DNA of 64,000 bases from Maribacter sp. PR1 (lineage in GTDB: Bacteria; Bacteroidota; Bacteroidia; Flavobacteriales; Flavobacteriaceae): assembly GCF_028464145.1 (NCBI RefSeq), contig NZ_JAQPCG010000001.1, positions 496,001 through 560,000 of the forward strand. The letters run 5' to 3'. Position numbers and translations under genes: made by a program. Below, in pieces: positions 1 through 64,000 of the stretch. The notes beneath the pieces were generated by a model. That model was not told the origin of the DNA. It made no database searches and saw only the letters and a list, made by a program, of their open reading frames with translations. How positions within the stretch are numbered: the stretch's first letter is position 1; the number at the start of each line of letters is the position of its first letter.

Positions 1-1
1 C

Positions 2-337
2 TATCAGAATGAAAATTCCAATTATGTATTCGGTATCACAAAAAAAGGAAAGGAAAACTATTTAGTTCTTCAGAAAAACAGTAAACCAAATTGGCGTGGC
101 GAAACAGTTTCTGAAATCATCGCAACGGAACCGATTGATTTGGATGGCCCAATTGACTTGAAAATATCAGCCGAAGGGGATGAATATCAATTCAGTTATG
201 CGGTAAACGGTTCGGATTTCAAAACGGTTGGCGGAACAGTTTCTGGAGATATTCTCTCTACTGATATTGCCGGAGGTTTTACCGGTGCCCTGTTAGGATT
301 GTATGCAACATCGGGTAACGACATAGTACTGGATTAG
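2..337 (+). CDS. Glycoside hydrolase family 43 enzyme, C-terminal fragment (5' end outside window)
   Basis: The reading frame is open from base 2 and ends at TAG 335-337, giving 111 C-terminal residues. They match the beta-sandwich (concanavalin A-like) domain that follows the five-bladed propeller in many GH43 beta-xylosidases and arabinofuranosidases: KISAEGDEYQFSYAVNGSDF and the hallmark GGFTGALLGLYATS near the end. In this family the C-terminal domain helps shape the active site. The catalytic propeller lies upstream of the window, so substrate cannot be read directly. The esterase genes that follow suggest a xylan-type substrate. An internal TTG at 140 is not a likely start because the domain continues upstream without a break. 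Confidence 0.8.
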   Translation, partial: YQNENSNYVFGITKKGKENYLVLQKNSKPNWRGETVSEIIATEPIDLDGPIDLKISAEGDEYQFSYAVNGSDFKTVGGTVSGDILSTDIAGGFTGALLGLYATSGNDIVLD

Positions 338-386
338 CACAATTAAATTTTTGAAAAGTACTTACCAAGTAACTTAAAATTGAACC

Positions 387-3116
387 ATGAAAAAAATAGT
401 TGGGCTACTGGTTTTAACCCTTTGCTTTTTTGCTTACAAAAAAGCATTTTCTCAAGACACGAATTTTCACATTTATCTCTGCTTTGGTCAATCGAACATG
501 CAGGGAGCGACCCGGGCAGAAGCTAGGGATACTATTCCGGTTCCCGGGTTTCAGATGATGAGCCCGATGGACTGTCCCGATTTAAATCGGACCATGGGAG
601 AATGGTATCCGGCCGTGCCCCCATTGGCGAGCTGCAATGCCGGACTCTCCCCTTCTGATTACTTTGGCCGTAAAATGGCAGAAAATGTACCTGTGGATGT
701 AAAAATAGGCGTCATCAATGTAGCCGTTGGGGGTTGTAAGATTGAACTGTACGACAAGGATAATTATGAGAGTTACGTTGAAACCGCTCCAGATTGGATG
801 CTCAACTGGATCAACGAATATGGAGGTAATCCTTATGGGCGATTAGTAGAACTGGCAAAAAAAGCCCAGAAAGATGGGGTAATAAAAGGAATTCTTTTGC
901 ATCAAGGGGAATCGAACACGGGAGATACCCTATGGCCTAAAAAAGTTAAAGGAGTATACGAGGATTTGTTGAAGGACCTCAACCTGGAAGGTGATAAAGT
1001 TCCGCTCTTGGCAGGTGAACTTCTAAGCGAGGACCAAAACGGAGCCTGCGCCAGCATGAATGAAATCATCAATACCTTGCCTGAGGTTATCCCCAATTCG
1101 TATGTAATTCCATCTGATGGTTGTGAAGGTATTCCAGATAGGTTACATTTTTCCGCCTCGGGATATCGTAAACTAGGGAAGCGTTATGCCGATCAGATGC
1201 TGAAGATTTTGGGCAACGGTCCAAAGAATCTTGAATTGAAGGCTACTAGTCCGGATGCTAAAATACAGTTGACGGTCAAAACAGAGAACGGAAGACCCAA
1301 CTATAGTCTTACTTACGATAATAAAGCTTTTCTTGTGAATGCACCATTAGGGCTTGATACTAATCTAGGGAATTTTACAAGGAACCTCATTTTAAAGGAT
1401 AGTTTGGTACAAACAACCATAAGTGATTCGTATTCCTTGGACAACATAAAGAAAAGTTCAGTTACCTATCAGGCCAACCAGGCGGTCTTTACATTTATGA
1501 AAGATGGTGTAAATGCCTTTGATTTAATCTTCAACATCAGTAATAACGATGTGGCTTTTCGGTATAAAATATATCCCCAGGAAGCCCATATTAGTGGTAT
1601 CGTAAAAGCTGAGGCTACCGGTTTCAGATTTCCGGAAAACACAACAAGTTTCTTATCGAACATGATGACTCCTATGACGGGTTTTGCCCGCACGGCACCC
1701 AGTTACGAAAGTGGTTATGGAGCGGATATCCCTGTTGAGAAAACAAGATCCAGGGAAGGATTTGTATTCCCAGGACTTTTCCATACGGAAAGTGACTTGT
1801 GGGTATTGGTCAGCGAAACGGGGGTCCATAGTCAATATCCAGCATCCCACTTGAGTAATTTTAAAGAAGGGGTTTTTACGGTAGATTTTCCCAGCGAAAG
1901 ACAAAATAACGGATTTGGAAGTTCCGGAGCGCAAATGGGCCTGCCCGGCTTTACCCCCTGGAGAACGATTACGGTGGGAGAAATCTTAAAGCCGATTGTA
2001 GAAACCACAATTCCCTTTGATGTGATAAAACCTTTGTACAAACCTAGCAAGGATTATCAATACGGGCGGGGAACTTGGAGCTGGATTATCTGGCAAGATG
2101 CCAGCATGAACTATGAAGATCAGGTTAAATATATTGACTTGGCTTCCGAAATAGGCTATGAGTACATCTTAATCGATGCATGGTGGGACAAAAACATAGG
2201 TTATGATAAAATGAAAACATTGATTTCTTATGCTAAAAGTAAAGGCGTAGACGTATTTCTATGGTACAATTCTAACGGTACCGTAAACGATGCGTTTCAA
2301 ACCCCCAAAAACAAAATGAACACATCCATAGCCCGTAAAAAGGAGATGAAATGGTTGAAAGAAGTTGGGGTCAAAGGTATTAAGGCCGATTTTTTCGGAG
2401 GCGATAAACAAGAAACCATGCGTTTATATGTGGATATCTTATCCGATGCCAATGACTACGGACTGATGGTAGTTTTTCACGGGGCTACTTTACCTCGCGG
2501 ATGGGAACGGATGTTCCCCAACTTTGCAGGAAGTGAAGCAGTTTTGGCTTCGGAAATGTTAGTATTTTCAGAAGATGTTCGCCAAAAGGAAGCGTTTTAT
2601 GCGACGCTTCATCCTTTTATGAGAAACAGCGTGGGTAGTATGGAATTTGGCGGAACGGTACTCAACAAATTTTTTAACAAAGGAAATGAAAAAGGTCAAA
2701 AACGATTGACAAGTGATGTATTCCAATTGGCAACCGCTGTGCTCTATCAAAATCCAGTTCAGTTCTTCGCGTTGACTCCTAACAACTTGACGGATACCCC
2801 AAATTGGGCCTTGGATTTCATGAAAAGTGTTCCCACCACATGGGATGAAACTCTTTATTTGGATGGCTATCCTGGAAAATATGTGATACTGGCTAGAAGA
2901 CACGGGCAGAAATGGTATATCGTGGGCTTAAATGCTCAAGAAGATACGGTGCAACTAAATCTCACCCTGCCCATGTTTGAAAAAGGTGATGAGCTCACCG
3001 TATTCCAAGATGATGCACAATTGAATGGTAGGATGGAAAGCATCAAACTAAAAAGGAACAAACAAGTCGATATCGAAATTCCAAGTAAGGGCGGAATCAT
3101 ATTTAAAAACCAATAA
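387..3116 (+). CDS. CE6/SASA carbohydrate esterase fused to GH97 glycosidase, secreted
   Basis: A 909-residue protein with a signal peptide (residues 1-22). Residues 27-275 form an SGNH-type acetylesterase of the SASA/CE6 type: FGQSNMQG with candidate nucleophile Ser36, HQGESN at 172-177, and DRLH with Asp251/His254. Residues 282-909 are GH97: an N-terminal beta-sandwich, then a barrel opening at RGTWSWIIWQDAS (561-573), with GIKADFFGGDKQ at 664-675 and PNFAGSEAV at 711-719. Asp668 and Glu717 sit about where retaining GH97 enzymes keep nucleophile and acid/base; this mapping is by eye. GH97 members act on alpha-glucosidic or alpha-galactosidic bonds, so the protein probably deacetylates and trims an alpha-linked decoration of one polysaccharide. 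It lies 49 bp after the GH43 gene. Confidence 0.85.
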   Translation: MKKIVGLLVLTLCFFAYKKAFSQDTNFHIYLCFGQSNMQGATRAEARDTIPVPGFQMMSPMDCPDLNRTMGEWYPAVPPLASCNAGLSPSDYFGRKMAENVPVDVKIGVINVAVGGCKIELYDKDNYESYVETAPDWMLNWINEYGGNPYGRLVELAKKAQKDGVIKGILLHQGESNTGDTLWPKKVKGVYEDLLKDLNLEGDKVPLLAGELLSEDQNGACASMNEIINTLPEVIPNSYVIPSDGCEGIPDRLHFSASGYRKLGKRYADQMLKILGNGPKNLELKATSPDAKIQLTVKTENGRPNYSLTYDNKAFLVNAPLGLDTNLGNFTRNLILKDSLVQTTISDSYSLDNIKKSSVTYQANQAVFTFMKDGVNAFDLIFNISNNDVAFRYKIYPQEAHISGIVKAEATGFRFPENTTSFLSNMMTPMTGFARTAPSYESGYGADIPVEKTRSREGFVFPGLFHTESDLWVLVSETGVHSQYPASHLSNFKEGVFTVDFPSERQNNGFGSSGAQMGLPGFTPWRTITVGEILKPIVETTIPFDVIKPLYKPSKDYQYGRGTWSWIIWQDASMNYEDQVKYIDLASEIGYEYILIDAWWDKNIGYDKMKTLISYAKSKGVDVFLWYNSNGTVNDAFQTPKNKMNTSIARKKEMKWLKEVGVKGIKADFFGGDKQETMRLYVDILSDANDYGLMVVFHGATLPRGWERMFPNFAGSEAVLASEMLVFSEDVRQKEAFYATLHPFMRNSVGSMEFGGTVLNKFFNKGNEKGQKRLTSDVFQLATAVLYQNPVQFFALTPNNLTDTPNWALDFMKSVPTTWDETLYLDGYPGKYVILARRHGQKWYIVGLNAQEDTVQLNLTLPMFEKGDELTVFQDDAQLNGRMESIKLKRNKQVDIEIPSKGGIIFKNQ

Positions 3117-3138
3117 GACGCCGAACTTAAAACCATAA

Positions 3139-5079
<1,941 letters not shown>

Positions 5080-5179
5080 TGACCACTATTTATGGTGTTA
5101 ATAAATTCAATAGGAACAACCTTTAAGAAAATCAAATAGCAGAATTAAACTAATTTTAAAATCATTAAAACGACACACT

Positions 5180-6130
5180 ATGTTACACAAATTTAGATCC
5201 GCATTTTTCGGCATGTTATCGCTCATTGCCATATCGGCCTACACACAAGACGGAACCATCTACCCACTTGAGGCCCCTTCGGAGCCCAATGCCATTCCAC
5301 TCAAAACCGGCGGGGTGGATGACCAACCCGCATCAGAATCCTGGTTTAAACAGTGGGGCGACCCTATGGCAAGAAATATCACAAAAGCGACTTTGACCCC
5401 TTTTCTTCCAGAGCCTGGAAAAGCTAACGGAGCAGCGGTCATTGTGGCTCCCGGTGGTGGCTTCAGATGGCTTTCCCTTGGCAACGAGGGGTGGGAAGTC
5501 GCAGATGCACTTGCAAAACAAGGATATGCTGCGTTTGTTCTTAAATACCGCCTGCATCCTACGGCAGACTCACTTGATGATTTTACGGCTTGGATGAACC
5601 GTCCCCGTCCTCCTGCGCCTGCACCTGCAGAAACTTCTGATAATGAAAAGGAAGAAACACCTGCACCCCCAAGAGAATGGGACTTGTCAAACCAACTCGA
5701 GGATGCGGAGGCTGCATACGCCATGATTGTTAAACGTGCCAAGGAGTGGGGCGTTGATACCGATAGAATTGGAATGATCGGCTTTTCAGCAGGGGCCGGA
5801 CTTACTATGCATTCAACGCTACATTCAAAAATAATGAAATTAGCCTTTATAGGCCCAATTTATGGTGGCATGGGACCTGTTGAAGTACCCGAGAATGCCC
5901 CACCAATGTTCAATGTAATTGCCAGCGATGACTTTCTTTTTAGAGGTCAGTTTGGGGTTATAGATTCATGGTACAAAGCGGGTATTCCCGTAGAATTCCA
6001 TCTCTATCAAAACGGTGGACATGGTTTTGGTCTAGGAAATCCGAACCGTACGAGCAATCGTTGGTTTGATGCCTTTATGCATTGGTTGGACGTCAATGGT
6101 TTTCAATCGAAAATGACAGCAGAAAAATAG
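5180..6130 (+). CDS. Secreted alpha/beta hydrolase, probable acetylxylan-type esterase
   Basis: A 316-residue protein with a signal peptide (about 1-22) and an alpha/beta-hydrolase fold: oxyanion-hole segment VAPGGGFRWLS, nucleophile elbow GFSAGAG, and C-terminal NGGHGFG with the catalytic His. This resembles the BD-FAE/Axe-like esterases often annotated as endo-1,4-beta-xylanase in polysaccharide loci. A Pro/Ala/Glu-rich insert at about residues 140-170 looks like a flexible linker inside the cap region. It is the last gene of the carbohydrate block, and a hairpin terminator follows at 6187-6215. Exact ester substrate unknown; acetyl groups on xylan fit the neighbours. Confidence 0.75.
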   Translation: MLHKFRSAFFGMLSLIAISAYTQDGTIYPLEAPSEPNAIPLKTGGVDDQPASESWFKQWGDPMARNITKATLTPFLPEPGKANGAAVIVAPGGGFRWLSLGNEGWEVADALAKQGYAAFVLKYRLHPTADSLDDFTAWMNRPRPPAPAPAETSDNEKEETPAPPREWDLSNQLEDAEAAYAMIVKRAKEWGVDTDRIGMIGFSAGAGLTMHSTLHSKIMKLAFIGPIYGGMGPVEVPENAPPMFNVIASDDFLFRGQFGVIDSWYKAGIPVEFHLYQNGGHGFGLGNPNRTSNRWFDAFMHWLDVNGFQSKMTAEK

Positions 6131-6186
6131 GGTGATTAGATATTTAATAACCATATAACTAGATGGACTATCGTTCTAATCAAAAT

Positions 6187-6215
6187 AAAAAAGCCGACTC
6201 CTAAAAGTCGGCTTT
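6187..6215. terminator. Intrinsic terminator hairpin, bidirectional
   Basis: Perfect 10-bp stem AAAGCCGACT / AGTCGGCTTT (6190-6199 / 6206-6215) with a six-base loop, flanked by an A run on the left and T-rich sequence on the right. It closes the carbohydrate gene block on the plus strand. On the minus strand it occupies the same place relative to tRNA-3' copy 1 that the AAACCTC/GAGGTTT hairpins occupy relative to copy 2 and the intact tRNA. Confidence 0.8.
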
Positions 6216-6238
6216 CCCTTTGTACAGGCGGAGAGACT

Positions 6239-6257
6239 CCCCTCGGCTTCGCTCGGG
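6239..6257. repeat. REP-like GC-rich imperfect palindrome, copy 1
   Basis: CCCCTCGGCTTCGCTCGGG, whose reverse complement fits the CCC(T)GAGCnnAGyCGAnGGG pattern of short intergenic palindromes common in flavobacterial genomes. It stands out as GC-rich in an AT-rich spacer. A second copy lies at 6362-6380 and a divergent relative at 12544-12563. Confidence 0.55.
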
Positions 6258-6308
6258 ATAAACTTCTCGCCTCTCCTTAATTATGTAACCAAACCAATAG
6301 TATGAAGT

Positions 6309-6338
6309 AAAAAAACCTCCCGATTTCTCAAGAGGTTT
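6309..6338 (-). terminator. Duplicated tRNA-Leu terminator hairpin (unit 1)
   Basis: Stem AAACCTC (6313-6319) / GAGGTTT (6332-6338) preceded by seven A on the plus strand, which is a T run on the minus strand. It is a copy of the true tRNA terminator at 6432-6460 and sits beside the second 3' tRNA fragment. Confidence 0.65.
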
Positions 6339-6361
6339 CCCTTTGTACAGGCTGAGAGACT

Positions 6362-6380
6362 CCCCTCGGCTTCGCTCGGG
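6362..6380. repeat. REP-like GC-rich imperfect palindrome, copy 2
   Basis: Identical to the element at 6239-6257, carried inside repeat unit 2. Confidence 0.55.
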
Positions 6381-6431
6381 ATAAACTTCTCGCCTCTCCT
6401 TAATTATGTAACCAAACCAATAGTATGAAGT

Positions 6432-6460
6432 AAAAAACCTCCCGATTTCTCAAGAGGTTT
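6432..6460 (-). terminator. Intrinsic terminator of tRNA-Leu
   Basis: On the minus strand, 7 nt after the mature 3' end of the tRNA: stem AAACCTC/GAGGTTT (6454-6460 / 6435-6441) followed by a T run (complement of the six A at 6432-6437). Confidence 0.75.
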
Positions 6461-6467
6461 CCCTTTG

Positions 6468-6549
6468 TACAGGCGGAGAGACTCGAACTCTCACACCTTG
6501 CGGCACTAGATCCTAAGTCTAGCGTGTCTACCAATTCCACCACGCCTGC
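6468..6549 (-). tRNA. tRNA-Leu (anticodon UAG)
   Basis: 82-nt type II tRNA on the minus strand. The acceptor arm is GCAGGCG / CGCCTGT (first pair G-U) and the discriminator is A. The D arm contains GTGGAATTGGTAGACAC. The anticodon stem CTAGA/TCTAG holds loop CTTAGGA with anticodon TAG. A long variable arm TGCCGCAAGGTGT is followed by T arm GAGAG-TTCGAGT-CTCTC. The CCA end is not encoded: CAAAGGG follows the discriminator. It is the only RNA gene seen in the window. Confidence 0.95.
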
Positions 6550-6570
6550 ATTTCCGTTAAAAACGGGATG

Positions 6571-6578
6571 CAAATATA
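6571..6578 (-). promoter_or_regulatory. Probable -7 promoter element of tRNA-Leu
   Basis: TATATTTG on the minus strand matches the Bacteroidota -7 consensus TAnnTTTG and lies 21 nt upstream of the tRNA 5' end. The -33 region is only a weak TTTA about 19 nt further upstream. Confidence 0.5.
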
Positions 6579-6751
6579 AAGCAAAAATTCAATTCTCTAA
6601 ATTTTCATGTGTTTATATTTATTGTTTTTCATAGGTCACATATAACATCTATATCTACTCTTCCGCTGTGCACTTAAAAATTTACAATGAATGTTTCAAT
6701 CATTAAATTCGAGCTTTTTGTATTTTTAAGTAGTTTATCCAAAAATTTTAA

Positions 6752-8140
6752 ATGAAAAACGTAAAAGAATACATCGCCAATCACAAAGACCGCTTTCTTA
6801 CAGAACTCATTGAACTCCTAAAAATACCCTCCATTAGTGCCGATTCGGCATTCTCCCAAGATGTACTGGACACCGCAGATGCCGTAAAACTGGCCCTGGA
6901 AAATGCTGGATGTGACATAGTGGAAATACACGAGACCGATGGTTACCCTATCGTATATGGTGAAAAGATTATTGATAAAAATCTCCCTACCGTTCTGGTT
7001 TATGGGCATTATGACGTTCAACCCCCAGACCCCATGGATTTATGGAACTCTCCACCATTTGAACCGGTGATTAGGAAAACGGAGCTGCATCCTGAAGGTG
7101 CAATTTTTGCTAGAGGAGCCTGTGATGATAAGGGTCAAATGTATATGCATGTAAAGGCGTTGGAGTTCATGGTCAAAACCGACCAATTACCCTGCAATAT
7201 CAAATTTATGATTGAAGGCGAAGAAGAGGTTGGCAGTAATAATTTGGCCACATATGTTTCGGAAAACAAGGAAAAACTGAAAAATGACGTCATATTAATT
7301 TCCGATACGGGAATGATTGCCAATGATGTACCCTCCATCACCACGGGACTTCGAGGTTTAAGTTATGTGGAAGTCGAGGTAACCGGACCCAATCGGGACC
7401 TTCATTCCGGATTGTACGGCGGTGCCGTGGCCAACCCTATAAATATTCTGGCCAAGATGATTGCCAGCCTGCATGATGAAAACAACCATATCACCATTCC
7501 GGGATTTTATGACAAGGTAGAACAGCTTTCAGATGCGGAACGTGCCGAAATGGCAAAAGCACCTTTTTCCTTGGAAGCATATCAAAAATCAATGGACATT
7601 GAATCCGTAAACGGTGAAAAAGGCTATACGACCAATGAAAGAAACTCCATAAGACCCACTTTGGATGTCAACGGTATTTGGGGAGGTTATATTGGTGAAG
7701 GTGCAAAAACAGTTATTGCCAGCAAGGCCTATGCAAAAATTTCCATGCGTCTGGTACCCCATCAGGATTGGAGGGAAATTACGGAACTGTTCAAAAATCA
7801 TTTTGAATCCATAGCCCCAAAAGGTGTCAGGGTGAAAGTAAAACCGCACCACGGTGGCCAAGGCTACGTTACGCCAATAGATACCGATGGCTATCAAGCA
7901 GCTTCCAAGGCCTATGAATCCACCTTTGGAAAAAAACCAATTCCACAACGCAGTGGTGGCAGCATCCCTATAGTGTCCCTATTTGAAAAGGAATTGGATA
8001 GCAAAACAATTCTTATGGGATTTGGGTTGGATAGTGATGCCATTCATTCACCAAACGAACATTTCGGTGTTTGGAATTATTTAAAAGGAATTGAAACCAT
8101 ACCCTATTTCTTCGAATACTTTGCACAAAGTAAAGGGTAG
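6752..8140 (+). CDS. M20 family metallodipeptidase
   Basis: 462 residues, cytoplasmic (no signal peptide). M20/CPG2-type zinc peptidase motifs are complete: GHYDVQP (85-91), ARGACDDKG (120-128), general-base segment EGEEEVGS (155-162), and a dimerisation-domain motif LHSGLYGG. The length and spacing fit the CNDP-like dipeptidase group, which hydrolyses dipeptides with two metal ions. It stands 200 bp after the tRNA and is followed by a secreted esterase 22 bp downstream, so the two may be co-transcribed. Confidence 0.85.
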   Translation: MKNVKEYIANHKDRFLTELIELLKIPSISADSAFSQDVLDTADAVKLALENAGCDIVEIHETDGYPIVYGEKIIDKNLPTVLVYGHYDVQPPDPMDLWNSPPFEPVIRKTELHPEGAIFARGACDDKGQMYMHVKALEFMVKTDQLPCNIKFMIEGEEEVGSNNLATYVSENKEKLKNDVILISDTGMIANDVPSITTGLRGLSYVEVEVTGPNRDLHSGLYGGAVANPINILAKMIASLHDENNHITIPGFYDKVEQLSDAERAEMAKAPFSLEAYQKSMDIESVNGEKGYTTNERNSIRPTLDVNGIWGGYIGEGAKTVIASKAYAKISMRLVPHQDWREITELFKNHFESIAPKGVRVKVKPHHGGQGYVTPIDTDGYQAASKAYESTFGKKPIPQRSGGSIPIVSLFEKELDSKTILMGFGLDSDAIHSPNEHFGVWNYLKGIETIPYFFEYFAQSKG

Positions 8141-8162
8141 TAAAATTTTTAAATACTGGATT

Positions 8163-9050
8163 ATGAAAACTTCATTGAACAGTTCAAAATCATTACCCAT
8201 CCTATCCGTCCTATTTTTTATATTCAGTACTCATGTAGGGTTAGGCCAGGAAATGTCATACACACTACTTGAGGATTCAAAACCTCAGCCTAACGTTCCT
8301 AAAGGAACCGTTACCAAACATGTTTTTAAAAGTGACCTGTTCGAAGGAACCATCAGGGAATATTATGTTTACGTGCCGCAGCAGTATAGGAAAGACCAAC
8401 CGGCGGCCTTAATGATATTTCAGGATGGACATGCCTATGTAAAAGAAGATGGCGACTTTAAGACACCTACAGTTTTCGACAACCTCATCCATAAAAAAGA
8501 AATGCCCGTTACCATCGGTATTTTTATCAATCCGGGACATCAATCCTCGGAACTACCTGAAAATCCTTTTAAAGCTAGTAACCGAAGTTGGGAATATGAT
8601 GAATTAAGTGATCTTTACTCCCGATTTTTAATCGAGGAAATTATTCCTGAGGTAGCAAAGAACTATAATTTGACCTCCGACCCTAAAATGCGTGCTATTT
8701 GCGGACTTTCCTCGGGTGGTATCTGTGCATTTACGGCAGCTTGGGAGCGCCCCGATTATTTTTATAGGGTGCTGAGCCATATTGGAAGTTTTACGAATAT
8801 TCGGGGTGGTCATAACTATCCGTCGATGATCAGAAGGCATACAAAGAGAAATATTAAAGTGTATTTGCAGGATGGTTCCGGGGATTTGAACAATCAATAT
8901 GGCAATTGGTGGTTGGCCAATCAACAATTGGCTTCTTCTCTGGAATTCAGGGATTATGACTACATTTTTGTAGAAGGAACGGGTGGCCACAACGGAAAAC
9001 ATGGAGGAGCTATATTCTCAGAGGCCTTAAAATGGTTGTGGAAGGACTGA
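8163..9050 (+). CDS. Secreted esterase (enterochelin esterase/CE1-like)
   Basis: I chose ATG 8163 because it opens directly on a signal peptide (MKTSLNSSKSLPILSVLFFI, cleavage near GLGQ). A longer frame from 8091 would place 24 residues before it and overlap the M20 gene by 50 bp. The 295-residue product has YYVYVPQQY, FQDGHAY, nucleophile elbow GLSSGG and a C-terminal GTGGHNGKHGG with a likely catalytic His. This is the pattern of the esterase D/enterochelin-esterase group of alpha/beta hydrolases. Substrate unknown; sugar esters or siderophore esters are both possible. Confidence 0.75.
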   Translation: MKTSLNSSKSLPILSVLFFIFSTHVGLGQEMSYTLLEDSKPQPNVPKGTVTKHVFKSDLFEGTIREYYVYVPQQYRKDQPAALMIFQDGHAYVKEDGDFKTPTVFDNLIHKKEMPVTIGIFINPGHQSSELPENPFKASNRSWEYDELSDLYSRFLIEEIIPEVAKNYNLTSDPKMRAICGLSSGGICAFTAAWERPDYFYRVLSHIGSFTNIRGGHNYPSMIRRHTKRNIKVYLQDGSGDLNNQYGNWWLANQQLASSLEFRDYDYIFVEGTGGHNGKHGGAIFSEALKWLWKD

Positions 9051-9060
9051 AAAATTAAAC

Positions 9061-9639
9061 CTAAACCTTCTTCACATATTTTGTGATGATAACGATTTGC
9101 TGACCATCTACCTTGCCCTCGATATATTCCGCATTTTCATGGTCCAAGGAAATCCTGCGCACCGCTGTCCCTTGTTTGGCAACCATACTAGAACCTTTGA
9201 CCTTTAAATCTTTGATTAACACCACGGAATCGCCATTCTCCAAAATAGCGCCATTAGCATCCCTGTGTATTATTTTGTCAGCTTCAGCTACACCTTCTCC
9301 GGTTGCTTTGGCCCATTCCAAAGTTTCACCCTCCAAATACATCATATCCAAAAGGTCTTGTGGCCACCCTTCAGACTTTAAGCGGGAGAGCATTCTCCAC
9401 GCCAACACCTTTACAGCATCGTGCTCGCTCCACATACTATCGTTTAAGCAACGCCAATGATTTGAATCCGTGGCATCAGGGTTTTCAATCTGTTCCATAC
9501 AAGTATTACAGGCCAATACGCTTCCATCAAAACCTCCAGTCGAGACTGGTGGTACTTCATACACGTAAAGATTGTCAGTAGCACCACATAACTCGCAGAC
9601 ATTACCACTCCTATTTTGTAAATCTTCTAATAACCCCAT
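9061..9639 (-). CDS. PhnA-domain protein (YjdM-like)
   Basis: 192 residues. The N-terminal zinc-ribbon-like part has CELCG (16-20) and CNTC (44-47); the C-terminal third carries the PhnA/YjdM signature RDANGAILENGDSVVLIKDL and KGSS...KQGT. Despite the historical name, PhnA-domain proteins have no firm role in phosphonate use. It is convergent with the esterase gene (10-bp gap) and ends upstream of the BlaI promoter region. The middle segment (about 55-115) is specific to the longer flavobacterial form. Confidence 0.8.
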   Translation of the reverse strand: MGLLEDLQNRSGNVCELCGATDNLYVYEVPPVSTGGFDGSVLACNTCMEQIENPDATDSNHWRCLNDSMWSEHDAVKVLAWRMLSRLKSEGWPQDLLDMMYLEGETLEWAKATGEGVAEADKIIHRDANGAILENGDSVVLIKDLKVKGSSMVAKQGTAVRRISLDHENAEYIEGKVDGQQIVIITKYVKKV

Positions 9640-9713
9640 TCGTATTAAATTTTAAATCAGGCAAACATACCGCTTTAGGATAATTATTTCTTGAATTGAA
9701 ACAAAAATTAAAC

Positions 9714-9775
9714 TCTACATTTGTAGAAATAAAATATTTACTCTATGTTTGTAGAACAAATTCTAAATGTGTAGA
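9714..9775 (+). promoter_or_regulatory. Triple BlaI-type operator over a canonical core promoter (system 1)
   Basis: Three 14-bp inverted repeats of form TCTAnnnnnnTAGA: TCTACATTTGTAGA (9714-9727, perfect), TCTATGTTTGTAGA (9742-9755) and TCTAAATGTGTAGA (9762-9775). A Bacteroidota promoter, TTTG (9720-9723), 20 nt, TATGTTTG (9744-9751), is embedded so that repeat 1 covers -33, repeat 2 covers -7 and repeat 3 covers the start region just before ATG 9777. The TACA/TGTA core resembles known BlaI/MecI operators. Binding here would block transcription, so autorepression by the adjacent BlaI is inferred. Confidence 0.8.
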
Positions 9776-9776
9776 A

Positions 9777-10142
9777 ATGCAGTTGTCAAAATCCGAAGAG
9801 GAGCTTATGAATATTGTCTGGAAATTAAAAAAAGCCTTTATGAAAGATTTATTGGATGCTTACCCAGAACCAAAACCTGCCACAACCACGGTTGCCACAC
9901 TTTTAAAACGCATGACCGATAAGGGTTTCGTAGCGTACAACAGTTTTGGACGAAGCAGAGAGTATTATCCGTTAGTGAAGAAAAAAGACTATTTCTCCAA
10001 ACATGTAAACGGGCTCATTAAAAATTTCTTTAATGATAGCGCCAGTCAATTTGCCTCTTTTTTTACCCAAGAAACCAACTTGAGCAAAACAGAATTGGAA
10101 GAATTGAAAAAATTAATAGATAACGAAATCAAAAAGAAGTAA
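9777..10142 (+). CDS. BlaI/MecI/CopY family repressor (system 1)
   Basis: 121 residues from ATG 9777. The frame is open upstream to 9696, but that part contains the promoter, so the shorter start is used. A winged helix (MQLSKSEEELMNIVWKLKKA, then TTTVATLLKRMTDKGFV) precedes a C-terminal dimerisation helix region (HVNGLIKNFFNDSASQF). BlaI-type repressors bind TACA/TGTA inverted repeats as dimers and are inactivated by cleavage after signalling from an M56 membrane protease, encoded here 2 bp downstream. Three matching operators lie directly upstream. Confidence 0.88.
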   Translation: MQLSKSEEELMNIVWKLKKAFMKDLLDAYPEPKPATTTVATLLKRMTDKGFVAYNSFGRSREYYPLVKKKDYFSKHVNGLIKNFFNDSASQFASFFTQETNLSKTELEELKKLIDNEIKKK

Positions 10143-10144
10143 TT

Positions 10145-12433
10145 ATGTTCATCTTCCTTGTAAAATTTACCGCCTGCTTGGCTATATTGCTTTTGTTTTA
10201 CAAAGTGATATTGGAAAGGGAAAGTATGCACCACTTTAAAAGATTCTACCTTTTGGGGGCTTTGGTTGCCTCATTTATTATCCCAAATATCGTGTTCACG
10301 GAATATGTGGAAATAGCCCAGAATACCGTTACCCAACAAACTCAAATTGGTCATTTTGTTACGGAACCAGAAATTGAGCAACCTGTAGTACAAAAAAGTC
10401 CCATTAATTGGGAAGCAATACTATGGTTCGTTTACGGTATAGGGGTATTGGGATTTGGTTTTCGGTTTATAAAACACCTTGTACAAATCTGGTTACGTAT
10501 TCGTAAAAACCCCAAATTCAAAAATAATTTTATAACCAGGGTATTATTGGCACAACAACTGCCTCCACATACATTTTTCTGCTATATCTTTTTAAATAAA
10601 AAGGAATTTGAGACCCGAAATATTCCTAGTGAAGTAATGTTGCATGAAGAAACCCACGCCAAACAGCGTCATAGCCTTGACATTTTACTAATTGAATTGG
10701 CACAGGTTATACTGTGGTTCAATCCCTTGATATACTTGCTTAAATCCTCCATAAAATTGAACCATGAATTTTTGGCGGATAGTGAGGTTGTCAATACAAG
10801 CAATAATCATACGCAATATCAAAATACGCTCCTATCGTATTTATCAAACGATAGTTTTAACAAACATCAGTCGATTGGCATTGCAAATGCCATTAATTAT
10901 TCATCAATCAAAAAACGATTTACAGTCATGAAAACAAAAACATCAAAAAAATCAATTGTATTAAGAAGCTTTTTGCTCCTGCCTTTAATCGCCCTATTGT
11001 TATTTGGGTTCACAGAGACACGCCAAATTGAAAAAGAAAATCATTTTGACCAATTAATAAATATGGAGCTACTTGAAAATGGCAATGTCCTATTGAATAG
11101 TAAAGCCTATAATTTTAATGAAATTCCTGAACTTTTGAACAATGAGTATCTTAAGGAAATTGAAGCCGAAAGGACAAAAGTTAATATTGGTGTCAAGGAA
11201 CAAATTTATTACAATGTCATTGAAAATTTAATTGATCAAATTAAAAAAACAAAAATCCATTGGATTGATGTTACTGCAAAAGAAGTAATAATGGAGAACA
11301 ATCAATATGAAGAAAATGTCCCAATTATTACGGAAGCTATTTTTTTGAAGGCTGAGAGAATAACTTTAGTCGATAGTAATTTTATGGAAAGTGTTTCCCA
11401 GTCAGATATAGCAACCTATAACCAATTAGCAAAAAAATATAATGCCGTCTCTATTGAAAAGCGAGTAATCCCCTTGAAAGATTTAAAGGTTTTGGAGACT
11501 ATTTATCGGAACATGAGCGATAACCAAAAAGAAAATTCACTACCATTTCCCGATTGTCTGCCCCAAAATCAAAAAACGGTCGAGCTAATAGAAATCAATA
11601 TCAACAACAAAGGTCAATTACTGGTTCAGGATCAGTTAGTTAAATTGGAGAATTTAGAATCATACTTATCCAAAATCAATAGGCACCTTTCTTTTGGCGA
11701 AAGGAAAAAGACCATACGTTCGGTAATCAAGGTGGATACCAAAACTCCAAAAGACGTGGTTCAAAAAGTAGATAAAATTTTGACCGATTACGGTACTGCT
11801 ACAATTAACATCGTTGGACCGAAAGATTCCTCAATTAGCAAACAGCAAAGTGCTACGCGTGCCGAAATGAAAGAATACAATGGCTTGGCCAAGAAGTACA
11901 ATGAAATGGACCGTAGTGAGATGTACATTAAGAAAAGTGAAGTATCCAGATTAAAAGTACTTTACAGTAAAATGTCCAAAAAACAAAGAGCAGATGCGGA
12001 ACCCTTTCCAGATTTTCCACCACTACCCCCAGCCCCAGATGCGCCAAAACCACCTAAAAATGTTTCAGATACCGATTATGCTTCCAACCAAATAGGAACG
12101 ATAATTGACGAGCAAGATCCCTATGATGAGGTTGGTGGAGCTCTTAGCGTTTCTTCTCTAAAACAACCAAAACCACCTTTACCACCAACATCTATAAAAA
12201 AAGTAAATCCAAACCAGCCCCCTACTCCACCAAAGCCCAAATCCCCAATAGAGCATATCAATGAAATGGCCAAAAAAGGTGCAACTTTTTCACACAATGG
12301 TAAGGAAATATCTGCCGAAAAGGCAATAGAAATCATAAAAAACAACAATAAAATAAACATAGACTCCAGAGGTACGGACGGGAATGGACCCATCGTGAAA
12401 CTATCAACAGCACCCATTCAAATAGAAAAATAG
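10145..12433 (+). CDS. BlaR1/MecR1-like M56 membrane metallopeptidase with ExbD-like sensor repeats
   Basis: 762 residues. Membrane segments lie at about 3-22, 35-52, 90-110, 180-200 and 272-290. The M56 zinc motif is HEETH (167-171) with the third ligand region NHEFLAD (206-212). The exported C-terminal part (about 295-762) lacks a penicillin-binding domain. Instead, two stretches (about 305-382 and 479-558) follow the strand/helix pattern of the ExbD/TolR periplasmic domain, e.g. INNKGQLLVQ. Each is followed by a repeat beginning YNxLAKKYN and ending PFPD (424-470, 577-623). A Pro-rich segment (625-705) and a short HNGKEIS module close the protein. Inferred role: sense an envelope signal and trigger release of the upstream BlaI. 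The ExbD resemblance is my own reading and is unverified. Confidence 0.8.
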   Translation: MFIFLVKFTACLAILLLFYKVILERESMHHFKRFYLLGALVASFIIPNIVFTEYVEIAQNTVTQQTQIGHFVTEPEIEQPVVQKSPINWEAILWFVYGIGVLGFGFRFIKHLVQIWLRIRKNPKFKNNFITRVLLAQQLPPHTFFCYIFLNKKEFETRNIPSEVMLHEETHAKQRHSLDILLIELAQVILWFNPLIYLLKSSIKLNHEFLADSEVVNTSNNHTQYQNTLLSYLSNDSFNKHQSIGIANAINYSSIKKRFTVMKTKTSKKSIVLRSFLLLPLIALLLFGFTETRQIEKENHFDQLINMELLENGNVLLNSKAYNFNEIPELLNNEYLKEIEAERTKVNIGVKEQIYYNVIENLIDQIKKTKIHWIDVTAKEVIMENNQYEENVPIITEAIFLKAERITLVDSNFMESVSQSDIATYNQLAKKYNAVSIEKRVIPLKDLKVLETIYRNMSDNQKENSLPFPDCLPQNQKTVELIEININNKGQLLVQDQLVKLENLESYLSKINRHLSFGERKKTIRSVIKVDTKTPKDVVQKVDKILTDYGTATINIVGPKDSSISKQQSATRAEMKEYNGLAKKYNEMDRSEMYIKKSEVSRLKVLYSKMSKKQRADAEPFPDFPPLPPAPDAPKPPKNVSDTDYASNQIGTIIDEQDPYDEVGGALSVSSLKQPKPPLPPTSIKKVNPNQPPTPPKPKSPIEHINEMAKKGATFSHNGKEISAEKAIEIIKNNNKINIDSRGTDGNGPIVKLSTAPIQIEK

Positions 12434-12456
12434 GAATAAACCAAAATAGAATAATG

Positions 12457-12486
12457 TTAAAAGCCCCTTAATCGGGGCTTTTTATG
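12457..12486 (+). terminator. Intrinsic terminator after the M56 gene
   Basis: Stem AAAAGCCCC / GGGGCTTTT with loop TTAATC (about 12459-12482) followed by T-rich sequence, 25 bp after the stop codon at 12433. Confidence 0.9.
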
Positions 12487-12543
12487 TAACAATCTTTTAC
12501 AAATAGCGTTCTAACAGGTAAGCCTATTTTAATTTACGGCTTA

Positions 12544-12563
12544 CCCTGAGCAAAGTCGAAGGG
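12544..12563. repeat. REP-like palindrome, variant
   Basis: CCCTGAGCAAAGTCGAAGGG, an imperfect palindrome of the short GC-rich intergenic type widespread in marine flavobacteria, here 22 bp before the DUF4407 start codon. It shares the CCC(T)GAGCnnAGyCGAnGGG pattern with the two copies near the tRNA. Confidence 0.5.
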
Positions 12564-12584
12564 TCAATCAAAAAACAAATCAAC

Positions 12585-13685
12585 ATGCTACAAGACTTTT
12601 TTATCCTGTGTTCGGGAGCAGATTCAGAAATATTAAAGACTTGCTCCAAGGGCGAGCAAAATAAATATGCCGGTATCGGCGCTACCGTTTTCTTTACTGC
12701 AGTCATGGCCTTTATAGCTAGTAGTTATGCCTTATACACTGTTTTTGACAGTGTCTATGCAGCTGTATTTTTTGGCCTTATTTGGGGATTACTCATTTTT
12801 AACCTGGACCGCTTTATCGTCTCCACCATTAAAAAAAGAAATAAATTTAGTCAGGAGTTTTTGCAGGCAACACCACGAATTCTTTTGGCCATTATTATTG
12901 CCGTAGTTATATCCAAACCCTTGGAAATGAAAATTTTCGAAAAGGAAATTAATCAGGTTTTATTGGAGCAAAAGAATGAACTCACTTTGGCCAACAAAGA
13001 ACAACTGGCATTACAGTACACGCCTAAAGTAGAAAAACTGAATCAGGATATTGCATTGTTAAAATCTGAAATTACTACACAGGAAGCTGAGACGAACGCC
13101 CTTTATGACACCTATATTAACGAGGCCGAAGGTACTGCTGGGACGGGACTCCTGGGTAAAGGACCTGTGTATAAGGAGAAACGTGAAAAGCACGATGCCG
13201 CACTTGCCGAATTACAGGAATTAAAAGGGAATAATGGTGAAAAGATTGCCGACATAGAAAGGCAAATTACTGCATTGGACACGGAGTATGCGGAAGTTGT
13301 AAAAGACACACAGCCCATTATTGATGGTTTTGATGGACTCATGGCTCGGATTACGGCTTTGGGTGAGCTACCGTGGTTTCCGTCCTTCTTTATCTTTCTT
13401 TTATTTTTAGCTATAGAAACATCACCAATCATTGCTAAATTATTGACTCCCAAAGGTGAATATGACGTAAAATTGGAAGAAGAGGAAAGTATCCTAAGTT
13501 CATGGGTAGCTCAAAAAGTAGCACAAAGACAATTAATCGTTGCAACGGACGGAGATATCAATCAAAAAATCTATGAAGATTTAAAAGGGGAAGAGGAACT
13601 TTATGGTTATAAAAAGCAGAGGGCCGAAGAACTCTTGCGCTTACAAGCAGATAAATTCCATGAGGTCCAAGTGAAAAATCTTTAA
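12585..13685 (+). CDS. DUF4407 integral membrane protein
   Basis: 366 residues matching the DUF4407 family: N-terminal LQDFFILCSGAD, membrane segments at about 30-50, 55-75, 98-112 and 263-285, the motif NLDRFIVSTIKK after the second segment, and a long charged coiled-coil-like region (about 118-245) between the third and fourth. The C-terminal tail (290-366) is charged and probably cytoplasmic. Function unknown for the family. It is preceded by a REP-like palindrome and the M56 terminator, so it is transcribed separately from the BlaI/M56 pair. Confidence 0.85.
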   Translation: MLQDFFILCSGADSEILKTCSKGEQNKYAGIGATVFFTAVMAFIASSYALYTVFDSVYAAVFFGLIWGLLIFNLDRFIVSTIKKRNKFSQEFLQATPRILLAIIIAVVISKPLEMKIFEKEINQVLLEQKNELTLANKEQLALQYTPKVEKLNQDIALLKSEITTQEAETNALYDTYINEAEGTAGTGLLGKGPVYKEKREKHDAALAELQELKGNNGEKIADIERQITALDTEYAEVVKDTQPIIDGFDGLMARITALGELPWFPSFFIFLLFLAIETSPIIAKLLTPKGEYDVKLEEEESILSSWVAQKVAQRQLIVATDGDINQKIYEDLKGEEELYGYKKQRAEELLRLQADKFHEVQVKNL

Positions 13686-14047
13686 TTCGGTAATTTAAAC
13701 TCAGGATTATAAATTAATCCAAGAATGTTACCCCAGGGATCCTTAACGGAGGCAACCACAATCTCACCACCAACATTGGACGGCACCTCGTGCGTAGTTG
13801 CACCAAATTCAATCAGCCTATCGAATTCATCCTGTATTTTTTCGACTCCCCATAACGCCATAACACTTTCTTTTTTATCTGTTGTTGGTTGTACTTCAGG
13901 CTGAAGGCCCAACTCGTACCCTTTTATATTGAAACCAACATATTATGGTTCATCGAAATAAGGCTCAGTTTCAAAAGCCTTTGTATACCATTCTTTGGCG
14001 CTTGAAATATCTCCTACCTTATAAATAGCCGTTCTAAGTCCTAACAT
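13682..14047 (-). pseudogene. VOC (glyoxalase/bleomycin-resistance) family gene interrupted by an in-frame stop
   Basis: From ATG 14047 the minus-strand frame reads MLGLRTAIYKVGDISSAKEW..., reaches TAA at 13945-13943 (codon 35, after FDEP), then continues in the same frame with YVGFNIKGYELGLQPE... to the true stop at 13682. Together this is a full 121-residue VOC fold with the typical C-terminal VKDPWGNILGLIYNPEF. One base change (TAT to TAA) would explain the stop. An alternative start inside could still give a 76-residue C-terminal piece, which lacks the first beta-alpha-beta half and is unlikely to fold. It overlaps the end of the DUF4407 gene by 4 bp on the opposite strand. A sequencing error is possible. 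Confidence 0.75.
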
Positions 14048-14235
14048 TTTATCCCATTTAAATTTCTCATAAAGCTAGTATAATATACTTATCTAAAATG
14101 TATTAGAAGGAAATCTTGTTGAAATGACGGAGAACTACCTTAACCCAATTTGAGCTCTTTATTGAGTAAAAGAGATACTCTTTATATCATATCAGCATTA
14201 TACTATACTTGACCTACACTATCTTTAACGCGATT

Positions 14236-14346
14236 ATGGGTACATTGAAAGAAAGAAAACAACGAAGGAGAAGAGCATATAATTTGGTTATTGTAGTTTC
14301 GTTAATCATCGTAATCATTGCTGCGATATGGGTTAATTACAATTAA
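14236..14346 (+). CDS. Putative 36-residue single-span membrane microprotein
   Basis: ATG 14236 to TAA 14344-14346. The product starts with a strongly basic stretch (KERKQRRRRAY, residues 5-15) followed by one hydrophobic helix (NLVIVVSLIIVIIAAIW, 16-32), a classic positive-inside single-span topology. It lies 51 bp upstream of tamB on the same strand. No family recognised. The segregation of charge and hydrophobicity is unlike random sequence, but conservation would be needed to confirm it is a gene. Confidence 0.5.
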   Translation: MGTLKERKQRRRRAYNLVIVVSLIIVIIAAIWVNYN

Positions 14347-14397
14347 GGATTCTCCTAGCCTTCCAAAACCTTATTCAATGCCGTTCTCCAATATTTT

Positions 14398-17300
14398 ATG
14401 AAAGACTACAAATGGAACCGAAAAAGAATACTGAGACTGGTAGGGAAAATTATTCTTACCCTTCTTTTGCTGTTTGCTGTTTTGGTTTTAGTCATTAGAA
14501 CTCCTTGGGCCCAGAATTTAATTGTCTCCAAAATAACGGAATATGTCTCAAATACTACAAATACAAAATTTGAGGTTGAAAAAGTATTTATTACGTTCTC
14601 CGGAAACATAGAAACAAGGGGTGTTTATATGGAGGATAAACAAGGAGACACTCTTTTATATGCGAAGGAATTACAATTAGACCTACCTATTTATCCTTTT
14701 CTGGTTAAAAATGAACTATCTATCGATGATGTGAATGCCAAAGGTTTCGTAGCAAATATTAAGAGAGCCGAAGACCCTGACCAATTTAATTTCAGCTTTT
14801 TATTGGATGCATTTGCAACATCTCCCAGTGATACAACTACAACAGAGCCGATGCGTATATCTCTTGGTGATTTTTATTTGGAGGACTGGAAATTTCGGTA
14901 TACCGATGCATACTTGGGAACGGATATCAAATTAAACCTCGGGAGACTGAATACCGATTTTTTAGAATTCAACTTGGAGAAAATGATTTTTGAAGTTGAT
15001 GAATTCAAGCTTGAAAATACCCAAATTAAATATGGCCAAAATCACGTTTCACCCACTTCCAATGATACCACAACAACTACACTACCGTTGATAAAAGTTT
15101 CAGATTTCAAACTGAACAAAGTCCATGTTTCTTATGATTCGAAGCCAGACGCCCTACAAACTTCTTTTAAGCTTGGAAACATAGCCCTATCGGATATCGA
15201 TGTAGATGTTTCCAAGAGTAGTTATAATACTCACGATTTGTTAATTGCCGAATCCAATATTGATGTTTCACTCCATAAAGTAACTGATACTACAAAAATT
15301 AAAGATAATTCGTTTGAGTGGCCCAAAATTGTTCTTGCTTCCCAAAATATAGATTTGGAATCCAATTCAATAACATTTTCCCAAAACAATGAAAAAAGAA
15401 CGGATTCCGTTTTTAACCCAAGTGCCTTTGCGTTAAATCAATTAAACTTTCATGCAGAAAATTTTAGGTATCGGCCTAAAAATTTTCATCTGTTACTCAA
15501 GGATGCCTCATTTCAAGAAACCAGCGGAATCCAATTGAAACAATTCGCTTTTGAAGCTGGCTTAACGGATAATGACGCCTTTATCAAAGATTTTATCGTC
15601 GGGCTGAACAATAGTAAGGCCAATGCCAATATGGAAATTGCCTTTACCTCTATCCAAGAAGCGCTCAACAGTACCCAAAATAGCTCCATAGATTTAGGGC
15701 TTACCGATTTAAATATTGAACCCTCGGATATTCAACAATTGGTTCCTCAATTAAGTAACAACATCTATTTAGACTCCTTGTCCCTTCATCCCATTACGGG
15801 AACGTTAAAGGCAAATGGCACCTTGAAAAAAGTGGATGAGTTGGATACCAAATTGAATTGGGGGGACAATACCATGGTGTCAATTAACGGAACTCTTTCA
15901 AATCTAACGCAAACCGATGCTTTCGCTTATGATTTGAATAATATTGATATAAAATCCACAAATAGTGATATTACCAAGTTTATATCGGTCAAAGATTTGA
16001 GCATTCAAGTTCCTAAAACAATAGCATTGAACGGTTCTTTGAAAGGAACTTTGGAAACTTTTGAAACTAAATCAGAATTACAGATTCCAGAAGGAAGGAT
16101 AAACCTGAATGCATCAGCGAGTATAGGGGATACAAAACAATTTAGGGGATTGGTAAAAACGGACAGCTTACCCATAGGCAAATTTTTAAAAAATCCTCAA
16201 TTGGGAACTATTTCCTTTGAAATAAACGGGTTTGTATCTGGAACTGAACTATTCAATCTCGATGCCAAAATAGACGGAAAGGTTCCGGAATTTGAACTTA
16301 ACAATTACGTCTATAAAAATATTAACCTTTCCGGAACCGTTGAAAATGGACAAGGCACCTTAAACTTAATTGTTGAAGACGAAAACCTGAATTTTAAAAC
16401 GGACACCAGTATCGATTTAACTTCCGAAACAAATTCAATAAAATTCAACGCTAACCTCATTGGTGCGGATTTACGAGAATTGGGCTTTACGCAAAATGAT
16501 ATCAAAATTGCAGGCGAACTACAAGGAGACTATAACGGTAAAACCAATAATTACACTATTGAGACCCATATAAAAAATGCCATTGCCGTAACGGACAACA
16601 GGCAATATCAAATAACGCCTGTTAACATTAATGCGCATATTGAAGATTCCATAACAGATGTCACAATAAAAAGTGGTTTTATAAACGGAGGACTATATTC
16701 CAACGCTTCACCCAACAGAATCAATAAGGCGCTGAAGCAGCAACTGGAAAATTACTTTAGTTCGGACAGTACAGTTGCTCAAAACGTGGACGATGTTAAG
16801 GCTAAGCTAGATCTAGCCATTGTACCCACGCCCATTATTTCCAAAGTTTTTTTTGATGGTATCCAGGACTTGGATTCCCTAAATATCGACGCCAACTTTG
16901 ATGCCCGATCTAAAAATTTGTCGGGTAAGATTTTCATCCCAAGATTTTCCTATAATAAAAGTGTGGTAGACAGCCTCAATGTTAATCTACAGGGAGACTC
17001 CGTAAACCTTCAATTCTCTGCAGGAGTAGCAGAATTTCAATATCAGCCTATACACTTAAAGAAAACCTTTCTGGAAGGAGAACTTAAAAACAAGGAGTTG
17101 ATTCTCGATTTTAGTTCCATCAACGATACTACGGAAATCATGCATATTTCATCCGAACTGGTCTTTAAAAAAGATACATTGACCCTACACGTATCGCCCG
17201 ATAATCTTGTCCTGAACAAAAAGCAATGGGAAGTTCCCGAGGACAATAAAATTACGCTTGCGGAATCCTATTCCAATTTCAAGAATCTTATCTTTTCCAG

Positions 17301-19368
17301 AAACAAACAAAAACTTCAGGTGTCTACCGAAGTGCCCGCCATGAAGGCGGACCATATTGGTATTCTCTTCGAGAACTTTCAATTACAGACATTTTTAAGT
17401 CTTTTTAATCCAGATGAGGCATTGGCCAAAGGCGTGGTTCAAGGTAACTTCGTAATTCTAAACCCCTATGATGCTTCAGGACTGGTATCCAAAATGGATA
17501 TTAATGATTTCTATTTGATGCAGAATCCGTTGGGCACCCTCAATCTCAACGCTTCTTCCAAATCTTTTTCCGATTATGATTTTGATTTAGTACTTAAAGA
17601 CGGGGGAGCCGATTTAAGATTAATGGGAGATTACACGGCAAGACAGGACGATGCAGATTTAAACTTCGAATTGGATATCCAAAAATTGGAAACAAGAATT
17701 CTAGAAGGGTTTCTTAAGGATGTGCTTTCAGACCCTTCCGGAAATATTTCGGGGAGTTTACTGGTCAACGGAACTCTGAGTGAACCGGCATATTCGGGAA
17801 GATTGAATTTCAACAATGTTGGCCTTACACTATCAGACTATAAAACAAGCCTAAATATTAATGAACAATCACTCGATTTAAACGAAGAAGAAATTACATT
17901 GAATTCGTTCAAAGTAAAAGATTCAAGTAGCGGAACATTTACATTGGATGGTAAAGTGATAACGGACAATCTATTTAATCCCAAGTTCGACCTTTCTGTA
18001 AAAGCTGAGAAATTCATAATACTGGATTCCAAAAAAGGGGACAACGAACTGGTTTATGGTAAAGCAGTTGTAGATACCGATTTTGAGGTTTCCGGGAATT
18101 TGGAACTTCCGGTAATCAATGGTACCCTTAGTATTGGAGATGCCACCAACCTTACTTATCTCGTTCCCCAGACTCAATATGAAATACAAGAGCGGGAAGG
18201 GGTCGTTATTTTTGTGAATCGGGAAAACCCAGACGCTATTTTGACCAAGAATACCGGTGAAACCGCTAATTCGGTTTTTGCCGGAATGGATATAAACACA
18301 ACATTGAAAATTTCGGACCAGGCAATTTTTACCATTGTCCTTGATGAAAAAACACAGGACAAATTACAGGCATCTGGAAATGCGACCTTAAACCTCAACA
18401 TTAACCCAAATCAGGACATACAACTGTCGGGAAGGCTTGAGCTAAATTCAGGATTCTATAGAACAAGCCTTTACAATCTAGTTAGCCGAGAGTTTAAGAT
18501 TAATGAAGGAAGTAGTGTGGTTTGGTCTGGTGATCCGTATAATGCGAAATTGGATGTTACTGCAATTTATGAATTGGAGACATCTGCAGCGCCTTTAATG
18601 TCATCCATAAGCTTTGGACAGGACACAGGTGTTTCTGGACAATATCAAAGGTCTTCTACCTTTCTGGTGTATTTAAACGTTGGTGGAGAGATTACCAGTC
18701 CAGAACTATCCTTTGCCCTGGATATGCCGGAAAATGCACAGGGCAACTATGGAGGTGCCGTATATGGACGAATCCAGCAACTGAACGAACAGGAATCGGA
18801 ATTGAACAAACAGGTATTCTCACTTTTGGCTTTAAATCGATTTTATCCAACTACGGGTAGCGATGGTAGTAATGGAGGTGCCATTGCCTTGGCAAGAAAC
18901 AATGTAAACAAAGTTCTATCCAGCGAACTCAATTCCATTTCCAATAAAATATTGGGGAATAGTGGTTTTGAATTGGATTTTGACCTCGATAGCTTTCAGG
19001 ACTATCAGGGAAATGACTATCAAAACCGAACCCAATTGAATATCAATGCCAAGAAAAAACTCTTTGATGACCGTTTGATCGTAACCGCAGGTAGTGCTGT
19101 AGATGTGGAAGGAAGTGCGTCCAATGCGGATACGGCAACTCCGGTCATAGGAAATGTATCTTTAGAGTACCTTTTAACCGAAGAGGGTATGTATCGCCTA
19201 AAAGGATTTAGAAGACAGGAGTATCAAAATATTATTGATGGTCAATTAATTGTAACCGGTTTGGCTTTTATTTTCAATAGGGAGTTCAATAAATTTAGTC
19301 AGCTTTTCAAGCCGGTTAAGGTAGAAACTGAAGAAGAAAAGAACACAGAAGAAATCAAAAAGCAATAG
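14398..19368 (+). CDS. tamB: TamB, inner-membrane-anchored translocation and assembly module
   Basis: 1656 residues. One N-terminal membrane helix (about 14-34) is followed by the AsmA-like start (TPWAQNLIVSKITEYVSNTT) and a very long beta-rich, repetitive region rich in N, D, S and T, as expected for the periplasmic beta-taco groove that spans to the outer membrane. The C-terminal about 400 residues carry the DUF490/TamB signature with FEVSGNLELPVINGTLSIGD and late motifs such as GFYRTSLYNLVSREFKI. TamB works with an Omp85 partner in outer-membrane protein insertion and lipid transport. Its stop codon abuts the start of the next gene, which encodes that partner. Confidence 0.93.
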   Translation: MKDYKWNRKRILRLVGKIILTLLLLFAVLVLVIRTPWAQNLIVSKITEYVSNTTNTKFEVEKVFITFSGNIETRGVYMEDKQGDTLLYAKELQLDLPIYPFLVKNELSIDDVNAKGFVANIKRAEDPDQFNFSFLLDAFATSPSDTTTTEPMRISLGDFYLEDWKFRYTDAYLGTDIKLNLGRLNTDFLEFNLEKMIFEVDEFKLENTQIKYGQNHVSPTSNDTTTTTLPLIKVSDFKLNKVHVSYDSKPDALQTSFKLGNIALSDIDVDVSKSSYNTHDLLIAESNIDVSLHKVTDTTKIKDNSFEWPKIVLASQNIDLESNSITFSQNNEKRTDSVFNPSAFALNQLNFHAENFRYRPKNFHLLLKDASFQETSGIQLKQFAFEAGLTDNDAFIKDFIVGLNNSKANANMEIAFTSIQEALNSTQNSSIDLGLTDLNIEPSDIQQLVPQLSNNIYLDSLSLHPITGTLKANGTLKKVDELDTKLNWGDNTMVSINGTLSNLTQTDAFAYDLNNIDIKSTNSDITKFISVKDLSIQVPKTIALNGSLKGTLETFETKSELQIPEGRINLNASASIGDTKQFRGLVKTDSLPIGKFLKNPQLGTISFEINGFVSGTELFNLDAKIDGKVPEFELNNYVYKNINLSGTVENGQGTLNLIVEDENLNFKTDTSIDLTSETNSIKFNANLIGADLRELGFTQNDIKIAGELQGDYNGKTNNYTIETHIKNAIAVTDNRQYQITPVNINAHIEDSITDVTIKSGFINGGLYSNASPNRINKALKQQLENYFSSDSTVAQNVDDVKAKLDLAIVPTPIISKVFFDGIQDLDSLNIDANFDARSKNLSGKIFIPRFSYNKSVVDSLNVNLQGDSVNLQFSAGVAEFQYQPIHLKKTFLEGELKNKELILDFSSINDTTEIMHISSELVFKKDTLTLHVSPDNLVLNKKQWEVPEDNKITLAESYSNFKNLIFSRNKQKLQVSTEVPAMKADHIGILFENFQLQTFLSLFNPDEALAKGVVQGNFVILNPYDASGLVSKMDINDFYLMQNPLGTLNLNASSKSFSDYDFDLVLKDGGADLRLMGDYTARQDDADLNFELDIQKLETRILEGFLKDVLSDPSGNISGSLLVNGTLSEPAYSGRLNFNNVGLTLSDYKTSLNINEQSLDLNEEEITLNSFKVKDSSSGTFTLDGKVITDNLFNPKFDLSVKAEKFIILDSKKGDNELVYGKAVVDTDFEVSGNLELPVINGTLSIGDATNLTYLVPQTQYEIQEREGVVIFVNRENPDAILTKNTGETANSVFAGMDINTTLKISDQAIFTIVLDEKTQDKLQASGNATLNLNINPNQDIQLSGRLELNSGFYRTSLYNLVSREFKINEGSSVVWSGDPYNAKLDVTAIYELETSAAPLMSSISFGQDTGVSGQYQRSSTFLVYLNVGGEITSPELSFALDMPENAQGNYGGAVYGRIQQLNEQESELNKQVFSLLALNRFYPTTGSDGSNGGAIALARNNVNKVLSSELNSISNKILGNSGFELDFDLDSFQDYQGNDYQNRTQLNINAKKKLFDDRLIVTAGSAVDVEGSASNADTATPVIGNVSLEYLLTEEGMYRLKGFRRQEYQNIIDGQLIVTGLAFIFNREFNKFSQLFKPVKVETEEEKNTEEIKKQ

Positions 19369-21693
19369 TTGAAAATAACTCACATAAAATATCCGTTCGT
19401 TTTATTCCTTATAATAGGTATATTGCAAGCCTGTAGTATAAAAAAGTATATTCCAGAAGGTGAAAAACTATATACTGGAGCAGAACTAAAACTAGATACC
19501 ACAGGCAAGGTAAATGGGTTGAAGGAAATTGAAAAGGAACTTACCGCGTTAATTCAACCGAACCCAAATACGACGTTCTTGGGCATGAAGCCTGCCCTGT
19601 TTTACCATTATAAAGCTCAAAGAGAGCGTCCAGGTTTTATTTATAAGTTTCTCAATAAGTCGTTTGGTGAAGAACCTGTTTATTTCTCAAAAATAAATCC
19701 CGAACAGGTCGAGGAACTGCTGTTGAACCGATTGGACAACAACGGTTTTTTCTATAGTAAATCGAATTCTGAAGCTGTATTGGAAGGCAAGTATGCCTCT
19801 ATCAATTATTCGGTTACGGTTCAAAGCCCTTATACCCTCGAAAATTATCAATTGGACAATGACTCCTTACCTATCTACCAGGAGTTGCAAAAAATTATGA
19901 AGGAAACGCCACTCTCCAAGAATGACCGTTTTGACTTAAATTTATTAAAGGCGGAGCGAGAACGTTTGGATCATGGTTTAAAACAAAGAGGGTATTATAA
20001 TAGCCAAGCCAACCTTTTTATTTTTGAGGCGGATACGAATCAATACAAAAACAGAAAATTTGATTTATTTCTTAGACTAAAAAAAGAAGTTCCAAAAAAA
20101 GCTTCTATCCCCTATACCATCGATTCCATTACAGTGTATCCAAATTATTCAATCGAAGGCGACACCATACCAATATCTGAGCAAAATAGAACTGCGGTAA
20201 ATGGCACTGATTTTATCCAGAACGAATATTATTTTAGACCAAAACTCTTAGAGACCTACCTTCTATTTAACGAAGGCGATTTGTATGATGCAAACACCTC
20301 TAAAATAACTGGTGACCGACTTTCATCGTTGGGAAGCTATAAATATGTAAATATTCAATATACGGAACTTGATACTACCATGACCAATGGCGATGGGGGC
20401 TCACTGGCAGCTGATATTTATCTCGCACCATTGACAAAACGTTCACTAAGAGCGGAGGTTCAGGCAGTGACAAAATCCAATGGTTTTACTGGGCCTGGTA
20501 TTCAGTTGACCTATAGTAATAGAAATCTGTTCAAGGGAGGCGAAACATTTAGTTTGTCCACTAATTTCTCGTATGAATCACAACTCACCTCAGGAAACAA
20601 TTCCAATTTAAGCAGTATTGCTTGGGGATTAAAAGGAGATCTAATAATTCCTCGATCCATTCCCTTCTCCCCTAAAAACTTCAGGTACTCGGTTCCAAAA
20701 ACAAAAATTTCGGCAGGAGTGGATTTCTTAAGGCGTAGCCAGTTATTTACCTTAAGCTCCATTAATGGATCTTTTGGCTACACTTGGAAGGAAAATAGGT
20801 ATGTATATCATCAGTTAGATCCAATCAGTATAAATTATGCTAGGTTGACCAATGTCACAGAAGAATTTCAAACTATTTTAGATGATAACCCATTTTTAAG
20901 ACGCAGTTTTGAACAACGCTTTATAGCAGGCCTTTTGTATGGGTTTACTTATGATGAAGTATCGGACTTGGACAAGGATTATCCTATTTTCTTTTCCACC
21001 AACATGGATATAGCCGGTAATCTATTCAGTTTGATCGATGGAGGTTCAGGTACTATCATAGGTTCGGAATACGCCCAATATGCAAAGGTCGATGCAGATT
21101 TTAGATTCTACCTGAGATGGGGAAAGGAACAAACGCTGGTCTCAAGGGTTTATGCGGGATGGGGTGTACCTTATGGCAATAGTGAAACCCTACCCTTTGT
21201 TAAGCAATTCTTTTCTGGTGGTCCTTACAGTGTTAGAGCCTTCGACATCCGTTCATTGGGGCCTGGCAATTTCAACGCAGAGCTGGAAGATTCCACGACC
21301 GATTATTTTGACCGATCCGGTAATCTAAAATTGGAAGCCAATTTAGAATACCGCTTTCCTATTTATTCTTATTTAAAAGGTGCCTTTTTCATAGATGCAG
21401 GTAACGTTTGGCTTACGGGAAATTATGATGATTTAGAGACGGACCAACAAGACAGTAATTTCTCCAACAACTTATTTACAGATGGAAAGTTTGAATCCGA
21501 TTGGCTTAAAGAAGTTGCTGCCGGATTTGGATTCGGTGCCAGAGTTGATATTCAAAATTTTGTTATTCGGTTAGACTTAGCTTCACCTTTTCGAGTTCCC
21601 TATCAACCGGAGAATGACCGTTGGAATATTCCCTTCTTTGGTAATAATGGAAATAAAATGACTTTAAACTTTGCCATTGGATATCCTTTTTAG
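19369..21693 (+). CDS. tamL: TamL, lipid-modified Omp85 family outer-membrane protein
   Basis: 774 residues from TTG 19369, directly after the tamB stop (TAG-TTG with no gap). No ATG lies before the lipoprotein signal, and TTG is the only start keeping the lipobox ILQAC (Cys22), so it is well supported. POTRA-like segments fill about 100-320. The C-terminal half is an Omp85 beta-barrel with FFSGGPYSVRAFDIRSLGPG and final strand ending in GYPF. The lipid anchor distinguishes Bacteroidota TamL from proteobacterial TamA. The abutting arrangement implies translational coupling and balanced expression with TamB. Confidence 0.92.
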   Translation: MKITHIKYPFVLFLIIGILQACSIKKYIPEGEKLYTGAELKLDTTGKVNGLKEIEKELTALIQPNPNTTFLGMKPALFYHYKAQRERPGFIYKFLNKSFGEEPVYFSKINPEQVEELLLNRLDNNGFFYSKSNSEAVLEGKYASINYSVTVQSPYTLENYQLDNDSLPIYQELQKIMKETPLSKNDRFDLNLLKAERERLDHGLKQRGYYNSQANLFIFEADTNQYKNRKFDLFLRLKKEVPKKASIPYTIDSITVYPNYSIEGDTIPISEQNRTAVNGTDFIQNEYYFRPKLLETYLLFNEGDLYDANTSKITGDRLSSLGSYKYVNIQYTELDTTMTNGDGGSLAADIYLAPLTKRSLRAEVQAVTKSNGFTGPGIQLTYSNRNLFKGGETFSLSTNFSYESQLTSGNNSNLSSIAWGLKGDLIIPRSIPFSPKNFRYSVPKTKISAGVDFLRRSQLFTLSSINGSFGYTWKENRYVYHQLDPISINYARLTNVTEEFQTILDDNPFLRRSFEQRFIAGLLYGFTYDEVSDLDKDYPIFFSTNMDIAGNLFSLIDGGSGTIIGSEYAQYAKVDADFRFYLRWGKEQTLVSRVYAGWGVPYGNSETLPFVKQFFSGGPYSVRAFDIRSLGPGNFNAELEDSTTDYFDRSGNLKLEANLEYRFPIYSYLKGAFFIDAGNVWLTGNYDDLETDQQDSNFSNNLFTDGKFESDWLKEVAAGFGFGARVDIQNFVIRLDLASPFRVPYQPENDRWNIPFFGNNGNKMTLNFAIGYPF

Positions 21694-21722
21694 GGAGAAT
21701 AATTTTGAAAAAATCGGAAGAT

Positions 21723-22601
21723 TCATTCGCGTTCCTTTTTGAAAACATTAGAAACTTCAACGAGACTTGATGTCCAATGTGGGATGTCCAAACCCAAAAC
21801 CTTTTTAATTTTACTTTTGTCCATTACACTATACGCAGGGCGTTCCGCAGGTAATGGATACTCTTTAGACCGAATAGGTCGCAGGTTTACAGAAATATCG
21901 TTTATTTCAAAAATAGCAGATGCGAAATCATACCAACTAGCAACACCCTCATTGCTATAATGATATATGCCATAGTCCTTCACCCCTTTGGATATCATCT
22001 TTATAAGAACCGCGGCCAAATCATGTGCTGAAGTAGGAGTTCCCACCTGATCAAACACCACCGATAATTGATTTCTTTCAGCTCCATATTTCAGCATGGA
22101 TTTGAAAAAATTATGCCCGTAGGCAGAATACAACCAAGAAGTACGGATTATAAAGTAGCGCTCCATATTCCTAACGATCTGTTGTTCCCCCTTAAATTTG
22201 GAATGACCATAAATACTCACTGGATTGGCCCTATCGGTCTCCAGATAGGGTACATTCTGTTGTCCATCAAAAACAAAATCCGTGGAAATATGAAGCAGTA
22301 CAGTTTCTGTCTTATGGCAAGCTTGGGCTAAATTTTTTACTCCCTCCTCATTGATAAGAAGCGCCAAGTCCGAATCATCCCCGGCTTTGTCCACGTGTGT
22401 ATATGCAGCACAATTGATACAATAATCAAAATTTTTTTGATTCAAAAAATCCCAAACCGATTCGTAATTTGTTATATCCAAATCATCTGAATCTGTAAAT
22501 TTGAATTGAATGGAATCATTAACTGTATGAACAATACTTTTGATAGCAGTTCCCAATTGACCAGATCCACCCGTAATTAAAACCTTTTTAATTGCTTGCA
22601 T
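21723..22601 (-). CDS. rfbD: dTDP-4-dehydrorhamnose reductase
   Basis: 292 residues. Rossmann nucleotide-binding motif GGSGQLG (11-17), ISTDFVFDG, and the SDR catalytic pair in YGHSKFKGEQ (Tyr-x3-Lys). RmlD/RfbD catalyses the last step of dTDP-L-rhamnose synthesis. It stands alone here, without rmlA, B or C nearby, and is convergent with tamL (29-bp gap). Supply of rhamnose for surface polysaccharide is the likely role; other dTDP- or nucleotide-sugar reductases of the RmlD group cannot be excluded. Confidence 0.85.
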   Translation of the reverse strand: MQAIKKVLITGGSGQLGTAIKSIVHTVNDSIQFKFTDSDDLDITNYESVWDFLNQKNFDYCINCAAYTHVDKAGDDSDLALLINEEGVKNLAQACHKTETVLLHISTDFVFDGQQNVPYLETDRANPVSIYGHSKFKGEQQIVRNMERYFIIRTSWLYSAYGHNFFKSMLKYGAERNQLSVVFDQVGTPTSAHDLAAVLIKMISKGVKDYGIYHYSNEGVASWYDFASAIFEINDISVNLRPIRSKEYPLPAERPAYSVMDKSKIKKVLGLDIPHWTSSLVEVSNVFKKERE

Positions 22602-22857
22602 TAAATTATGTTATTGGATTATGAAATCCTTGGATTTGCTTAAAAATACTTTTTTGGAAATAATATGTTCTTCTTCTGGCAGTATCAATCTATTCTTAAA
22701 TTCAAAATGTTGAACGTTTTTTCATGCGACCACGCCATATCAAAAAACCAAGATACTTATTTTAGTTCTTCTTATATTCGCAATACAACCTGTTATTTGA
22801 TTTCACAATACACTTTACCGATAGTAAAATAAAATCTAATAGGTAAGGGAAGCCTTG

Positions 22858-24633
22858 CTACTCTGCTACAATTCCCATTTTCCTCAATAGAAAGGAGGCA
22901 TTCATGTTTTGGCAAATTCCTTTCTTAAAGGTATAATCAAAATGAAGTTCATCATTTATTATCTCAGCATCAAAATAGTAGTTGTTTACCTGTGGTAATA
23001 CTTTGGAAACTTCACAGAGGCTCAAGTCATGTGTGGCTATGATACCTGTCGATTTTGAACTTACCAAACGTTCCACGAATTGCCTTGATCCTTTTGCCTT
23101 ATCGGTACTGTTGGTGCCTTTTAGAATTTCGTCCAATACAATGAAATAACTATCTCTTTGTATTTCATCTACAACAAACTTCAATCGCTGCAATTCAGAA
23201 AAGAAATAGGATTCATCATCGGTTAATGAATCCGTAGTACGCATACTGGTTATTAGCTTTATGGGAGTGTACTCCATGGACTTGGCACAAACGGGCAAAC
23301 CCATATTGGCCATTACAATCTGTAGGGAGACTGTCCTTAAAAACGTACTTTTCCCGGCCATGTTCGCCCCTGTGATAATAAAGAAGTCTTCTCTATTTAT
23401 TTCATAATCGTTGAGAACACTTTTTTCGGGATTCAATAATGGATGACCTGCTTCTTCTGCCCGGATAACCACTTTATTTTTCGTTAGCGTAGGAAAGGCA
23501 TATTCCGGATGGTTAAACACAAAGTTTCCCAAGCTATTTTGAGCATCAAAAAAAGTGATTACATCAAACCAGTTCTTAACGGATTTGCCATGAGCAGCCA
23601 TCCACTTTTCAACCTTGTAACAGGTATATAGTCCCCGAAGAAACAGTCCGTTTCCAAATATGAGAAATAATATATTATTGTTTTGGTCCAAGTCCCCCAA
23701 TAGTTTAGAGAATTCCTTTAGGACCAAGGAAGTTTTTTTCCCTTCACTAAGTATTTCCGATTTTTTATCCTTGAATACCTTTGAAGTAAATTCCTGCGAT
23801 TCTATTAAACCGAGCAATTGATTGTATTGTTCAAAAATAGATTGCAATTTACCTGTTCCCGCTACCAAGGCTGTTGCTTTCTTGGTAAAAAAACCAGTAA
23901 TGACAAGTCCGAACAACAACCAATACAGCAATACGGAAGCTCTAATAAAATCCGCATAAAACAGCCCTAAAAATAATAGACTCAAACCTGAGAACACCCA
24001 GGGAATTATACCCATAACCTTAGGGACAAAAGGTTTGTAATTGTTTATCCAATTAATTACAGCGGATGTGGTGGTTTCCGTATGCGCCAAAGATGCCGTT
24101 GCCGAGAAATCCTGTCGCCAATGCGGCATATTTCCCAACTCTTTTAGACTTTCTTGTTTATCAGGTATGTCAACAATGGAATTCTCCTTTACTATTTTGG
24201 CCAGCAATGAACTGCCTTCTTTTAAGCTTGTTCTATTGAGATATTGATAAAAAGAACCTACCCCAAATAGATCTATATCCTGACTATAAAAATGGTTGCC
24301 GTCCTTAAATTCATCTCCTGTTGGCAGGTCTTTAAACTTTCGATGTAGCACTTGAATCTCTACCTCATTTAGAGCTATCAATTTCCTTAACTTATCGCGT
24401 TTATATTGTAAATCTGTGTGTCTGGAGACTAGAAAAAGAAAGATTACAATGACCACAACCACCAGACCAACTACTATTCTGGTATTTTCAAAAAAAAGGT
24501 ACACACCCAAAGCGGCGAGTAAAAAAATAACCAACCGGATCATACTGGAGGTTAGCAATTGTGCTTTTACCTTATTTAATCCTTCTTTATAGGTATTTAT
24601 TTCTTTTTGGTAAAAAGATAAAAGTTCATTCAT
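22858..24633 (-). CDS. Membrane-anchored MutS-like ATPase
   Basis: 591 residues. The C-terminal half is a MutS domain V ATPase: Walker A GANMAGKST (422-430), Walker B IVLDEILKGTNS (498-509), and a signature loop SLTDDESYFFSEL (469-481). The N-terminal half lacks the MutS mismatch-recognition domain and instead has hydrophobic segments at about 31-50, 53-70, 205-225 and 232-250, with helical lever-like parts between. It therefore cannot be a classical mismatch-repair MutS. Related MutS-like membrane proteins occur across Bacteroidota with unknown role. It stands alone, with 224 bp upstream to the exbD pair. Confidence 0.82.
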   Translation of the reverse strand: MNELLSFYQKEINTYKEGLNKVKAQLLTSSMIRLVIFLLAALGVYLFFENTRIVVGLVVVVIVIFLFLVSRHTDLQYKRDKLRKLIALNEVEIQVLHRKFKDLPTGDEFKDGNHFYSQDIDLFGVGSFYQYLNRTSLKEGSSLLAKIVKENSIVDIPDKQESLKELGNMPHWRQDFSATASLAHTETTTSAVINWINNYKPFVPKVMGIIPWVFSGLSLLFLGLFYADFIRASVLLYWLLFGLVITGFFTKKATALVAGTGKLQSIFEQYNQLLGLIESQEFTSKVFKDKKSEILSEGKKTSLVLKEFSKLLGDLDQNNNILFLIFGNGLFLRGLYTCYKVEKWMAAHGKSVKNWFDVITFFDAQNSLGNFVFNHPEYAFPTLTKNKVVIRAEEAGHPLLNPEKSVLNDYEINREDFFIITGANMAGKSTFLRTVSLQIVMANMGLPVCAKSMEYTPIKLITSMRTTDSLTDDESYFFSELQRLKFVVDEIQRDSYFIVLDEILKGTNSTDKAKGSRQFVERLVSSKSTGIIATHDLSLCEVSKVLPQVNNYYFDAEIINDELHFDYTFKKGICQNMNASFLLRKMGIVAE

Positions 24634-24857
24634 GCTTTCGCTAACTCCAGATTTTAAACAAAGTTAGGGTTTCAATCCTTATTCATTGAAACTAGCATGG
24701 AAATTTGGCCTAGATGATAAATATAGATTTCAGAGATATGGTTAAGGTATTCAAATTCAGTTGGTATTTATAGCAAAAGACATTTCGCAAAATAGATGCC
24801 TTCATTGTAAAACAAAGTCTTAGCTGTTTAAGGATTCTTAGAGATTAAACTGAAAAC

Positions 24858-25355
24858 TTAATCCACCCGCTTTTGATTATCGAAGACATTACCCTCAAAA
24901 GTGGTATAGTTTATTTTCAATAAGTTGACCAATCTCAGTTCTTTTTTCAAATCCTCAATGATTCCCATTTTTACCGCAACATCGGCTTTAATGGATACTG
25001 TGGCAACTTTTCTAAGATGTTCTGGCATTTGGTACAAAGCCTGCAAGGCATAATCACCTACTTCCTCAATAGCCACAAAACGATTATTCATTTGAATTCT
25101 AGTTCCACTCCCCATCATGGATAGATGTGTATTTGTAGAATTTCCTACAAAAATTTCGATAATACGGTCTCTCTTGTCCAGTTTTTCTGTTTCCGTTGCC
25201 TTTGGAAGTGTATTTTCCACCATTAAATTTTGTTCCTTAATGGTCGTTACCGTCATAAAAAAGAAAAGCAAGATGAATACTATATCAGGTAATGATGCAG
25301 TGGATATAGCGGGCAAATTTCTATTGACCGACCTGAAGCTGTTGAATTTTATCAT
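24858..25355 (-). CDS. exbD: ExbD/TolR family biopolymer transport protein (second of pair)
   Basis: 165 residues with one N-terminal membrane helix (about 21-39: STASLPDIVFILLFFFMTVT) that keeps the functional Asp of ExbD/TolR (LPDIVFILLFFF), followed by a periplasmic domain. ExbD dimers sit inside an ExbB pentamer and couple the proton-motive force to TonB or to other outer-membrane partners. It lies 3 bp after the other exbD. No ExbB/TolQ gene is adjacent in this window. Confidence 0.88.
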   Translation of the reverse strand: MIKFNSFRSVNRNLPAISTASLPDIVFILLFFFMTVTTIKEQNLMVENTLPKATETEKLDKRDRIIEIFVGNSTNTHLSMMGSGTRIQMNNRFVAIEEVGDYALQALYQMPEHLRKVATVSIKADVAVKMGIIEDLKKELRLVNLLKINYTTFEGNVFDNQKRVD

Positions 25356-25358
25356 AAT

Positions 25359-25958
25359 CTAATTGTTTATGGTTTCCGGTTCCAATATTTTTTGGGGATA
25401 CATTTCCCTAATTACCTCAATACGTTCCTTTAAGAGTTGTTTTCTTTCCTCGTTGGTTTCCTCTAGGTAATATTCAACCTCCATGTCCTTAAATGGAACT
25501 TTGAACAACCGTAAACTTTCTCTATCCCTTAATTGGTTATAGGCACCAAGTACTTCATTCTGAACCGTTACGTAGATTGGATAACTTGTATTTCTCTGTG
25601 TTTTTATGGAGACTATGGCCTTGCCAGGGTGTTCAGAAAGTTCATTCGTACCAATGCCCCGACAATAATCACAGTTGGATTCTCCATTATCAATAAATTC
25701 CATCACTTTTTGTCTAAGGCTTTCAACGGATATGACCTCTCCGTTTGCCATAATATCATCAGTATTATTTAAACTGATTTCAAAAAGGTTTCTTTGCTTT
25801 ATGTCGGCAATATGATCATCGTTTTTCTGTGGCAACATACGATCTAGACCTACATCTGTCTCTATCGATGCTGTGACCAAGAAAAAAATCAATAATAAAA
25901 ATGCAATGTCCGCCATGGAACCGGCATTTACCTCTTGGGTTGTTCTGTGCTTTGCCAT
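25359..25958 (-). CDS. exbD: ExbD/TolR family biopolymer transport protein (first of pair)
   Basis: 199 residues. N-terminal membrane helix with GSMADIAFLLLIFFLVTASI (13-32) including the conserved Asp, then a periplasmic region longer than usual with a Cys pair (CDYC) in a poorly conserved loop. Bacteroidota often encode two ExbD proteins in tandem after exbB; here the upstream neighbour on the same strand, 138 bp away, is an unrelated MmcQ-like gene. The ExbB partner must come from elsewhere. Confidence 0.88.
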   Translation of the reverse strand: MAKHRTTQEVNAGSMADIAFLLLIFFLVTASIETDVGLDRMLPQKNDDHIADIKQRNLFEISLNNTDDIMANGEVISVESLRQKVMEFIDNGESNCDYCRGIGTNELSEHPGKAIVSIKTQRNTSYPIYVTVQNEVLGAYNQLRDRESLRLFKVPFKDMEVEYYLEETNEERKQLLKERIEVIREMYPQKILEPETINN

Positions 25959-26096
25959 AAATAGAGAGTTTGTATTTTAACTACCCTATCAATTACCGTA
26001 AATAACCTCTGGAATGAAACTTAGAATGAGTGAAAGGTACCTTTGTGTGAGTGAATGCGCTATAATTCTTAAAATTACAGGTCAGGAAATCAACTT

Positions 26097-26456
26097 TTAG
26101 ATAGCATCATACTCCGCCCTTAATTTCTTGGTGAACTTAGACACGATTAAATCATAAGAATGGTCTATCAATTCCAAGACGAGTTTTGGCGGCAAGCTTT
26201 CTATAAAAATAGTGTTCCAGTGTGCCTTGCTCATATGATAACCGGGAATAATCAATCCGTCATATTCCTCGCGTAAGGCAACCGAACGTTCTTCATCACA
26301 TTTTAAGTTAACCTGAGAAGGTGTTCGTTCAAGACCTGATAAGGCGAACATTTTCCCCATCACCTTGAAGACTAGTGTTTTTTCATCAAAAGGAAAATCC
26401 TCGGTCACTCCTTTTTTAGACAGGCAATAATCCCGAAAGACCTCGATGTTCATCAC
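26097..26456 (-). CDS. MmcQ/YjbR family protein
   Basis: 119 residues with the MmcQ/YjbR pattern: CLSKKGVTEDFPFDEKTLVFKV near the N-terminus, VNLKCDEE in the middle and the HMSKAHWNTI segment. The fold is CyaY-like and the family is usually described as DNA-binding, but the biochemical role is unproven. It is the last gene of an eight-gene minus-strand run, 6 bp after the Dabb gene. Confidence 0.85.
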   Translation of the reverse strand: MMNIEVFRDYCLSKKGVTEDFPFDEKTLVFKVMGKMFALSGLERTPSQVNLKCDEERSVALREEYDGLIIPGYHMSKAHWNTIFIESLPPKLVLELIDHSYDLIVSKFTKKLRAEYDAI

Positions 26457-26462
26457 ACTATT

Positions 26463-26855
26463 TTAAACACCTTGGGAGTCGTAGACAATTACCTTTTCCC
26501 AAAGATGTTCAGATTCCTCTATAAAAAGCTTATGAGGAGCCTCATCTTGGTAGGCCTGCTGTGCCTCAGCGGACTCAAAAGAAACCATAAGGGAGAACGT
26601 GAAAGATCCGTCCACAACATCGCGACTTGCTTTTGGTGGTTTGCCAATGAATTTCGTCTTCGCATACCCTGAGTTGTCCAAAAATTTGGTAAGAGATTTT
26701 ACAAAGGCTGTACGGTCAGCTTGGCTATCCGGATTTTTAAGCCAAAAAAATACGGTATGGTTAAATGTAGGATCAAATTCTTTCATTGTTTCTTCTGTTT
26801 GGCCAAAAGCCATTACTGTAAGCATCAAAAATAGTAAAGTTGTACCTGTTTTCAT
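26463..26855 (-). CDS. Secreted Dabb (stress-response A/B barrel) domain protein
   Basis: 130 residues: signal peptide (about 1-18, ends MAFGQ), then a ferredoxin-like alpha/beta barrel beginning FNHTVFFWLK (29-38), the typical first strand of Dabb proteins. Dabb proteins form dimeric barrels and include plant stress proteins and some bacterial enzymes; an exported version is common in Bacteroidota but of unknown role. It is 9 bp after the DUF4230 gene. Confidence 0.75.
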   Translation of the reverse strand: MKTGTTLLFLMLTVMAFGQTEETMKEFDPTFNHTVFFWLKNPDSQADRTAFVKSLTKFLDNSGYAKTKFIGKPPKASRDVVDGSFTFSLMVSFESAEAQQAYQDEAPHKLFIEESEHLWEKVIVYDSQGV

Positions 26856-26864
26856 TTCATTATT

Positions 26865-27488
26865 CTATTTATCCAATAATTCCTTTTGTTTTTCAGTAAT
26901 CTTAAGTGCGGAGTAATCGAGTTTCCAACCAATGGTCTCTACTAATTTTTCTATTAGCAAAACGGACTGGAGCGCTTCCTTTTTAGCAGTATCCATAAGA
27001 CCACTTTCCGGTATCTTTTCACGGATATGTTTCTTCGCTTCCAAATTAAGACTTGTGAGGTCATCTGGCGTAAAAAGGTTGAACAATCCGTTTTTGATAT
27101 CATAAAATTCCAGTTCTGGCTCAACAGAAAGTATTTCGGGCTGTGGGAAATTGGAAAGTATTATTTTCTTTTTGCCCTCATCTGCATGCATTAGAATTTT
27201 ACTGAGGTCATAACCAATCTGTGCCTTGGCCTTTATAACAATGAGCGCCCTTTTTTTACTAATTAGCAAGTTCATGAAGCGCTCCCTCGTATTTTCATAT
27301 TTATAAACCTCCGCGAAATCCCCCTCAACGGATATCAATTTGCAAACACTTCGTATCTTCTCCATCAATACCGTAGATTGATGGGTAGTAATCTCCTTAC
27401 TTTGCCTTTTCCTAAATAGGGAAAATAGCCAATACATGCTAATACCACCTAAGATTAGGCCCAAAAAAACATCGAGAATATTATCCAT
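26865..27488 (-). CDS. DUF4230 membrane-anchored protein
   Basis: 207 residues with one N-terminal membrane helix (about 5-23), then a DUF4230 domain: IRSVCKLISVEGDFAEVYKY, ALIVIKAKAQIGYDLSK and ILSNFPQPEILSVEPELEFYD. The domain probably faces the periplasm. Function unknown. Its start overlaps the end of the DUF4260 gene by 8 bp. Confidence 0.8.
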   Translation of the reverse strand: MDNILDVFLGLILGGISMYWLFSLFRKRQSKEITTHQSTVLMEKIRSVCKLISVEGDFAEVYKYENTRERFMNLLISKKRALIVIKAKAQIGYDLSKILMHADEGKKKIILSNFPQPEILSVEPELEFYDIKNGLFNLFTPDDLTSLNLEAKKHIREKIPESGLMDTAKKEALQSVLLIEKLVETIGWKLDYSALKITEKQKELLDK

Positions 27489-27840
27489 TATTATTACCTA
27501 TTTCTCCTAAATGTGTGTATTTGAAACCCTTGTCAAATTTAAGCCCATAACCAAAAACCCTGTCCATGGAAGAATGGGTAAACAAAATAACACCAATCAT
27601 TTCAATAACCGGAAAAGATAAATACATCCCAAAAAAATACAATAAAATAGCGATACCCTTATGATGGAGAATATTGTATCCAATGGCTCCAAGACGAGGA
27701 TTGAACAAGTAACCCAACATTCCGATATCCGGTGTCAAGATCAATACCAAAAAAAGCCACCAAGGGTAGCCCAAGAGACCATACATAAATATACCTAAGG
27801 CAAACATGGCCAATTCTTCTAACTTTAAAATATTCTTCAT
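27481..27840 (-). CDS. DUF4260 small membrane protein
   Basis: 119 residues, mostly hydrophobic with three or four membrane spans, and family features GYPWWLFLVLILTPDIGMLGY, NILHHKG and SSMDRVFGYGLK. Function unknown. It overlaps the cyclase gene by 4 bp upstream and the DUF4230 gene by 8 bp downstream, which implies coupled translation. Confidence 0.8.
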   Translation of the reverse strand: MKNILKLEELAMFALGIFMYGLLGYPWWLFLVLILTPDIGMLGYLFNPRLGAIGYNILHHKGIAILLYFFGMYLSFPVIEMIGVILFTHSSMDRVFGYGLKFDKGFKYTHLGEIGNNNG

Positions 27841-28610
27841 GTTTGATTTATTTTATACAAAACAGGCCTACTGGGGCTTGCATCATTAACAAATGGAGCC
27901 ATTTGTATGTTTAGAAAATAGGCTCCGTCCTCAACCTCATTGGGAACAAAAACGAACTCGGTAATCGTGGCATTTTTCCTAATTTCTCCATTAAAGTTCC
28001 AAAAAGCATTATGGGCCAATAGTGCCCCACCATCTTTTTCTTTATCTACAGAAGGCAAATCTACCAGCAAGTGATCAATACCCAATTCAATCAAGTATTT
28101 CACAGCCTCTTCTTTTAAATATGGAGGATTGGTATTGGAATACTGTTTCGACAATTTCTCCTTGGTATTGGGCAAAGTTCTTATTACAAGTGCCCTTGAA
28201 TCCCGGGATTTTATTGCATTTGATAATTGATGTTTGGAGATGACAAAATCCTCCCCAAGCTTACCCGGAGCAATTGTGATTACCTCGGCTAAAAAAAAGT
28301 ACTTTTTGAGACTTTCGTTGACCGAATGAAATTCTCTGGTGATATGCCCTACACATTCCGTATGGGTCCCATGTGCATGAGGGTTGAACCAAATATCATT
28401 AAAATTGGTTGAAGCTCCAGCTTTAACACTTCCGGTAAATCCATGCTCCGTATGCGGTTCAATTCTTGGATGATCTATATACCACGCGTTTACACTGGAA
28501 ACATCCCCTGTCATTGGAACGGAAATATCAAAGGGTTTTTCCAGGTCTATTTCATATTCTCTTTTATTATGGGTTATTGTGGTCTTCAAAATAAATGTAT
28601 TATGCTCCAA
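27837..28610 (-). CDS. Cyclase/kynurenine-formamidase-like hydrolase
   Basis: 257 residues. The metal-binding motif of the cyclase (PF04199) family, HAHGTHTE (93-100), is present along with a downstream LLAHNAFW segment carrying another likely ligand His. Members hydrolyse N-formylkynurenine, isatin or other amides, or act in polyketide cyclisation. No tryptophan-degradation genes are near, so substrate is unknown. It is 5 bp after hemW. Confidence 0.8.
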   Translation of the reverse strand: MEHNTFILKTTITHNKREYEIDLEKPFDISVPMTGDVSSVNAWYIDHPRIEPHTEHGFTGSVKAGASTNFNDIWFNPHAHGTHTECVGHITREFHSVNESLKKYFFLAEVITIAPGKLGEDFVISKHQLSNAIKSRDSRALVIRTLPNTKEKLSKQYSNTNPPYLKEEAVKYLIELGIDHLLVDLPSVDKEKDGGALLAHNAFWNFNGEIRKNATITEFVFVPNEVEDGAYFLNIQMAPFVNDASPSRPVLYKINQT

Positions 28611-28615
28611 ATTAA

Positions 28616-29749
28616 TTATGACAAGTTAACCATAAACAAATCAGCTGCAATTCCATCCGCTAAAAATTTACCTTTTGTTGTGGTGGAAAGAATATCACTA
28701 TCTAGATTCAACAGTCCTTGATTTCTAAATTTTTCTGATTGCAAAATCAGGTATTCTTTATATTTTCCTCCAAATTCGTTTTGAATCCGATTTAAGGATA
28801 CTCCCCAAACGGTTCTTAATCCCGTCATTATATATTCATTGTATTTGTCCCTAGTGGTCAAAACTTCGGTTTCCATGGGTAGTTCCCTATTTTCGATTGC
28901 CTTTACATATTTAGGGTTGTTATTAATATTCCACCCACGTCTTTGCCCATCGAATGAATGTGCCGAAGGACCTATGCCCATATATTTCTTTTGCTGCCAA
29001 TAGGCAGAATTATTTTTGGAGAAATACCCAGGTTTTCCAAAATTGGAGATTTCATAACAATCAAATCCTGCCTCTAACAGTATTTTGTACAAGGCGATAA
29101 AATGTTCTTGTGTTTCTTCATCCGTTGCCGGCGTGATTAATTCCTGTTCTACAAACTTCGCCAATGCGGTTTTGGGCTCTACGGTCAAGGCATAGCTGGA
29201 GATGTGCGGAACATTAAAACGCAGTGCTTTTTCAATATTTTTTTTCCAACGTGCTACGCTCATATTGGGCATACCATAAATAAGGTCGATAGAAATATTA
29301 TCAAAATATTTTGAAGCTATTTGCAAGCAGTTTTCTGCTTCTTCCACATTGTGTGCGCGGTTCATCAATTTCAGATCTTCTTCAAAAAAGGACTGGATTC
29401 CTATGCTTAATCTATTAATTGGACTTTCGGCCAATTCCACAATCTTGTCTTTGGACAAATCATCAGGATTGGCTTCCAAAGTAATCTCAGGATTATTGAT
29501 TACGTCATAATACAGATATACTGCCCTGAGTATTCGATTGATTTCAGCAAGCTCCAATACGGTAGGTGTTCCACCTCCAAAATAAATGGTTTCCACCTTT
29601 TCGCCCCTAAATTCATCTTTTCTAAGCTTTAATTCTTGGACCAATGCATTTACCATGGCTTCCTTTTTCCCCATTGTTGTAGAAAAATGAAAATCACAAT
29701 AGTGGCAAGCTTGTTTACAGAAAGGAATGTGAATATAGATTCCGGACAT
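28616..29749 (-). CDS. hemW: Haem chaperone HemW (radical SAM)
   Basis: 377 residues. Starts MSGIYIHIPFCKQACHYCDF, giving the radical-SAM CxxxCxxC cluster motif, followed by YFGGGTPT. The short N-terminus is the HemW type rather than true HemN, which has a longer N-terminal extension, as in the gene at 59739-61100. HemW delivers haem to membrane respiratory proteins. It lies 17 bp after ruvC. Confusion with coproporphyrinogen oxidase is a common annotation error that the presence of a genuine hemN here helps to settle. Confidence 0.88.
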   Translation of the reverse strand: MSGIYIHIPFCKQACHYCDFHFSTTMGKKEAMVNALVQELKLRKDEFRGEKVETIYFGGGTPTVLELAEINRILRAVYLYYDVINNPEITLEANPDDLSKDKIVELAESPINRLSIGIQSFFEEDLKLMNRAHNVEEAENCLQIASKYFDNISIDLIYGMPNMSVARWKKNIEKALRFNVPHISSYALTVEPKTALAKFVEQELITPATDEETQEHFIALYKILLEAGFDCYEISNFGKPGYFSKNNSAYWQQKKYMGIGPSAHSFDGQRRGWNINNNPKYVKAIENRELPMETEVLTTRDKYNEYIMTGLRTVWGVSLNRIQNEFGGKYKEYLILQSEKFRNQGLLNLDSDILSTTTKGKFLADGIAADLFMVNLS

Positions 29750-29766
29750 TTTTTAATTTTGAGTAA

Positions 29767-30321
29767 TCACTTTTTAACCCGTTTCTCATTCTGTTTAACA
29801 AAGGCATCCCATCCGCTATAACTCTTGCCTACCTCTACCCTTCCTTCATTATAAAAATGACAAACAGCCGCGGCCAGACCATCTGTACTATCCAAATTCT
29901 TTGGCAATGATTTTAGGGACAGGACACTCTGAAGCATTTTCGCCACTTGTTCTTTACTGGCATTTCCATTGCCGGTAATGGCCATTTTTATTTTTTTTGG
30001 AAGATATTCCGTAATAGGTATCTGTCTTGAAAGTCCAGCTGCCATGGCCACTCCTTGGGCCCTTCCCAGTTTTAACATGGATTGCACATTTTTACCAAAA
30101 AAAGGTGCCTCAATGGCTATTTCATCGGGATGGTACGTATCAATGAGTTCAATCGTACGTTCAAAAATAAGTTTCAATTTGGTATACGGGTCTTTATACT
30201 TCTGCAATAGCAATTCGTTCATTTGGATGAATTCCATCTTTTTCCCTACCACCTTGATAAGGCCAAACCCCATAATGGTGGTTCCCGGATCAATTCCCAA
30301 TATTATTTTCTCTACTGCCAA
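29767..30321 (-). CDS. ruvC: Holliday junction resolvase RuvC
   Basis: 184 residues. N-terminal ILGIDPGTTIMGFG contains the first catalytic Asp, IAIEAPFFGKNVQS the catalytic Glu, and the C-terminal STDGLAAAVCHF the last acidic residues of the RNase H-like active site. RuvC cleaves Holliday junctions with RuvAB. Its ATG immediately follows the stop codon of the upstream lipoprotein gene, so translation is probably coupled. Confidence 0.93.
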   Translation of the reverse strand: MAVEKIILGIDPGTTIMGFGLIKVVGKKMEFIQMNELLLQKYKDPYTKLKLIFERTIELIDTYHPDEIAIEAPFFGKNVQSMLKLGRAQGVAMAAGLSRQIPITEYLPKKIKMAITGNGNASKEQVAKMLQSVLSLKSLPKNLDSTDGLAAAVCHFYNEGRVEVGKSYSGWDAFVKQNEKRVKK

Positions 30322-30807
30322 TTATTTGGTATTTAGTTGAACCGGTATCTTAAATTTGGTCCGTACCGGTATGCCCCTTTTTAAAGCCGGGGCGATAGGA
30401 GGTATACTTTTTAGGCTCTGGGTAATAATGCCGTCAAACTCTGGCATTTGTTTAAGAATAGAGGCATCCTTAATAATATCCACAACACTGATTTTACCTT
30501 CCGCATCAATGACAAAGATAACATCTACCACAGCGTTTCGCTCGGAATCCACGGTAAATTCGAATTCGTTTAAGGTAGCTTCAAAATGATGGGTGATTTT
30601 CCGCTCAAAACATTGTCGTTGTATAGGTTTGGTCGCCGTTTCATCACAATCCAGAAATAGTGGGTAAGAATCTATAGAATTCCAATCCATCTCCCTAAGT
30701 TCCGCATTAATGAGTTCTTGGGTTCTGTTCTCTTTGGATTCAAAGAAATTACAAGAGCCTAGAGCCAATAAAAACAAAAAGACCAAAAAGCGTTGCACTG
30801 TACCCAT
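30322..30807 (-). CDS. Lipoprotein with TonB_C-like domain
   Basis: 161 residues. Lipoprotein signal with lipobox LGSC (Cys19). The rest resembles the exported modules of the neighbouring M56 protein: FLDCDET...QRQCFERKITHHF corresponds to FPGCEN...RACFNEKIQLHI there, followed by a TonB C-terminal-like fold (VDVIFVIDAEGKISVVDIIK, PVRTKFKIPVQL). There is no membrane-spanning anchor or Pro-rich periplasmic arm as in a true TonB, so energy transduction is unlikely. It heads the eight-gene run and is 75 bp from the end of the M56 gene. Confidence 0.75.
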   Translation of the reverse strand: MGTVQRFLVFLFLLALGSCNFFESKENRTQELINAELREMDWNSIDSYPLFLDCDETATKPIQRQCFERKITHHFEATLNEFEFTVDSERNAVVDVIFVIDAEGKISVVDIIKDASILKQMPEFDGIITQSLKSIPPIAPALKRGIPVRTKFKIPVQLNTK

Positions 30808-30881
30808 TCTATGGGAAAATTACAATTTTTTATGCAGTTTGGTCCTTCGAAAAAAGTATTTATTACTAAGCTAATCGAATA

Positions 30882-32513
30882 CTACTGAAGCTTAAAATTT
30901 ACTGGTATAGAATAAGCAACGGATACCACCTCCCCATTGTTTTTGCCTGGGGTCATAGTTGGCAAACGTTTTAGGATTCGCTCCACTTCATCTTCCAAGA
31001 GTTTATCCGGCCCCCTTAATTCGATATTTTCTATACTTCCATTTTTAGAAATTGTAAATAAAGTACTTACATGTCCTTCTATGCCCTTTTGTTGGGCTTC
31101 TTCTGGATATCTGAAATACTTACTGATGTGCCTCATAATTTTCTCATTGAAACAGGCTCGCTTATCCTCAGCATCCTCACAACCTGAAAAAACCGGAATT
31201 TCATCGACTTCAGCAAAGGACACAATATCCGATTGTCCCTCATCCTTTGATTTAATTCCCTTTGCCGATGTACCGTCCAGCTTAAAAACTACGGGAATCG
31301 AATAAGGCACATTCACAGCCTTCCCTTCAAATTTTCCAGGTTCCATTTGGGGAAGTCGCGAAATGATTCGTTCCACCTCAGCTTCCAAAAGAGGATGTGG
31401 ACCACGTTTTTTGATATCGACAATGTTGCCATCAGAAGCTATTGTAAATATGACGCTGACCCTTCCTTCAAGGCCTTGCTTCAAGGCTTCCTTTGGATAA
31501 TTAAAGTTTTTACTAATGTGTAATTGGATTTTTTCGTTAAAACATGCTCGCTTATCCTCGGCATTCTCACAGCCAGGAAAAATGGGTACTTGTTCTATTG
31601 TACTATAGGGTACTGTCTTACCTTTCAATGAAGTGGAATTCAAATTTTCTTTGGAATCAGGTTCGCTTTCACAAGAAGTATAAAACAACATTCCTAAAAC
31701 AAGCGGTACCAACACCAAATACTTCAATTGCCGAACTCTTTTTGATTTTGATTTTTGTAACATGACTATTCGTTTTTTGATTAATGATGATTTAAAAAAT
31801 GGATTGACGAAGGAGATATGCTGTACCTCAAACATTTGGGACAACAACATCTCATAATGAGTACTTCTTTCACTTTTGGAAACATGGGCATCTGCAATAA
31901 ACTCGTGGAGTTCCGTAATTCTTTGCTGGTAGACATAGACCAAGGGGTTAAACCAGGAAACAATGCGCATGACCTCAAAAAACAACAGGTCCAGGGTATG
32001 CCATTGCCTAATATGTACCAACTCATGGGAAACTACACTATCATATTCCCGTCCCACTATTTTTTCACCCAAAAAAATGGATTTAAAAAAGGAAAAGGCG
32101 ATATGGCTCTTGGGTACTAAAATTTGTGTAAAGTCTTTAAAATAACTGACCCTACCTACAGAACGCAATTTGTATAAGCGCCATAATTTAAAACCAAACC
32201 ATATAGCGGCCAAAAGTACTCCAGCCCAAAAAATACCCTCTTGCCAAGAAATGGTAAAATGACCATCGGCCTCAGGGTTTATGGTAACTTCAGATTGACC
32301 CATGTTCCAAAGAAACTCCGAGTATCCGGAAAAAGCCTGGGTTTCTGTTTTAAAGGCCTCTATTTTTATCCAAGGAAGAATGAGCGACAACACATGAGTA
32401 CCCAATAAATAAACCCGGTTCCACTGAAAGAAGGTCTCACGTTTTAGAAAAAAATCGTAAATGAAGAGGAACACCAATTGAAAGGCGATACACTCCAAAA
32501 TATATTGTATCAT
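30882..32513 (-). CDS. BlaR1/MecR1-like M56 membrane metallopeptidase with two TonB_C domains
   Basis: 543 residues. Membrane segments lie at about 3-22, 34-50, 93-113, 180-197 and 265-280. Zinc motif HELVH (163-167) and LHEFIAD (202-208). The exported part consists of two tandem TonB_C-like repeats (about 307-412 and 437-543), each led by FxGCExAEDKRACFNEKI with two conserved Cys, then a HISKxFxYP segment and the TonB fold ending YSIPVxFKL. The start overlaps the end of the blaI gene by 4 bp. Like BlaR1, it probably signals to that repressor; the ligand is unknown and no beta-lactamase gene is near. Confidence 0.87.
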   Translation of the reverse strand: MIQYILECIAFQLVFLFIYDFFLKRETFFQWNRVYLLGTHVLSLILPWIKIEAFKTETQAFSGYSEFLWNMGQSEVTINPEADGHFTISWQEGIFWAGVLLAAIWFGFKLWRLYKLRSVGRVSYFKDFTQILVPKSHIAFSFFKSIFLGEKIVGREYDSVVSHELVHIRQWHTLDLLFFEVMRIVSWFNPLVYVYQQRITELHEFIADAHVSKSERSTHYEMLLSQMFEVQHISFVNPFFKSSLIKKRIVMLQKSKSKRVRQLKYLVLVPLVLGMLFYTSCESEPDSKENLNSTSLKGKTVPYSTIEQVPIFPGCENAEDKRACFNEKIQLHISKNFNYPKEALKQGLEGRVSVIFTIASDGNIVDIKKRGPHPLLEAEVERIISRLPQMEPGKFEGKAVNVPYSIPVVFKLDGTSAKGIKSKDEGQSDIVSFAEVDEIPVFSGCEDAEDKRACFNEKIMRHISKYFRYPEEAQQKGIEGHVSTLFTISKNGSIENIELRGPDKLLEDEVERILKRLPTMTPGKNNGEVVSVAYSIPVNFKLQ

Positions 32514-32872
32514 TTTTTATCCTTTTTAATTTCATTTAGGATGGACTCCAATTCGGAAAGACTCATATCGTTTTTCTTCATAAAGAAGGAGACCATACTT
32601 TTAAAAGAGCCCTGAAAATATCCTTCCACCAGTTTATTGATACTCTGGTTGCTGTAGTCCGATTTTCTTACAATCGGAAAATATAGGTAGCCCTTTCCTT
32701 CTTTCTCATGGTCCACAAACCCTTTACTTTCCAAAATTCTAACTATGGTAGAAACCGTATTGTAAGCGGGTTTAGGCTCGGGTAACTCATCTATAACCCC
32801 GGCCACATTGGACTTCTCCAGGTGCCACAAAACATGCATTACTTCTTCTTCTGCCTTAGTGAGCTGTTTCAT
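32510..32872 (-). CDS. BlaI/MecI/CopY family repressor (system 2)
   Basis: 120 residues from ATG 32872; a TTG two codons earlier is less likely. Winged-helix DNA-binding region MKQLTKAEEEVMHVLWHLEK and YNTVSTIVRILESKGFV, then a dimerisation helix (SINKLVEGYFQGSFKSMVSF). It overlaps the M56 gene by 4 bp. Three inverted-repeat operators upstream (32886-32943) have arms different from those of system 1, in line with separate specificity of the two repressors. Confidence 0.88.
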   Translation of the reverse strand: MKQLTKAEEEVMHVLWHLEKSNVAGVIDELPEPKPAYNTVSTIVRILESKGFVDHEKEGKGYLYFPIVRKSDYSNQSINKLVEGYFQGSFKSMVSFFMKKNDMSLSELESILNEIKKDKK

Positions 32873-32885
32873 TTTCAACTATCTT

Positions 32886-32943
32886 TTTAGTTTAACACTA
32901 AACAAATATAACTAAATATTTAGTTTAAACTAATTTCTTAGTT
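32886..32943 (-). promoter_or_regulatory. Triple operator over the core promoter (system 2)
   Basis: Three inverted repeats with ACTAA/TTAGT arms: TTTAGT-N5-ACTAAA (32886-32902), the perfect palindrome AACTAAATATTTAGTT (32910-32925) and AACTAA-N4-TTAGTT (32928-32943). The minus-strand -7 element TATATTTG is at 32910-32903, between the first two repeats, and the third covers the expected -33 position, where no good TTTG is seen. This layout over -33, -7 and the start site parallels system 1. Autorepression by the adjacent BlaI is inferred. Confidence 0.75.
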
Positions 32944-32954
32944 ATAAATTGAAT

Positions 32955-32988
32955 AAAAAATCCGTCAGGTTGTTTGCTGACGGATTTT
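32955..32988 (-). terminator. Intrinsic terminator of the TonB-dependent receptor gene
   Basis: Stem AAAATCCGTCAG / CTGACGGATTTT (32957-32968 / 32977-32988) with an 8-base loop; the A run at 32955-32960 is a T run on the minus strand. It starts 4 bp after the receptor stop codon and separates it from the blaI operator region. Confidence 0.88.
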
Positions 32989-32991
32989 ATG

Positions 32992-35217
32992 CTAGAAGTT
33001 TACGGTAACTTTTCCCCTTAAATAAAAAGGTGTCCCCGGTGTAAAATGTATTTCCTCAACTGAAGCAGCCTCATTTAATAAACGACTTTCGGTGGCGAAT
33101 TGCGTTTCGTTCCATGCTGTATCAAAAAGATTTTCCACGATTAACCCAAAGGTCCAGTTGTTTAAGCTATAATTTAACGTAGCATCGGTCACAAAATAAC
33201 CTTCCGCCACAATCGAATTATCTTCATTTGCCGGTCTATCATCGATATATCTGTAATTAATGCTTCCGGATAGTCCTTGGCCCTCTCCTACAGTGATACC
33301 ACCGGCCATAGTAAAATCTGGCGCAAGTGGAATATAATCTTCACCCCCAATTGCTTCGGTACTTCGGGCATGCGTATAATTCGCATCCGAATAGATATAA
33401 AGCCAATCCAAAGGCTGATACCGTGCACCTACTTCAATTCCCATTCTTTCGGTTTTACCACTGGGTTCCACAACACCGGCATCACCCACATAAACAAATT
33501 CCTGTTCCAGAAACAAGGTCCATAAAGTGGCGTTTAGCACCAACTTCTCCATTGGTTTTAAAATGGTTCCCAAATCAACGCCATAGGCAGCTGGCAGAAT
33601 CTCCTCTCCTCCATTGGCGACCACGACCCGAGTATCATTGGAATGAAACCCTATTCCGGTTTTCAGAAAAAATTGTGTGCTTTCCGTTGGGCTGTAAATC
33701 GTATTGAACTTAGGGCTAAAAGCTACCTTTTCCTCACTACGGCTATTGTACTTTGTACTCAATTTATCTATGTAATCAAATCGAAAGTAATCCAAACGAA
33801 CTGCTGGTTCAAAGGTAAATTCGCCCGATTTGAAAGATGCACCGGCAAACGCATAACTATTTAGCTCATCCACATCTCCAAAGGCAAATCGTTCCAACAG
33901 AACTTGCCGATTAAGTGTATGGGACAATTGATTGTCGTCCACATTATCATACCTAAAACCTATTCCCGCATTATAGCTAAAATCAAGCCCTCCCAAGGAA
34001 GCAAGATTGTTTTGAAATACACTTTTAGCCCCAGCCATAAAACGATCTTCAAATTGCCCGATTTGGTCTCCGTTTATTGCATCATCCAAAAAAAAGGTGA
34101 AATTGGAAAAAAGCTCAAAATCATAATGCGAAGCATACGCCATTGTATTCAAAGATTTTCCTGTTCCTATATTCTTGCTATGGTTTATGACAAAGTTTGT
34201 ACGGCTGGTCTGACCTCCTTCCGTATCGTCAATAGCACCAAAACGACCGATTAAACCTTGATCTACGGCCCTTTGCGGAATTTGTCCCGAGGCATCCCAT
34301 TTACTGGAAAAGTGGGACGCCGTAAAAATCAATTCCTGTTCACCTGGTATTGCATAGCGATATCTTCCCAAAAGATTGATCCTGTTAAAATTTTGAGGAG
34401 AGTCGAATGGACCATCGGTTAAGTACAACTCCGATGCCAAAAAGGCATTTTTATGCCGAGTATCCAGCACATTGAACATTCCCATGAATCTACGGGTCCC
34501 AAATTGCCCTGCCTCAGTAGAAACGAAACTCTTGTCCAAACTTTTTCTCAACTTTAGGTTGACATATCCCGAGGTATTAAAATTACCTTGATCGGCGTAA
34601 AAGGGTCCTTTACCAAAGTTGATATTTTCTATAGTTTCTGGTATTACAAAATGTAAATCGGCATAACCTTGTCCATGGGCGTGTGAAACCATGTTCACGG
34701 GCATACCATCTACATTAATTGCAACGTCTGTTCCATGATCCACATCAAATCCACGTAAAAAAATCTGTTCCGCCTTTCCTCCCCCGGCGTGTTGACCTAT
34801 GATCAAACCCGGAACTTTCCTAAGAATTTCTTGTGAAGATTTTACAGGATTTGTCTTTACATCTACATCCACCAGTTTGCTCAAAGCGTCCACTTTGGAG
34901 ACAAGAACCACTTGATCTAAGGATATGGAAGATTCTTCTAGGGTAATGGTTATCGGGTTTTGTAAATCTGATTGACTTATCACTCTAATCTTGGTGGCAT
35001 ATCCCAAAATAGAGAAATAAATGGTATCCTTTACAGCGGTTCCGTCGAGTACAAAATGCCCCGTAGCATCGGTATGACTATGTTGACCACTGGATTTGTT
35101 AAATATACCGGCATCCTCCAATGAAGAACCGGTTTCATTAACCAATTTTCCTTTTAAATTTTGTGCAGCAATAGTCCCCATGAAAAGCATGGCTATCGCT
35201 ACTATAATATTTTTCAT
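32992..35217 (-). CDS. TonB-dependent outer-membrane receptor with CarboxypepD_reg domain
   Basis: 741 residues. Signal peptide (about 1-18), a carboxypeptidase-regulatory-like domain (about 20-95) and a plug domain with SSQEILRKVPGLIIGQHAGG and IFLRGFDVDHGTDVAINVDG. The beta-barrel ends in the typical aromatic C-terminal strand (FYLRGKVTVNF). At 741 residues it is shorter than SusC proteins and there is no SusD, so a small ligand (metal chelate, vitamin, siderophore) is more likely than a polysaccharide. A His-rich small membrane protein lies just upstream on the same strand, which hints at a metal. Confidence 0.88.
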   Translation of the reverse strand: MKNIIVAIAMLFMGTIAAQNLKGKLVNETGSSLEDAGIFNKSSGQHSHTDATGHFVLDGTAVKDTIYFSILGYATKIRVISQSDLQNPITITLEESSISLDQVVLVSKVDALSKLVDVDVKTNPVKSSQEILRKVPGLIIGQHAGGGKAEQIFLRGFDVDHGTDVAINVDGMPVNMVSHAHGQGYADLHFVIPETIENINFGKGPFYADQGNFNTSGYVNLKLRKSLDKSFVSTEAGQFGTRRFMGMFNVLDTRHKNAFLASELYLTDGPFDSPQNFNRINLLGRYRYAIPGEQELIFTASHFSSKWDASGQIPQRAVDQGLIGRFGAIDDTEGGQTSRTNFVINHSKNIGTGKSLNTMAYASHYDFELFSNFTFFLDDAINGDQIGQFEDRFMAGAKSVFQNNLASLGGLDFSYNAGIGFRYDNVDDNQLSHTLNRQVLLERFAFGDVDELNSYAFAGASFKSGEFTFEPAVRLDYFRFDYIDKLSTKYNSRSEEKVAFSPKFNTIYSPTESTQFFLKTGIGFHSNDTRVVVANGGEEILPAAYGVDLGTILKPMEKLVLNATLWTLFLEQEFVYVGDAGVVEPSGKTERMGIEVGARYQPLDWLYIYSDANYTHARSTEAIGGEDYIPLAPDFTMAGGITVGEGQGLSGSINYRYIDDRPANEDNSIVAEGYFVTDATLNYSLNNWTFGLIVENLFDTAWNETQFATESRLLNEAASVEEIHFTPGTPFYLRGKVTVNF

Positions 35218-35324
35218 ATTAAAGTATTTGATTATTGTTCAGCGTATTATTTTTAAAAAGAAAGTATAGCAGGGCACGTCCAGAATGGAAATCTGAAATC
35301 ATTTTTTATTGGCCCATGTATACG

Positions 35325-35786
35325 CTAAACGCACTTGGGAGGGGGAGTATTTATATTAGGGTACCAAAAAAAGCTCATAAGATGGTAGTTCCATCTTGTT
35401 TTTTCATCAATTGGAAAACTATACATGTTTTTCACTACAAGCTCTTCTGAAATATGTTTATCTATTTTGAAATCTGGAGTACTTTTAGGTTCCTCTTTGT
35501 CTTTTTTATTGGCTTCTAACAATTCCTTTAATTCCTTTAGAGCATTATGCGAATGACCTGCCATTCCTTTTAAAGAACCATAATTCACGATTTCATGCCC
35601 AAATGCATAACTATGACTATGGGTTTTGGGCGCTAATATATGGGATACCTCATGAAAAGTTTCTAGCACCAATCCATTGAAAATACCTAGTAAATAAAAC
35701 ATACACATGAAGACCCCTCCTGTTCTAATGACGCTTTTATTGGTATATGTTCTATTTATTTTCAAAGGAAGGATGTTTGTTTTCAA
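35325..35786 (-). CDS. Small His-rich membrane-anchored protein upstream of TonB receptor
   Basis: 153 residues, no family recognised. A hydrophobic segment (about 22-42) is followed by His clusters: ETFHEVSHILAPKTHSHSYAFGHE (about 42-65) and AGHSHNALKEL (about 76-86), then a Lys/Glu-rich helix and a C-terminal tail ending TPPPKCV. A start at Met27 or Met29 is also possible. It lies 107 bp upstream of the TonB-dependent receptor on the same strand; a shared transcript and a part in metal binding or sensing are inferences only. Confidence 0.6.
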   Translation of the reverse strand: MKTNILPLKINRTYTNKSVIRTGGVFMCMFYLLGIFNGLVLETFHEVSHILAPKTHSHSYAFGHEIVNYGSLKGMAGHSHNALKELKELLEANKKDKEEPKSTPDFKIDKHISEELVVKNMYSFPIDEKTRWNYHLMSFFWYPNINTPPPKCV

Positions 35787-35827
35787 AATACCTACGAAAC
35801 ATAAGACCCAAAGGTTTTATTTTAAAT

Positions 35828-35857
35828 TTTGTTTGTAACAATTGTCGGGTAAATTTG
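35828..35857 (+). promoter_or_regulatory. Promoter of the DUF456 gene
   Basis: TTTG (35828-35831), 18 nt, TAAATTTG (35850-35857): a good match to the Bacteroidota -33/-7 consensus. It places transcription start near 35863, which supports the GTG start at 35879 and excludes start codons further upstream in that frame. Confidence 0.65.
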
Positions 35858-35878
35858 TCTTACTATAAAATACCAGCC

Positions 35879-36394
35879 GTGGATATAGTATTGTTGATCA
35901 TTGGATTTGTTTTCATGCTGATAGGTATCTTGGGTAGCTTTCTACCGGTACTACCTGGACCCCCATTGAGCTGGATAGGCCTTTTATTGCTATACCTTAC
36001 AAAGGCGATTCCAAATAATTGGTGGGTTTTGGGTGTTACACTAGCCATTGCTTTAATCGTTTTTGCATTAGATTATGTGATACCGGCCATGGGCACCAAA
36101 AAATTTGGTGGAACAAGAGCTGGAGTTATTGGGACTACGATCGGACTGTTGATTGCTTTGGTGTTTCCAGTTCTCGGGCCATTAGGAATTATAATTTGGC
36201 CTTTTATTGGCGCTTTGGCCGGAGAATTATTAAACAAGGCCGATAAAAAGACGGCTACTCGAGCAGCTTTTGGTTCTTTTCTAGGTTTTTTAACAGGTAC
36301 TTTTCTGAAGTTTGTGGTCGCTATCGTATACTTAGGATTATTCATCGCCACAGCCTGGGAATACAAATCGGCGCTGTTTCCCTATTTCGACTAA
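35879..36394 (+). CDS. DUF456 integral membrane protein
   Basis: 171 residues from GTG 35879. The frame is open back to 35747, but the DUF456 family starts with (M)DIVLLIIGF, and a promoter lies at 35828-35857, so the GTG is chosen. Several membrane spans; family features LPVLPGPPLSWIGLLLLYLT, a Gly-rich stretch GTRAGVIGTTIGLL and FIGALAGELL. Function unknown for the family. It overlaps the convergent nitroreductase gene by 4 bp. Confidence 0.82.
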   Translation: MDIVLLIIGFVFMLIGILGSFLPVLPGPPLSWIGLLLLYLTKAIPNNWWVLGVTLAIALIVFALDYVIPAMGTKKFGGTRAGVIGTTIGLLIALVFPVLGPLGIIIWPFIGALAGELLNKADKKTATRAAFGSFLGFLTGTFLKFVVAIVYLGLFIATAWEYKSALFPYFD

Positions 36395-36945
36395 TCCAAC
36401 CAAGTCGTTTTTTCTGAAATTGGGGTTCTCGTTGTTACCGGCAATTCCCCATCAAAATAACCCATGTAGAAAAAACCTAGGCACCTTTCACCTTCGTTCA
36501 AGTCCAAAAACTCGCCCATATATTTAATGAGACCCGGGGAACTCCAGTATGCGCCAATACCCATTTCGGTGCAGCACAGCCACATATTTTGTGCCGCCAT
36601 TGCAACTGCGGCAGTCTCTTCCCATTCAGGAAGACTTTCTTTCGGGTCCCTTTGCATACATATGGCAATTACCACTGCAGCTTTCTTAGGGTTTTCTTGC
36701 AGCTTCTTTATTTTCATTTGCTTGGGCCTAGGGTCCGATTCTTCATATTTTTTAGACAAGAATTCACCTAATCTAGTCTTCGCTTCACCTTGAATCACCT
36801 TAAATCGCCAAGGTTCGGTGTGTTTATGATTGGGAGCCCAGTTAGCAGCCTCCAAAATCCTTTCAATATCCTGTTTTAATATGGGTTGATCGTTATATTG
36901 AGGTGGAAAAACCGAACGCCTTTTTCGTATTAGGTCAAAAATCAT
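36391..36945 (-). CDS. Nitroreductase family FMN-dependent oxidoreductase
   Basis: 184 residues with the nitroreductase fold: FMN-binding RKRRSVFPPQYND near the N-terminus, ANWAPNHKHTEPWRF, AMAAQNMWLCCTEMGIGAYWSS and the late GYFDGE segment. It is similar to the short YdjA-like members. These enzymes reduce nitro compounds or quinones with NAD(P)H. It sits 37 bp downstream of the LysR regulator on the same strand and may be co-transcribed with it. Confidence 0.85.
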   Translation of the reverse strand: MIFDLIRKRRSVFPPQYNDQPILKQDIERILEAANWAPNHKHTEPWRFKVIQGEAKTRLGEFLSKKYEESDPRPKQMKIKKLQENPKKAAVVIAICMQRDPKESLPEWEETAAVAMAAQNMWLCCTEMGIGAYWSSPGLIKYMGEFLDLNEGERCLGFFYMGYFDGELPVTTRTPISEKTTWLD

Positions 36946-36982
36946 ATTATCATTTTAGAAGTGTAAAATTAAAAGGTTTCTT

Positions 36983-37870
36983 TCATGAATCAAATAATAG
37001 GTCCATACAGTTTTGAAGCACCGGATTCCTATTTTCTTTCTTCCATATTACCGATAACAAAGCCCTTTGTTTAATGTCCTTAAGCTCAATAAACTTCACA
37101 CGCATTTGAAAACCATACTGTAAAGCTGTTGGTATGATGGCAATACCTAAATTATTCTCCACTAATTTAAAAATAGTCTGTGCATGGACGGATTTGTGGG
37201 ATACTTTAGGCACAAACCCAGCATCGGAACATATACTCATAATGGTTTCATAGTAATATGGACTATAATCCTGACTGAACAAAATGAAATTATCCTCCAC
37301 AAATCGCTCCATTCCTTCATATTCCCTGGTGAGCATGGGATAACTTTCCGGAAGAACCAAAGAAAAAGTGTCCTTGAAAACGGTCTTTTTATTCAATGCT
37401 GCCGGTACCTTCGCCAAACGAACAAACCCCATGTCCAATTCGTCCTTTAGCACTGCATCCACTTGGCTCAAATTGGAAAGCTCCTCCAAGGAAGTCTTAA
37501 TTCTGGGGAGTTTCTCCTTTAATTTCAATAACAAAGAAGGAATAACATCCTGCATGGCCGAACCAAGGAATCCAATTCTTACTTCACCAGTGTCTCCTCC
37601 TCCTATTAATTGCAACTGTCGTTTGGTCTCCTTCAAGTGTTTAAAAATATCCTCAGCTTGGTGTTTCAAGTAATGCCCGGCCGGTGTCAACGAAACTTTC
37701 TTTTTATCTCGTATAAAAAGTTCCGCCTGCAAAATGGCCTCCATTTGTTTTATTTGCCTTGATAAACCGGGTTGTGATATAAAAAGCTTCTCCGCGGCCC
37801 TTCTAAAATGAAGTTCTTCTGCTACGGCCAAAAAATAGGTAAGATGTCGTAATTCTATATGAGAACTCAT
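36983..37870 (-). CDS. LysR family transcriptional regulator, probable regulator of hut genes
   Basis: 295 residues. N-terminal winged helix-turn-helix (RHLTYFLAVAEELHFRRAAE, SQPGLSRQIKQME) and a two-lobed effector domain (about 90-295). It is divergent from hutH with 86 bp between start codons, the common layout of a LysR regulator and its target operon. A minus-strand -7 element TATTTTTG lies at 37894-37887, 17 nt before the start. Control of histidine degradation is inferred from position only; inducers of LysR-type hut regulators are often urocanate or histidine. Confidence 0.82.
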   Translation of the reverse strand: MSSHIELRHLTYFLAVAEELHFRRAAEKLFISQPGLSRQIKQMEAILQAELFIRDKKKVSLTPAGHYLKHQAEDIFKHLKETKRQLQLIGGGDTGEVRIGFLGSAMQDVIPSLLLKLKEKLPRIKTSLEELSNLSQVDAVLKDELDMGFVRLAKVPAALNKKTVFKDTFSLVLPESYPMLTREYEGMERFVEDNFILFSQDYSPYYYETIMSICSDAGFVPKVSHKSVHAQTIFKLVENNLGIAIIPTALQYGFQMRVKFIELKDIKQRALLSVIWKKENRNPVLQNCMDLLFDS

Positions 37871-37956
37871 GGTTATCGATTATTCACAAAAATAGTATTG
37901 GTAATTATCAAACATAACAAATATCTTTATAAGAGGAAAATCCAAAATAGTAGTTT

Positions 37957-39531
37957 GTGGAATCGAATTCATTTAAATTAGGAGAGGGTTGGCTAACAGC
38001 CGGAATTGCATTGAACATCTGCAAGGGAAAAACTGGTATAGTATTGGACCAAGCAAGTCGGGACAAGGTTGAAAATAGTTGGCGTATTGTACAAAAAATA
38101 GTGGATAAGGGAAATCCTGTATATGGTATAAACACTGGTTTTGGGCCCCTTTGTACTACCAAAATTTCCAAAGCGGAGACCAAAATATTACAAACCAATA
38201 TCCTAAAAAGTCATAGCGTAGGTGTAGGCAAACCTATTTCCATGGAATTGGTAAAAATCATGTTGATTTTAAAAGCCCATTCCTTGGCCAAGGGTTATTC
38301 GGGAATTGCTATCGCTACTTTGGAGCGTATTATCTGGCACATTGAACATGACGCTTTACCTATTGTTCCTTGTCAAGGTTCCGTTGGAGCGTCAGGAGAC
38401 TTAGCCCCATTATCCCATTTATTTTTGCCCCTTATTGGATTGGGGAAAGTTGTATATAAAAATAGAGTCATAGAAACAAAGGAATTGTTTCAAGTCACCG
38501 GTCTTTCTAAATTGGATTTAGGTCCAAAAGAAGGTTTGGCCTTGATAAACGGAACACAGTTTATAGCCGCGCACTCCGTAAAGGTGATAGAAAAACTTCA
38601 CTCCATACTTGCACAAGCGGATATCATTGGCGCCATGATGATAGAGGGTCTTCAAGGTTCCGTAAAACCATTTTATAAGGAACTTCATGGATTAAGGCCT
38701 TTTAAAGGTAATATTCATGTTGCCCGAAGGATAAAAAGACTATTAAAGGGTTCGGAGATCATGGAGGATCATATCGATTGTGATCGTGTACAAGATCCCT
38801 ATTCACTACGTTGTATGCCACAGGTGCATGGTGCATCCCGTAACACATGGCTACATTTGAAAGAATTGGTGGAAACGGAGTTAAATTCCGTTACCGATAA
38901 TCCTGTAATCATTGATGAGGAACTAACTATTAGCGGTGGTAATTTTCATGGCCAACCTCTGGCTATGGCATTGGATTATGCCTGTTTGGCCGCTTCAGAA
39001 ATAGGGAATATTTCGGATAGGCGCATCTATTTAGCTTTGGAAGGCAATAGCCCGGGAGTCCCCAAACTGCTAATGAAAGATACGGGTATCAATTCCGGTT
39101 ATATGATTCTACAATATACCAGTGCCGCCTTGGCCAGTGAGAATAAAGGCCTGTGTTTTCCATCCAGCGCGGATAGTATTCCAACCTCCTTAGGACAAGA
39201 AGACCATGTAAGTATGGGGTCTATAGGGGGAAGAAAGGCTTTACGGGTCATTAAGAACGTTGAAAAGATATTGGCCATTGAATTATTGACAGCAGCCCAG
39301 GCTTTTGAATTTCGTAAGCCCATGAAATCAGGTATATTTCTAGATGAAATTCATAAAACAGTTAGAAAAAAGGTATCGTTTGCAGATAAGGATCGGGTAT
39401 TTTCGGATGACATAGAAAAAGGGATTGAAATAATTAGAAATAAAACGATTATTTCAGTAATAGATACTATTGAAAAGAAAAAGAACATATCACTCAAAAC
39501 CAAATATTCAGAACAATTTGAACACTATTAG
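37957..39531 (+). CDS. hutH: Histidine ammonia-lyase
   Basis: 524 residues from GTG 37957. The MIO cofactor triad Ala-Ser-Gly is in GSVGASGDLAPLSH, with YGINTGFGPL and MPQVHGASRNT as further family motifs. It deaminates histidine to urocanate, the first step of the hut pathway. It heads hutH-I-U-G, with 3 bp to hutI. The protein is slightly longer than the typical about 505 residues because of a Lys-rich C-terminal tail. Confidence 0.95.
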   Translation: MESNSFKLGEGWLTAGIALNICKGKTGIVLDQASRDKVENSWRIVQKIVDKGNPVYGINTGFGPLCTTKISKAETKILQTNILKSHSVGVGKPISMELVKIMLILKAHSLAKGYSGIAIATLERIIWHIEHDALPIVPCQGSVGASGDLAPLSHLFLPLIGLGKVVYKNRVIETKELFQVTGLSKLDLGPKEGLALINGTQFIAAHSVKVIEKLHSILAQADIIGAMMIEGLQGSVKPFYKELHGLRPFKGNIHVARRIKRLLKGSEIMEDHIDCDRVQDPYSLRCMPQVHGASRNTWLHLKELVETELNSVTDNPVIIDEELTISGGNFHGQPLAMALDYACLAASEIGNISDRRIYLALEGNSPGVPKLLMKDTGINSGYMILQYTSAALASENKGLCFPSSADSIPTSLGQEDHVSMGSIGGRKALRVIKNVEKILAIELLTAAQAFEFRKPMKSGIFLDEIHKTVRKKVSFADKDRVFSDDIEKGIEIIRNKTIISVIDTIEKKKNISLKTKYSEQFEHY

Positions 39532-39534
39532 AGT

Positions 39535-40785
39535 ATGAACGAACTAAAACTAATTGGACCGCTCAGACAACTTCTCACTATGGAGGCGCTACCTTTGAAA
39601 GGCTCACTTTCGGATAGCCAGCTTCAAATTGTAGAGCAGGCAGGTATATTGATTTCTGAGGGAAAGATTTTAGCCACGGGACCTTTTGAACGCTTAAAAA
39701 ATGATTATTCCAAAGCTGAATTATACGAACTAAAAGGAGACCATGTATGTCTTCCTGGTTTTATAGACGCCCATACCCATATTTGTTTTGGGGGAAACCG
39801 GGCAAACGATTATGCTTTACGGAATTCGGGAAAAACGTATTTGGAAATTGCCAAGTCGGGAGGCGGTATTTGGGATACGGTGACGCAAACAAGAAAGGCA
39901 GGTAAAGCGGAATTAATCAAGAAAACAACAAAACTGGCCAATCGCCATCTCAAAACCGGAGTAACCACTTTGGAAGTAAAAAGTGGATATGGTCTTTCGG
40001 TGGACGAGGAAATCAAAATGCTGGAGGTAATTAAGGAGGCGAACAATACAATTCCATCGGATTTAATAGCTACCTGTCTAGCCGCTCATATGTTTCCAAA
40101 AGATTATGTAGGAACCAAACAGGAGTATTTGGAGGAACTATCGACTTGCCTTTTACCAAAGATAAAAGAAGAAAGCCTAGCGAATAGAATTGATGCCTTT
40201 ATTGAGGAAAGTGCCTTTACAGCAGAAGATATTGCTCCCTATTTTAGTAGTGCAAAAAAACTCGGTTTTGATATTACCGTACATGCAGACCAATTTACAA
40301 CGGGTGGCAGTAAGGTTGCCGTTGACTTTGGAGCAATTAGTGCCGATCATTTGGAAGCAAGTACGAATGAAGAGATTAAATTGCTGGCCCAAAGCAACAC
40401 CATTGCAACGGCCTTACCCGGGGCATCGCTTGGACTTGGTTGTGGTTTTACTCCAGCCAGAAAATTATTGGATGCCGGAGCTACTCTGGCTATCGCCAGT
40501 GATCATAACCCCGGCTCTGCCCCTATGGGTGACTTGTTGACCCAAGCTGCCATTTTAGGAGCTTTTGAAAAACTATCCAATGCAGAAGTTTTGGCCGGAA
40601 TTACGATAAGAGCAGCTGCGGCACTCAATCTAAAGGACAGGGGCAAACTAGCCAAAGGTATGTTGGCGGATTTTAGCCTTTTTCATACGAACAACTACCA
40701 AGAAATTCTCTACAACCAAGGAAATTTAAAACCCTGTATGGTTTGGAAGGAAGGAAATTTAGTTTTTAATAAACACAAGACTTGA
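39535..40785 (+). CDS. hutI: Imidazolonepropionase
   Basis: 416 residues of the amidohydrolase superfamily: metal-binding HxH in GFIDAHTHICFGG, a later VHADQF and catalytic DHNPGSAP. It hydrolyses 4-imidazolone-5-propionate to N-formimidoyl-L-glutamate, the third step of histidine degradation. It begins 3 bp after hutH, and its stop TGA overlaps the ATG of hutU (ATGA-type overlap). Confidence 0.94.
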   Translation: MNELKLIGPLRQLLTMEALPLKGSLSDSQLQIVEQAGILISEGKILATGPFERLKNDYSKAELYELKGDHVCLPGFIDAHTHICFGGNRANDYALRNSGKTYLEIAKSGGGIWDTVTQTRKAGKAELIKKTTKLANRHLKTGVTTLEVKSGYGLSVDEEIKMLEVIKEANNTIPSDLIATCLAAHMFPKDYVGTKQEYLEELSTCLLPKIKEESLANRIDAFIEESAFTAEDIAPYFSSAKKLGFDITVHADQFTTGGSKVAVDFGAISADHLEASTNEEIKLLAQSNTIATALPGASLGLGCGFTPARKLLDAGATLAIASDHNPGSAPMGDLLTQAAILGAFEKLSNAEVLAGITIRAAAALNLKDRGKLAKGMLADFSLFHTNNYQEILYNQGNLKPCMVWKEGNLVFNKHKT

Positions 40786-42791
40786 TGGATTTTAAGACAG
40801 AAATTTTAACCGGTATACCAAACAAATTACCTAGTAAGAAAAAACGTTCGAACACACGTAGCCATGCACCAAAAAGAAAGGATATGCTATCCTTGGAAGA
40901 AAAGAAATTGGCCATACGAAATGCCCTTCGTTATTTCCCTAAGGAATGGCACCTAGAATTAGCCAAGGAATTTGCTAAGGAACTCGAAGAATTTGGTCGT
41001 ATATATATGTATCGTTTTATACCGAACTATACCATGTATGCCCGACCAATTTCCGAATATCCAGCAAAAAGTGCACAAGCAGCAGCGATAATGCTGATGA
41101 TTCAGAACAATTTGAATCCAGATGTGGCGCAACACCCGGAAGAATTAATCACATATGGTGGAAACGGTGCCGTTTTCCAAAACTGGGCGCAATACTTGCT
41201 GACTATGCAGTTTTTAGCTACTATGACAGATGAGCAAACACTTCATATCTATTCGGGTCATCCCATGGGACTGTTCCCCTCCTCAAAAAATGCACCAAGA
41301 GTTGTCGTAACTAATGGAATGATGATTCCAAATCATTCCAAACCGGACGACTGGGAAATATACAATGCGCTGGGGGTAACCCAATATGGTCAAATGACGG
41401 CTGGTTCTTACATGTATATTGGCCCGCAAGGCATTGTACATGGTACTACAATTACAGTAATGAATGCGTTTAGAAAAGTATTAAAGGAAGGTGAGTCTTC
41501 TAAAGGTAAAATATTCCTGACCGCTGGTCTAGGTGGTATGAGTGGTGCTCAACCTAAAGCAGGGAATATTGCCGAATGTATTACCATTTGTGCAGAAGTA
41601 AACTCCAGTGCCGCCCAAAAGAGATTTGAACAAGGCTGGGTAGACGAGCTACTGGAGGATATCGATCAATTGGTGGAACGAATTAAATTGGCAGTCAAAA
41701 ACCAAGAAGTTGTTTCCATTGCTTATATCGGCAATGTGGTTCATGTTTGGGAGCGACTATACGAAGAGAATATTTTTGTCCATTTGGGATCTGACCAAAC
41801 CTCATTACACAATCCTTGGGCCGGAGGCTATTATCCTGTGGACCTTGGTTTTGAAGAATCCAACGAACTTATGAGTTCCAACCCGAAACTTTTTAAGGAA
41901 AAAGTCCAAAATTCCCTGAGAAGACACGCCGAAGCCATCAACAAACATACGGCAATGGGTTGTTACTTTTTTGATTATGGCAATGCCTTTCTATTGGAAG
42001 CATCAAGAGCTGGTGCGGACGTGATGGCGGAAAACAGAATTGATTTCAAATATCCTTCCTATGTACAGGATATTTTAGGGCCTATGTGTTTTGATTATGG
42101 GTTTGGCCCTTTCCGATGGGTTTGTACTTCGGGCAAACCGGAAGATTTACGCAAAACGGACCAAATTGCCTTGAAGGTGATGCGAGAAATAAAAACAGGC
42201 GCACCCAGAGAAATTCAACAACAGATGCAGGACAATATTAAATGGATAGAGGAGGCTGAAAAAAATAAATTAGTGGTGGGTTCGCAAGCCAGAATACTCT
42301 ATGCCGATGCCGAGGGAAGGGCTTCCATAGCGGAAGAGTTTAATTGGTCCGTAAAATCTGGTGAAATTTCGGCTCCTATCGTTTTGGGTCGAGATCACCA
42401 TGATGTAAGTGGAACGGATAGTCCTTATCGGGAAACCAGTAATATTTACGATGGCAGCAAATTTACGGCAGACATGTCCATTCACAATGTAATTGGTGAC
42501 AGTTTTAGAGGAGCAACTTGGGTATCTATTCACAATGGCGGTGGCGTAGGATGGGGGGAAGTCATCAATGGAGGTTTTGGTATGGTTTTGGACGGCTCCG
42601 AAACTACCTCAAGAAAACTAAAGAGTATGCTTTTCTTTGATGTAAACAACGGTATCGCGAGAAGAAGTTGGGCCAGGAATAAAGAAGCTATTTTTGCCCT
42701 TAAAAGGGAGATGAAAAGGACTCCAGAATTAAAAATAAATTTACCTAACTTCGTAGAGAATTCCTTAATCAACAGTCTTTTTGGTAAGTAA
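40785..42791 (+). CDS. hutU: Urocanate hydratase
   Basis: 668 residues from ATG 40785, which overlaps the hutI stop; a TTG one codon earlier is less likely. NAD-binding and active-site motifs include YGGNGAVFQNWAQYLLTMQ, GLGGMSGAQPKAG, FFDYGNAFLLEASRAGA and HNGGGVGWGEVINGGFG. It converts urocanate to imidazolonepropionate. It is about 100 residues longer than the classical enzyme of about 560, as in other Bacteroidota. A weak hairpin follows the stop codon. Confidence 0.94.
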   Translation: MDFKTEILTGIPNKLPSKKKRSNTRSHAPKRKDMLSLEEKKLAIRNALRYFPKEWHLELAKEFAKELEEFGRIYMYRFIPNYTMYARPISEYPAKSAQAAAIMLMIQNNLNPDVAQHPEELITYGGNGAVFQNWAQYLLTMQFLATMTDEQTLHIYSGHPMGLFPSSKNAPRVVVTNGMMIPNHSKPDDWEIYNALGVTQYGQMTAGSYMYIGPQGIVHGTTITVMNAFRKVLKEGESSKGKIFLTAGLGGMSGAQPKAGNIAECITICAEVNSSAAQKRFEQGWVDELLEDIDQLVERIKLAVKNQEVVSIAYIGNVVHVWERLYEENIFVHLGSDQTSLHNPWAGGYYPVDLGFEESNELMSSNPKLFKEKVQNSLRRHAEAINKHTAMGCYFFDYGNAFLLEASRAGADVMAENRIDFKYPSYVQDILGPMCFDYGFGPFRWVCTSGKPEDLRKTDQIALKVMREIKTGAPREIQQQMQDNIKWIEEAEKNKLVVGSQARILYADAEGRASIAEEFNWSVKSGEISAPIVLGRDHHDVSGTDSPYRETSNIYDGSKFTADMSIHNVIGDSFRGATWVSIHNGGGVGWGEVINGGFGMVLDGSETTSRKLKSMLFFDVNNGIARRSWARNKEAIFALKREMKRTPELKINLPNFVENSLINSLFGK

Positions 42792-42812
42792 ACCTTTAAT
42801 TTTAAAAGGTTT
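42790..42812 (+). terminator. Weak hairpin after hutU
   Basis: AAACCTTT / AAAAGGTTT stem (42790-42797 / 42804-42812) starting inside the stop codon, with an AT-rich loop and no clear T run. It may partly terminate or stabilise the hutHIU message before hutG, which starts 145 bp downstream. Confidence 0.35.
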
Positions 42813-42936
42813 AGTAAAATATTATTCACCCTTGAAGAATTAACGTAAAGAAAAATCAATGGTTAATGAATTATCAATTCTGTGAATAATTCTTCAGCCT
42901 AGAATCATTTTTTTTATAGTTGAGCAATAAGAAATT

Positions 42937-43911
42937 ATGAGTGATTATTCAGAAACATTAAATAGTTTGTATTCGGGAAGAAAGTCCGAAAAAGAATTGT
43001 ACCTGCATGAAAAAATTTCTTGTACAACCCCAACAAGTTTGGATATTGAAACAATATCCAGAGCGTTTGCTATTTTAGGGTATTCCTGTGAAGAAGGAGT
43101 TAAAAGAAACCAAGGTCGCATTGGAACTGCAAAAGGCCCAGATGCTATACGACAACAATTGGGGCGCCTTCCGAACCACTTAAAAAATGATTGCAAAATA
43201 TATGATGTAGGAAGTGTTTACTGTACCGGTGGGGATTTGGAGAAAACACAAGAACACCTAACGGAAACTCTAACCGAAATCATGGACAAAAATCATTTCC
43301 CTATAGTTCTTGGTGGTGGTCATGATATGGCTTATGGCACATATACAGGTCTTAAAAAACATCTCAATAAAACAAAATCTATAGGTATCATAAATTTTGA
43401 TGCACATTTCGACTTAAGAAATAACGAAGTTGAAGACAATCAAGTTCCCAGTAATTCTGGCACCCCATTTTTCCAAATAGCCCAAGACTGTACAATAGAT
43501 GATTCCCCATTTAAATATTTATGTTTAGGCATTAGAAAGGATGCTAACGACCGAACCTTGTTTGAGACAGCGAAGAATTTGGGTGTACAATATATTATGA
43601 GGGACACCTTTAGAATTCAATTTCATAATGAAATAAATGCTTGGATAAACGCATTTACAAATAGTGTTGATCACGTCTACGTAACCATAGACCTCGATGG
43701 TTTTTCATCTGCTTATGCTCCTGGGGTAAGTGCCCCTTCGCCTATGGGTTTTACTCCAGATGTTGTCTTGGAGTCCTTAAAAACCATAATGGGTTCCGGC
43801 AAACTCAAGGCCTTGGATATTGCAGAATTAAATCCAGATTTCGATGTTGACAATCAGACTGCTAAACTTGCCGCTTCCCTTGTACATTACGTTATCCACA
43901 ATCTTCCTTAA
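42937..43911 (+). CDS. hutG: Formimidoylglutamase
   Basis: 324 residues of the ureohydrolase (arginase) superfamily with binuclear Mn ligands in GGGHDMAYG, NFDAHFDLR and TIDLDGFSSAYAPG. In this context it hydrolyses N-formimidoyl-glutamate to glutamate and formamide, completing histidine degradation. It is 145 bp after hutU and may have its own promoter; a TATAGTTGAG-like element upstream is not a good consensus match. Confidence 0.9.
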   Translation: MSDYSETLNSLYSGRKSEKELYLHEKISCTTPTSLDIETISRAFAILGYSCEEGVKRNQGRIGTAKGPDAIRQQLGRLPNHLKNDCKIYDVGSVYCTGGDLEKTQEHLTETLTEIMDKNHFPIVLGGGHDMAYGTYTGLKKHLNKTKSIGIINFDAHFDLRNNEVEDNQVPSNSGTPFFQIAQDCTIDDSPFKYLCLGIRKDANDRTLFETAKNLGVQYIMRDTFRIQFHNEINAWINAFTNSVDHVYVTIDLDGFSSAYAPGVSAPSPMGFTPDVVLESLKTIMGSGKLKALDIAELNPDFDVDNQTAKLAASLVHYVIHNLP

Positions 43912-44274
43912 GAGACCTCACAGAAAACAAAAAAAGCCTCCCAAATGGAAAGCCTTTCATTGGTTATCATTAGTTTAAAAACTAATCAATACCATGGTCC
44001 CAAAATTTCTTTTGAGACACAACACAACAGGACAAAGATAAGAAAGGTAATTCAATATTTCACTTTGCCCTTGAAATAATCAATGACAAAGTGTTTCATT
44101 TCTTCTAGCACTGGTAATTTGCCTACTTCTTATTTAATCGTTTAATTACTTTTTTATTAGATATATATCGGATACGAGGATAGTTATCGAAAATAATCAC
44201 GGCTAAACGAGACTTCGTAGCTACGTAGACTTCTACTTGTAAATTGTTCGTCCAAATCCACCTAAACCTACCTG
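43912..44274. other. Intergenic region, 363 bp, no gene seen
   Basis: Contains a degenerate A-run hairpin (about 43928-43960), an AT-rich inverted repeat ATTAGTTT-AA-AAACTAAT (about 43969-43986), and a 10-bp palindrome CGTAGCTACG (44216-44225) flanked by direct repeats of AGACTTC, 50 bp before the lipoprotein gene. The last could be a protein-binding site. No coding potential noted on either strand. Confidence 0.4.
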
Positions 44275-45480
44275 ATGAATTTCAAGTTCAGTCTTCTAAC
44301 CATTGTCTTTATTTCTATTATCTCCTGTCAAAAAGATGGCGTTACTACGATTCATGAAGACCTTCAGGTTGTGCTAGATGAAGCGATGGAAAACAACCCA
44401 ACCGGATTACACGAAAAAGTTTCATCTCCCAATCTAGACCTAACCAACTGGATTCAAAATAGACAGCAGTCGACCGGACTTTTGGAAAGTTCTGAAAATT
44501 CTGACTTCACTTCCCTGTACGATAATGCCTTGGCAGCTATTTTTTTTATAAACGAGGGGCAAAAAGAAAACGCCGAAAAAATATTCGACTATTACCTATC
44601 GATAAGTGAAACAGAACTTCAACAAAATGGAGGTTTTTACCAGTTCAGGAAATCCGATGGAACACATCCGGAAAGGATTTGGATGGGAGACAATGCCTGG
44701 ATATTAATTGCATTGAACCATTATTCGGATAAATATCAATCATCTCAATATGATAACCTAGCACAACAATTAGAAAATTGGTTGCGTTCCCTACAGGTTG
44801 AAGGAGGGGGCTTACTGGGCGGTATTAATTCGGATGGCTCTGAAATACCCTTAGTTACCGAAGGGGTTATAACTGCTTTCCATGCCGTAAGGGGATATGA
44901 TGAATTTCATAAAAATATTTTATTCTTCTTAGGTCAGAATAGATGGGACGCGGACTTGGGTTTATTAATGGCATGGCCAGAAAATCCTGAGTACACTTAT
45001 GCCCTTGACGTACTTTCTTTGAGTAAAGGTATTTTTAAGGATTTATCGGATGATGTACTTTTTCAAGCCAACCGATTTCTAAACGAACAAACAGCAACAA
45101 TTACCGGAGAAACTATATCCGGATATTGTTTCGATGAAGATAAGGATGTTGTTTGGTTAGAGGGTACAGCTCAAATGGCCGTTGCTTTTAATGGAATACA
45201 AAGGTTCGACCTTTCAAAAAAAATCATTGACAATTTAGAAAAAACAATCATAAATAGTACTATAACACAGAATTCGAAAGGTCTTCCATACACAGCAAAT
45301 TACGGAACCTCCTATGGAGAAAGTATGTTATGGGATCATACCGACATTACCCCTGCCCTTTCCGCTACCATTTGGTATAGTTTTGCCAAAACTGGCTTTA
45401 ACCCTTTTCAACTGGACCAAAAAAGCATGATTCCCGAAGAGGATAAATTTTGGTTACAAAATCAAACGGCCAAGTTTTAA
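44275..45480 (+). CDS. Lipoprotein with predicted six-hairpin (alpha/alpha toroid) glycosidase-like fold
   Basis: 401 residues. Lipoprotein signal with lipobox IISC (Cys18). The remainder is helical with recurring aromatic motifs: DNALAAIFFINEG, WMGDNAWILIALNHY, TEGVITAFHAVRGYDEF, YTYALDVLSLSKG and VWLEGTAQMAVAFNGI. The repeating helix-hairpin pattern, with Trp/Asp/Glu at turn positions, resembles six-hairpin glycosidases and related toroid proteins, but I cannot assign a family or catalytic residues. It is followed 51 bp later by a small membrane protein on the same strand. Confidence 0.6.
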   Translation: MNFKFSLLTIVFISIISCQKDGVTTIHEDLQVVLDEAMENNPTGLHEKVSSPNLDLTNWIQNRQQSTGLLESSENSDFTSLYDNALAAIFFINEGQKENAEKIFDYYLSISETELQQNGGFYQFRKSDGTHPERIWMGDNAWILIALNHYSDKYQSSQYDNLAQQLENWLRSLQVEGGGLLGGINSDGSEIPLVTEGVITAFHAVRGYDEFHKNILFFLGQNRWDADLGLLMAWPENPEYTYALDVLSLSKGIFKDLSDDVLFQANRFLNEQTATITGETISGYCFDEDKDVVWLEGTAQMAVAFNGIQRFDLSKKIIDNLEKTIINSTITQNSKGLPYTANYGTSYGESMLWDHTDITPALSATIWYSFAKTGFNPFQLDQKSMIPEEDKFWLQNQTAKF

Positions 45481-45531
45481 AATACCTTTAACGCTATCAT
45501 TACAAGCTTTAAGCTATCTTAAGCATAAAAA

Positions 45532-45759
45532 ATGAAAGATTCTATTTACGTTTGGGTATTGATTACAACCTTGGCACTAGTAACGGTAACTATTATGTCG
45601 GTCATGAACTTCCCCTTTAATTGGGTATTTTATGGTACCATTTTAGGACAAACACTTATAATTTTTATGGTGTATAAGGTATTGACCGAAAACTATAGCA
45701 CAAACAAGACCTTCGAAGATTTTTATGAAGACGCACCTATTGGCGATAGGCTTAATTAG
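45532..45759 (+). CDS. Small two-span membrane protein, unknown function
   Basis: 75 residues: hydrophobic helices at about 7-24 and 30-49, then a charged tail ending FEDFYEDAPIGDRLN. No family recognised. Its 3' end overlaps the convergent universal stress protein gene by 8 bp. Position next to the cbb3 oxidase island suggests, but does not show, a respiratory connection. Confidence 0.65.
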   Translation: MKDSIYVWVLITTLALVTVTIMSVMNFPFNWVFYGTILGQTLIIFMVYKVLTENYSTNKTFEDFYEDAPIGDRLN

Positions 45760-46657
45760 ACATTAGAACATTATCTCGATTATTCGTTTCGGTAAAATTA
45801 GAGGCCATACCCAATTCTGGAATTACCAACAAAGGTATTTGCGTATGAAAGGCAACCCTTTTTACAACAGGCTCCCTGATTAATTGTTCCATATAACTGT
45901 GTTGATAGTTCAACATGGCCAAAAGATGAATATCCATTTCTTTGGAGAATAGTTCCAATGTTTTTGAAATGGAGTTCAATTCCGAAACGGTATGGACATA
46001 GTGCTCTACATCGCCCAAATACTTGCGTAACATATCCAAATTAAATTGCTGAAGTTCCGTTAAGGTTTTTATTTGGTATTGAACATGAACAATCCGTACC
46101 GTAGCATCAAATAGTTTTGCCAACTCGATCAGTGGTCTCAGTTCCGACTTAGTATAAAATCGTGTAAAGTCAGTAGCAAAGGCAATCTCCGTCGGTTTTT
46201 TAAAATCAAAATTTTGGGGTATGGCCAATACAGGACAATCCTTTACGGATTTTATGACCCGTACTGCATTACTTCCCATAAACACCTCTTCCATTCCGGT
46301 TGCGCCCGTTGTTCCCATGATAACTAAATCAATGTTGTGGGTGGATATACTTTCTAAAACCTCATCTACCAACAGACTAAATGATGATATAGTTTTAAAA
46401 TGATGCTTTTCATTGTTGAATTCCTTTTTAACTCGAATTAAAAGGTCATCCAATCCTTTTTTAGAATACTTTGCAGCGCTATTGGCCATCATATTTTCCT
46501 CAAAAGAGGCAGCCATGAATCGACTTCCGGCAATAGCAGGGGTATAGGTATTCAATAAATGAAAATTACATTCCTGACCCCAAAACATGGATATCGCATA
46601 CCGCAAGGCATTACATGAATTCTCTGAAAAGTCTGTGGGTATTAAAATATTTTTCAT
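45752..46657 (-). CDS. Tandem-domain universal stress protein
   Basis: 301 residues with two UspA-like domains (about 1-145 and 150-290). Domain 1 starts MKNILIPTDFSENSCNALRYA and carries the nucleotide-binding-type loop MGTTGATGMEEVFMGSNA; domain 2 is more divergent. Its promoter has an Fnr-type box and -7 element in the same geometry as the cbb3 genes, so induction under low oxygen is inferred, as known for several Usp proteins in other bacteria. Confidence 0.85.
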   Translation of the reverse strand: MKNILIPTDFSENSCNALRYAISMFWGQECNFHLLNTYTPAIAGSRFMAASFEENMMANSAAKYSKKGLDDLLIRVKKEFNNEKHHFKTISSFSLLVDEVLESISTHNIDLVIMGTTGATGMEEVFMGSNAVRVIKSVKDCPVLAIPQNFDFKKPTEIAFATDFTRFYTKSELRPLIELAKLFDATVRIVHVQYQIKTLTELQQFNLDMLRKYLGDVEHYVHTVSELNSISKTLELFSKEMDIHLLAMLNYQHSYMEQLIREPVVKRVAFHTQIPLLVIPELGMASNFTETNNRDNVLMSN

Positions 46658-46681
46658 CCAATTTCATCTTTTTAACGATGA

Positions 46682-46724
46682 TAAAATTAGATGGCTTAGC
46701 CAAAGCAAACTATGACATATGTCA
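46682..46724 (-). promoter_or_regulatory. Fnr-type box and -7 element upstream of usp
   Basis: Palindrome TGACATATGTCA (46713-46724) and minus-strand TAATTTTA (46689-46682). The box centre is 33.5 bp upstream of the first T of TTTA, identical to four other promoters here. The usp start codon is 24 bp downstream of the -7 element. Confidence 0.75.
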
Positions 46725-46743
46725 GCTTTTAAAATTAGTGCAG

Positions 46744-47433
46744 TTAAAAACCTTCAACCAAGTTATTCAAGGCTTTTTCATCGATGATACCAATTCTTTT
46801 TCCAGAAGTCTTTAGATATCCTTTTTTCTTGAATTCGGATATAATTCGGATACAGGATTCAATCGCTGTGCCTACAACATTGGAAATATCCTCCCTAGAG
46901 AGTACCAATTTCAAATAACCCTCTTCGTCCTCCCCAAAATTAGTCTTCAAGTAGATAAAGGCCTCGGCAATACGTTGTTTTACGTTTTTTTGGCTCATGT
47001 TCACGATAACATCATCCGCTTCTTTTAAATCGTGGGCCATATGCCTTAAAACCTCTAATGTAAAATTGGGATTGGTATGTAATGTAGAAACAATCCCATC
47101 TTTTGGGATAAAACATACTTCCATATCACTTACGGCGACCGCGCTTAAGTTTACACTTTCTTCCGCTACTACGGAGCGTTGACCAATTACTTCACCTTTA
47201 CTGGCCAATTTCACAATTTGATCCTTCCCGTTGGCACTTAATTTGGATAGTTTGGAAATACCATCACGAACACAAAATACACCGTCCAGTTTTTCACCTT
47301 CCCTAAAAATAGATTCGCCTTTTTTAATGGTTTTTGTAGTTTTTGAATCGGATACCCGCTTTAGTTCTTCCTTGGACATAGCCCGCAAGGAGTTGAACTG
47401 ACGGACAATACAATTTTCACATCTGCTTTCCAT
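46744..47433 (-). CDS. Crp/Fnr family regulator, probable oxygen-responsive activator of the cbb3 island
   Basis: 229 residues from ATG 47433; a GTG at 47469 is in frame but lies at the promoter. Cyclic-nucleotide-binding-like beta-roll (about 20-130) and a Crp-type HTH (LSREDISNVVGTAIESCIRI). An N-terminal CxxC (Cys5, Cys8) plus later Cys residues could ligate an Fe-S cluster as in Fnr, but spacing differs from E. coli Fnr, so redox sensing is inferred. It is divergent from ccoI and shares a symmetric box with it, suggesting autoregulation. Confidence 0.85.
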   Translation of the reverse strand: MESRCENCIVRQFNSLRAMSKEELKRVSDSKTTKTIKKGESIFREGEKLDGVFCVRDGISKLSKLSANGKDQIVKLASKGEVIGQRSVVAEESVNLSAVAVSDMEVCFIPKDGIVSTLHTNPNFTLEVLRHMAHDLKEADDVIVNMSQKNVKQRIAEAFIYLKTNFGEDEEGYLKLVLSREDISNVVGTAIESCIRIISEFKKKGYLKTSGKRIGIIDEKALNNLVEGF

Positions 47434-47457
47434 TTCATTCTGATTTACCTGACTTCG

Positions 47458-47531
47458 CAAATTTAACACCTTAAAAGTAGGTAAAAACTGATAATTATCA
47501 TATTTTAAAAGCGATTGAAACTAAACCTTTG
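47458..47531. promoter_or_regulatory. Symmetric divergent promoter with a single Fnr-type box between fnr and ccoI
   Basis: Box TGATAATTATCA (47489-47500, perfect palindrome, centre 47494.5). On the minus strand TAAATTTG (47465-47458) has its TTTG starting 33.5 bp from the centre; on the plus strand AACCTTTG (47524-47531) has its TTTG at the same 33.5-bp distance. One box can therefore act as a class II activator site in both directions. The plus-strand -7 element lacks the initial TA. Confidence 0.8.
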
Positions 47532-47554
47532 CCCTAGGTATTAGCAAATGGATT

Positions 47555-49951
47555 ATGGAAAAGCAAAACTGTTATCACTGTGGTGACGATTGCGGTTCCG
47601 ATTGTATTGAATATGACCAAAAATGCTTCTGTTGTAACGGCTGCAAAACGGTATATGAGATTTTTTCGGAAAACAATCTTTCCTATTATTATGATCTTCA
47701 ATCTTCCGCAGGGTCTACTCCTGCAAAAATTGAGGGGAAATATGACTTTCTAGAAACGGAGAGTATTGTTGAACGGTTGACGGAGTTCAATGATGGCAAT
47801 ATTCAAATTGTAAACCTCTATATACCCTTAATTCATTGCAGTTCCTGTATTTGGATCCTTGAAAACATGAACAAACTGAACCTGTTCATTAGTTCTTCCC
47901 AAGTAAATTTTTCTGAAAAAACAGTCCGTATCACTTACAACTGTCGAAAAACAACTTTAAAGGAGGTCGTACTTTTACTTGCCAAAATTGGATATGAACC
48001 CTATATATCGTTAGAGGATTTTGATGGTAAGAAGAAACAGATAGACCGCAGCCTAATCTACAAACTTGGAGTGGCGGGCTTTGCATTTGGCAACGTAATG
48101 TTCTTATCCTTTCCAGAATATTTTGATTTGAATTCAAGTGAAGCTGCAGGCGGTGAGTTTTGGCTCAACCAATACCAAAGCGTATTTAGATGGTTAATGT
48201 TTGCCTTTTCCTTACCGGTCGTTTTCTATGCAGGATCAGACTATTTCATATCCGCCTATAAAGGATTACGCTCTAAAATTTTAAATATTGATGTCCCCAT
48301 AGCCTTAGGTGTTCTTGTACTTTTTTTAAGGAGTACCTTGGAAATAATTTTTGATTGGGGAAGTGGTTTTTTCGACTCGCTTACCGGGCTGGTCTTTTTC
48401 TTATTGCTGGGCAAGTTCTTCCAACAAAAAACCTACTCCTTCCTTTCTTTTGAAAGGGATTATAAGTCTTATTTCCCCATAGCCGTAACTCGAATCAACA
48501 AAGACGGAAAAGAAGAGAGCACCCAAGTTCATGAAATTAAACAAGGAGATAGACTACTCATTAGAAATGAGGAACTTATTCCTGTTGATGGTGTTCTTTT
48601 TAAAGGAAGGGCACAAATCGACTATAGTTTCGTTACCGGAGAATCTGTACCGGTCGAAATTGAATTTGGAGACAAAGTCTTTGCCGGTGGCCGACAAATG
48701 AACGGTTCAATAGAGGTGGAAGCCTTAAAATCTGTTTCGCAAAGTTACCTCACCCAACTCTGGAGCAACTCGGTCTTTAAAACGGATAAATCAACCCGAT
48801 TCCAAACGATTACGGACAGTATTGGCAAAAGATTTACTGTAGGAGTTCTTACAGTAGCGTTTCTTGCAACGTTTTTTTGGCTATTCCAAGACCCTAGCCG
48901 AGCAATGAATGTCTTTACGGCCGTACTCATTATTGCATGCCCTTGTGCCATTGCGTTGGCCTCACCCTTCACTTTGGGAAACATGCTACGTATTTTTGGA
49001 CAGAAGAAATTTTACCTTAGGGATACTAATGCCTTAGAGCAATTAGCAAGGGTAGATACCGCAATTTTTGACAAAACAGGTACCATTACCACGGCAAAAA
49101 GAAGTACGGCCACGTATGAAGGTATGCCATTGACCCAAGAAGAAGAATCACTTCTTAAAAATACACTTCGCGCTTCGAATCACCCTTTAAGCAGAACATT
49201 ATATGATATACTGTCAGATTACAATATAATTACATTGGACGATTATGAAGAACATTTAGGTAAAGGTCTGGAAGGAAGTAAAGGGGACAAATATATCAAA
49301 ATAGGTTCTTCAGAATTTGTGGGTAACATGGAGGTATCCGATAGTCTGAATACAGCGGTTCACGTTGCCAGTAATAACAGCTACAAAGGCAAGTATGTTT
49401 TTCACAATGAATATAGGGAAGGGGTTTCAAAAGTATTCGAAGAAATGTCAGATGCTCTACAGCTCGCTATTTTATCAGGAGACAACGAAGGAGAAAAAGC
49501 AAACCTGGAAAAATTGTTGCCAAAACTTACTCCTTTGTATTTCAATCAAAAACCGGAAGACAAACTAGCTTTTATCACTTCACTTCAAGACCAAGGCAAA
49601 AAAGTATTGATGGTCGGGGACGGATTAAATGACGCAGGGGCATTGGCTCAAGCAGAAGTAGGTATTGCCATCTCGGAAAACATCAACGTTTTTTCACCAG
49701 CCTGCGATGGTATCATGGATGCATCAAAATTCAAACAGCTATACCAATATATTGTGGCTTCCAAAAAAGCTATGAAAATTATAAAACTTAGTTTTTTATT
49801 GTCACTACTCTATAACGTGGTGGGCCTTTATTTTGCTGTCACGGGTCAATTAGAACCTGTAATCGCCGCCATTTTAATGCCCTTAAGTTCTATAAGTGTT
49901 GTTGTATTTACCACGGTAATGACCAATCTTTTAGGAAGAAAATTGGATTGA
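47555..49951 (+). CDS. ccoI: Copper-transporting P1B-type ATPase CcoI/FixI
   Basis: 798 residues. N-terminal Cys-rich metal-binding region with CxxxxCFCCNGC (up to Cys30) and a second domain with HCSSC (94-98), then eight predicted membrane helices including CPC (IIACPCAIALASPFTLG), phosphorylation motif DKTGTIT, and GDGLNDAGALAQA. The N-terminal Cys cluster identifies the FixI/CcoI branch that exports copper for insertion into cbb3 oxidase. It leads the cbb3 genes and is transcribed from the divergent Fnr-type promoter. Confidence 0.92.
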   Translation: MEKQNCYHCGDDCGSDCIEYDQKCFCCNGCKTVYEIFSENNLSYYYDLQSSAGSTPAKIEGKYDFLETESIVERLTEFNDGNIQIVNLYIPLIHCSSCIWILENMNKLNLFISSSQVNFSEKTVRITYNCRKTTLKEVVLLLAKIGYEPYISLEDFDGKKKQIDRSLIYKLGVAGFAFGNVMFLSFPEYFDLNSSEAAGGEFWLNQYQSVFRWLMFAFSLPVVFYAGSDYFISAYKGLRSKILNIDVPIALGVLVLFLRSTLEIIFDWGSGFFDSLTGLVFFLLLGKFFQQKTYSFLSFERDYKSYFPIAVTRINKDGKEESTQVHEIKQGDRLLIRNEELIPVDGVLFKGRAQIDYSFVTGESVPVEIEFGDKVFAGGRQMNGSIEVEALKSVSQSYLTQLWSNSVFKTDKSTRFQTITDSIGKRFTVGVLTVAFLATFFWLFQDPSRAMNVFTAVLIIACPCAIALASPFTLGNMLRIFGQKKFYLRDTNALEQLARVDTAIFDKTGTITTAKRSTATYEGMPLTQEEESLLKNTLRASNHPLSRTLYDILSDYNIITLDDYEEHLGKGLEGSKGDKYIKIGSSEFVGNMEVSDSLNTAVHVASNNSYKGKYVFHNEYREGVSKVFEEMSDALQLAILSGDNEGEKANLEKLLPKLTPLYFNQKPEDKLAFITSLQDQGKKVLMVGDGLNDAGALAQAEVGIAISENINVFSPACDGIMDASKFKQLYQYIVASKKAMKIIKLSFLLSLLYNVVGLYFAVTGQLEPVIAAILMPLSSISVVVFTTVMTNLLGRKLD

Positions 49952-49983
49952 CCATAAAAAGGATAGCATAAAATTTTTAAAAC

Positions 49984-50026
49984 TGATAAATGTCATATTT
50001 AAAAGGAATCATCAACGGTAATTTTA
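49984..50026 (+). promoter_or_regulatory. Fnr-type box and -7 element upstream of ccoS-ccoNO
   Basis: TGATAAATGTCA (49984-49995) and TAATTTTA (50019-50026); the box centre is 33.5 bp from the first T of TTTA. Flanking sequence AAACTGATAA...TCATATTTAAAAG also matches that at the ccoI box, pointing to common descent or extended recognition. Confidence 0.78.
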
Positions 50027-50045
50027 CCCCGAAATTCAGGTAGGT

Positions 50046-50249
50046 ATGAGTGTAATTTATGTGTTATTGGCCATTAGTATAACGGTCGCAATTGTGTTTT
50101 TTATCGCATTTATCCTTTCGGTAAAAAACGGTCAATATGATGACTCTTATACGCCATCTGTAAGAATGCTTTTTGAAGATGAGCTTGTTAAACAGAAAAA
50201 GGATTTACAGCAATCTAATTTGGATACATCAATAGAATCAAATAACTAA
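50046..50249 (+). CDS. ccoS: cbb3-type oxidase assembly protein CcoS
   Basis: 67 residues: one membrane helix (about 3-25) followed by a conserved polar stretch (VKNGQYDDSYTPSVRMLFED), the CcoS/FixS pattern. CcoS is needed for cofactor insertion into the catalytic subunit. Ends 6 bp before ccoNO. Confidence 0.9.
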   Translation: MSVIYVLLAISITVAIVFFIAFILSVKNGQYDDSYTPSVRMLFEDELVKQKKDLQQSNLDTSIESNN

Positions 50250-50255
50250 TCAACT

Positions 50256-52457
50256 ATGGAAGTACAGCAGTTTTATTACGATAACAAAATCGTAAAAAAG
50301 TTTATTTACGCCACAATGCTCTGGGGCATTGTTGGTATGTCCGTTGGCCTTTTATTGGCTTTTATGTTCCTGTTCCCGAATGTTACGGACGGAATTTCAT
50401 GGCTAAGTTTTGGTCGTTTAAGACCATTGCACACGAACGCGGTCATCTTCGCCTTTGTAGGTAATGCAATTTTTGCCGGTGTTTATTACTCAACACAGCG
50501 GCTTTTGAAAGCAAGAATGTTCAGTGACATTCTTAGTAACATAAACTTTTGGGGCTGGCAATTGATTATCGTTGCCGCGGCAATTACACTTCCTTTAGGC
50601 TTTTCTACCTCAAAGGAATATGCCGAACTGGAATGGCCCATAGATATTGCCATTGCCATTATATGGGTTGCTTTCGGTGTTAACCTTATTGGTACAATGA
50701 TCAAAAGAAGACAGCGCCATTTATATGTTGCCATTTGGTTCTATTTGGCCACATTTGTAACGGTAGCTGTTCTTCACATTTTCAATAGTTTGGAATTACC
50801 CGTGAGTGCATTAAAAAGTTATTCGGTGTATGCTGGTGTACAGGATGCTTTGGTACAGTGGTGGTACGGACACAATGCCGTGGCCTTTTTCTTAACCACT
50901 CCATTTTTGGGGCTTATGTATTATTTTGTGCCTAAAGCAGCGAACAGACCCGTTTATTCCTATAAACTGTCTATTGTTCACTTTTGGTCCTTGATATTTA
51001 TTTATATCTGGGCAGGACCTCATCACTTGTTATATTCTGCCTTACCAGATTGGGCACAAAACCTTGGAGTCGCTTTTTCAGTGATGCTCATTGCGCCATC
51101 CTGGGGTGGTATGATCAACGGTCTATTGACCTTAAGAGGTGCTTGGGACAAGGTTCGTACGGATCCTACTTTAAAGTTTATGGTAGTAGCTATTACAGGC
51201 TACGGTATGGCAACTTTTGAGGGCCCTATGCTATCCTTGAAAAATGTAAATGCCATTGCGCATTTCAGCGACTGGATTATAGCACACGTACATGTTGGAG
51301 CTTTGGCTTGGAACGGATTCCTAACCTTTGGTATGATTTATTGGTTGGTACCTAAAATGTTTAAGACCCGATTGGCATCTACGGGATTGGCCAACTTCCA
51401 TTTCTGGATTGGAACTTTAGGAATTATATTATACGCTCTTCCAATGTATGTTGCCGGGTTTACACAAGCTTTGATGTGGAAGGACTTTAATCCAGATGGA
51501 ACGTTAGTGTACGGTAACTTCTTGGAAACGGTAAACGAAATAATGCCTATGTATTGGATGAGGGCCATTGGCGGTAGTCTTTACATTGTTGGTGCTCTTG
51601 TCATGGTCTATAATGTTGTAGTTACCATAAAATCAGGTCAAAAAGTTGAGGATGAATTGGCAGAAGCAGCAGCACTTACAAGGGTTTCTAAAAGTAGAAC
51701 TGCTGGTGAAACATTCCACACCTGGTTGGAACGTAAACCGATACAATTAACAATTTTGGCTACGGTAGCCATCCTTATTGGAGGTATCATCCAAATTGTA
51801 CCCACGATTCTGGTAAAATCAAATATACCAACCATCACCAGTGTAAAACCATACACGCCATTGGAACTTGAAGGTAGAGACCTTTATATTCGAGAGGGTT
51901 GTGTGGGCTGTCACTCTCAAATGGTCAGACCTTTTAGAAGTGAGGTTGAGCGATATGGGGAATACGCCAAAGCTGGGGAGTTCGTTTATGACCATCCATT
52001 CTTATGGGGAAGTAAAAGAACAGGTCCGGACTTATTAAGGGTCGGTGGCAAATACACGGACAACTGGCACTTAAACCATATGTACGATCCACAGACCACT
52101 TCCTCTGGTTCTATTATGCCATCCTATTCTTGGTTAATAAGAAACAAGCACGATCGCAGCGGGATTAGGGAAAAGATGGAGGCCATGGTCACCTTGGGAG
52201 TTCCTTACACCGAGGAAGACATTGCCAATGCTGAGGCCAACATGAACGAGCAAGCTACACAAATAGAGAAAAACCTATATAGCGATCCGGATTTTGCTTC
52301 CACATATGAGGCGGATAAAAAATATGCCGCTGAAAATGGAGAAGAATTCGTAGAGATGCGAGATAGAGAAATTGTATCCTTGATTGCCTACCTACAGCGA
52401 TTGGGAACAGATATTAAGATAAAAGAAACAAACGAACTAATCTCAGAAAACAAATAA
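50256..52457 (+). CDS. ccoN: Fused cbb3-type cytochrome c oxidase subunits I and II (CcoNO)
   Basis: 733 residues. The first about 480 residues are CcoN with many membrane helices and the haem/copper ligands, e.g. LRPLHTNAVIF, WWYGHNAVAFFLTTPFLG and HVHVGALAWNGF. The C-terminal part is CcoO with one membrane span (about 495-515) and a single c-type haem site CVGCH (about 549-553) followed by QMVRPFRSEVERYG. In proteobacteria these are two genes; fusion is usual in Bacteroidota. It reduces oxygen with high affinity while pumping protons. Confidence 0.95.
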   Translation: MEVQQFYYDNKIVKKFIYATMLWGIVGMSVGLLLAFMFLFPNVTDGISWLSFGRLRPLHTNAVIFAFVGNAIFAGVYYSTQRLLKARMFSDILSNINFWGWQLIIVAAAITLPLGFSTSKEYAELEWPIDIAIAIIWVAFGVNLIGTMIKRRQRHLYVAIWFYLATFVTVAVLHIFNSLELPVSALKSYSVYAGVQDALVQWWYGHNAVAFFLTTPFLGLMYYFVPKAANRPVYSYKLSIVHFWSLIFIYIWAGPHHLLYSALPDWAQNLGVAFSVMLIAPSWGGMINGLLTLRGAWDKVRTDPTLKFMVVAITGYGMATFEGPMLSLKNVNAIAHFSDWIIAHVHVGALAWNGFLTFGMIYWLVPKMFKTRLASTGLANFHFWIGTLGIILYALPMYVAGFTQALMWKDFNPDGTLVYGNFLETVNEIMPMYWMRAIGGSLYIVGALVMVYNVVVTIKSGQKVEDELAEAAALTRVSKSRTAGETFHTWLERKPIQLTILATVAILIGGIIQIVPTILVKSNIPTITSVKPYTPLELEGRDLYIREGCVGCHSQMVRPFRSEVERYGEYAKAGEFVYDHPFLWGSKRTGPDLLRVGGKYTDNWHLNHMYDPQTTSSGSIMPSYSWLIRNKHDRSGIREKMEAMVTLGVPYTEEDIANAEANMNEQATQIEKNLYSDPDFASTYEADKKYAAENGEEFVEMRDREIVSLIAYLQRLGTDIKIKETNELISENK

Positions 52458-52459
52458 CC

Positions 52460-52651
52460 ATGCTCAAATTTGTAAAAGGATATATGGAAAACATTGAGGG
52501 GGTAGCCACCTACCCAATGTTATCATTATTGATTTTCTTCGTCTTTTTTGTATTACTGTTTTGGTGGGTCTTCACCGCATCCAAGGATTACATTAAAGAA
52601 GTAAGTGAGATTCCATTAGAGAATAACAACCAACAAAATATTGAATTATGA
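52460..52651 (+). CDS. ccoQ: cbb3-type oxidase subunit CcoQ
   Basis: 63 residues with one membrane helix (about 19-40: LSLLIFFVFFVLLFWWVF), starting 2 bp after ccoNO and overlapping ccoP by 4 bp. Size, position and topology match CcoQ, which stabilises the core complex; sequence conservation is low. Confidence 0.85.
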   Translation: MLKFVKGYMENIEGVATYPMLSLLIFFVFFVLLFWWVFTASKDYIKEVSEIPLENNNQQNIEL

Positions 52652-53631
52652 AGAATCTAGGACCTTGGTGGATTAGACTTCCACTACTCTTTTTTGCGAC
52701 TTTTGGATTGATGGAGTTTTTCATTGACTCGGGAGACAAACCGGCATTTATTGAATATCCAATCGCGTCTTTATTCTTGGGGTTTATTTTACTACTCCTT
52801 ATTGGAATAGAGTTAATCTTGGCCTCCATTGAAAATGTAATGTACCAAACGCTATCAGATGAGGCAAAAGAACGCTACTTGGCCTCAAAGGAAAAAGGAA
52901 CGGAATGGACTTGGGGAAAAAAGACCTACAAAAATTTATTGGGGTCTAAGCCTATTGAAGCTGAAGGGGAAATCATCTTGGACCATAATTATGACGGTAT
53001 TCGAGAACTGGACAATAAATTACCACCGTGGTGGGTCTATATGTTCTATGCGACCATCATTTTTGGTTTGGTTTATTTAGTCAGATTCCACGTTTTCAAC
53101 GATTATGATCAAGATACCGAATACTTAACGGAAGTCACCCTTGCGGAAGCCGAAATAGCGGAGTACAAAAAGAATGCTAAAGATTTGGTGGATGTGAACA
53201 CTGTTGAACTATTAACCGATGCCTCTGATATTGCCGCTGGCAAGGCTGTTTTTGAATCTAACTGTGTTGCCTGTCATATGGCAGATGGTGGAGGAGGAAT
53301 TGGTCCAAATCTTACGGACCAGAACTGGATATTGGGCGGTGATATTAAAACGGTCTTCAATACCATTTCAGAAGGAGGACGAGACGGTAAAGGGATGATT
53401 GCTTGGAAACAAAGCCTTAAACCCGTAGAAATGGCTCAGGTAGCAAGTTATGTCTTGAATTTTCAAGGAACCACCCCTGCAAATCCAAAAGCACCGGAAG
53501 GGGATATTATCATAAGTCCACATATGAATGTTGAAGGTGCCCCAGCCGTAGACTCTGTAAAAATAGAGGTTGAAGTGGACAGTTTGGAGTTTATTAAATC
53601 CATTGACGAGGAAGGTACTGTAATAAAGTAA
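52648..53631 (+). CDS. ccoP: cbb3-type oxidase subunit III, monohaem CcoP
   Basis: 327 residues with membrane helices at about 10-30, 37-58 and 130-150, then a cytochrome c domain with one CVACH (about 206-210), axial Met in GKGMIAWK and AQVASYVLNFQGT. Only one CxxCH is present, against two in the classical dihaem CcoP. The N-terminus is longer with two extra spans before the conserved PPWW anchor helix. It passes electrons to CcoNO. Confidence 0.92.
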   Translation: MKNLGPWWIRLPLLFFATFGLMEFFIDSGDKPAFIEYPIASLFLGFILLLLIGIELILASIENVMYQTLSDEAKERYLASKEKGTEWTWGKKTYKNLLGSKPIEAEGEIILDHNYDGIRELDNKLPPWWVYMFYATIIFGLVYLVRFHVFNDYDQDTEYLTEVTLAEAEIAEYKKNAKDLVDVNTVELLTDASDIAAGKAVFESNCVACHMADGGGGIGPNLTDQNWILGGDIKTVFNTISEGGRDGKGMIAWKQSLKPVEMAQVASYVLNFQGTTPANPKAPEGDIIISPHMNVEGAPAVDSVKIEVEVDSLEFIKSIDEEGTVIK

Positions 53632-53640
53632 CGGTATCAA

Positions 53641-53689
53641 AATTGAAAAACCACATGTCAATAATAGAATTGGCATGTGGCGTTCAATT
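53641..53689 (+). terminator. Long interrupted stem-loop between ccoP and ccoG
   Basis: AATTGAA-AAA-CCACATGTC (53641-53659) pairs with GGCATGTGG-CG-TTCAATT (53672-53689), giving a stem of about 16 bp with an internal bulge and one G-U pair, loop of 12. There is no strong T run, so it may attenuate or protect the ccoSNOQP mRNA end rather than fully terminate before ccoG. Confidence 0.5.
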
Positions 53690-53782
53690 GAAATAATTCA
53701 TAAAATAATAACAAGTAAGCAATTTAACAACCCCGACCAAAAACAACTATCCCTAATAATGAATAAGGCAAACTAATTTGTA

Positions 53783-55201
53783 ATGGCACAGGATCAAGAA
53801 AACTTTAGGGATTCCATAGGAACTATAAACGAGGAAGGAAAAAGGGCTTGGGTCTTTCCCAAGAAACCAAGTGGGAAATTTTATGAATATCGGAAATATG
53901 TTAGTTACTTTCTATTGGCATTTCTATTCGCCGCACCATTTGTAAAGATTAATGGCAACCAATTTTTAATGTTCAATGTGTTGGAACGTCGTTTCAATAT
54001 ATTTGGATTTCCTTTTTGGCCTCAAGATTTTCATCTGTTCGTTATCTCCATGATAATTGGGGTGATATTCATTGCACTATTCACAGTTGCCTTTGGCCGT
54101 ATTTTCTGTGGTTGGATGTGTCCGCAGACTATTTTCATGGAGATGGTCTTTAGAAGAATCGAATATTGGATAGATGGGGACCGTGGTGCCCAGATGAAAT
54201 TGGACAGGCAGCCATGGAACGCAGAAAAAATAAGAAAACGAGTACTTAAGTGGATTATATTCTTCATCATATCGTTCCTTATAGCTAATGTTTTCCTGGC
54301 TTATCTCATTGGAAGTGACCGATTGATAAGATATGTCACGGAAGGACCTTTTCAACATTTAAGCACGATTGTCTCCCTTCTTATATTCACCGGGGTTTTC
54401 TACTTTGTTTTTGCTTGGTTCAGGGAGCAGGTATGTATCATAGCATGTCCCTATGGTAGAATGCAAGGGGTTTTGCTAGACAATAAGTCCATCATCGTGG
54501 CCTACGACCATAAACGAGGTGAAGCAGAGAACGGAAGAAAGAAATGGAGAAAAAATGAGGACAGAAAGGAACTTGGTTATGGTGACTGCATCGATTGCTC
54601 ACAGTGTGTAAACGTTTGCCCTACCGGAATCGACATTAGAAACGGAACACAATTAGAATGCGTTAATTGTACTGCCTGTATTGATGAATGTGATACCATT
54701 ATGGAAAAGGTTAACCTTCCCAAAGGTTTGATCAGGTATGCCAGTGAGAATGAAATAACAAAGAAGGAAAAGTTCAGATTCACCCCAAGGTTAAAAGGCT
54801 ATTCCGCAGTGCTCGTAATTTTAATTGGCGTATTGGTGGGTATGATGTTCTTAAGAAATAATTTGGAAGCTAACATCTTAAGATTGCCAGGACAACTTTA
54901 TGAGCATAAGGAAGGTAATATCATTAGTAATGTATACACTTACAAATTGATAAACAAAACCACCAAGGATGTAGAAGACGTAAGTTTCAAACTTATGTCG
55001 CACAAAGGTACTGTGAAATTGGTCCGAAATGAAAACTTTGAAGTGCCTGCCCAAGACTTGGCAGAAGGAACACTTTTTATCGAAATCAACAATGCGGCCA
55101 TAAAAAGTGACAAAGAAAAATTGAAAATTGGAGTATATAGTGGAGATAAGCTCATAGAGACCACCATGTGCTCTTTTATGGCGCCTAGAAGCTATAATTG
55201 A
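53783..55201 (+). CDS. ccoG: cbb3 oxidase assembly protein CcoG (FixG/RdxA), 4Fe-4S
   Basis: 472 residues. Membrane helices at about 38-55, 85-108, 155-175, 195-212 and 340-358; Cys motifs CGWMCPQT and CIIACPYGRMQG; two ferredoxin-type clusters CIDCSQCVNVCP and CVNCTACIDECD; a C-terminal Ig-like FixG domain (about 370-472). CcoG reduces copper for delivery to the oxidase. It starts 151 bp after ccoP and continues into ccoH. Confidence 0.93.
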   Translation: MAQDQENFRDSIGTINEEGKRAWVFPKKPSGKFYEYRKYVSYFLLAFLFAAPFVKINGNQFLMFNVLERRFNIFGFPFWPQDFHLFVISMIIGVIFIALFTVAFGRIFCGWMCPQTIFMEMVFRRIEYWIDGDRGAQMKLDRQPWNAEKIRKRVLKWIIFFIISFLIANVFLAYLIGSDRLIRYVTEGPFQHLSTIVSLLIFTGVFYFVFAWFREQVCIIACPYGRMQGVLLDNKSIIVAYDHKRGEAENGRKKWRKNEDRKELGYGDCIDCSQCVNVCPTGIDIRNGTQLECVNCTACIDECDTIMEKVNLPKGLIRYASENEITKKEKFRFTPRLKGYSAVLVILIGVLVGMMFLRNNLEANILRLPGQLYEHKEGNIISNVYTYKLINKTTKDVEDVSFKLMSHKGTVKLVRNENFEVPAQDLAEGTLFIEINNAAIKSDKEKLKIGVYSGDKLIETTMCSFMAPRSYN

Positions 55202-55224
55202 CTAGTAAAATTAAAACAAAGGAT

Positions 55225-55671
55225 ATGAAAATTAATTGGGGAACCGGAATTGTATTAGCATTTATTGGCTTCATAAGCTTCATCATGTTCTTTGTCATAA
55301 AAATGAATTCCGATAGAAGGGCCAACCACGATTTGGTTACAGAGGATTATTACAGACAGGAGCTTGCCTATCAAAAAGAGATAGATGCCCAAAACAATGC
55401 AACAAACGACATTGTTAATCTAGAATTGAAGAAGCAGGCAAATGGCCTTCAAATTGTTTTTCCAAAAAATTTGGACCCAAATAAAATTCAAGGAACAGTG
55501 TCCCTATACAGACCATCTAATAAGCAATTGGATTTTGACTTACCCATAAGTTTGTCCAATAACCATTTGCTCATACCTGACAAGCGCTTGTTGGATGGTC
55601 GCTGGGACATTAAAGTTAATTGGGTATATAATGGCAAGGAATATTTACACAAGGAAAATATTACATATTAA
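55225..55671 (+). CDS. ccoH: cbb3 oxidase assembly protein CcoH (FixH)
   Basis: 148 residues from ATG 55225, chosen over an in-frame TTG at 55198 that would overlap ccoG by 4 bp. One N-terminal membrane helix (about 5-24), then the FixH-type region NSDRRANHDLVTEDYYRQEL and a periplasmic beta domain (PNKIQGTVSLYRPS). CcoH helps assemble the oxidase with CcoI. It ends 3 bp before the SafE-like gene. Confidence 0.88.
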   Translation: MKINWGTGIVLAFIGFISFIMFFVIKMNSDRRANHDLVTEDYYRQELAYQKEIDAQNNATNDIVNLELKKQANGLQIVFPKNLDPNKIQGTVSLYRPSNKQLDFDLPISLSNNHLLIPDKRLLDGRWDIKVNWVYNGKEYLHKENITY

Positions 55672-55674
55672 ATC

Positions 55675-56379
55675 ATGTTACTCTCCGCACTAATATTAGG
55701 ATTTATGGGAAGTCTGCATTGCGTTGGCATGTGTGGACCCATTGCCTTTATGTTACCCGTGGATCATTCTAATAATCTCAAAAAGGCAGCGCAAGTAAGC
55801 CTTTATCATTTGGGTAGATTATTGGCTTATGGCATAATAGGTCTCGTATTTGGCATTTTGGGAAAAGGACTTTATGTCTTTGGAATGCAGCAAAAACTAT
55901 CTGTCGCTATTGGTATTTTTATGATTATCCTGGTTCTTATTCCAGCTAAAGTTCTGAATAGATTCCATATCAGTCGCCCTGTGTATAAAGTTTTTTCCAA
56001 AATTAAGAGTAGGTTGGGTAAGGAGTTTAAAAAGAAAACATCGGACACATTCCTTACCATTGGCTTTCTAAACGGCTTCCTTCCATGTGGATTGGTATAT
56101 ATGGCCCTATTTGGTGCAATAGCTATGGGCAATATTGTACAAGGAAGTGCCTATATGGTTTTGTTCGGCTTGGGTACCGTTCCGTTAATGACAAGTGCAG
56201 TTTACTTTAGTGGTTTGTTAAAAGGAGGAATTAAAAAGCGTGTTCAAAAATTGATACCTGTATTTATAGTAATTATGGGAGCACTTTTTATCCTCCGAGG
56301 ACTTGGTTTGGGGATTCCTTACGTTTCACCGAAACCAGTTACAGAAATAGCCTCTTCCCAAATGGAATGTCACCCTTGA
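55675..56379 (+). CDS. Sulfite exporter TauE/SafE-like (CcoI-associated) membrane protein
   Basis: 234 residues, six or so membrane spans, with family motifs GSLHCVGMCGP near the N-terminus and GFLNGFLPCGLVYMAL. The HCxGMCGP and PCGxVY Cys/His motifs suggest copper binding, and members are regularly found next to ccoGHIS genes, so a role in copper handling for cbb3 assembly is more likely than sulfite export. Tight spacing to ccoH (3 bp) supports one operon. Confidence 0.82.
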   Translation: MLLSALILGFMGSLHCVGMCGPIAFMLPVDHSNNLKKAAQVSLYHLGRLLAYGIIGLVFGILGKGLYVFGMQQKLSVAIGIFMIILVLIPAKVLNRFHISRPVYKVFSKIKSRLGKEFKKKTSDTFLTIGFLNGFLPCGLVYMALFGAIAMGNIVQGSAYMVLFGLGTVPLMTSAVYFSGLLKGGIKKRVQKLIPVFIVIMGALFILRGLGLGIPYVSPKPVTEIASSQMECHP

Positions 56380-56386
56380 ACAATAC

Positions 56387-56875
56387 ATGAAAAAACTTCC
56401 CAATGATATCGTCCTAAGGCCTAGATTTCAACTGGAAACACTAGGAAATAGAGCGTTATTATTGAGAAAATTTGTAGAGGCTAAAAAGGACCCATTTCTT
56501 ATTAAATGTCTAGACAACCACATATTCATAAAATACAATAAACAGGCCACCCATTTTGGATCTCCGCAACTTCATTTGGAGATAGATGCCATCGACGACA
56601 AGAACTCAAAAATCTATGGTTTCTTTGGGCCAAACCCAACATTATGGACATTTTTTATGTTTCTCCATTTCATTGTGGCTACCTTGTTTATAATTCTTGG
56701 AATTTGGGCCTATGTCAGTGCTTCATTGAATAAAACATACGGATTACAAATAGGATTGATGGCTTTTTTAATTTTCATATGGATCGCCTTATATATTTTT
56801 GGTCAAATGGGCAAAAGGAAAGGAAAGCCTCAAATACAGGAACTTTATGCCTTCATGATGGAAACTTTGGCATAG
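56387..56875 (+). CDS. Conserved membrane protein of unknown function downstream of cbb3 genes
   Basis: 162 residues, no family recognised. The soluble N-terminal about 85 residues contain LRPRFQLE and LIKCLDNHIFIKYNK; two membrane helices follow at about 88-112 and 118-138, and a short basic tail. It sits 7 bp after the SafE-like gene and its stop abuts the truncated haemoglobin start, so it is within the operon. Confidence 0.65.
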   Translation: MKKLPNDIVLRPRFQLETLGNRALLLRKFVEAKKDPFLIKCLDNHIFIKYNKQATHFGSPQLHLEIDAIDDKNSKIYGFFGPNPTLWTFFMFLHFIVATLFIILGIWAYVSASLNKTYGLQIGLMAFLIFIWIALYIFGQMGKRKGKPQIQELYAFMMETLA

Positions 56876-57295
56876 ATGGAGAACTTAAAATCATCTAAAA
56901 TGGATAGCAAACCAACCTTGGATAACAGAAAAGATGTTTCGTTCCTCGTTAGATCCTTTTACCGCAAAATCCGTAAGGATGATACTTTGGGTCCAATCTT
57001 TAACGGAATTATCAAGGATTGGGATGCGCATTTAGAACTATTGACCGACTTTTGGGAATCCCAATTGTTCTTGAAAAGAAAATATTCAGGTGACCCGATT
57101 AAGGCCCATCAGAGAACCGATGATTTCATGGGAAATACCATGACCATGGAACACTTTGGCATATGGTTAAACCTTTGGTTCGCCACCATAGATGAGCTTT
57201 TTTCAGGAGAAAATGCTTGGATAGCAAAAAATAGGGCAAGAAAGATGAACACCATGTTGTTCATGAAAATATTTGAACATCGCAATCCTAGGTAA
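56876..57295 (+). CDS. Group III truncated haemoglobin
   Basis: 139 residues of the 2-over-2 globin fold: FLVRSFYRKIRKDDTLGPIF, WDAHLELLTDFWESQLF and the proximal-His region KAHQRTDDFMGNTMTMEHFGIWLNLW. It starts immediately after the preceding stop codon. Group III members often accompany microaerobic respiration and may bind oxygen or nitric oxide, in line with its place at the end of the cbb3 operon. Confidence 0.88.
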   Translation: MENLKSSKMDSKPTLDNRKDVSFLVRSFYRKIRKDDTLGPIFNGIIKDWDAHLELLTDFWESQLFLKRKYSGDPIKAHQRTDDFMGNTMTMEHFGIWLNLWFATIDELFSGENAWIAKNRARKMNTMLFMKIFEHRNPR

Positions 57296-57439
57296 ACTAT
57301 TTTGGAAGGGGCGATAAGATTTTAAATGAAAACTTTTAGACATTTCGGTGCAAGCTGCAGATCATTTAAATCTCGATTATCACCTAAAATTCCTTATTTT
57401 TAAAATCATTGAGATTTAAAAACCAATTTAATACAGACC

Positions 57440-58831
57440 ATGAGCAACAATAACTCCCGGAGGTCCTTTATAAAAAAGGCTACCTTAACTTCAGCTGCCG
57501 TAACCTCAAGCCCATACATATTCGCTTCCTCGTTCGAGGAAAAACTAATGCTTACAAGAAGTTATACCTCACAAAATTTTAGCGCCAATGACAAAATTAA
57601 CCTAGCCTTGATTGGTACGGGAATCCAAGGCATTTATGATACCCAAACCGCACTACGGGTCGATGGAATAGAATTAGTAGCCGCATGTGATCTGTATACA
57701 GGTCGTCTGGCCCGAGCTAAAGAACTTTGGGGAGATTCTATTTTTACTACTCGGGACTATAGGGATATTTTAAACAGAAGGGATGTAGATGCCGTTATAA
57801 TAGCAACACCGGACCATTGGCATCAAAAGATTACAGTTGATGCGTTGAAGGCCGGGAAGCATGTTTATTGTGAAAAACCTATGGTGCAGAATCCTGAGGA
57901 GGGTGAGGCCATTATCAAAACTCAAAAAGAAACGGGTAAAATCTGTCAAATTGGAAGTCAAGGAATGTCTTCCTTGGGGAACGAAAAGGCGAAACAGTTA
58001 TATGAAGAAGGGGCCATTGGTGATATCGTGATGTTGGATATGTATAATGATAGATATTCCGCAGAAGGTGCCTGGCAGTACCCTATTCCACCGGATGCAA
58101 ATCCAGAAACGGTGGACTTTGACACCTTTCTTGGCAACGCACCGAAGCGACCATTTGAGCCCAAGCGTTTTTTTCGTTGGAGGAACTATCAGGATTACGG
58201 TACCGGTGTTGCCGGTGACTTGTTCGTACATGCATTTTCTACGTTAAATCATGTTATAAGTTCAAAAGGTCCCAACAGAGCTTTGGCAACAGGTGGGTTA
58301 AGATATTGGAAAGACGGACGTGATGTTCCAGATGTATCCATAACCCTATATGACTACCCCAAAACTGATACCCATGCTGCCTTCAATGCAGCCTTTAGAA
58401 TCAACTTCATTGCGGGTAGTGGAGGTGGCGGTGGATTTAAGCTAATTGGTACGGAGGGTGAAATGGAGGTCGGCCAGAATTCAGTTTCGGTAAAGCGCTC
58501 TAAACTGAATATGATTCCCCAAGGTTATTCCATGGTTTCCTTTACCGAAGAGATGCAAGAAAAAATCCGCAAAGGGTATATCAAGGAAAACCTAGAACCA
58601 AGGTCTTCGGCGCTTAGTACTGGAACCACTACCTGGGAAGCCGAAAGGGATTATAAAGGCGGACATTACGACCATTTTAATAACTTTTTTACGGCAATAC
58701 GAGACAAGGGCTCTGTAATAGAAAATCCCACTTTTGGATTAAGAGCGGCGGGGGCAGCGCTTTTGGCCAATGAAAGCTACTATAAAAAGCAACCCGTAAA
58801 TTGGGACCCGGTAAAAATGCTTTTAACATAA
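57440..58831 (+). CDS. Tat-exported Gfo/Idh/MocA family oxidoreductase
   Basis: 463 residues. A twin-arginine signal RRSFIKK (7-13) precedes a hydrophobic segment and the Rossmann domain (NLALIGTGIQGIYDTQTALR). Then come EKPMVQNPEEGEAI, with the conserved Glu-Lys-Pro, and a C-terminal sugar-binding domain. These enzymes use NAD(P) or retained NADH to act on sugars. Tat export means the folded protein leaves with its cofactor. It has its own 144-bp upstream spacer and ends in a hairpin terminator. Confidence 0.85.
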   Translation: MSNNNSRRSFIKKATLTSAAVTSSPYIFASSFEEKLMLTRSYTSQNFSANDKINLALIGTGIQGIYDTQTALRVDGIELVAACDLYTGRLARAKELWGDSIFTTRDYRDILNRRDVDAVIIATPDHWHQKITVDALKAGKHVYCEKPMVQNPEEGEAIIKTQKETGKICQIGSQGMSSLGNEKAKQLYEEGAIGDIVMLDMYNDRYSAEGAWQYPIPPDANPETVDFDTFLGNAPKRPFEPKRFFRWRNYQDYGTGVAGDLFVHAFSTLNHVISSKGPNRALATGGLRYWKDGRDVPDVSITLYDYPKTDTHAAFNAAFRINFIAGSGGGGGFKLIGTEGEMEVGQNSVSVKRSKLNMIPQGYSMVSFTEEMQEKIRKGYIKENLEPRSSALSTGTTTWEAERDYKGGHYDHFNNFFTAIRDKGSVIENPTFGLRAAGAALLANESYYKKQPVNWDPVKMLLT

Positions 58832-58832
58832 G

Positions 58833-58854
58833 AAAGGGTGTTTTCACACCCTTT
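58833..58854. terminator. Bidirectional terminator between convergent genes
   Basis: Stem AAAGGGTGT / ACACCCTTT (58833-58841 / 58846-58854) with loop TTTC, directly after the oxidoreductase stop codon and 38 bp before the end of the convergent usp gene. Confidence 0.8.
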
Positions 58855-58891
58855 ATCAACTAACTAAAAACTGTGATTATATTAACCTCAA

Positions 58892-59713
58892 CTAAATCTT
58901 AAAGGTTATCACAGGTAAGTTTGCATGGTTAGCAATATCTTCGCCTATACTTCCCATGAAAAAGTGGGACAGGCCTTTTCTTCCGTGGGTGGGAACACCT
59001 ATCATATCGGCGTTGCTCTCCATCCCAAAATTCAATACTCCTCTTTCAACATTGTAGTCATTGTAAATGGCGATAAGAAGTTCGAAACCAACCAAATCAC
59101 AAAAGGATTTTATTCGTTTTTGAATTTCCGCCGTACTTAAAAAATCATCTCCAGGAGTATTAATATACACAAGTTTAAGTTCTGCAGAAAAACCATCCGC
59201 TATGGCCTTGGCCCTTTGAAGGGCATGTATATTTTCATTCCTTAAATCACAGGCAAAAACCATTTGTTTGGGATTAAAATCTTTCATTTTGGACTTAATC
59301 ACCAGTACGGGAATATCTGAATTTCTAACTACCTTTTCCGTATTGGAGCCTACGAACATTTCTTTGAGACCATCTGCACCTTGACTTCCCATTACAATTA
59401 AATCTGCATCGTTTTCTTCGGCTACGCTACTTATTTCACCAAAAACCTTATAGTGTTTGATGATAGGCTCAACCTTAACGCCTTCTAAATAGGGTTTGTC
59501 CAAGAACTCATTCAATCTTTTCTCTGCCAGTTTTATCAAGAAAACAGTTTGTTCCGGATGAAAACCTTCGGTGGAGGTCAACATGGCCTGATTTAACTCC
59601 AGCATGTGTAGCACATAAAGAGTGGCATCATTTTTTTTGGCTATAGCAGCAGCAACTTCAAAGGCATATTCGGATATTTCTGAAAAATCTATCGGAACTA
59701 TAATACTTTTCAT
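58892..59713 (-). CDS. Tandem-domain universal stress protein downstream of hemN
   Basis: 273 residues with two UspA domains. Domain 1 starts MKSIIVPIDFSEISEYAFEVA and has the loop MGSQGADGLKEMFVGSNTEK; domain 2 keeps GVPTHGRKGLSHFFMGSIGED, a better match to the ATP-binding loop than the other usp in this window. Start is 26 bp after the hemN stop codon on the same strand, so it is probably expressed from the hemN Fnr-type promoter. Confidence 0.85.
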   Translation of the reverse strand: MKSIIVPIDFSEISEYAFEVAAAIAKKNDATLYVLHMLELNQAMLTSTEGFHPEQTVFLIKLAEKRLNEFLDKPYLEGVKVEPIIKHYKVFGEISSVAEENDADLIVMGSQGADGLKEMFVGSNTEKVVRNSDIPVLVIKSKMKDFNPKQMVFACDLRNENIHALQRAKAIADGFSAELKLVYINTPGDDFLSTAEIQKRIKSFCDLVGFELLIAIYNDYNVERGVLNFGMESNADMIGVPTHGRKGLSHFFMGSIGEDIANHANLPVITFKI

Positions 59714-59738
59714 AACAGGTATGTATTAGGTTAAACAA

Positions 59739-61100
59739 TTAGATTGTCATTGAAAACAATCTGGTTTCGGGAGTCTTTTCATGTAATTTTAGGTCAAAAG
59801 CCATACAAATATTCCTAACGAATGGTCTTCCCTTTTCGGTAATTTTTAATTCATAGGCGGTCATTTCCAAAAGACCGTCCTCCCTCATTTCCTTCAATCT
59901 ATCCATAACATTCGGAAGTGTTTTGAATTGTGCGGATTCACTGAACCAAATAGTTTCCAATTGACACATTAAGTTAAGAATATGTTTTCTGATGACCATA
60001 TCCTCATCACTTAAAATATGCCCTCTAAAAATGGGGATAATATTGTTTTCTACTAAATGTTGATACTCCTCCAAACCCTTAACATTTTGAGCGAAACCAT
60101 ACCAGCTATCACTTATGCTGGAAGCACCCAAACCGACCATTAATTGAGTTTTTGAAGCTGTATAACCCATAAAATTCCTATGTAGGTTTTGATCACGCAT
60201 GGAATGATAAAGACTATCTGTTTTTAATGCAAAATGATCCATTCCTATTTCTACATATCCTGCTTTGGCCAGCTCCAGTTTTCCTGCTTCGTACTGCTCT
60301 CGTTTTTCTTCTGCCGATGGCAAGTCTGAATCTTTATAACCTCGCTGTCCATTACCCTTGAGCCAGGGAACATGAGCGTAGCTATAGAATGCCAACCGGT
60401 CCGGCATTAAGGCTTTTGTTTTTTCTATAGTTTCCAGGACATGATTCAAAGTTTGATGTGGTAACCCAAATATAATATCATGACCAATGGATGTATATCC
60501 TATCTCTCGGGCCCAATCCGTTACATTTTTAACATTCTCGAAGGACTGTACTCTATTTATGGCCTTTTGTACGGTTTCATTATAATCCTGAACGCCAAAA
60601 CTCACTCTTCTAAAACCAACATTGTACAAAGCCTGTAAATGTTCCCTAGTGGTATTATTGGGATGACCTTCAAAACTAAATTCATATGCTTCAGCCTTAT
60701 CCGCCTTTCTAAAAAGGCCGTTGATAAGCATTGTCAAATTCTCCGGACTAAAAAATGTTGGTGTACCACCGCCCAGATGTAACTCTTTAATAATGGGCCT
60801 TTCATCAAAAAGTTCAAGATATAGAGACCATTCTTTTAATAGTGTTTTAATGTATGGAACCTCAACGTCATGCCTTTTGGTTATTCGCTTGTGGCATCCA
60901 CAAAACGTACACATATTTTCACAAAATGGTAAATGAATATATAGACTAATACCTTCCTTAGAATTGGATTCAGAGAAACTCTGTCGTACCGTAGCTTCCC
61001 ATTTTTTTCCAGAAAAAGAATTTATATCCCAAAATGGTACCGTGGGATAACTGGTATATCTAGGACCCGGTATATTGTATTTTTGAATAAGACTGCACAT
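59739..61100 (-). CDS. hemN: Oxygen-independent coproporphyrinogen III oxidase
   Basis: 453 residues. N-terminal GPRYTSYPTVPFW is typical of genuine HemN; the radical-SAM motif is in YIHLPFCENMCTFCGCHKR (CxxxCxxCxC), followed by LHLGGGTPTFF. It converts coproporphyrinogen III to protoporphyrinogen IX without oxygen. Its promoter carries the best Fnr-type box plus a perfect TAATTTTG -7 element, in keeping with induction at low oxygen. This makes haem for the cbb3 oxidase when oxygen-dependent HemF cannot work. Confidence 0.94.
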   Translation of the reverse strand: MCSLIQKYNIPGPRYTSYPTVPFWDINSFSGKKWEATVRQSFSESNSKEGISLYIHLPFCENMCTFCGCHKRITKRHDVEVPYIKTLLKEWSLYLELFDERPIIKELHLGGGTPTFFSPENLTMLINGLFRKADKAEAYEFSFEGHPNNTTREHLQALYNVGFRRVSFGVQDYNETVQKAINRVQSFENVKNVTDWAREIGYTSIGHDIIFGLPHQTLNHVLETIEKTKALMPDRLAFYSYAHVPWLKGNGQRGYKDSDLPSAEEKREQYEAGKLELAKAGYVEIGMDHFALKTDSLYHSMRDQNLHRNFMGYTASKTQLMVGLGASSISDSWYGFAQNVKGLEEYQHLVENNIIPIFRGHILSDEDMVIRKHILNLMCQLETIWFSESAQFKTLPNVMDRLKEMREDGLLEMTAYELKITEKGRPFVRNICMAFDLKLHEKTPETRLFSMTI

Positions 61101-61119
61101 AATTGGTTCTATGAATACA

Positions 61120-61162
61120 CAAAATTAATTCTAGCTTGTCTTTTAAAACATGATAATTATCA
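61120..61162 (-). promoter_or_regulatory. Fnr-type box and -7 element upstream of hemN
   Basis: Perfect palindrome TGATAATTATCA (61151-61162) and minus-strand TAATTTTG (61127-61120); box centre to first T of TTTG is 33.5 bp. The downstream flank ATGTTTTAAAAG matches the ATATTTTAAAAG flank at the ccoI box. Confidence 0.82.
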
Positions 61163-61302
61163 GTTTGCCATATTGCAGACTTGCTGCCTTTTAGGAAACA
61201 TGACCAAATCGTTAAGTTTATAGACAATAGTTGTTCATTCACCCAAACGATAGGCTATGTTATAACTACAATCCTTATTTTTGGGTCCTAAAATTTTAAA
61301 CA

Positions 61303-62178
61303 ATGACTTTACTTTTAATGGCCGCCGGAAGCGGTAGTAGGTACGGAAAGCTTAAACAATTTGATGATTTAGGTCCAGAAGGAGAGTTTTTAATGGAATT
61401 TGCTATCTACGATGCCATTCAGAATAACTTTGAACAAATAGTGGTTATCACAAAAAAAGAGAATGTTTCCTTTTTGGAAGAACACCTTAGACAAAGATTG
61501 CCTGACCACATTAAATTAGATGTTCTTGCCCAAGAAATAAGCGATTTACCGAAAGGAGTGGATTATAAGGGTGACCGTAAAAAACCATGGGGTACAGCCC
61601 ATGCCGTTTGGACGGCTAGAAACGTAGTTAACGGACCATTTGTCGTTTTAAACGCCGATGATTACTATGGGCAATCTGTTTATAAAAAAGCAGCGGATTT
61701 TATAAAATCCAACAACGAAGCCTATGCGCTTTTAGGGTATACCCTAAAAAATACACTTTCTGAACACGGTTCCGTTTCTAGAGGAGTGTGTAAAGTTGAT
61801 GGCGATAATCTAGTATCTGTCAATGAAAGATTAAAGCTTGTACAGCATGGCAATAAAATAGTTGACGAAGATACGGGATTGGAATTTACAGGTGAAGAAC
61901 AAGCCAGTATGAATTTTTGGGTTTGCAGGCCTTCCATATTCGATAAAATAGAATCTGAACTTAAAATCTTCCTGCAAGACGAAGATAAAATAGCGACCAG
62001 TGAATTGTATTTACCCTTTATGATTCAAGAAATGCTGCAGGCAAATGAGGTAGAAGTGAAATGTATACCTTCAGGAGGTGAATGGTTTGGTGTTACTTAT
62101 GCCAGTGATAAGGAAAAAGCTGTGGCCAACCTAAAGGAAAAAACGGAGGAGGGGCTATATAAAACTCCTTTATGGTAA
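61303..62178 (+). CDS. Sugar-phosphate nucleotidyltransferase-like protein
   Basis: 291 residues. N-terminal nucleotide-binding loop LLMAAGSGSRYG with GKLKQFDDLGP, then WGTAHAVW and NADDYYG, the metal-binding Asp region of sugar nucleotidyltransferases. The family activates sugar-1-phosphates with NTPs. This member is of the distinct Bacteroidota type without the left-handed beta-helix; its sugar is unknown. It stands alone and ends at a strong terminator. Confidence 0.8.
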   Translation: MTLLLMAAGSGSRYGKLKQFDDLGPEGEFLMEFAIYDAIQNNFEQIVVITKKENVSFLEEHLRQRLPDHIKLDVLAQEISDLPKGVDYKGDRKKPWGTAHAVWTARNVVNGPFVVLNADDYYGQSVYKKAADFIKSNNEAYALLGYTLKNTLSEHGSVSRGVCKVDGDNLVSVNERLKLVQHGNKIVDEDTGLEFTGEEQASMNFWVCRPSIFDKIESELKIFLQDEDKIATSELYLPFMIQEMLQANEVEVKCIPSGGEWFGVTYASDKEKAVANLKEKTEEGLYKTPLW

Positions 62179-62195
62179 TTTAAATGAATAAGAAT

Positions 62196-62230
62196 AAAAG
62201 CCGGTTGTGAATTCACAACCGGCTTTTTTA
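62196..62230 (+). terminator. Strong intrinsic terminator after the nucleotidyltransferase gene
   Basis: Perfect stem AAAAGCCGGTTGTGAA / TTCACAACCGGCTTTT (62197-62212 / 62213-62228; the centre opens as a loop) followed by T residues. Confidence 0.92.
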
Positions 62231-62261
62231 TGCTCCTTATTATTCCCATAATCCTTAAACT

Positions 62262-62297
62262 AAAAAGAGTCTGGCTTTTTGTAACCAGACTCTTTTA
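62262..62297. terminator. Second terminator-like hairpin
   Basis: Stem AAAAGAGTCTGG / CCAGACTCTTTT (62263-62274 / 62285-62296) with a 10-base loop, flanked by A and T runs so it can work in both directions. It lies 32 bp after the first terminator; no gene on the minus strand ends here, so it is a backup or a remnant. Confidence 0.75.
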
Positions 62298-62702
62298 CGA
62301 GAACACTATATGAAAATGAAAAATTATTTACTTTTTAAATACAGGGTAAATATAAAGGTGAAACATCGATGTATGAACAATTTGTTGTAAGATGGAGGAT
62401 TTATGTGGTGAATCGGGAAGAAATTGTTGTTAAGTATTGAAAGAAGGCCTAGCATAATTAAATTAGGCCACCATTTCCTAATTTTTTATTGTTTTGTAGG
62501 CAGACATCTTAACAATCTGCTAACCGAAACATAAGTTCCCCATAACCCTGAACTAGACTAAAACTCCCAAATTTGTATTCAGAGATTTTCCGTACATGAA
62601 AATTCAACTGAATGGCTTTTCCGCATTACTTCCTGGTTTCTTAGGACACCTATCTAATACCACTCTCTTTTCAATAACGAACCATAATCATTTCCACATT
62701 AT
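62298..62702. other. Intergenic region, 405 bp, no gene supported
   Basis: AT-rich leader of the metallophosphoesterase gene. The only open frames are two very short ones (26 and 36 codons) without recognisable features. No clear TAnnTTTG promoter was found on inspection. Confidence 0.4.
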
Positions 62703-63563
62703 ATGAAAAAAAGACCTGTTGATATTTTGGTGTTATCAGATGTGCATCTTGGCACCTATGGATGCCATTCAAACGAGCTTTTAAGGTATCTAAAAAGCAT
62801 TGCCCCCAAGGAAGTAATCCTCAATGGAGACATCATTGATATTTGGCAATTTAGCAAACGTTATTGGCCAAAATCGCACATGAAAATTATAAAATACGTT
62901 ATGGGATGGATCACCAAAGGTGTCAAAGTACATTATGTAACGGGCAACCATGATGAAATGCTAAGAAAGTTTACCGGTTTCCAGATGGGTTCTTTGAGCA
63001 TAACCAATAAAGTAGTGTTACCACTACATGGAAAGAAAGCATGGTTCTTTCATGGTGATGTTTTTGACGTTACTATGCAACATTCCAAATGGGTTGCCAA
63101 ACTGGGAGCTAAAGGATACGACTTCTTGATTCTCTTGAACAGGGGGATTAATTTTTTAAGTAAAAAATTAGGGAGAGGCCCCATATCCATGTCGAAAAAA
63201 ATAAAAAACGGGGTTAAAACCGCAGTAAAATTTATAAATAATTTTGAAGTTACAGCGGCCGAAATAGCTATTGAAAATGGATATGAGTACGTCGTCTGTG
63301 GACATATTCATCAACCTGAAATACGTGAGATTGCAACTGAAAAAGGAAAAGTGACCTACCTTAATTCTGGAGATTGGATCGAGAACTTGACCGCTTTGGA
63401 ATATAACAGAGGTAAATGGAGACTTTATTCCTATTATGATGATATAGGAATTATTAATCAAGTTCAAGATCAGGTAGAAGAACACCCCATTATGGAAAAA
63501 GCCGAGCTTTTTCAGAGCTTAATGGATGAATTCAGTTCAGGAAGTCTTGTTAAAGTGAAATAA
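62703..63563 (+). CDS. Metallophosphoesterase, UDP-2,3-diacylglucosamine diphosphatase-like
   Basis: 286 residues. Calcineurin-like motifs are in order: VLSDVHLG (Asp, His), NGDIIDIW (Asp), TGNHDE (Asn, His), HGDVFD (His) and CGHIHQPEI (His). These give a full binuclear metal site. It resembles LpxH-like enzymes that release lipid X in lipid A synthesis, but is about 40 residues longer than E. coli LpxH, so exact substrate is uncertain. A glycosyltransferase gene follows 13 bp downstream. Confidence 0.82.
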   Translation: MKKRPVDILVLSDVHLGTYGCHSNELLRYLKSIAPKEVILNGDIIDIWQFSKRYWPKSHMKIIKYVMGWITKGVKVHYVTGNHDEMLRKFTGFQMGSLSITNKVVLPLHGKKAWFFHGDVFDVTMQHSKWVAKLGAKGYDFLILLNRGINFLSKKLGRGPISMSKKIKNGVKTAVKFINNFEVTAAEIAIENGYEYVVCGHIHQPEIREIATEKGKVTYLNSGDWIENLTALEYNRGKWRLYSYYDDIGIINQVQDQVEEHPIMEKAELFQSLMDEFSSGSLVKVK

Positions 63564-63576
63564 TATAGGAACACTT

Positions 63577-64000
63577 ATGCGAGTATTGTATGCGATCCAA
63601 GGCACTGGGAATGGTCATTTGAGTAGGGCCAGGGATGTGATTCCAGCCCTGTTAAGAGAAGGCGTGGATTTGGATTTACTTGTAAGTGGAACGCAGGCAG
63701 ACATCCAAATTCCGTATCAAGTAAAGTATCAATGCAAAGGCCTAAGTTTCATCTTTGGGAAAAAGGGAGGGGTAAATATGTGGAAAACCTATTTGAAATC
63801 TAATTCCATAAGACTCCAAAAGGAAATTAAAAGTATTCCGATTGACAAGTATGATTTAATTATAAACGACTTTGAACCGGTATCCGCTTGGGCCTGTAAG
63901 ATTTCAGAAAAAGCATGTTTTAGTTTTAGCCATCAATCTGCAGTACTATCGAGTAAAGCTCCCAAACCAAAAAAAAGTGATGCCATTGGTAGAATGATTT
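63577..64000 (+). CDS. Glycosyltransferase (GT28-like/MJ1255 type), N-terminal fragment
   Basis: ATG 63577; the frame is open to the window end (141 residues visible). N-terminal MRVLYAIQGTGNGHLSRARD has the Gly-rich GxGNGHLxRA loop of GT-B enzymes of the MurG/MJ1255 group, followed by DLIINDFEPVSAWACK. Co-directional and 13 bp after the metallophosphoesterase, so probably one operon in envelope lipid or glycolipid synthesis. The C-terminal nucleotide-binding half is outside the window. Confidence 0.8.
   Translation, partial: MRVLYAIQGTGNGHLSRARDVIPALLREGVDLDLLVSGTQADIQIPYQVKYQCKGLSFIFGKKGGVNMWKTYLKSNSIRLQKEIKSIPIDKYDLIINDFEPVSAWACKISEKACFSFSHQSAVLSSKAPKPKKSDAIGRMI

Follow-up and report, generated by a model that had tools for sequence, protein, structure and literature searches.

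The 64-kb window (the whole stretch of Maribacter sp. PR1 DNA analysed here) carries the gene of an Fnr-type regulator together with genes for a universal stress protein, a heavy-metal P-type ATPase, a cbb3 oxidase and an oxygen-independent coproporphyrinogen III oxidase (Table 1). The ATPase gene is called ccoI for its position beside cco. The four palindromes that had been proposed as Fnr-type boxes for these genes, at 46713, 47489, 49984 and 61151, are all present in the sequence as written; two of six pairs are mismatched in the box at 49984 and none in the other three.

Table 1 Genes and predicted promoter elements in the window, given as feature, position, strand and basis or remark (TSS, transcription start site)
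Fnr-type regulator, 229 aa	46744..47433	-	cNMP_binding and HTH_Crp_2
usp, universal stress protein, predicted target	45752..46657	-	PF00582
ccoI, heavy-metal (copper-type) P-type ATPase, predicted target	47555..49951	+	family searches
ccoS, 67 aa, opens the cco operon	50046..50249	+	named from position and size alone
ccoNO fusion, cbb3 oxidase subunits I/II	50256..52457	+	NF011053, above cut-off
hemN, oxygen-independent coproporphyrinogen III oxidase, predicted target	59739..61100	-	TIGR00538, above cut-off
usp promoter box TGACATATGTCA	46713..46724	-	sequence
usp -7 element TAATTTTA	46682-46689	-	predicted TSS 46677, usp start 46657, 20-nt leader
box TGATAATTATCA common to fnr (-) and ccoI (+)	47489..47500	.	
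fnr -7 element TAAATTTG	47458..47465	-	predicted TSS 47453, ATG 47433, 20-nt leader
ccoI degenerate -7 element AACCTTTG	47524..47531	+	predicted TSS 47536, start 47555, 19-nt leader
ccoS-ccoNO box TGATAAATGTCA	49984..49995	+	sequence
ccoS-ccoNO -7 element TAATTTTA	50019-50026	+	predicted TSS 50031, ccoS start 50046, 15-nt leader
hemN box TGATAATTATCA	61151..61162	-	sequence
hemN -7 element TAATTTTG	61120-61127	-	predicted TSS 61115, hemN start 61100, 15-nt leader

At all five promoters the centre of the box lies 33.5 bp from the first T of the TTTR motif, as the original prediction had it, and TTTR starts at 1.8% of the plus-strand positions of the window. Seven TGAYN4RTCA boxes occur in the 64 kb, of which these four have the spacing and those at 7126, 20846 and 34736 do not. 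The -7 elements proposed with the boxes stand as full TAnnTTTR matches at four of the five promoters; the fifth, that of ccoI, is imperfect because A replaces T at -12 in AACCTTTG. The start site of fnr was predicted by analogy with promoters described in passages of PMC9723704, and a GTG at 47469 lies upstream of it.

Our comparison with near relatives, for which the best 80 of 181 loci were used and loci without a box were kept in the denominators, reveals that these arrangements are widely conserved. The usp box and -7 element are found in 77 of the 79 loci holding the usp start, and the ccoS-ccoNO site in 73 of the 73 holding the ccoN start. The shared box, scored with -7 elements matching at least five of six positions, is retained on the fnr side in 68/80 loci and on the ccoI side in 74/79; the ccoI -7 element in relatives is mostly CAnnTTTG, and the full TAnnTTTR is found in 0 of the 74 loci scored. 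No hemN start falls inside any of the 80 loci, but a strict site precedes hemN relatives in genomes G017, G056 and G059.

The equal spacings extend far beyond the window. A scan of the 4.73-Mb genome for the box, N13-33 and TAnnTTTR (21 gaps) gave 46 matches, 28 of them at gap 23 versus 0.9 per gap at the 20 others (Poisson P about 7e-32), and the reversed pattern gave six matches summed over all 21 gaps. Matches are thus commoner than chance by the reversed-pattern and other-spacing controls, which took the place of shuffled intergenic DNA. In the best 80 of the 181 relatives' loci, which are not mutually independent, gap 23 accounts for 221 matches and every other gap from 1 to 60 for 0-3, except gap 9 (7) and gap 17 (12); eight scrambled half-sites gave 0-1 matches at gap 23, although one other gap had as many as 11. 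In the same loci, 35 matches occur at gap 0. Across 60 Flavobacteriaceae genera we found 873 matches at gap 23 versus 28 for the reversed pattern, and versus 55.5 per other gap between gaps 18 and 28. Coincidence of the five spacings, which had been called very unlikely from the window's sites, is rejected by the gap-23 excess in the genome, the relatives' loci and the 60 genera.

The gap-23 sites look like promoters. Scored at position 20 of the site rather than at the box centre, only 5 of 88 gap-23 sites fall inside an open reading frame of at least 150 aa, versus 14 of 21 other-gap sites, and among the 64 gap-23 sites with an ATG-opened frame 5-59 nt past the predicted start of transcription, 42 have leaders of 14-25 nt. 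In the 88 sites, the base preceding TGA is A at a frequency of 0.68, C at 0.25 and T at 0.05, T follows the box directly at 0.88, T is over-represented at -35 and -33, and the remaining spacer, from its T-rich start to the -7 element, holds little information. The proposed consensus, TGAyAwATrTCA followed at about 23 bp by TAATTTTR, is better written ATGAYN4RTCAT + 22 bp + TAnnTTTR; the E. coli-type box TTGATN4ATCAA, with T before TGA, is not what these sites show. Some usp promoters are perhaps duplicates of each other. Such copies would favour the view that the spacing was inherited from a small set of duplicated promoters, with no selection acting on it; the 23-bp spacers differ, stand before many gene families and are poorly conserved at their middle positions, and we regard this explanation as extremely remote.

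In E. coli class II Crp/FNR promoters, the activator box is centred at -41.5. The -7 box of Flavobacterium psychrophilum lies at -12 to -5 (passages of PMC9723704), which therefore puts the predicted centre of the flavobacterial box, by analogy, at -41.5, the class II position. One fixed distance from box to -7 element, a hallmark of this class, is found in the genome and in the 60 genera, and the class II Crp/Fnr-type arrangement of the original prediction is strongly supported by the genome, the relatives' loci and the 60 genera. A regulator sitting over the -33 region might instead repress in air, a reading favoured by a box that abuts this region and by the excess of T at -35 and -33. We consider it very improbable, since one exact spacing would then be needless and -41.5 is the class II activation position in other phyla; the low-oxygen induction of cco and haem genes in a relative, as given in passages of PMC9723704, also speaks for activation, although a repressor released at low oxygen would match it too.

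The regulon is not compact, as had been supposed, since the genome holds 28 strict sites, 17 of them in one island. This island, of 90 kb, carries boxes with genes for Usp, Hsp20, HPF, PfkB and PPDK-Pta-AckA. The search for further anaerobic genes behind the box, suggested with the original prediction, yielded the nos operon for N2O reduction, which lies on contig C22 and not in the island cluster on C18; a denitrification island as the identity of the C18 cluster was rejected, its genes being those of the Usp/Hsp20/PfkB island. A near-strict site lies ahead of an Rrf2-family gene.

The Fnr-like protein encoded in the window scores above cut-off with the Pfam models of both the cNMP-like sensor domain and HTH_Crp, and reaches 106.9 bits with the curated Fnr model PRK11161, below its cut-off of 228. 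The ligand cysteines of FNR are Cys20, 23, 29 and 122. Three of the four align in the Fnr-like protein, which has a CENC motif near its N-terminus and Cys119 (numbered from the GTG) aligned with the VCEIP cysteine of FNR; the third, Cys29, is replaced by Asn, and because this ligand is absent an Fe-S sensor is not certain. Almost every relative that could be evaluated retains the CxxC motif and Cys119, and Cys66 is present in all 72 alignment rows having a residue there (81 rows in total; the start-codon rule failed on the nine rows without residues in the core). Relative to the structures of A. fischeri FNR, the domain order, the CxxC motif and the VCEIP-aligned cysteine are alike, whereas the Asn at Cys29 and the additional conserved Cys66 are not. 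The AlphaFold model of the protein has a mean pLDDT of 61. The Asn at the third ligand position, together with boxes before nos and, nearly strict, before the Rrf2-family gene, would suit a sensor of nitric oxide or another redox signal in the manner of DNR or HcpR; given the core targets cco and hemN and the retention of the CxxC motif and Cys119, we think sensing of this kind unlikely.

The window's Fnr-like protein is not the sole candidate reader of the boxes, because response regulators with Crp/Fnr output (REC-Crp), in which receiver and output form one polypeptide, also track them. In this genome the recognition helices of both types contain E-x-x-I-R, as IESCIR in the Fnr-like protein, where Ile stands in place of the Ser of FNR (ETISR). 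With REC-Crp presence taken from full-length rows among the matches listed and kinship ignored, the median number of boxes is 27.5 in the 14 genomes with both regulators, 10 in the 23 with Fnr only, 15 in the 11 with REC-Crp only and 1 in the 12 with neither. Seven of these last 12 genomes are of at most 2.2 Mb. One of them, G048 (82% complete), is an exception in having 29 sites and neither regulator at the thresholds used; four others, G020, G043, G046 and G051, encode different Crp-like proteins that contain E-x-x-I-R, in two cases together with CxxC, but have only 1, 2, 1 and 5 sites, respectively. Outside the family, G131 encodes Fnr-like and 355-aa-frame Crp proteins, yet holds no site.

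REC-Crp alone might read the boxes while the window's Fnr-like protein binds elsewhere, as REC-Crp-only genomes (among the matches listed) hold 7-34 sites and one of them, G056, keeps the box at cco and hemN. Against this, the 23 Fnr-only genomes have sites, with the median given above over that for neither regulator; G017, one of them, has sites ahead of its cco, hemN and nos relatives, and fnr itself is boxed in most of the relatives' loci. We judge a REC-Crp-only code quite improbable. The sites analysed were 30 of 34 in G056 and 30 of 32 in G017 plus G059, and 28 of these 60 either lacked a match among the proteins retrieved from their own genome or had one without a Pfam label. Assignment of a regulator to each site was sought in the letters of the box and is not readable from them, as box composition gives no convincing split of Fnr-only from response-regulator-only sites.

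A PAS kinase gene adjoins the REC-Crp gene in this genome, as in a FixL/FixJ pair, and precedes the response regulator in all 20 loci examined, out of 24 further genomes in which REC-Crp is full-length. The closest PDB match of the kinase's first PAS domain is the FixL haem-PAS, in which a proximal His and a distal Arg have known roles; PAS domains without haem may have the same residues. Both align in the kinase of this genome, and among the 18 of the 20 loci with aligned positions the His is found in 16 and the Arg in 13.

Taken together, the sites are best read, with a probability of roughly 0.8 on the sequence evidence, as class II activator promoters sharing one cis-code that is read by Fnr-like and REC-Crp proteins; this proposed sharing of one code by two readers goes beyond the original prediction. 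A dimeric Crp/Fnr-type activator on ATGAYN4RTCAT centred at -41.5 would sit where the -33 element is otherwise expected, recruiting RNA polymerase with the Bacteroidota primary sigma factor, which would touch TAnnTTTR at -12 to -5; we propose that the spacing of 33.5 bp is fixed because this contact demands it. In the window, the activator would be the adjacent Fnr-type protein, itself autoregulated, which at low oxygen would turn on the high-affinity cbb3 oxidase, its copper pump, anaerobic haem synthesis and Usp. REC-Crp response regulators, one of them driven by the PAS histidine kinase encoded alongside, would read the same code and, in a putative division of labour, extend the regulon to the stress-survival and fermentation island. 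In F. psychrophilum, cbb3 oxidase and haem synthesis rise under oxygen limitation, and hypoxia-induced genes respond also to iron scarcity (passages of PMC9723704), a response not expected of a simple Fe-S FNR.

This arrangement resembles the class II promoters of E. coli FNR and Pseudomonas Anr in its predicted -41.5 box before cco and hemN, Anr boxes being described at hemN and ccoN (PMC6588701). It differs from them in its box (ATGAYN4RTCAT versus TTGATN4ATCAA), in being tied at one fixed spacing to the Bacteroidota -7 element TAnnTTTR, and in its apparent readers, which are of two kinds. The FixL-FixJ-FixK cascade of rhizobia runs from a PAS kinase through a receiver to a Crp/Fnr output acting on microaerobic genes. 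Its parts recur here as a FixL-like PAS kinase (haem binding putative), a receiver and a Crp/Fnr output, except that the last two are fused in one polypeptide. The lxa locus of B. cenocepacia and the DosR system of M. tuberculosis join many Usp, a small heat-shock protein and phosphofructokinase in a low-oxygen programme, with FixK/FixLJ suggested as regulators in Burkholderia (PMC6127331); the boxed island likewise clusters Usp, Hsp20 and PfkB, as judged from genes and boxes, but belongs, unlike lxa, to a flavobacterium, with a REC-Crp protein as the predicted reader. HcpR2 of Bacteroides and Porphyromonas is a Crp/Fnr family regulator of the same phylum with a common motif GTAACN4GTTAC (another in P. 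gingivalis) and predicted regulons of hcp only in most Bacteroides (passages of PMC1274295); our sites have another box and many targets. A Flavobacteriales Crp/Fnr homologue has been assigned to carbon sensing as MalR-like (passages of PMC8510549). Among the titles and opening lines of abstracts listed from the open-licence literature, no description of this box, spacing or regulon was found.

The departure of Bacteroidota promoters from the E. coli model makes regulons in this phylum hard to predict. We lean, with some reserve, towards one promoter code for the Flavobacteriaceae (ATGAYN4RTCAT + 22 bp + TAnnTTTR), reached through a one-component Fnr-like sensor and through a fused 'FixJ-FixK' with a FixL-like kinase, of which lineages carry either or both, and forming a Bacteroidota counterpart of DosR and lxa that would cover cbb3 respiration, N2O reduction, Usp/Hsp20/HPF hibernation and acetate fermentation. 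A code of exact spacing permits low-noise prediction of candidate low-oxygen genes throughout the family (873 sites versus 28 in the reversed control), the nos operon for N2O reduction among them, and the lineages with one reader or the other offer a natural experiment on how regulation is rewired. If this is true, marine flavobacteria would gain, on the basis of gene content and boxes, a hypoxic-survival programme like those of DosR and lxa.

Scanning the 64-kb window for the Crp/Fnr-type palindrome TGAYN4RTCA yielded seven boxes, and at four of them (46713, 47489, 49984 and 61151) the first T of a TTTR motif lies 33.5 bp from the box centre. Box 47489 has this spacing on both strands, giving five promoters from four boxes, and the identical box-to-TTTR distance claimed in the original prediction is thus observed at all five. 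Its account of the –7 elements stands in part: TTTR is present in five of five, whereas the complete TAnnTTTR is found in four, the ccoI promoter carrying AACCTTTG (47524–47531). With the –7 register of Flavobacterium psychrophilum, the predicted leaders are 15–20 nt long. ATG 47433 is the likely start of fnr, because GTG 47469 of its longest ORF falls upstream of the predicted transcription start site (TSS).

Genes downstream of the four boxes in the window
Feature	Position	Strand	Basis
usp	downstream of box 46713	-	PF00582
fnr, Fnr-type regulator	downstream of box 47489	-	profile search
ccoI, heavy-metal P-type ATPase	downstream of box 47489	+	named by place
ccoNO fusion (cbb3 oxidase)	downstream of box 49984, behind small ORF = ccoS	+	ccoS named by place
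hemN	downstream of box 61151	-	profile search

In the strain's own genome (4,727,315 bases), the box followed by N13–33 and TAnnTTTR was matched 46 times over 21 gaps, compared with six matches for the reversed pattern. Gap 23 (hereafter strict sites) accounts for 28 of the 46, and the remaining 20 gaps together hold 18, or 0.9 each (P about 7e-32); the genome-wide scan proposed with the original prediction therefore finds this spacing far commoner than other gaps or the reversed pattern. The loci of Fnr relatives (best 80 of 181), which are 76–93% identical and hence not mutually independent, contain 221 full matches at gap 23 and at most three at every other gap from 1 to 60, except gaps 9 (7) and 17 (12); gap 0 has 35, and eight scrambled half-sites gave 0–1 matches at gap 23. 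When only those of the 80 loci containing the gene start are counted and the box plus at least five of six –7 positions is required, the arrangement is conserved before usp (77/79), ccoI (74/79), fnr (68/80) and, via ccoS, ccoN (73/73).

We compared 88 gap-23 sites of four genomes with 21 other-gap sites in the fetched stretches. ORFs of 150 aa or more enclose 5 of the former and 14 of the latter, and an ATG that begins an ORF of 60 aa or more stands 10–30 nt past the predicted TSS at 46 and 5 of them, respectively. In the composition of the 88 sites only the positions left free by the pattern are informative: A (0.68) or C (0.25) precedes TGA, the box is directly followed by T (0.88), and T recurs two bases on (0.68). 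In E. coli, the class II activator position is –41.5. An excerpt of PMC9723704 locates the sigma-A –7 element in F. psychrophilum at –12 to –5; by this register the predicted box centre falls at –41.5 as in class II promoters, and the box would work in the manner of class II FNR/Anr activation.

The single box common to the divergent fnr and ccoI genes is flanked unequally. Within the best 80 of 181 loci, the full TAnnTTTR is found in 66 of 68 on the fnr side and in none of the 74 scored on the ccoI side, where the –7 element is degenerate in all and mostly CAnnTTTG, with CAAATTTG (18) and CAATTTTG (15) as the top forms. This constant weakening on the ccoI side looks selected.

We counted 873 strict matches and 28 reversed ones across 60 Flavobacteriaceae genomes, one per genus; 58 of these genomes have at least one strict site, and within the 18–28 range the other gaps have 55.5 matches each. 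A draw of 148 genomes from across the phylum gave, strict against reversed, 192 to 10 in 13 further members of the family (several from one genus) and 22 to 0 in two members of a second family of the order. Outside the order, 20 genomes from the class's other orders gave 98 to 8, and 111 from the phylum's other classes gave 68 to 15. By these counts, the family shows a strong signal, which weakens at class level and is marginal farther out.

Five proteins of the own genome match HTH_Crp_2 above the cut-off: the window Fnr, a relative on contig C22, two response regulators with Crp/Fnr output (REC-Crp) and one other with a different recognition helix. E-x-x-I-R in the recognition helix is common to the first four. 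One REC-Crp has receiver, cNMP and HTH domains by Pfam, and the receiver of the other was read off the sequence and a full-length match. The relative (C22:249065-249526) is truncated, with 58% identity over residues 79–226 only and without the CxxC part. An Fnr orthologue (E below 1e-60) occurs in 37 of the 60 genera and a full-length REC-Crp, among the matches listed, in at least 25. With REC-Crp so scored, the median box count is 27.5 in genomes with both (14), 10 with Fnr only (23), 15 with REC-Crp only (11) and 1 with neither (12), each regulator group differing from the last at P below 3e-4, uncorrected for phylogeny or genome size. Five genomes with neither have zero HTH_Crp_2 matches and 0–2 sites each. 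G020, G043, G046 and G051, also with neither, encode other Crp-like proteins with E-x-x-I-R and have 1, 2, 1 and 5 sites; the helix alone thus does not go with many boxes. In G020 (2.2 Mb) and G043 (1.7 Mb), divergent Fnr-like proteins carry both CxxC and E-x-x-I-R. G048 (340 contigs) has 29 strict sites and three other Crp-like proteins without E-x-x-I-R, and neither Fnr nor, among the matches listed, REC-Crp was found in this 82% complete assembly. G131, outside the family, has relatives of both regulator kinds, yet 0 sites.

Aligned with A. fischeri FNR, the Fnr-like protein matches at CxxC and VCFIP (VCEIP in FNR) and has Asn at the third ligand position. Among rows with a residue (8–9 of 81 had none), Cys17 is kept in 72/73, Cys20 in 73/73, and Cys66 and Cys119 in 72/72. 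Only three of the four FNR ligand cysteines align, and the match to the curated Fnr model lies below its cut-off; we therefore claim no membership in the FNR family proper. The position equivalent to CRP R180, which correlates with the base preceding TGA in an excerpt of PMC1274295, is Ile in the window protein and Thr in 67 rows; the lack of Arg fits a box without G before TGA. In F. psychrophilum, low oxygen induces cbb3 oxidase and haem synthesis, and hypoxia-induced genes are also reported under iron scarcity (excerpt of PMC9723704), contrary to the prediction for a plain Fe-S FNR.

Immediately upstream of one own-genome REC-Crp lies a PAS-PAS-HisKA-HATPase kinase, and a kinase relative lies directly upstream of REC-Crp in 20 of 20 loci. 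The PDB entries nearest its first PAS are the FixL and DosP haem-PAS domains; the FixL-aligned His and Arg, which we take to be the haem-proximal His and distal Arg, are kept in 16 and 13 of 18 loci. Haem binding by this PAS is a guess, with the odds somewhat against it. The kinase and REC-Crp presumably work like FixL-FixJ-FixK, with the FixJ and FixK parts fused.

We read 30 of the 34 sites of G056, a genome with REC-Crp alone; its boxes stand before relatives of Usp, Hsp20, PfkB, HPF, YtxH, PPDK, ROK, MlaE and DUF302 as well as of ccoNO and hemN. For G017 and G059, which have Fnr alone, 30 of 32 sites were read; boxes there stand before relatives of ccoNO and hemN, and in G017 also before those of nos cytochrome c, Rrf2 and Pta. 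No boxed gene of these two matched a labelled Usp of the stress-gene island on own-genome contig C18, many being without any own-genome match; one in G059 matches an unlabelled island ORF (30%). This comparison suggests that REC-Crp could serve cco and hemN in G056; across the three genomes, the island seems to accompany REC-Crp.

The 212–315 kb stretch of C18 accounts for 17 of the 28 strict sites (span 221.9–308.9 kb), which precede, among others, genes for Usp, L,D-transpeptidase, MlaE, YtxH, patatin, P-type ATPase, PfkB, a WG-repeat protein, HPF and, 189 bp off, REC-Crp, and near-strict sites (five of six –7 positions) precede Hsp20, M50-CBS protease, DUF302 and ROK. In its gene content, the island is like lxa and DosR (excerpt of PMC6127331). 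Strict sites elsewhere precede ferritin-like Dps-type, ArsR-family and HlyD-type efflux genes; C1:118350, C18:221906, C18:308826 and C19:127908 are doubtful, lying far from a start or within an ORF. At C18:278458-284912, a strict site precedes a PNPOx-like gene, with PPDK, Pta and AckA next on the same strand; the predicted low-oxygen programme may include acetate fermentation. At C22:224448, a gap-23 box precedes the cytochrome c gene opening the nos operon, in which NosZ carries nos_propeller, and the opposite strand has a near-strict site facing an Rrf2-family gene; the predicted regulon may include N2O reduction as well.
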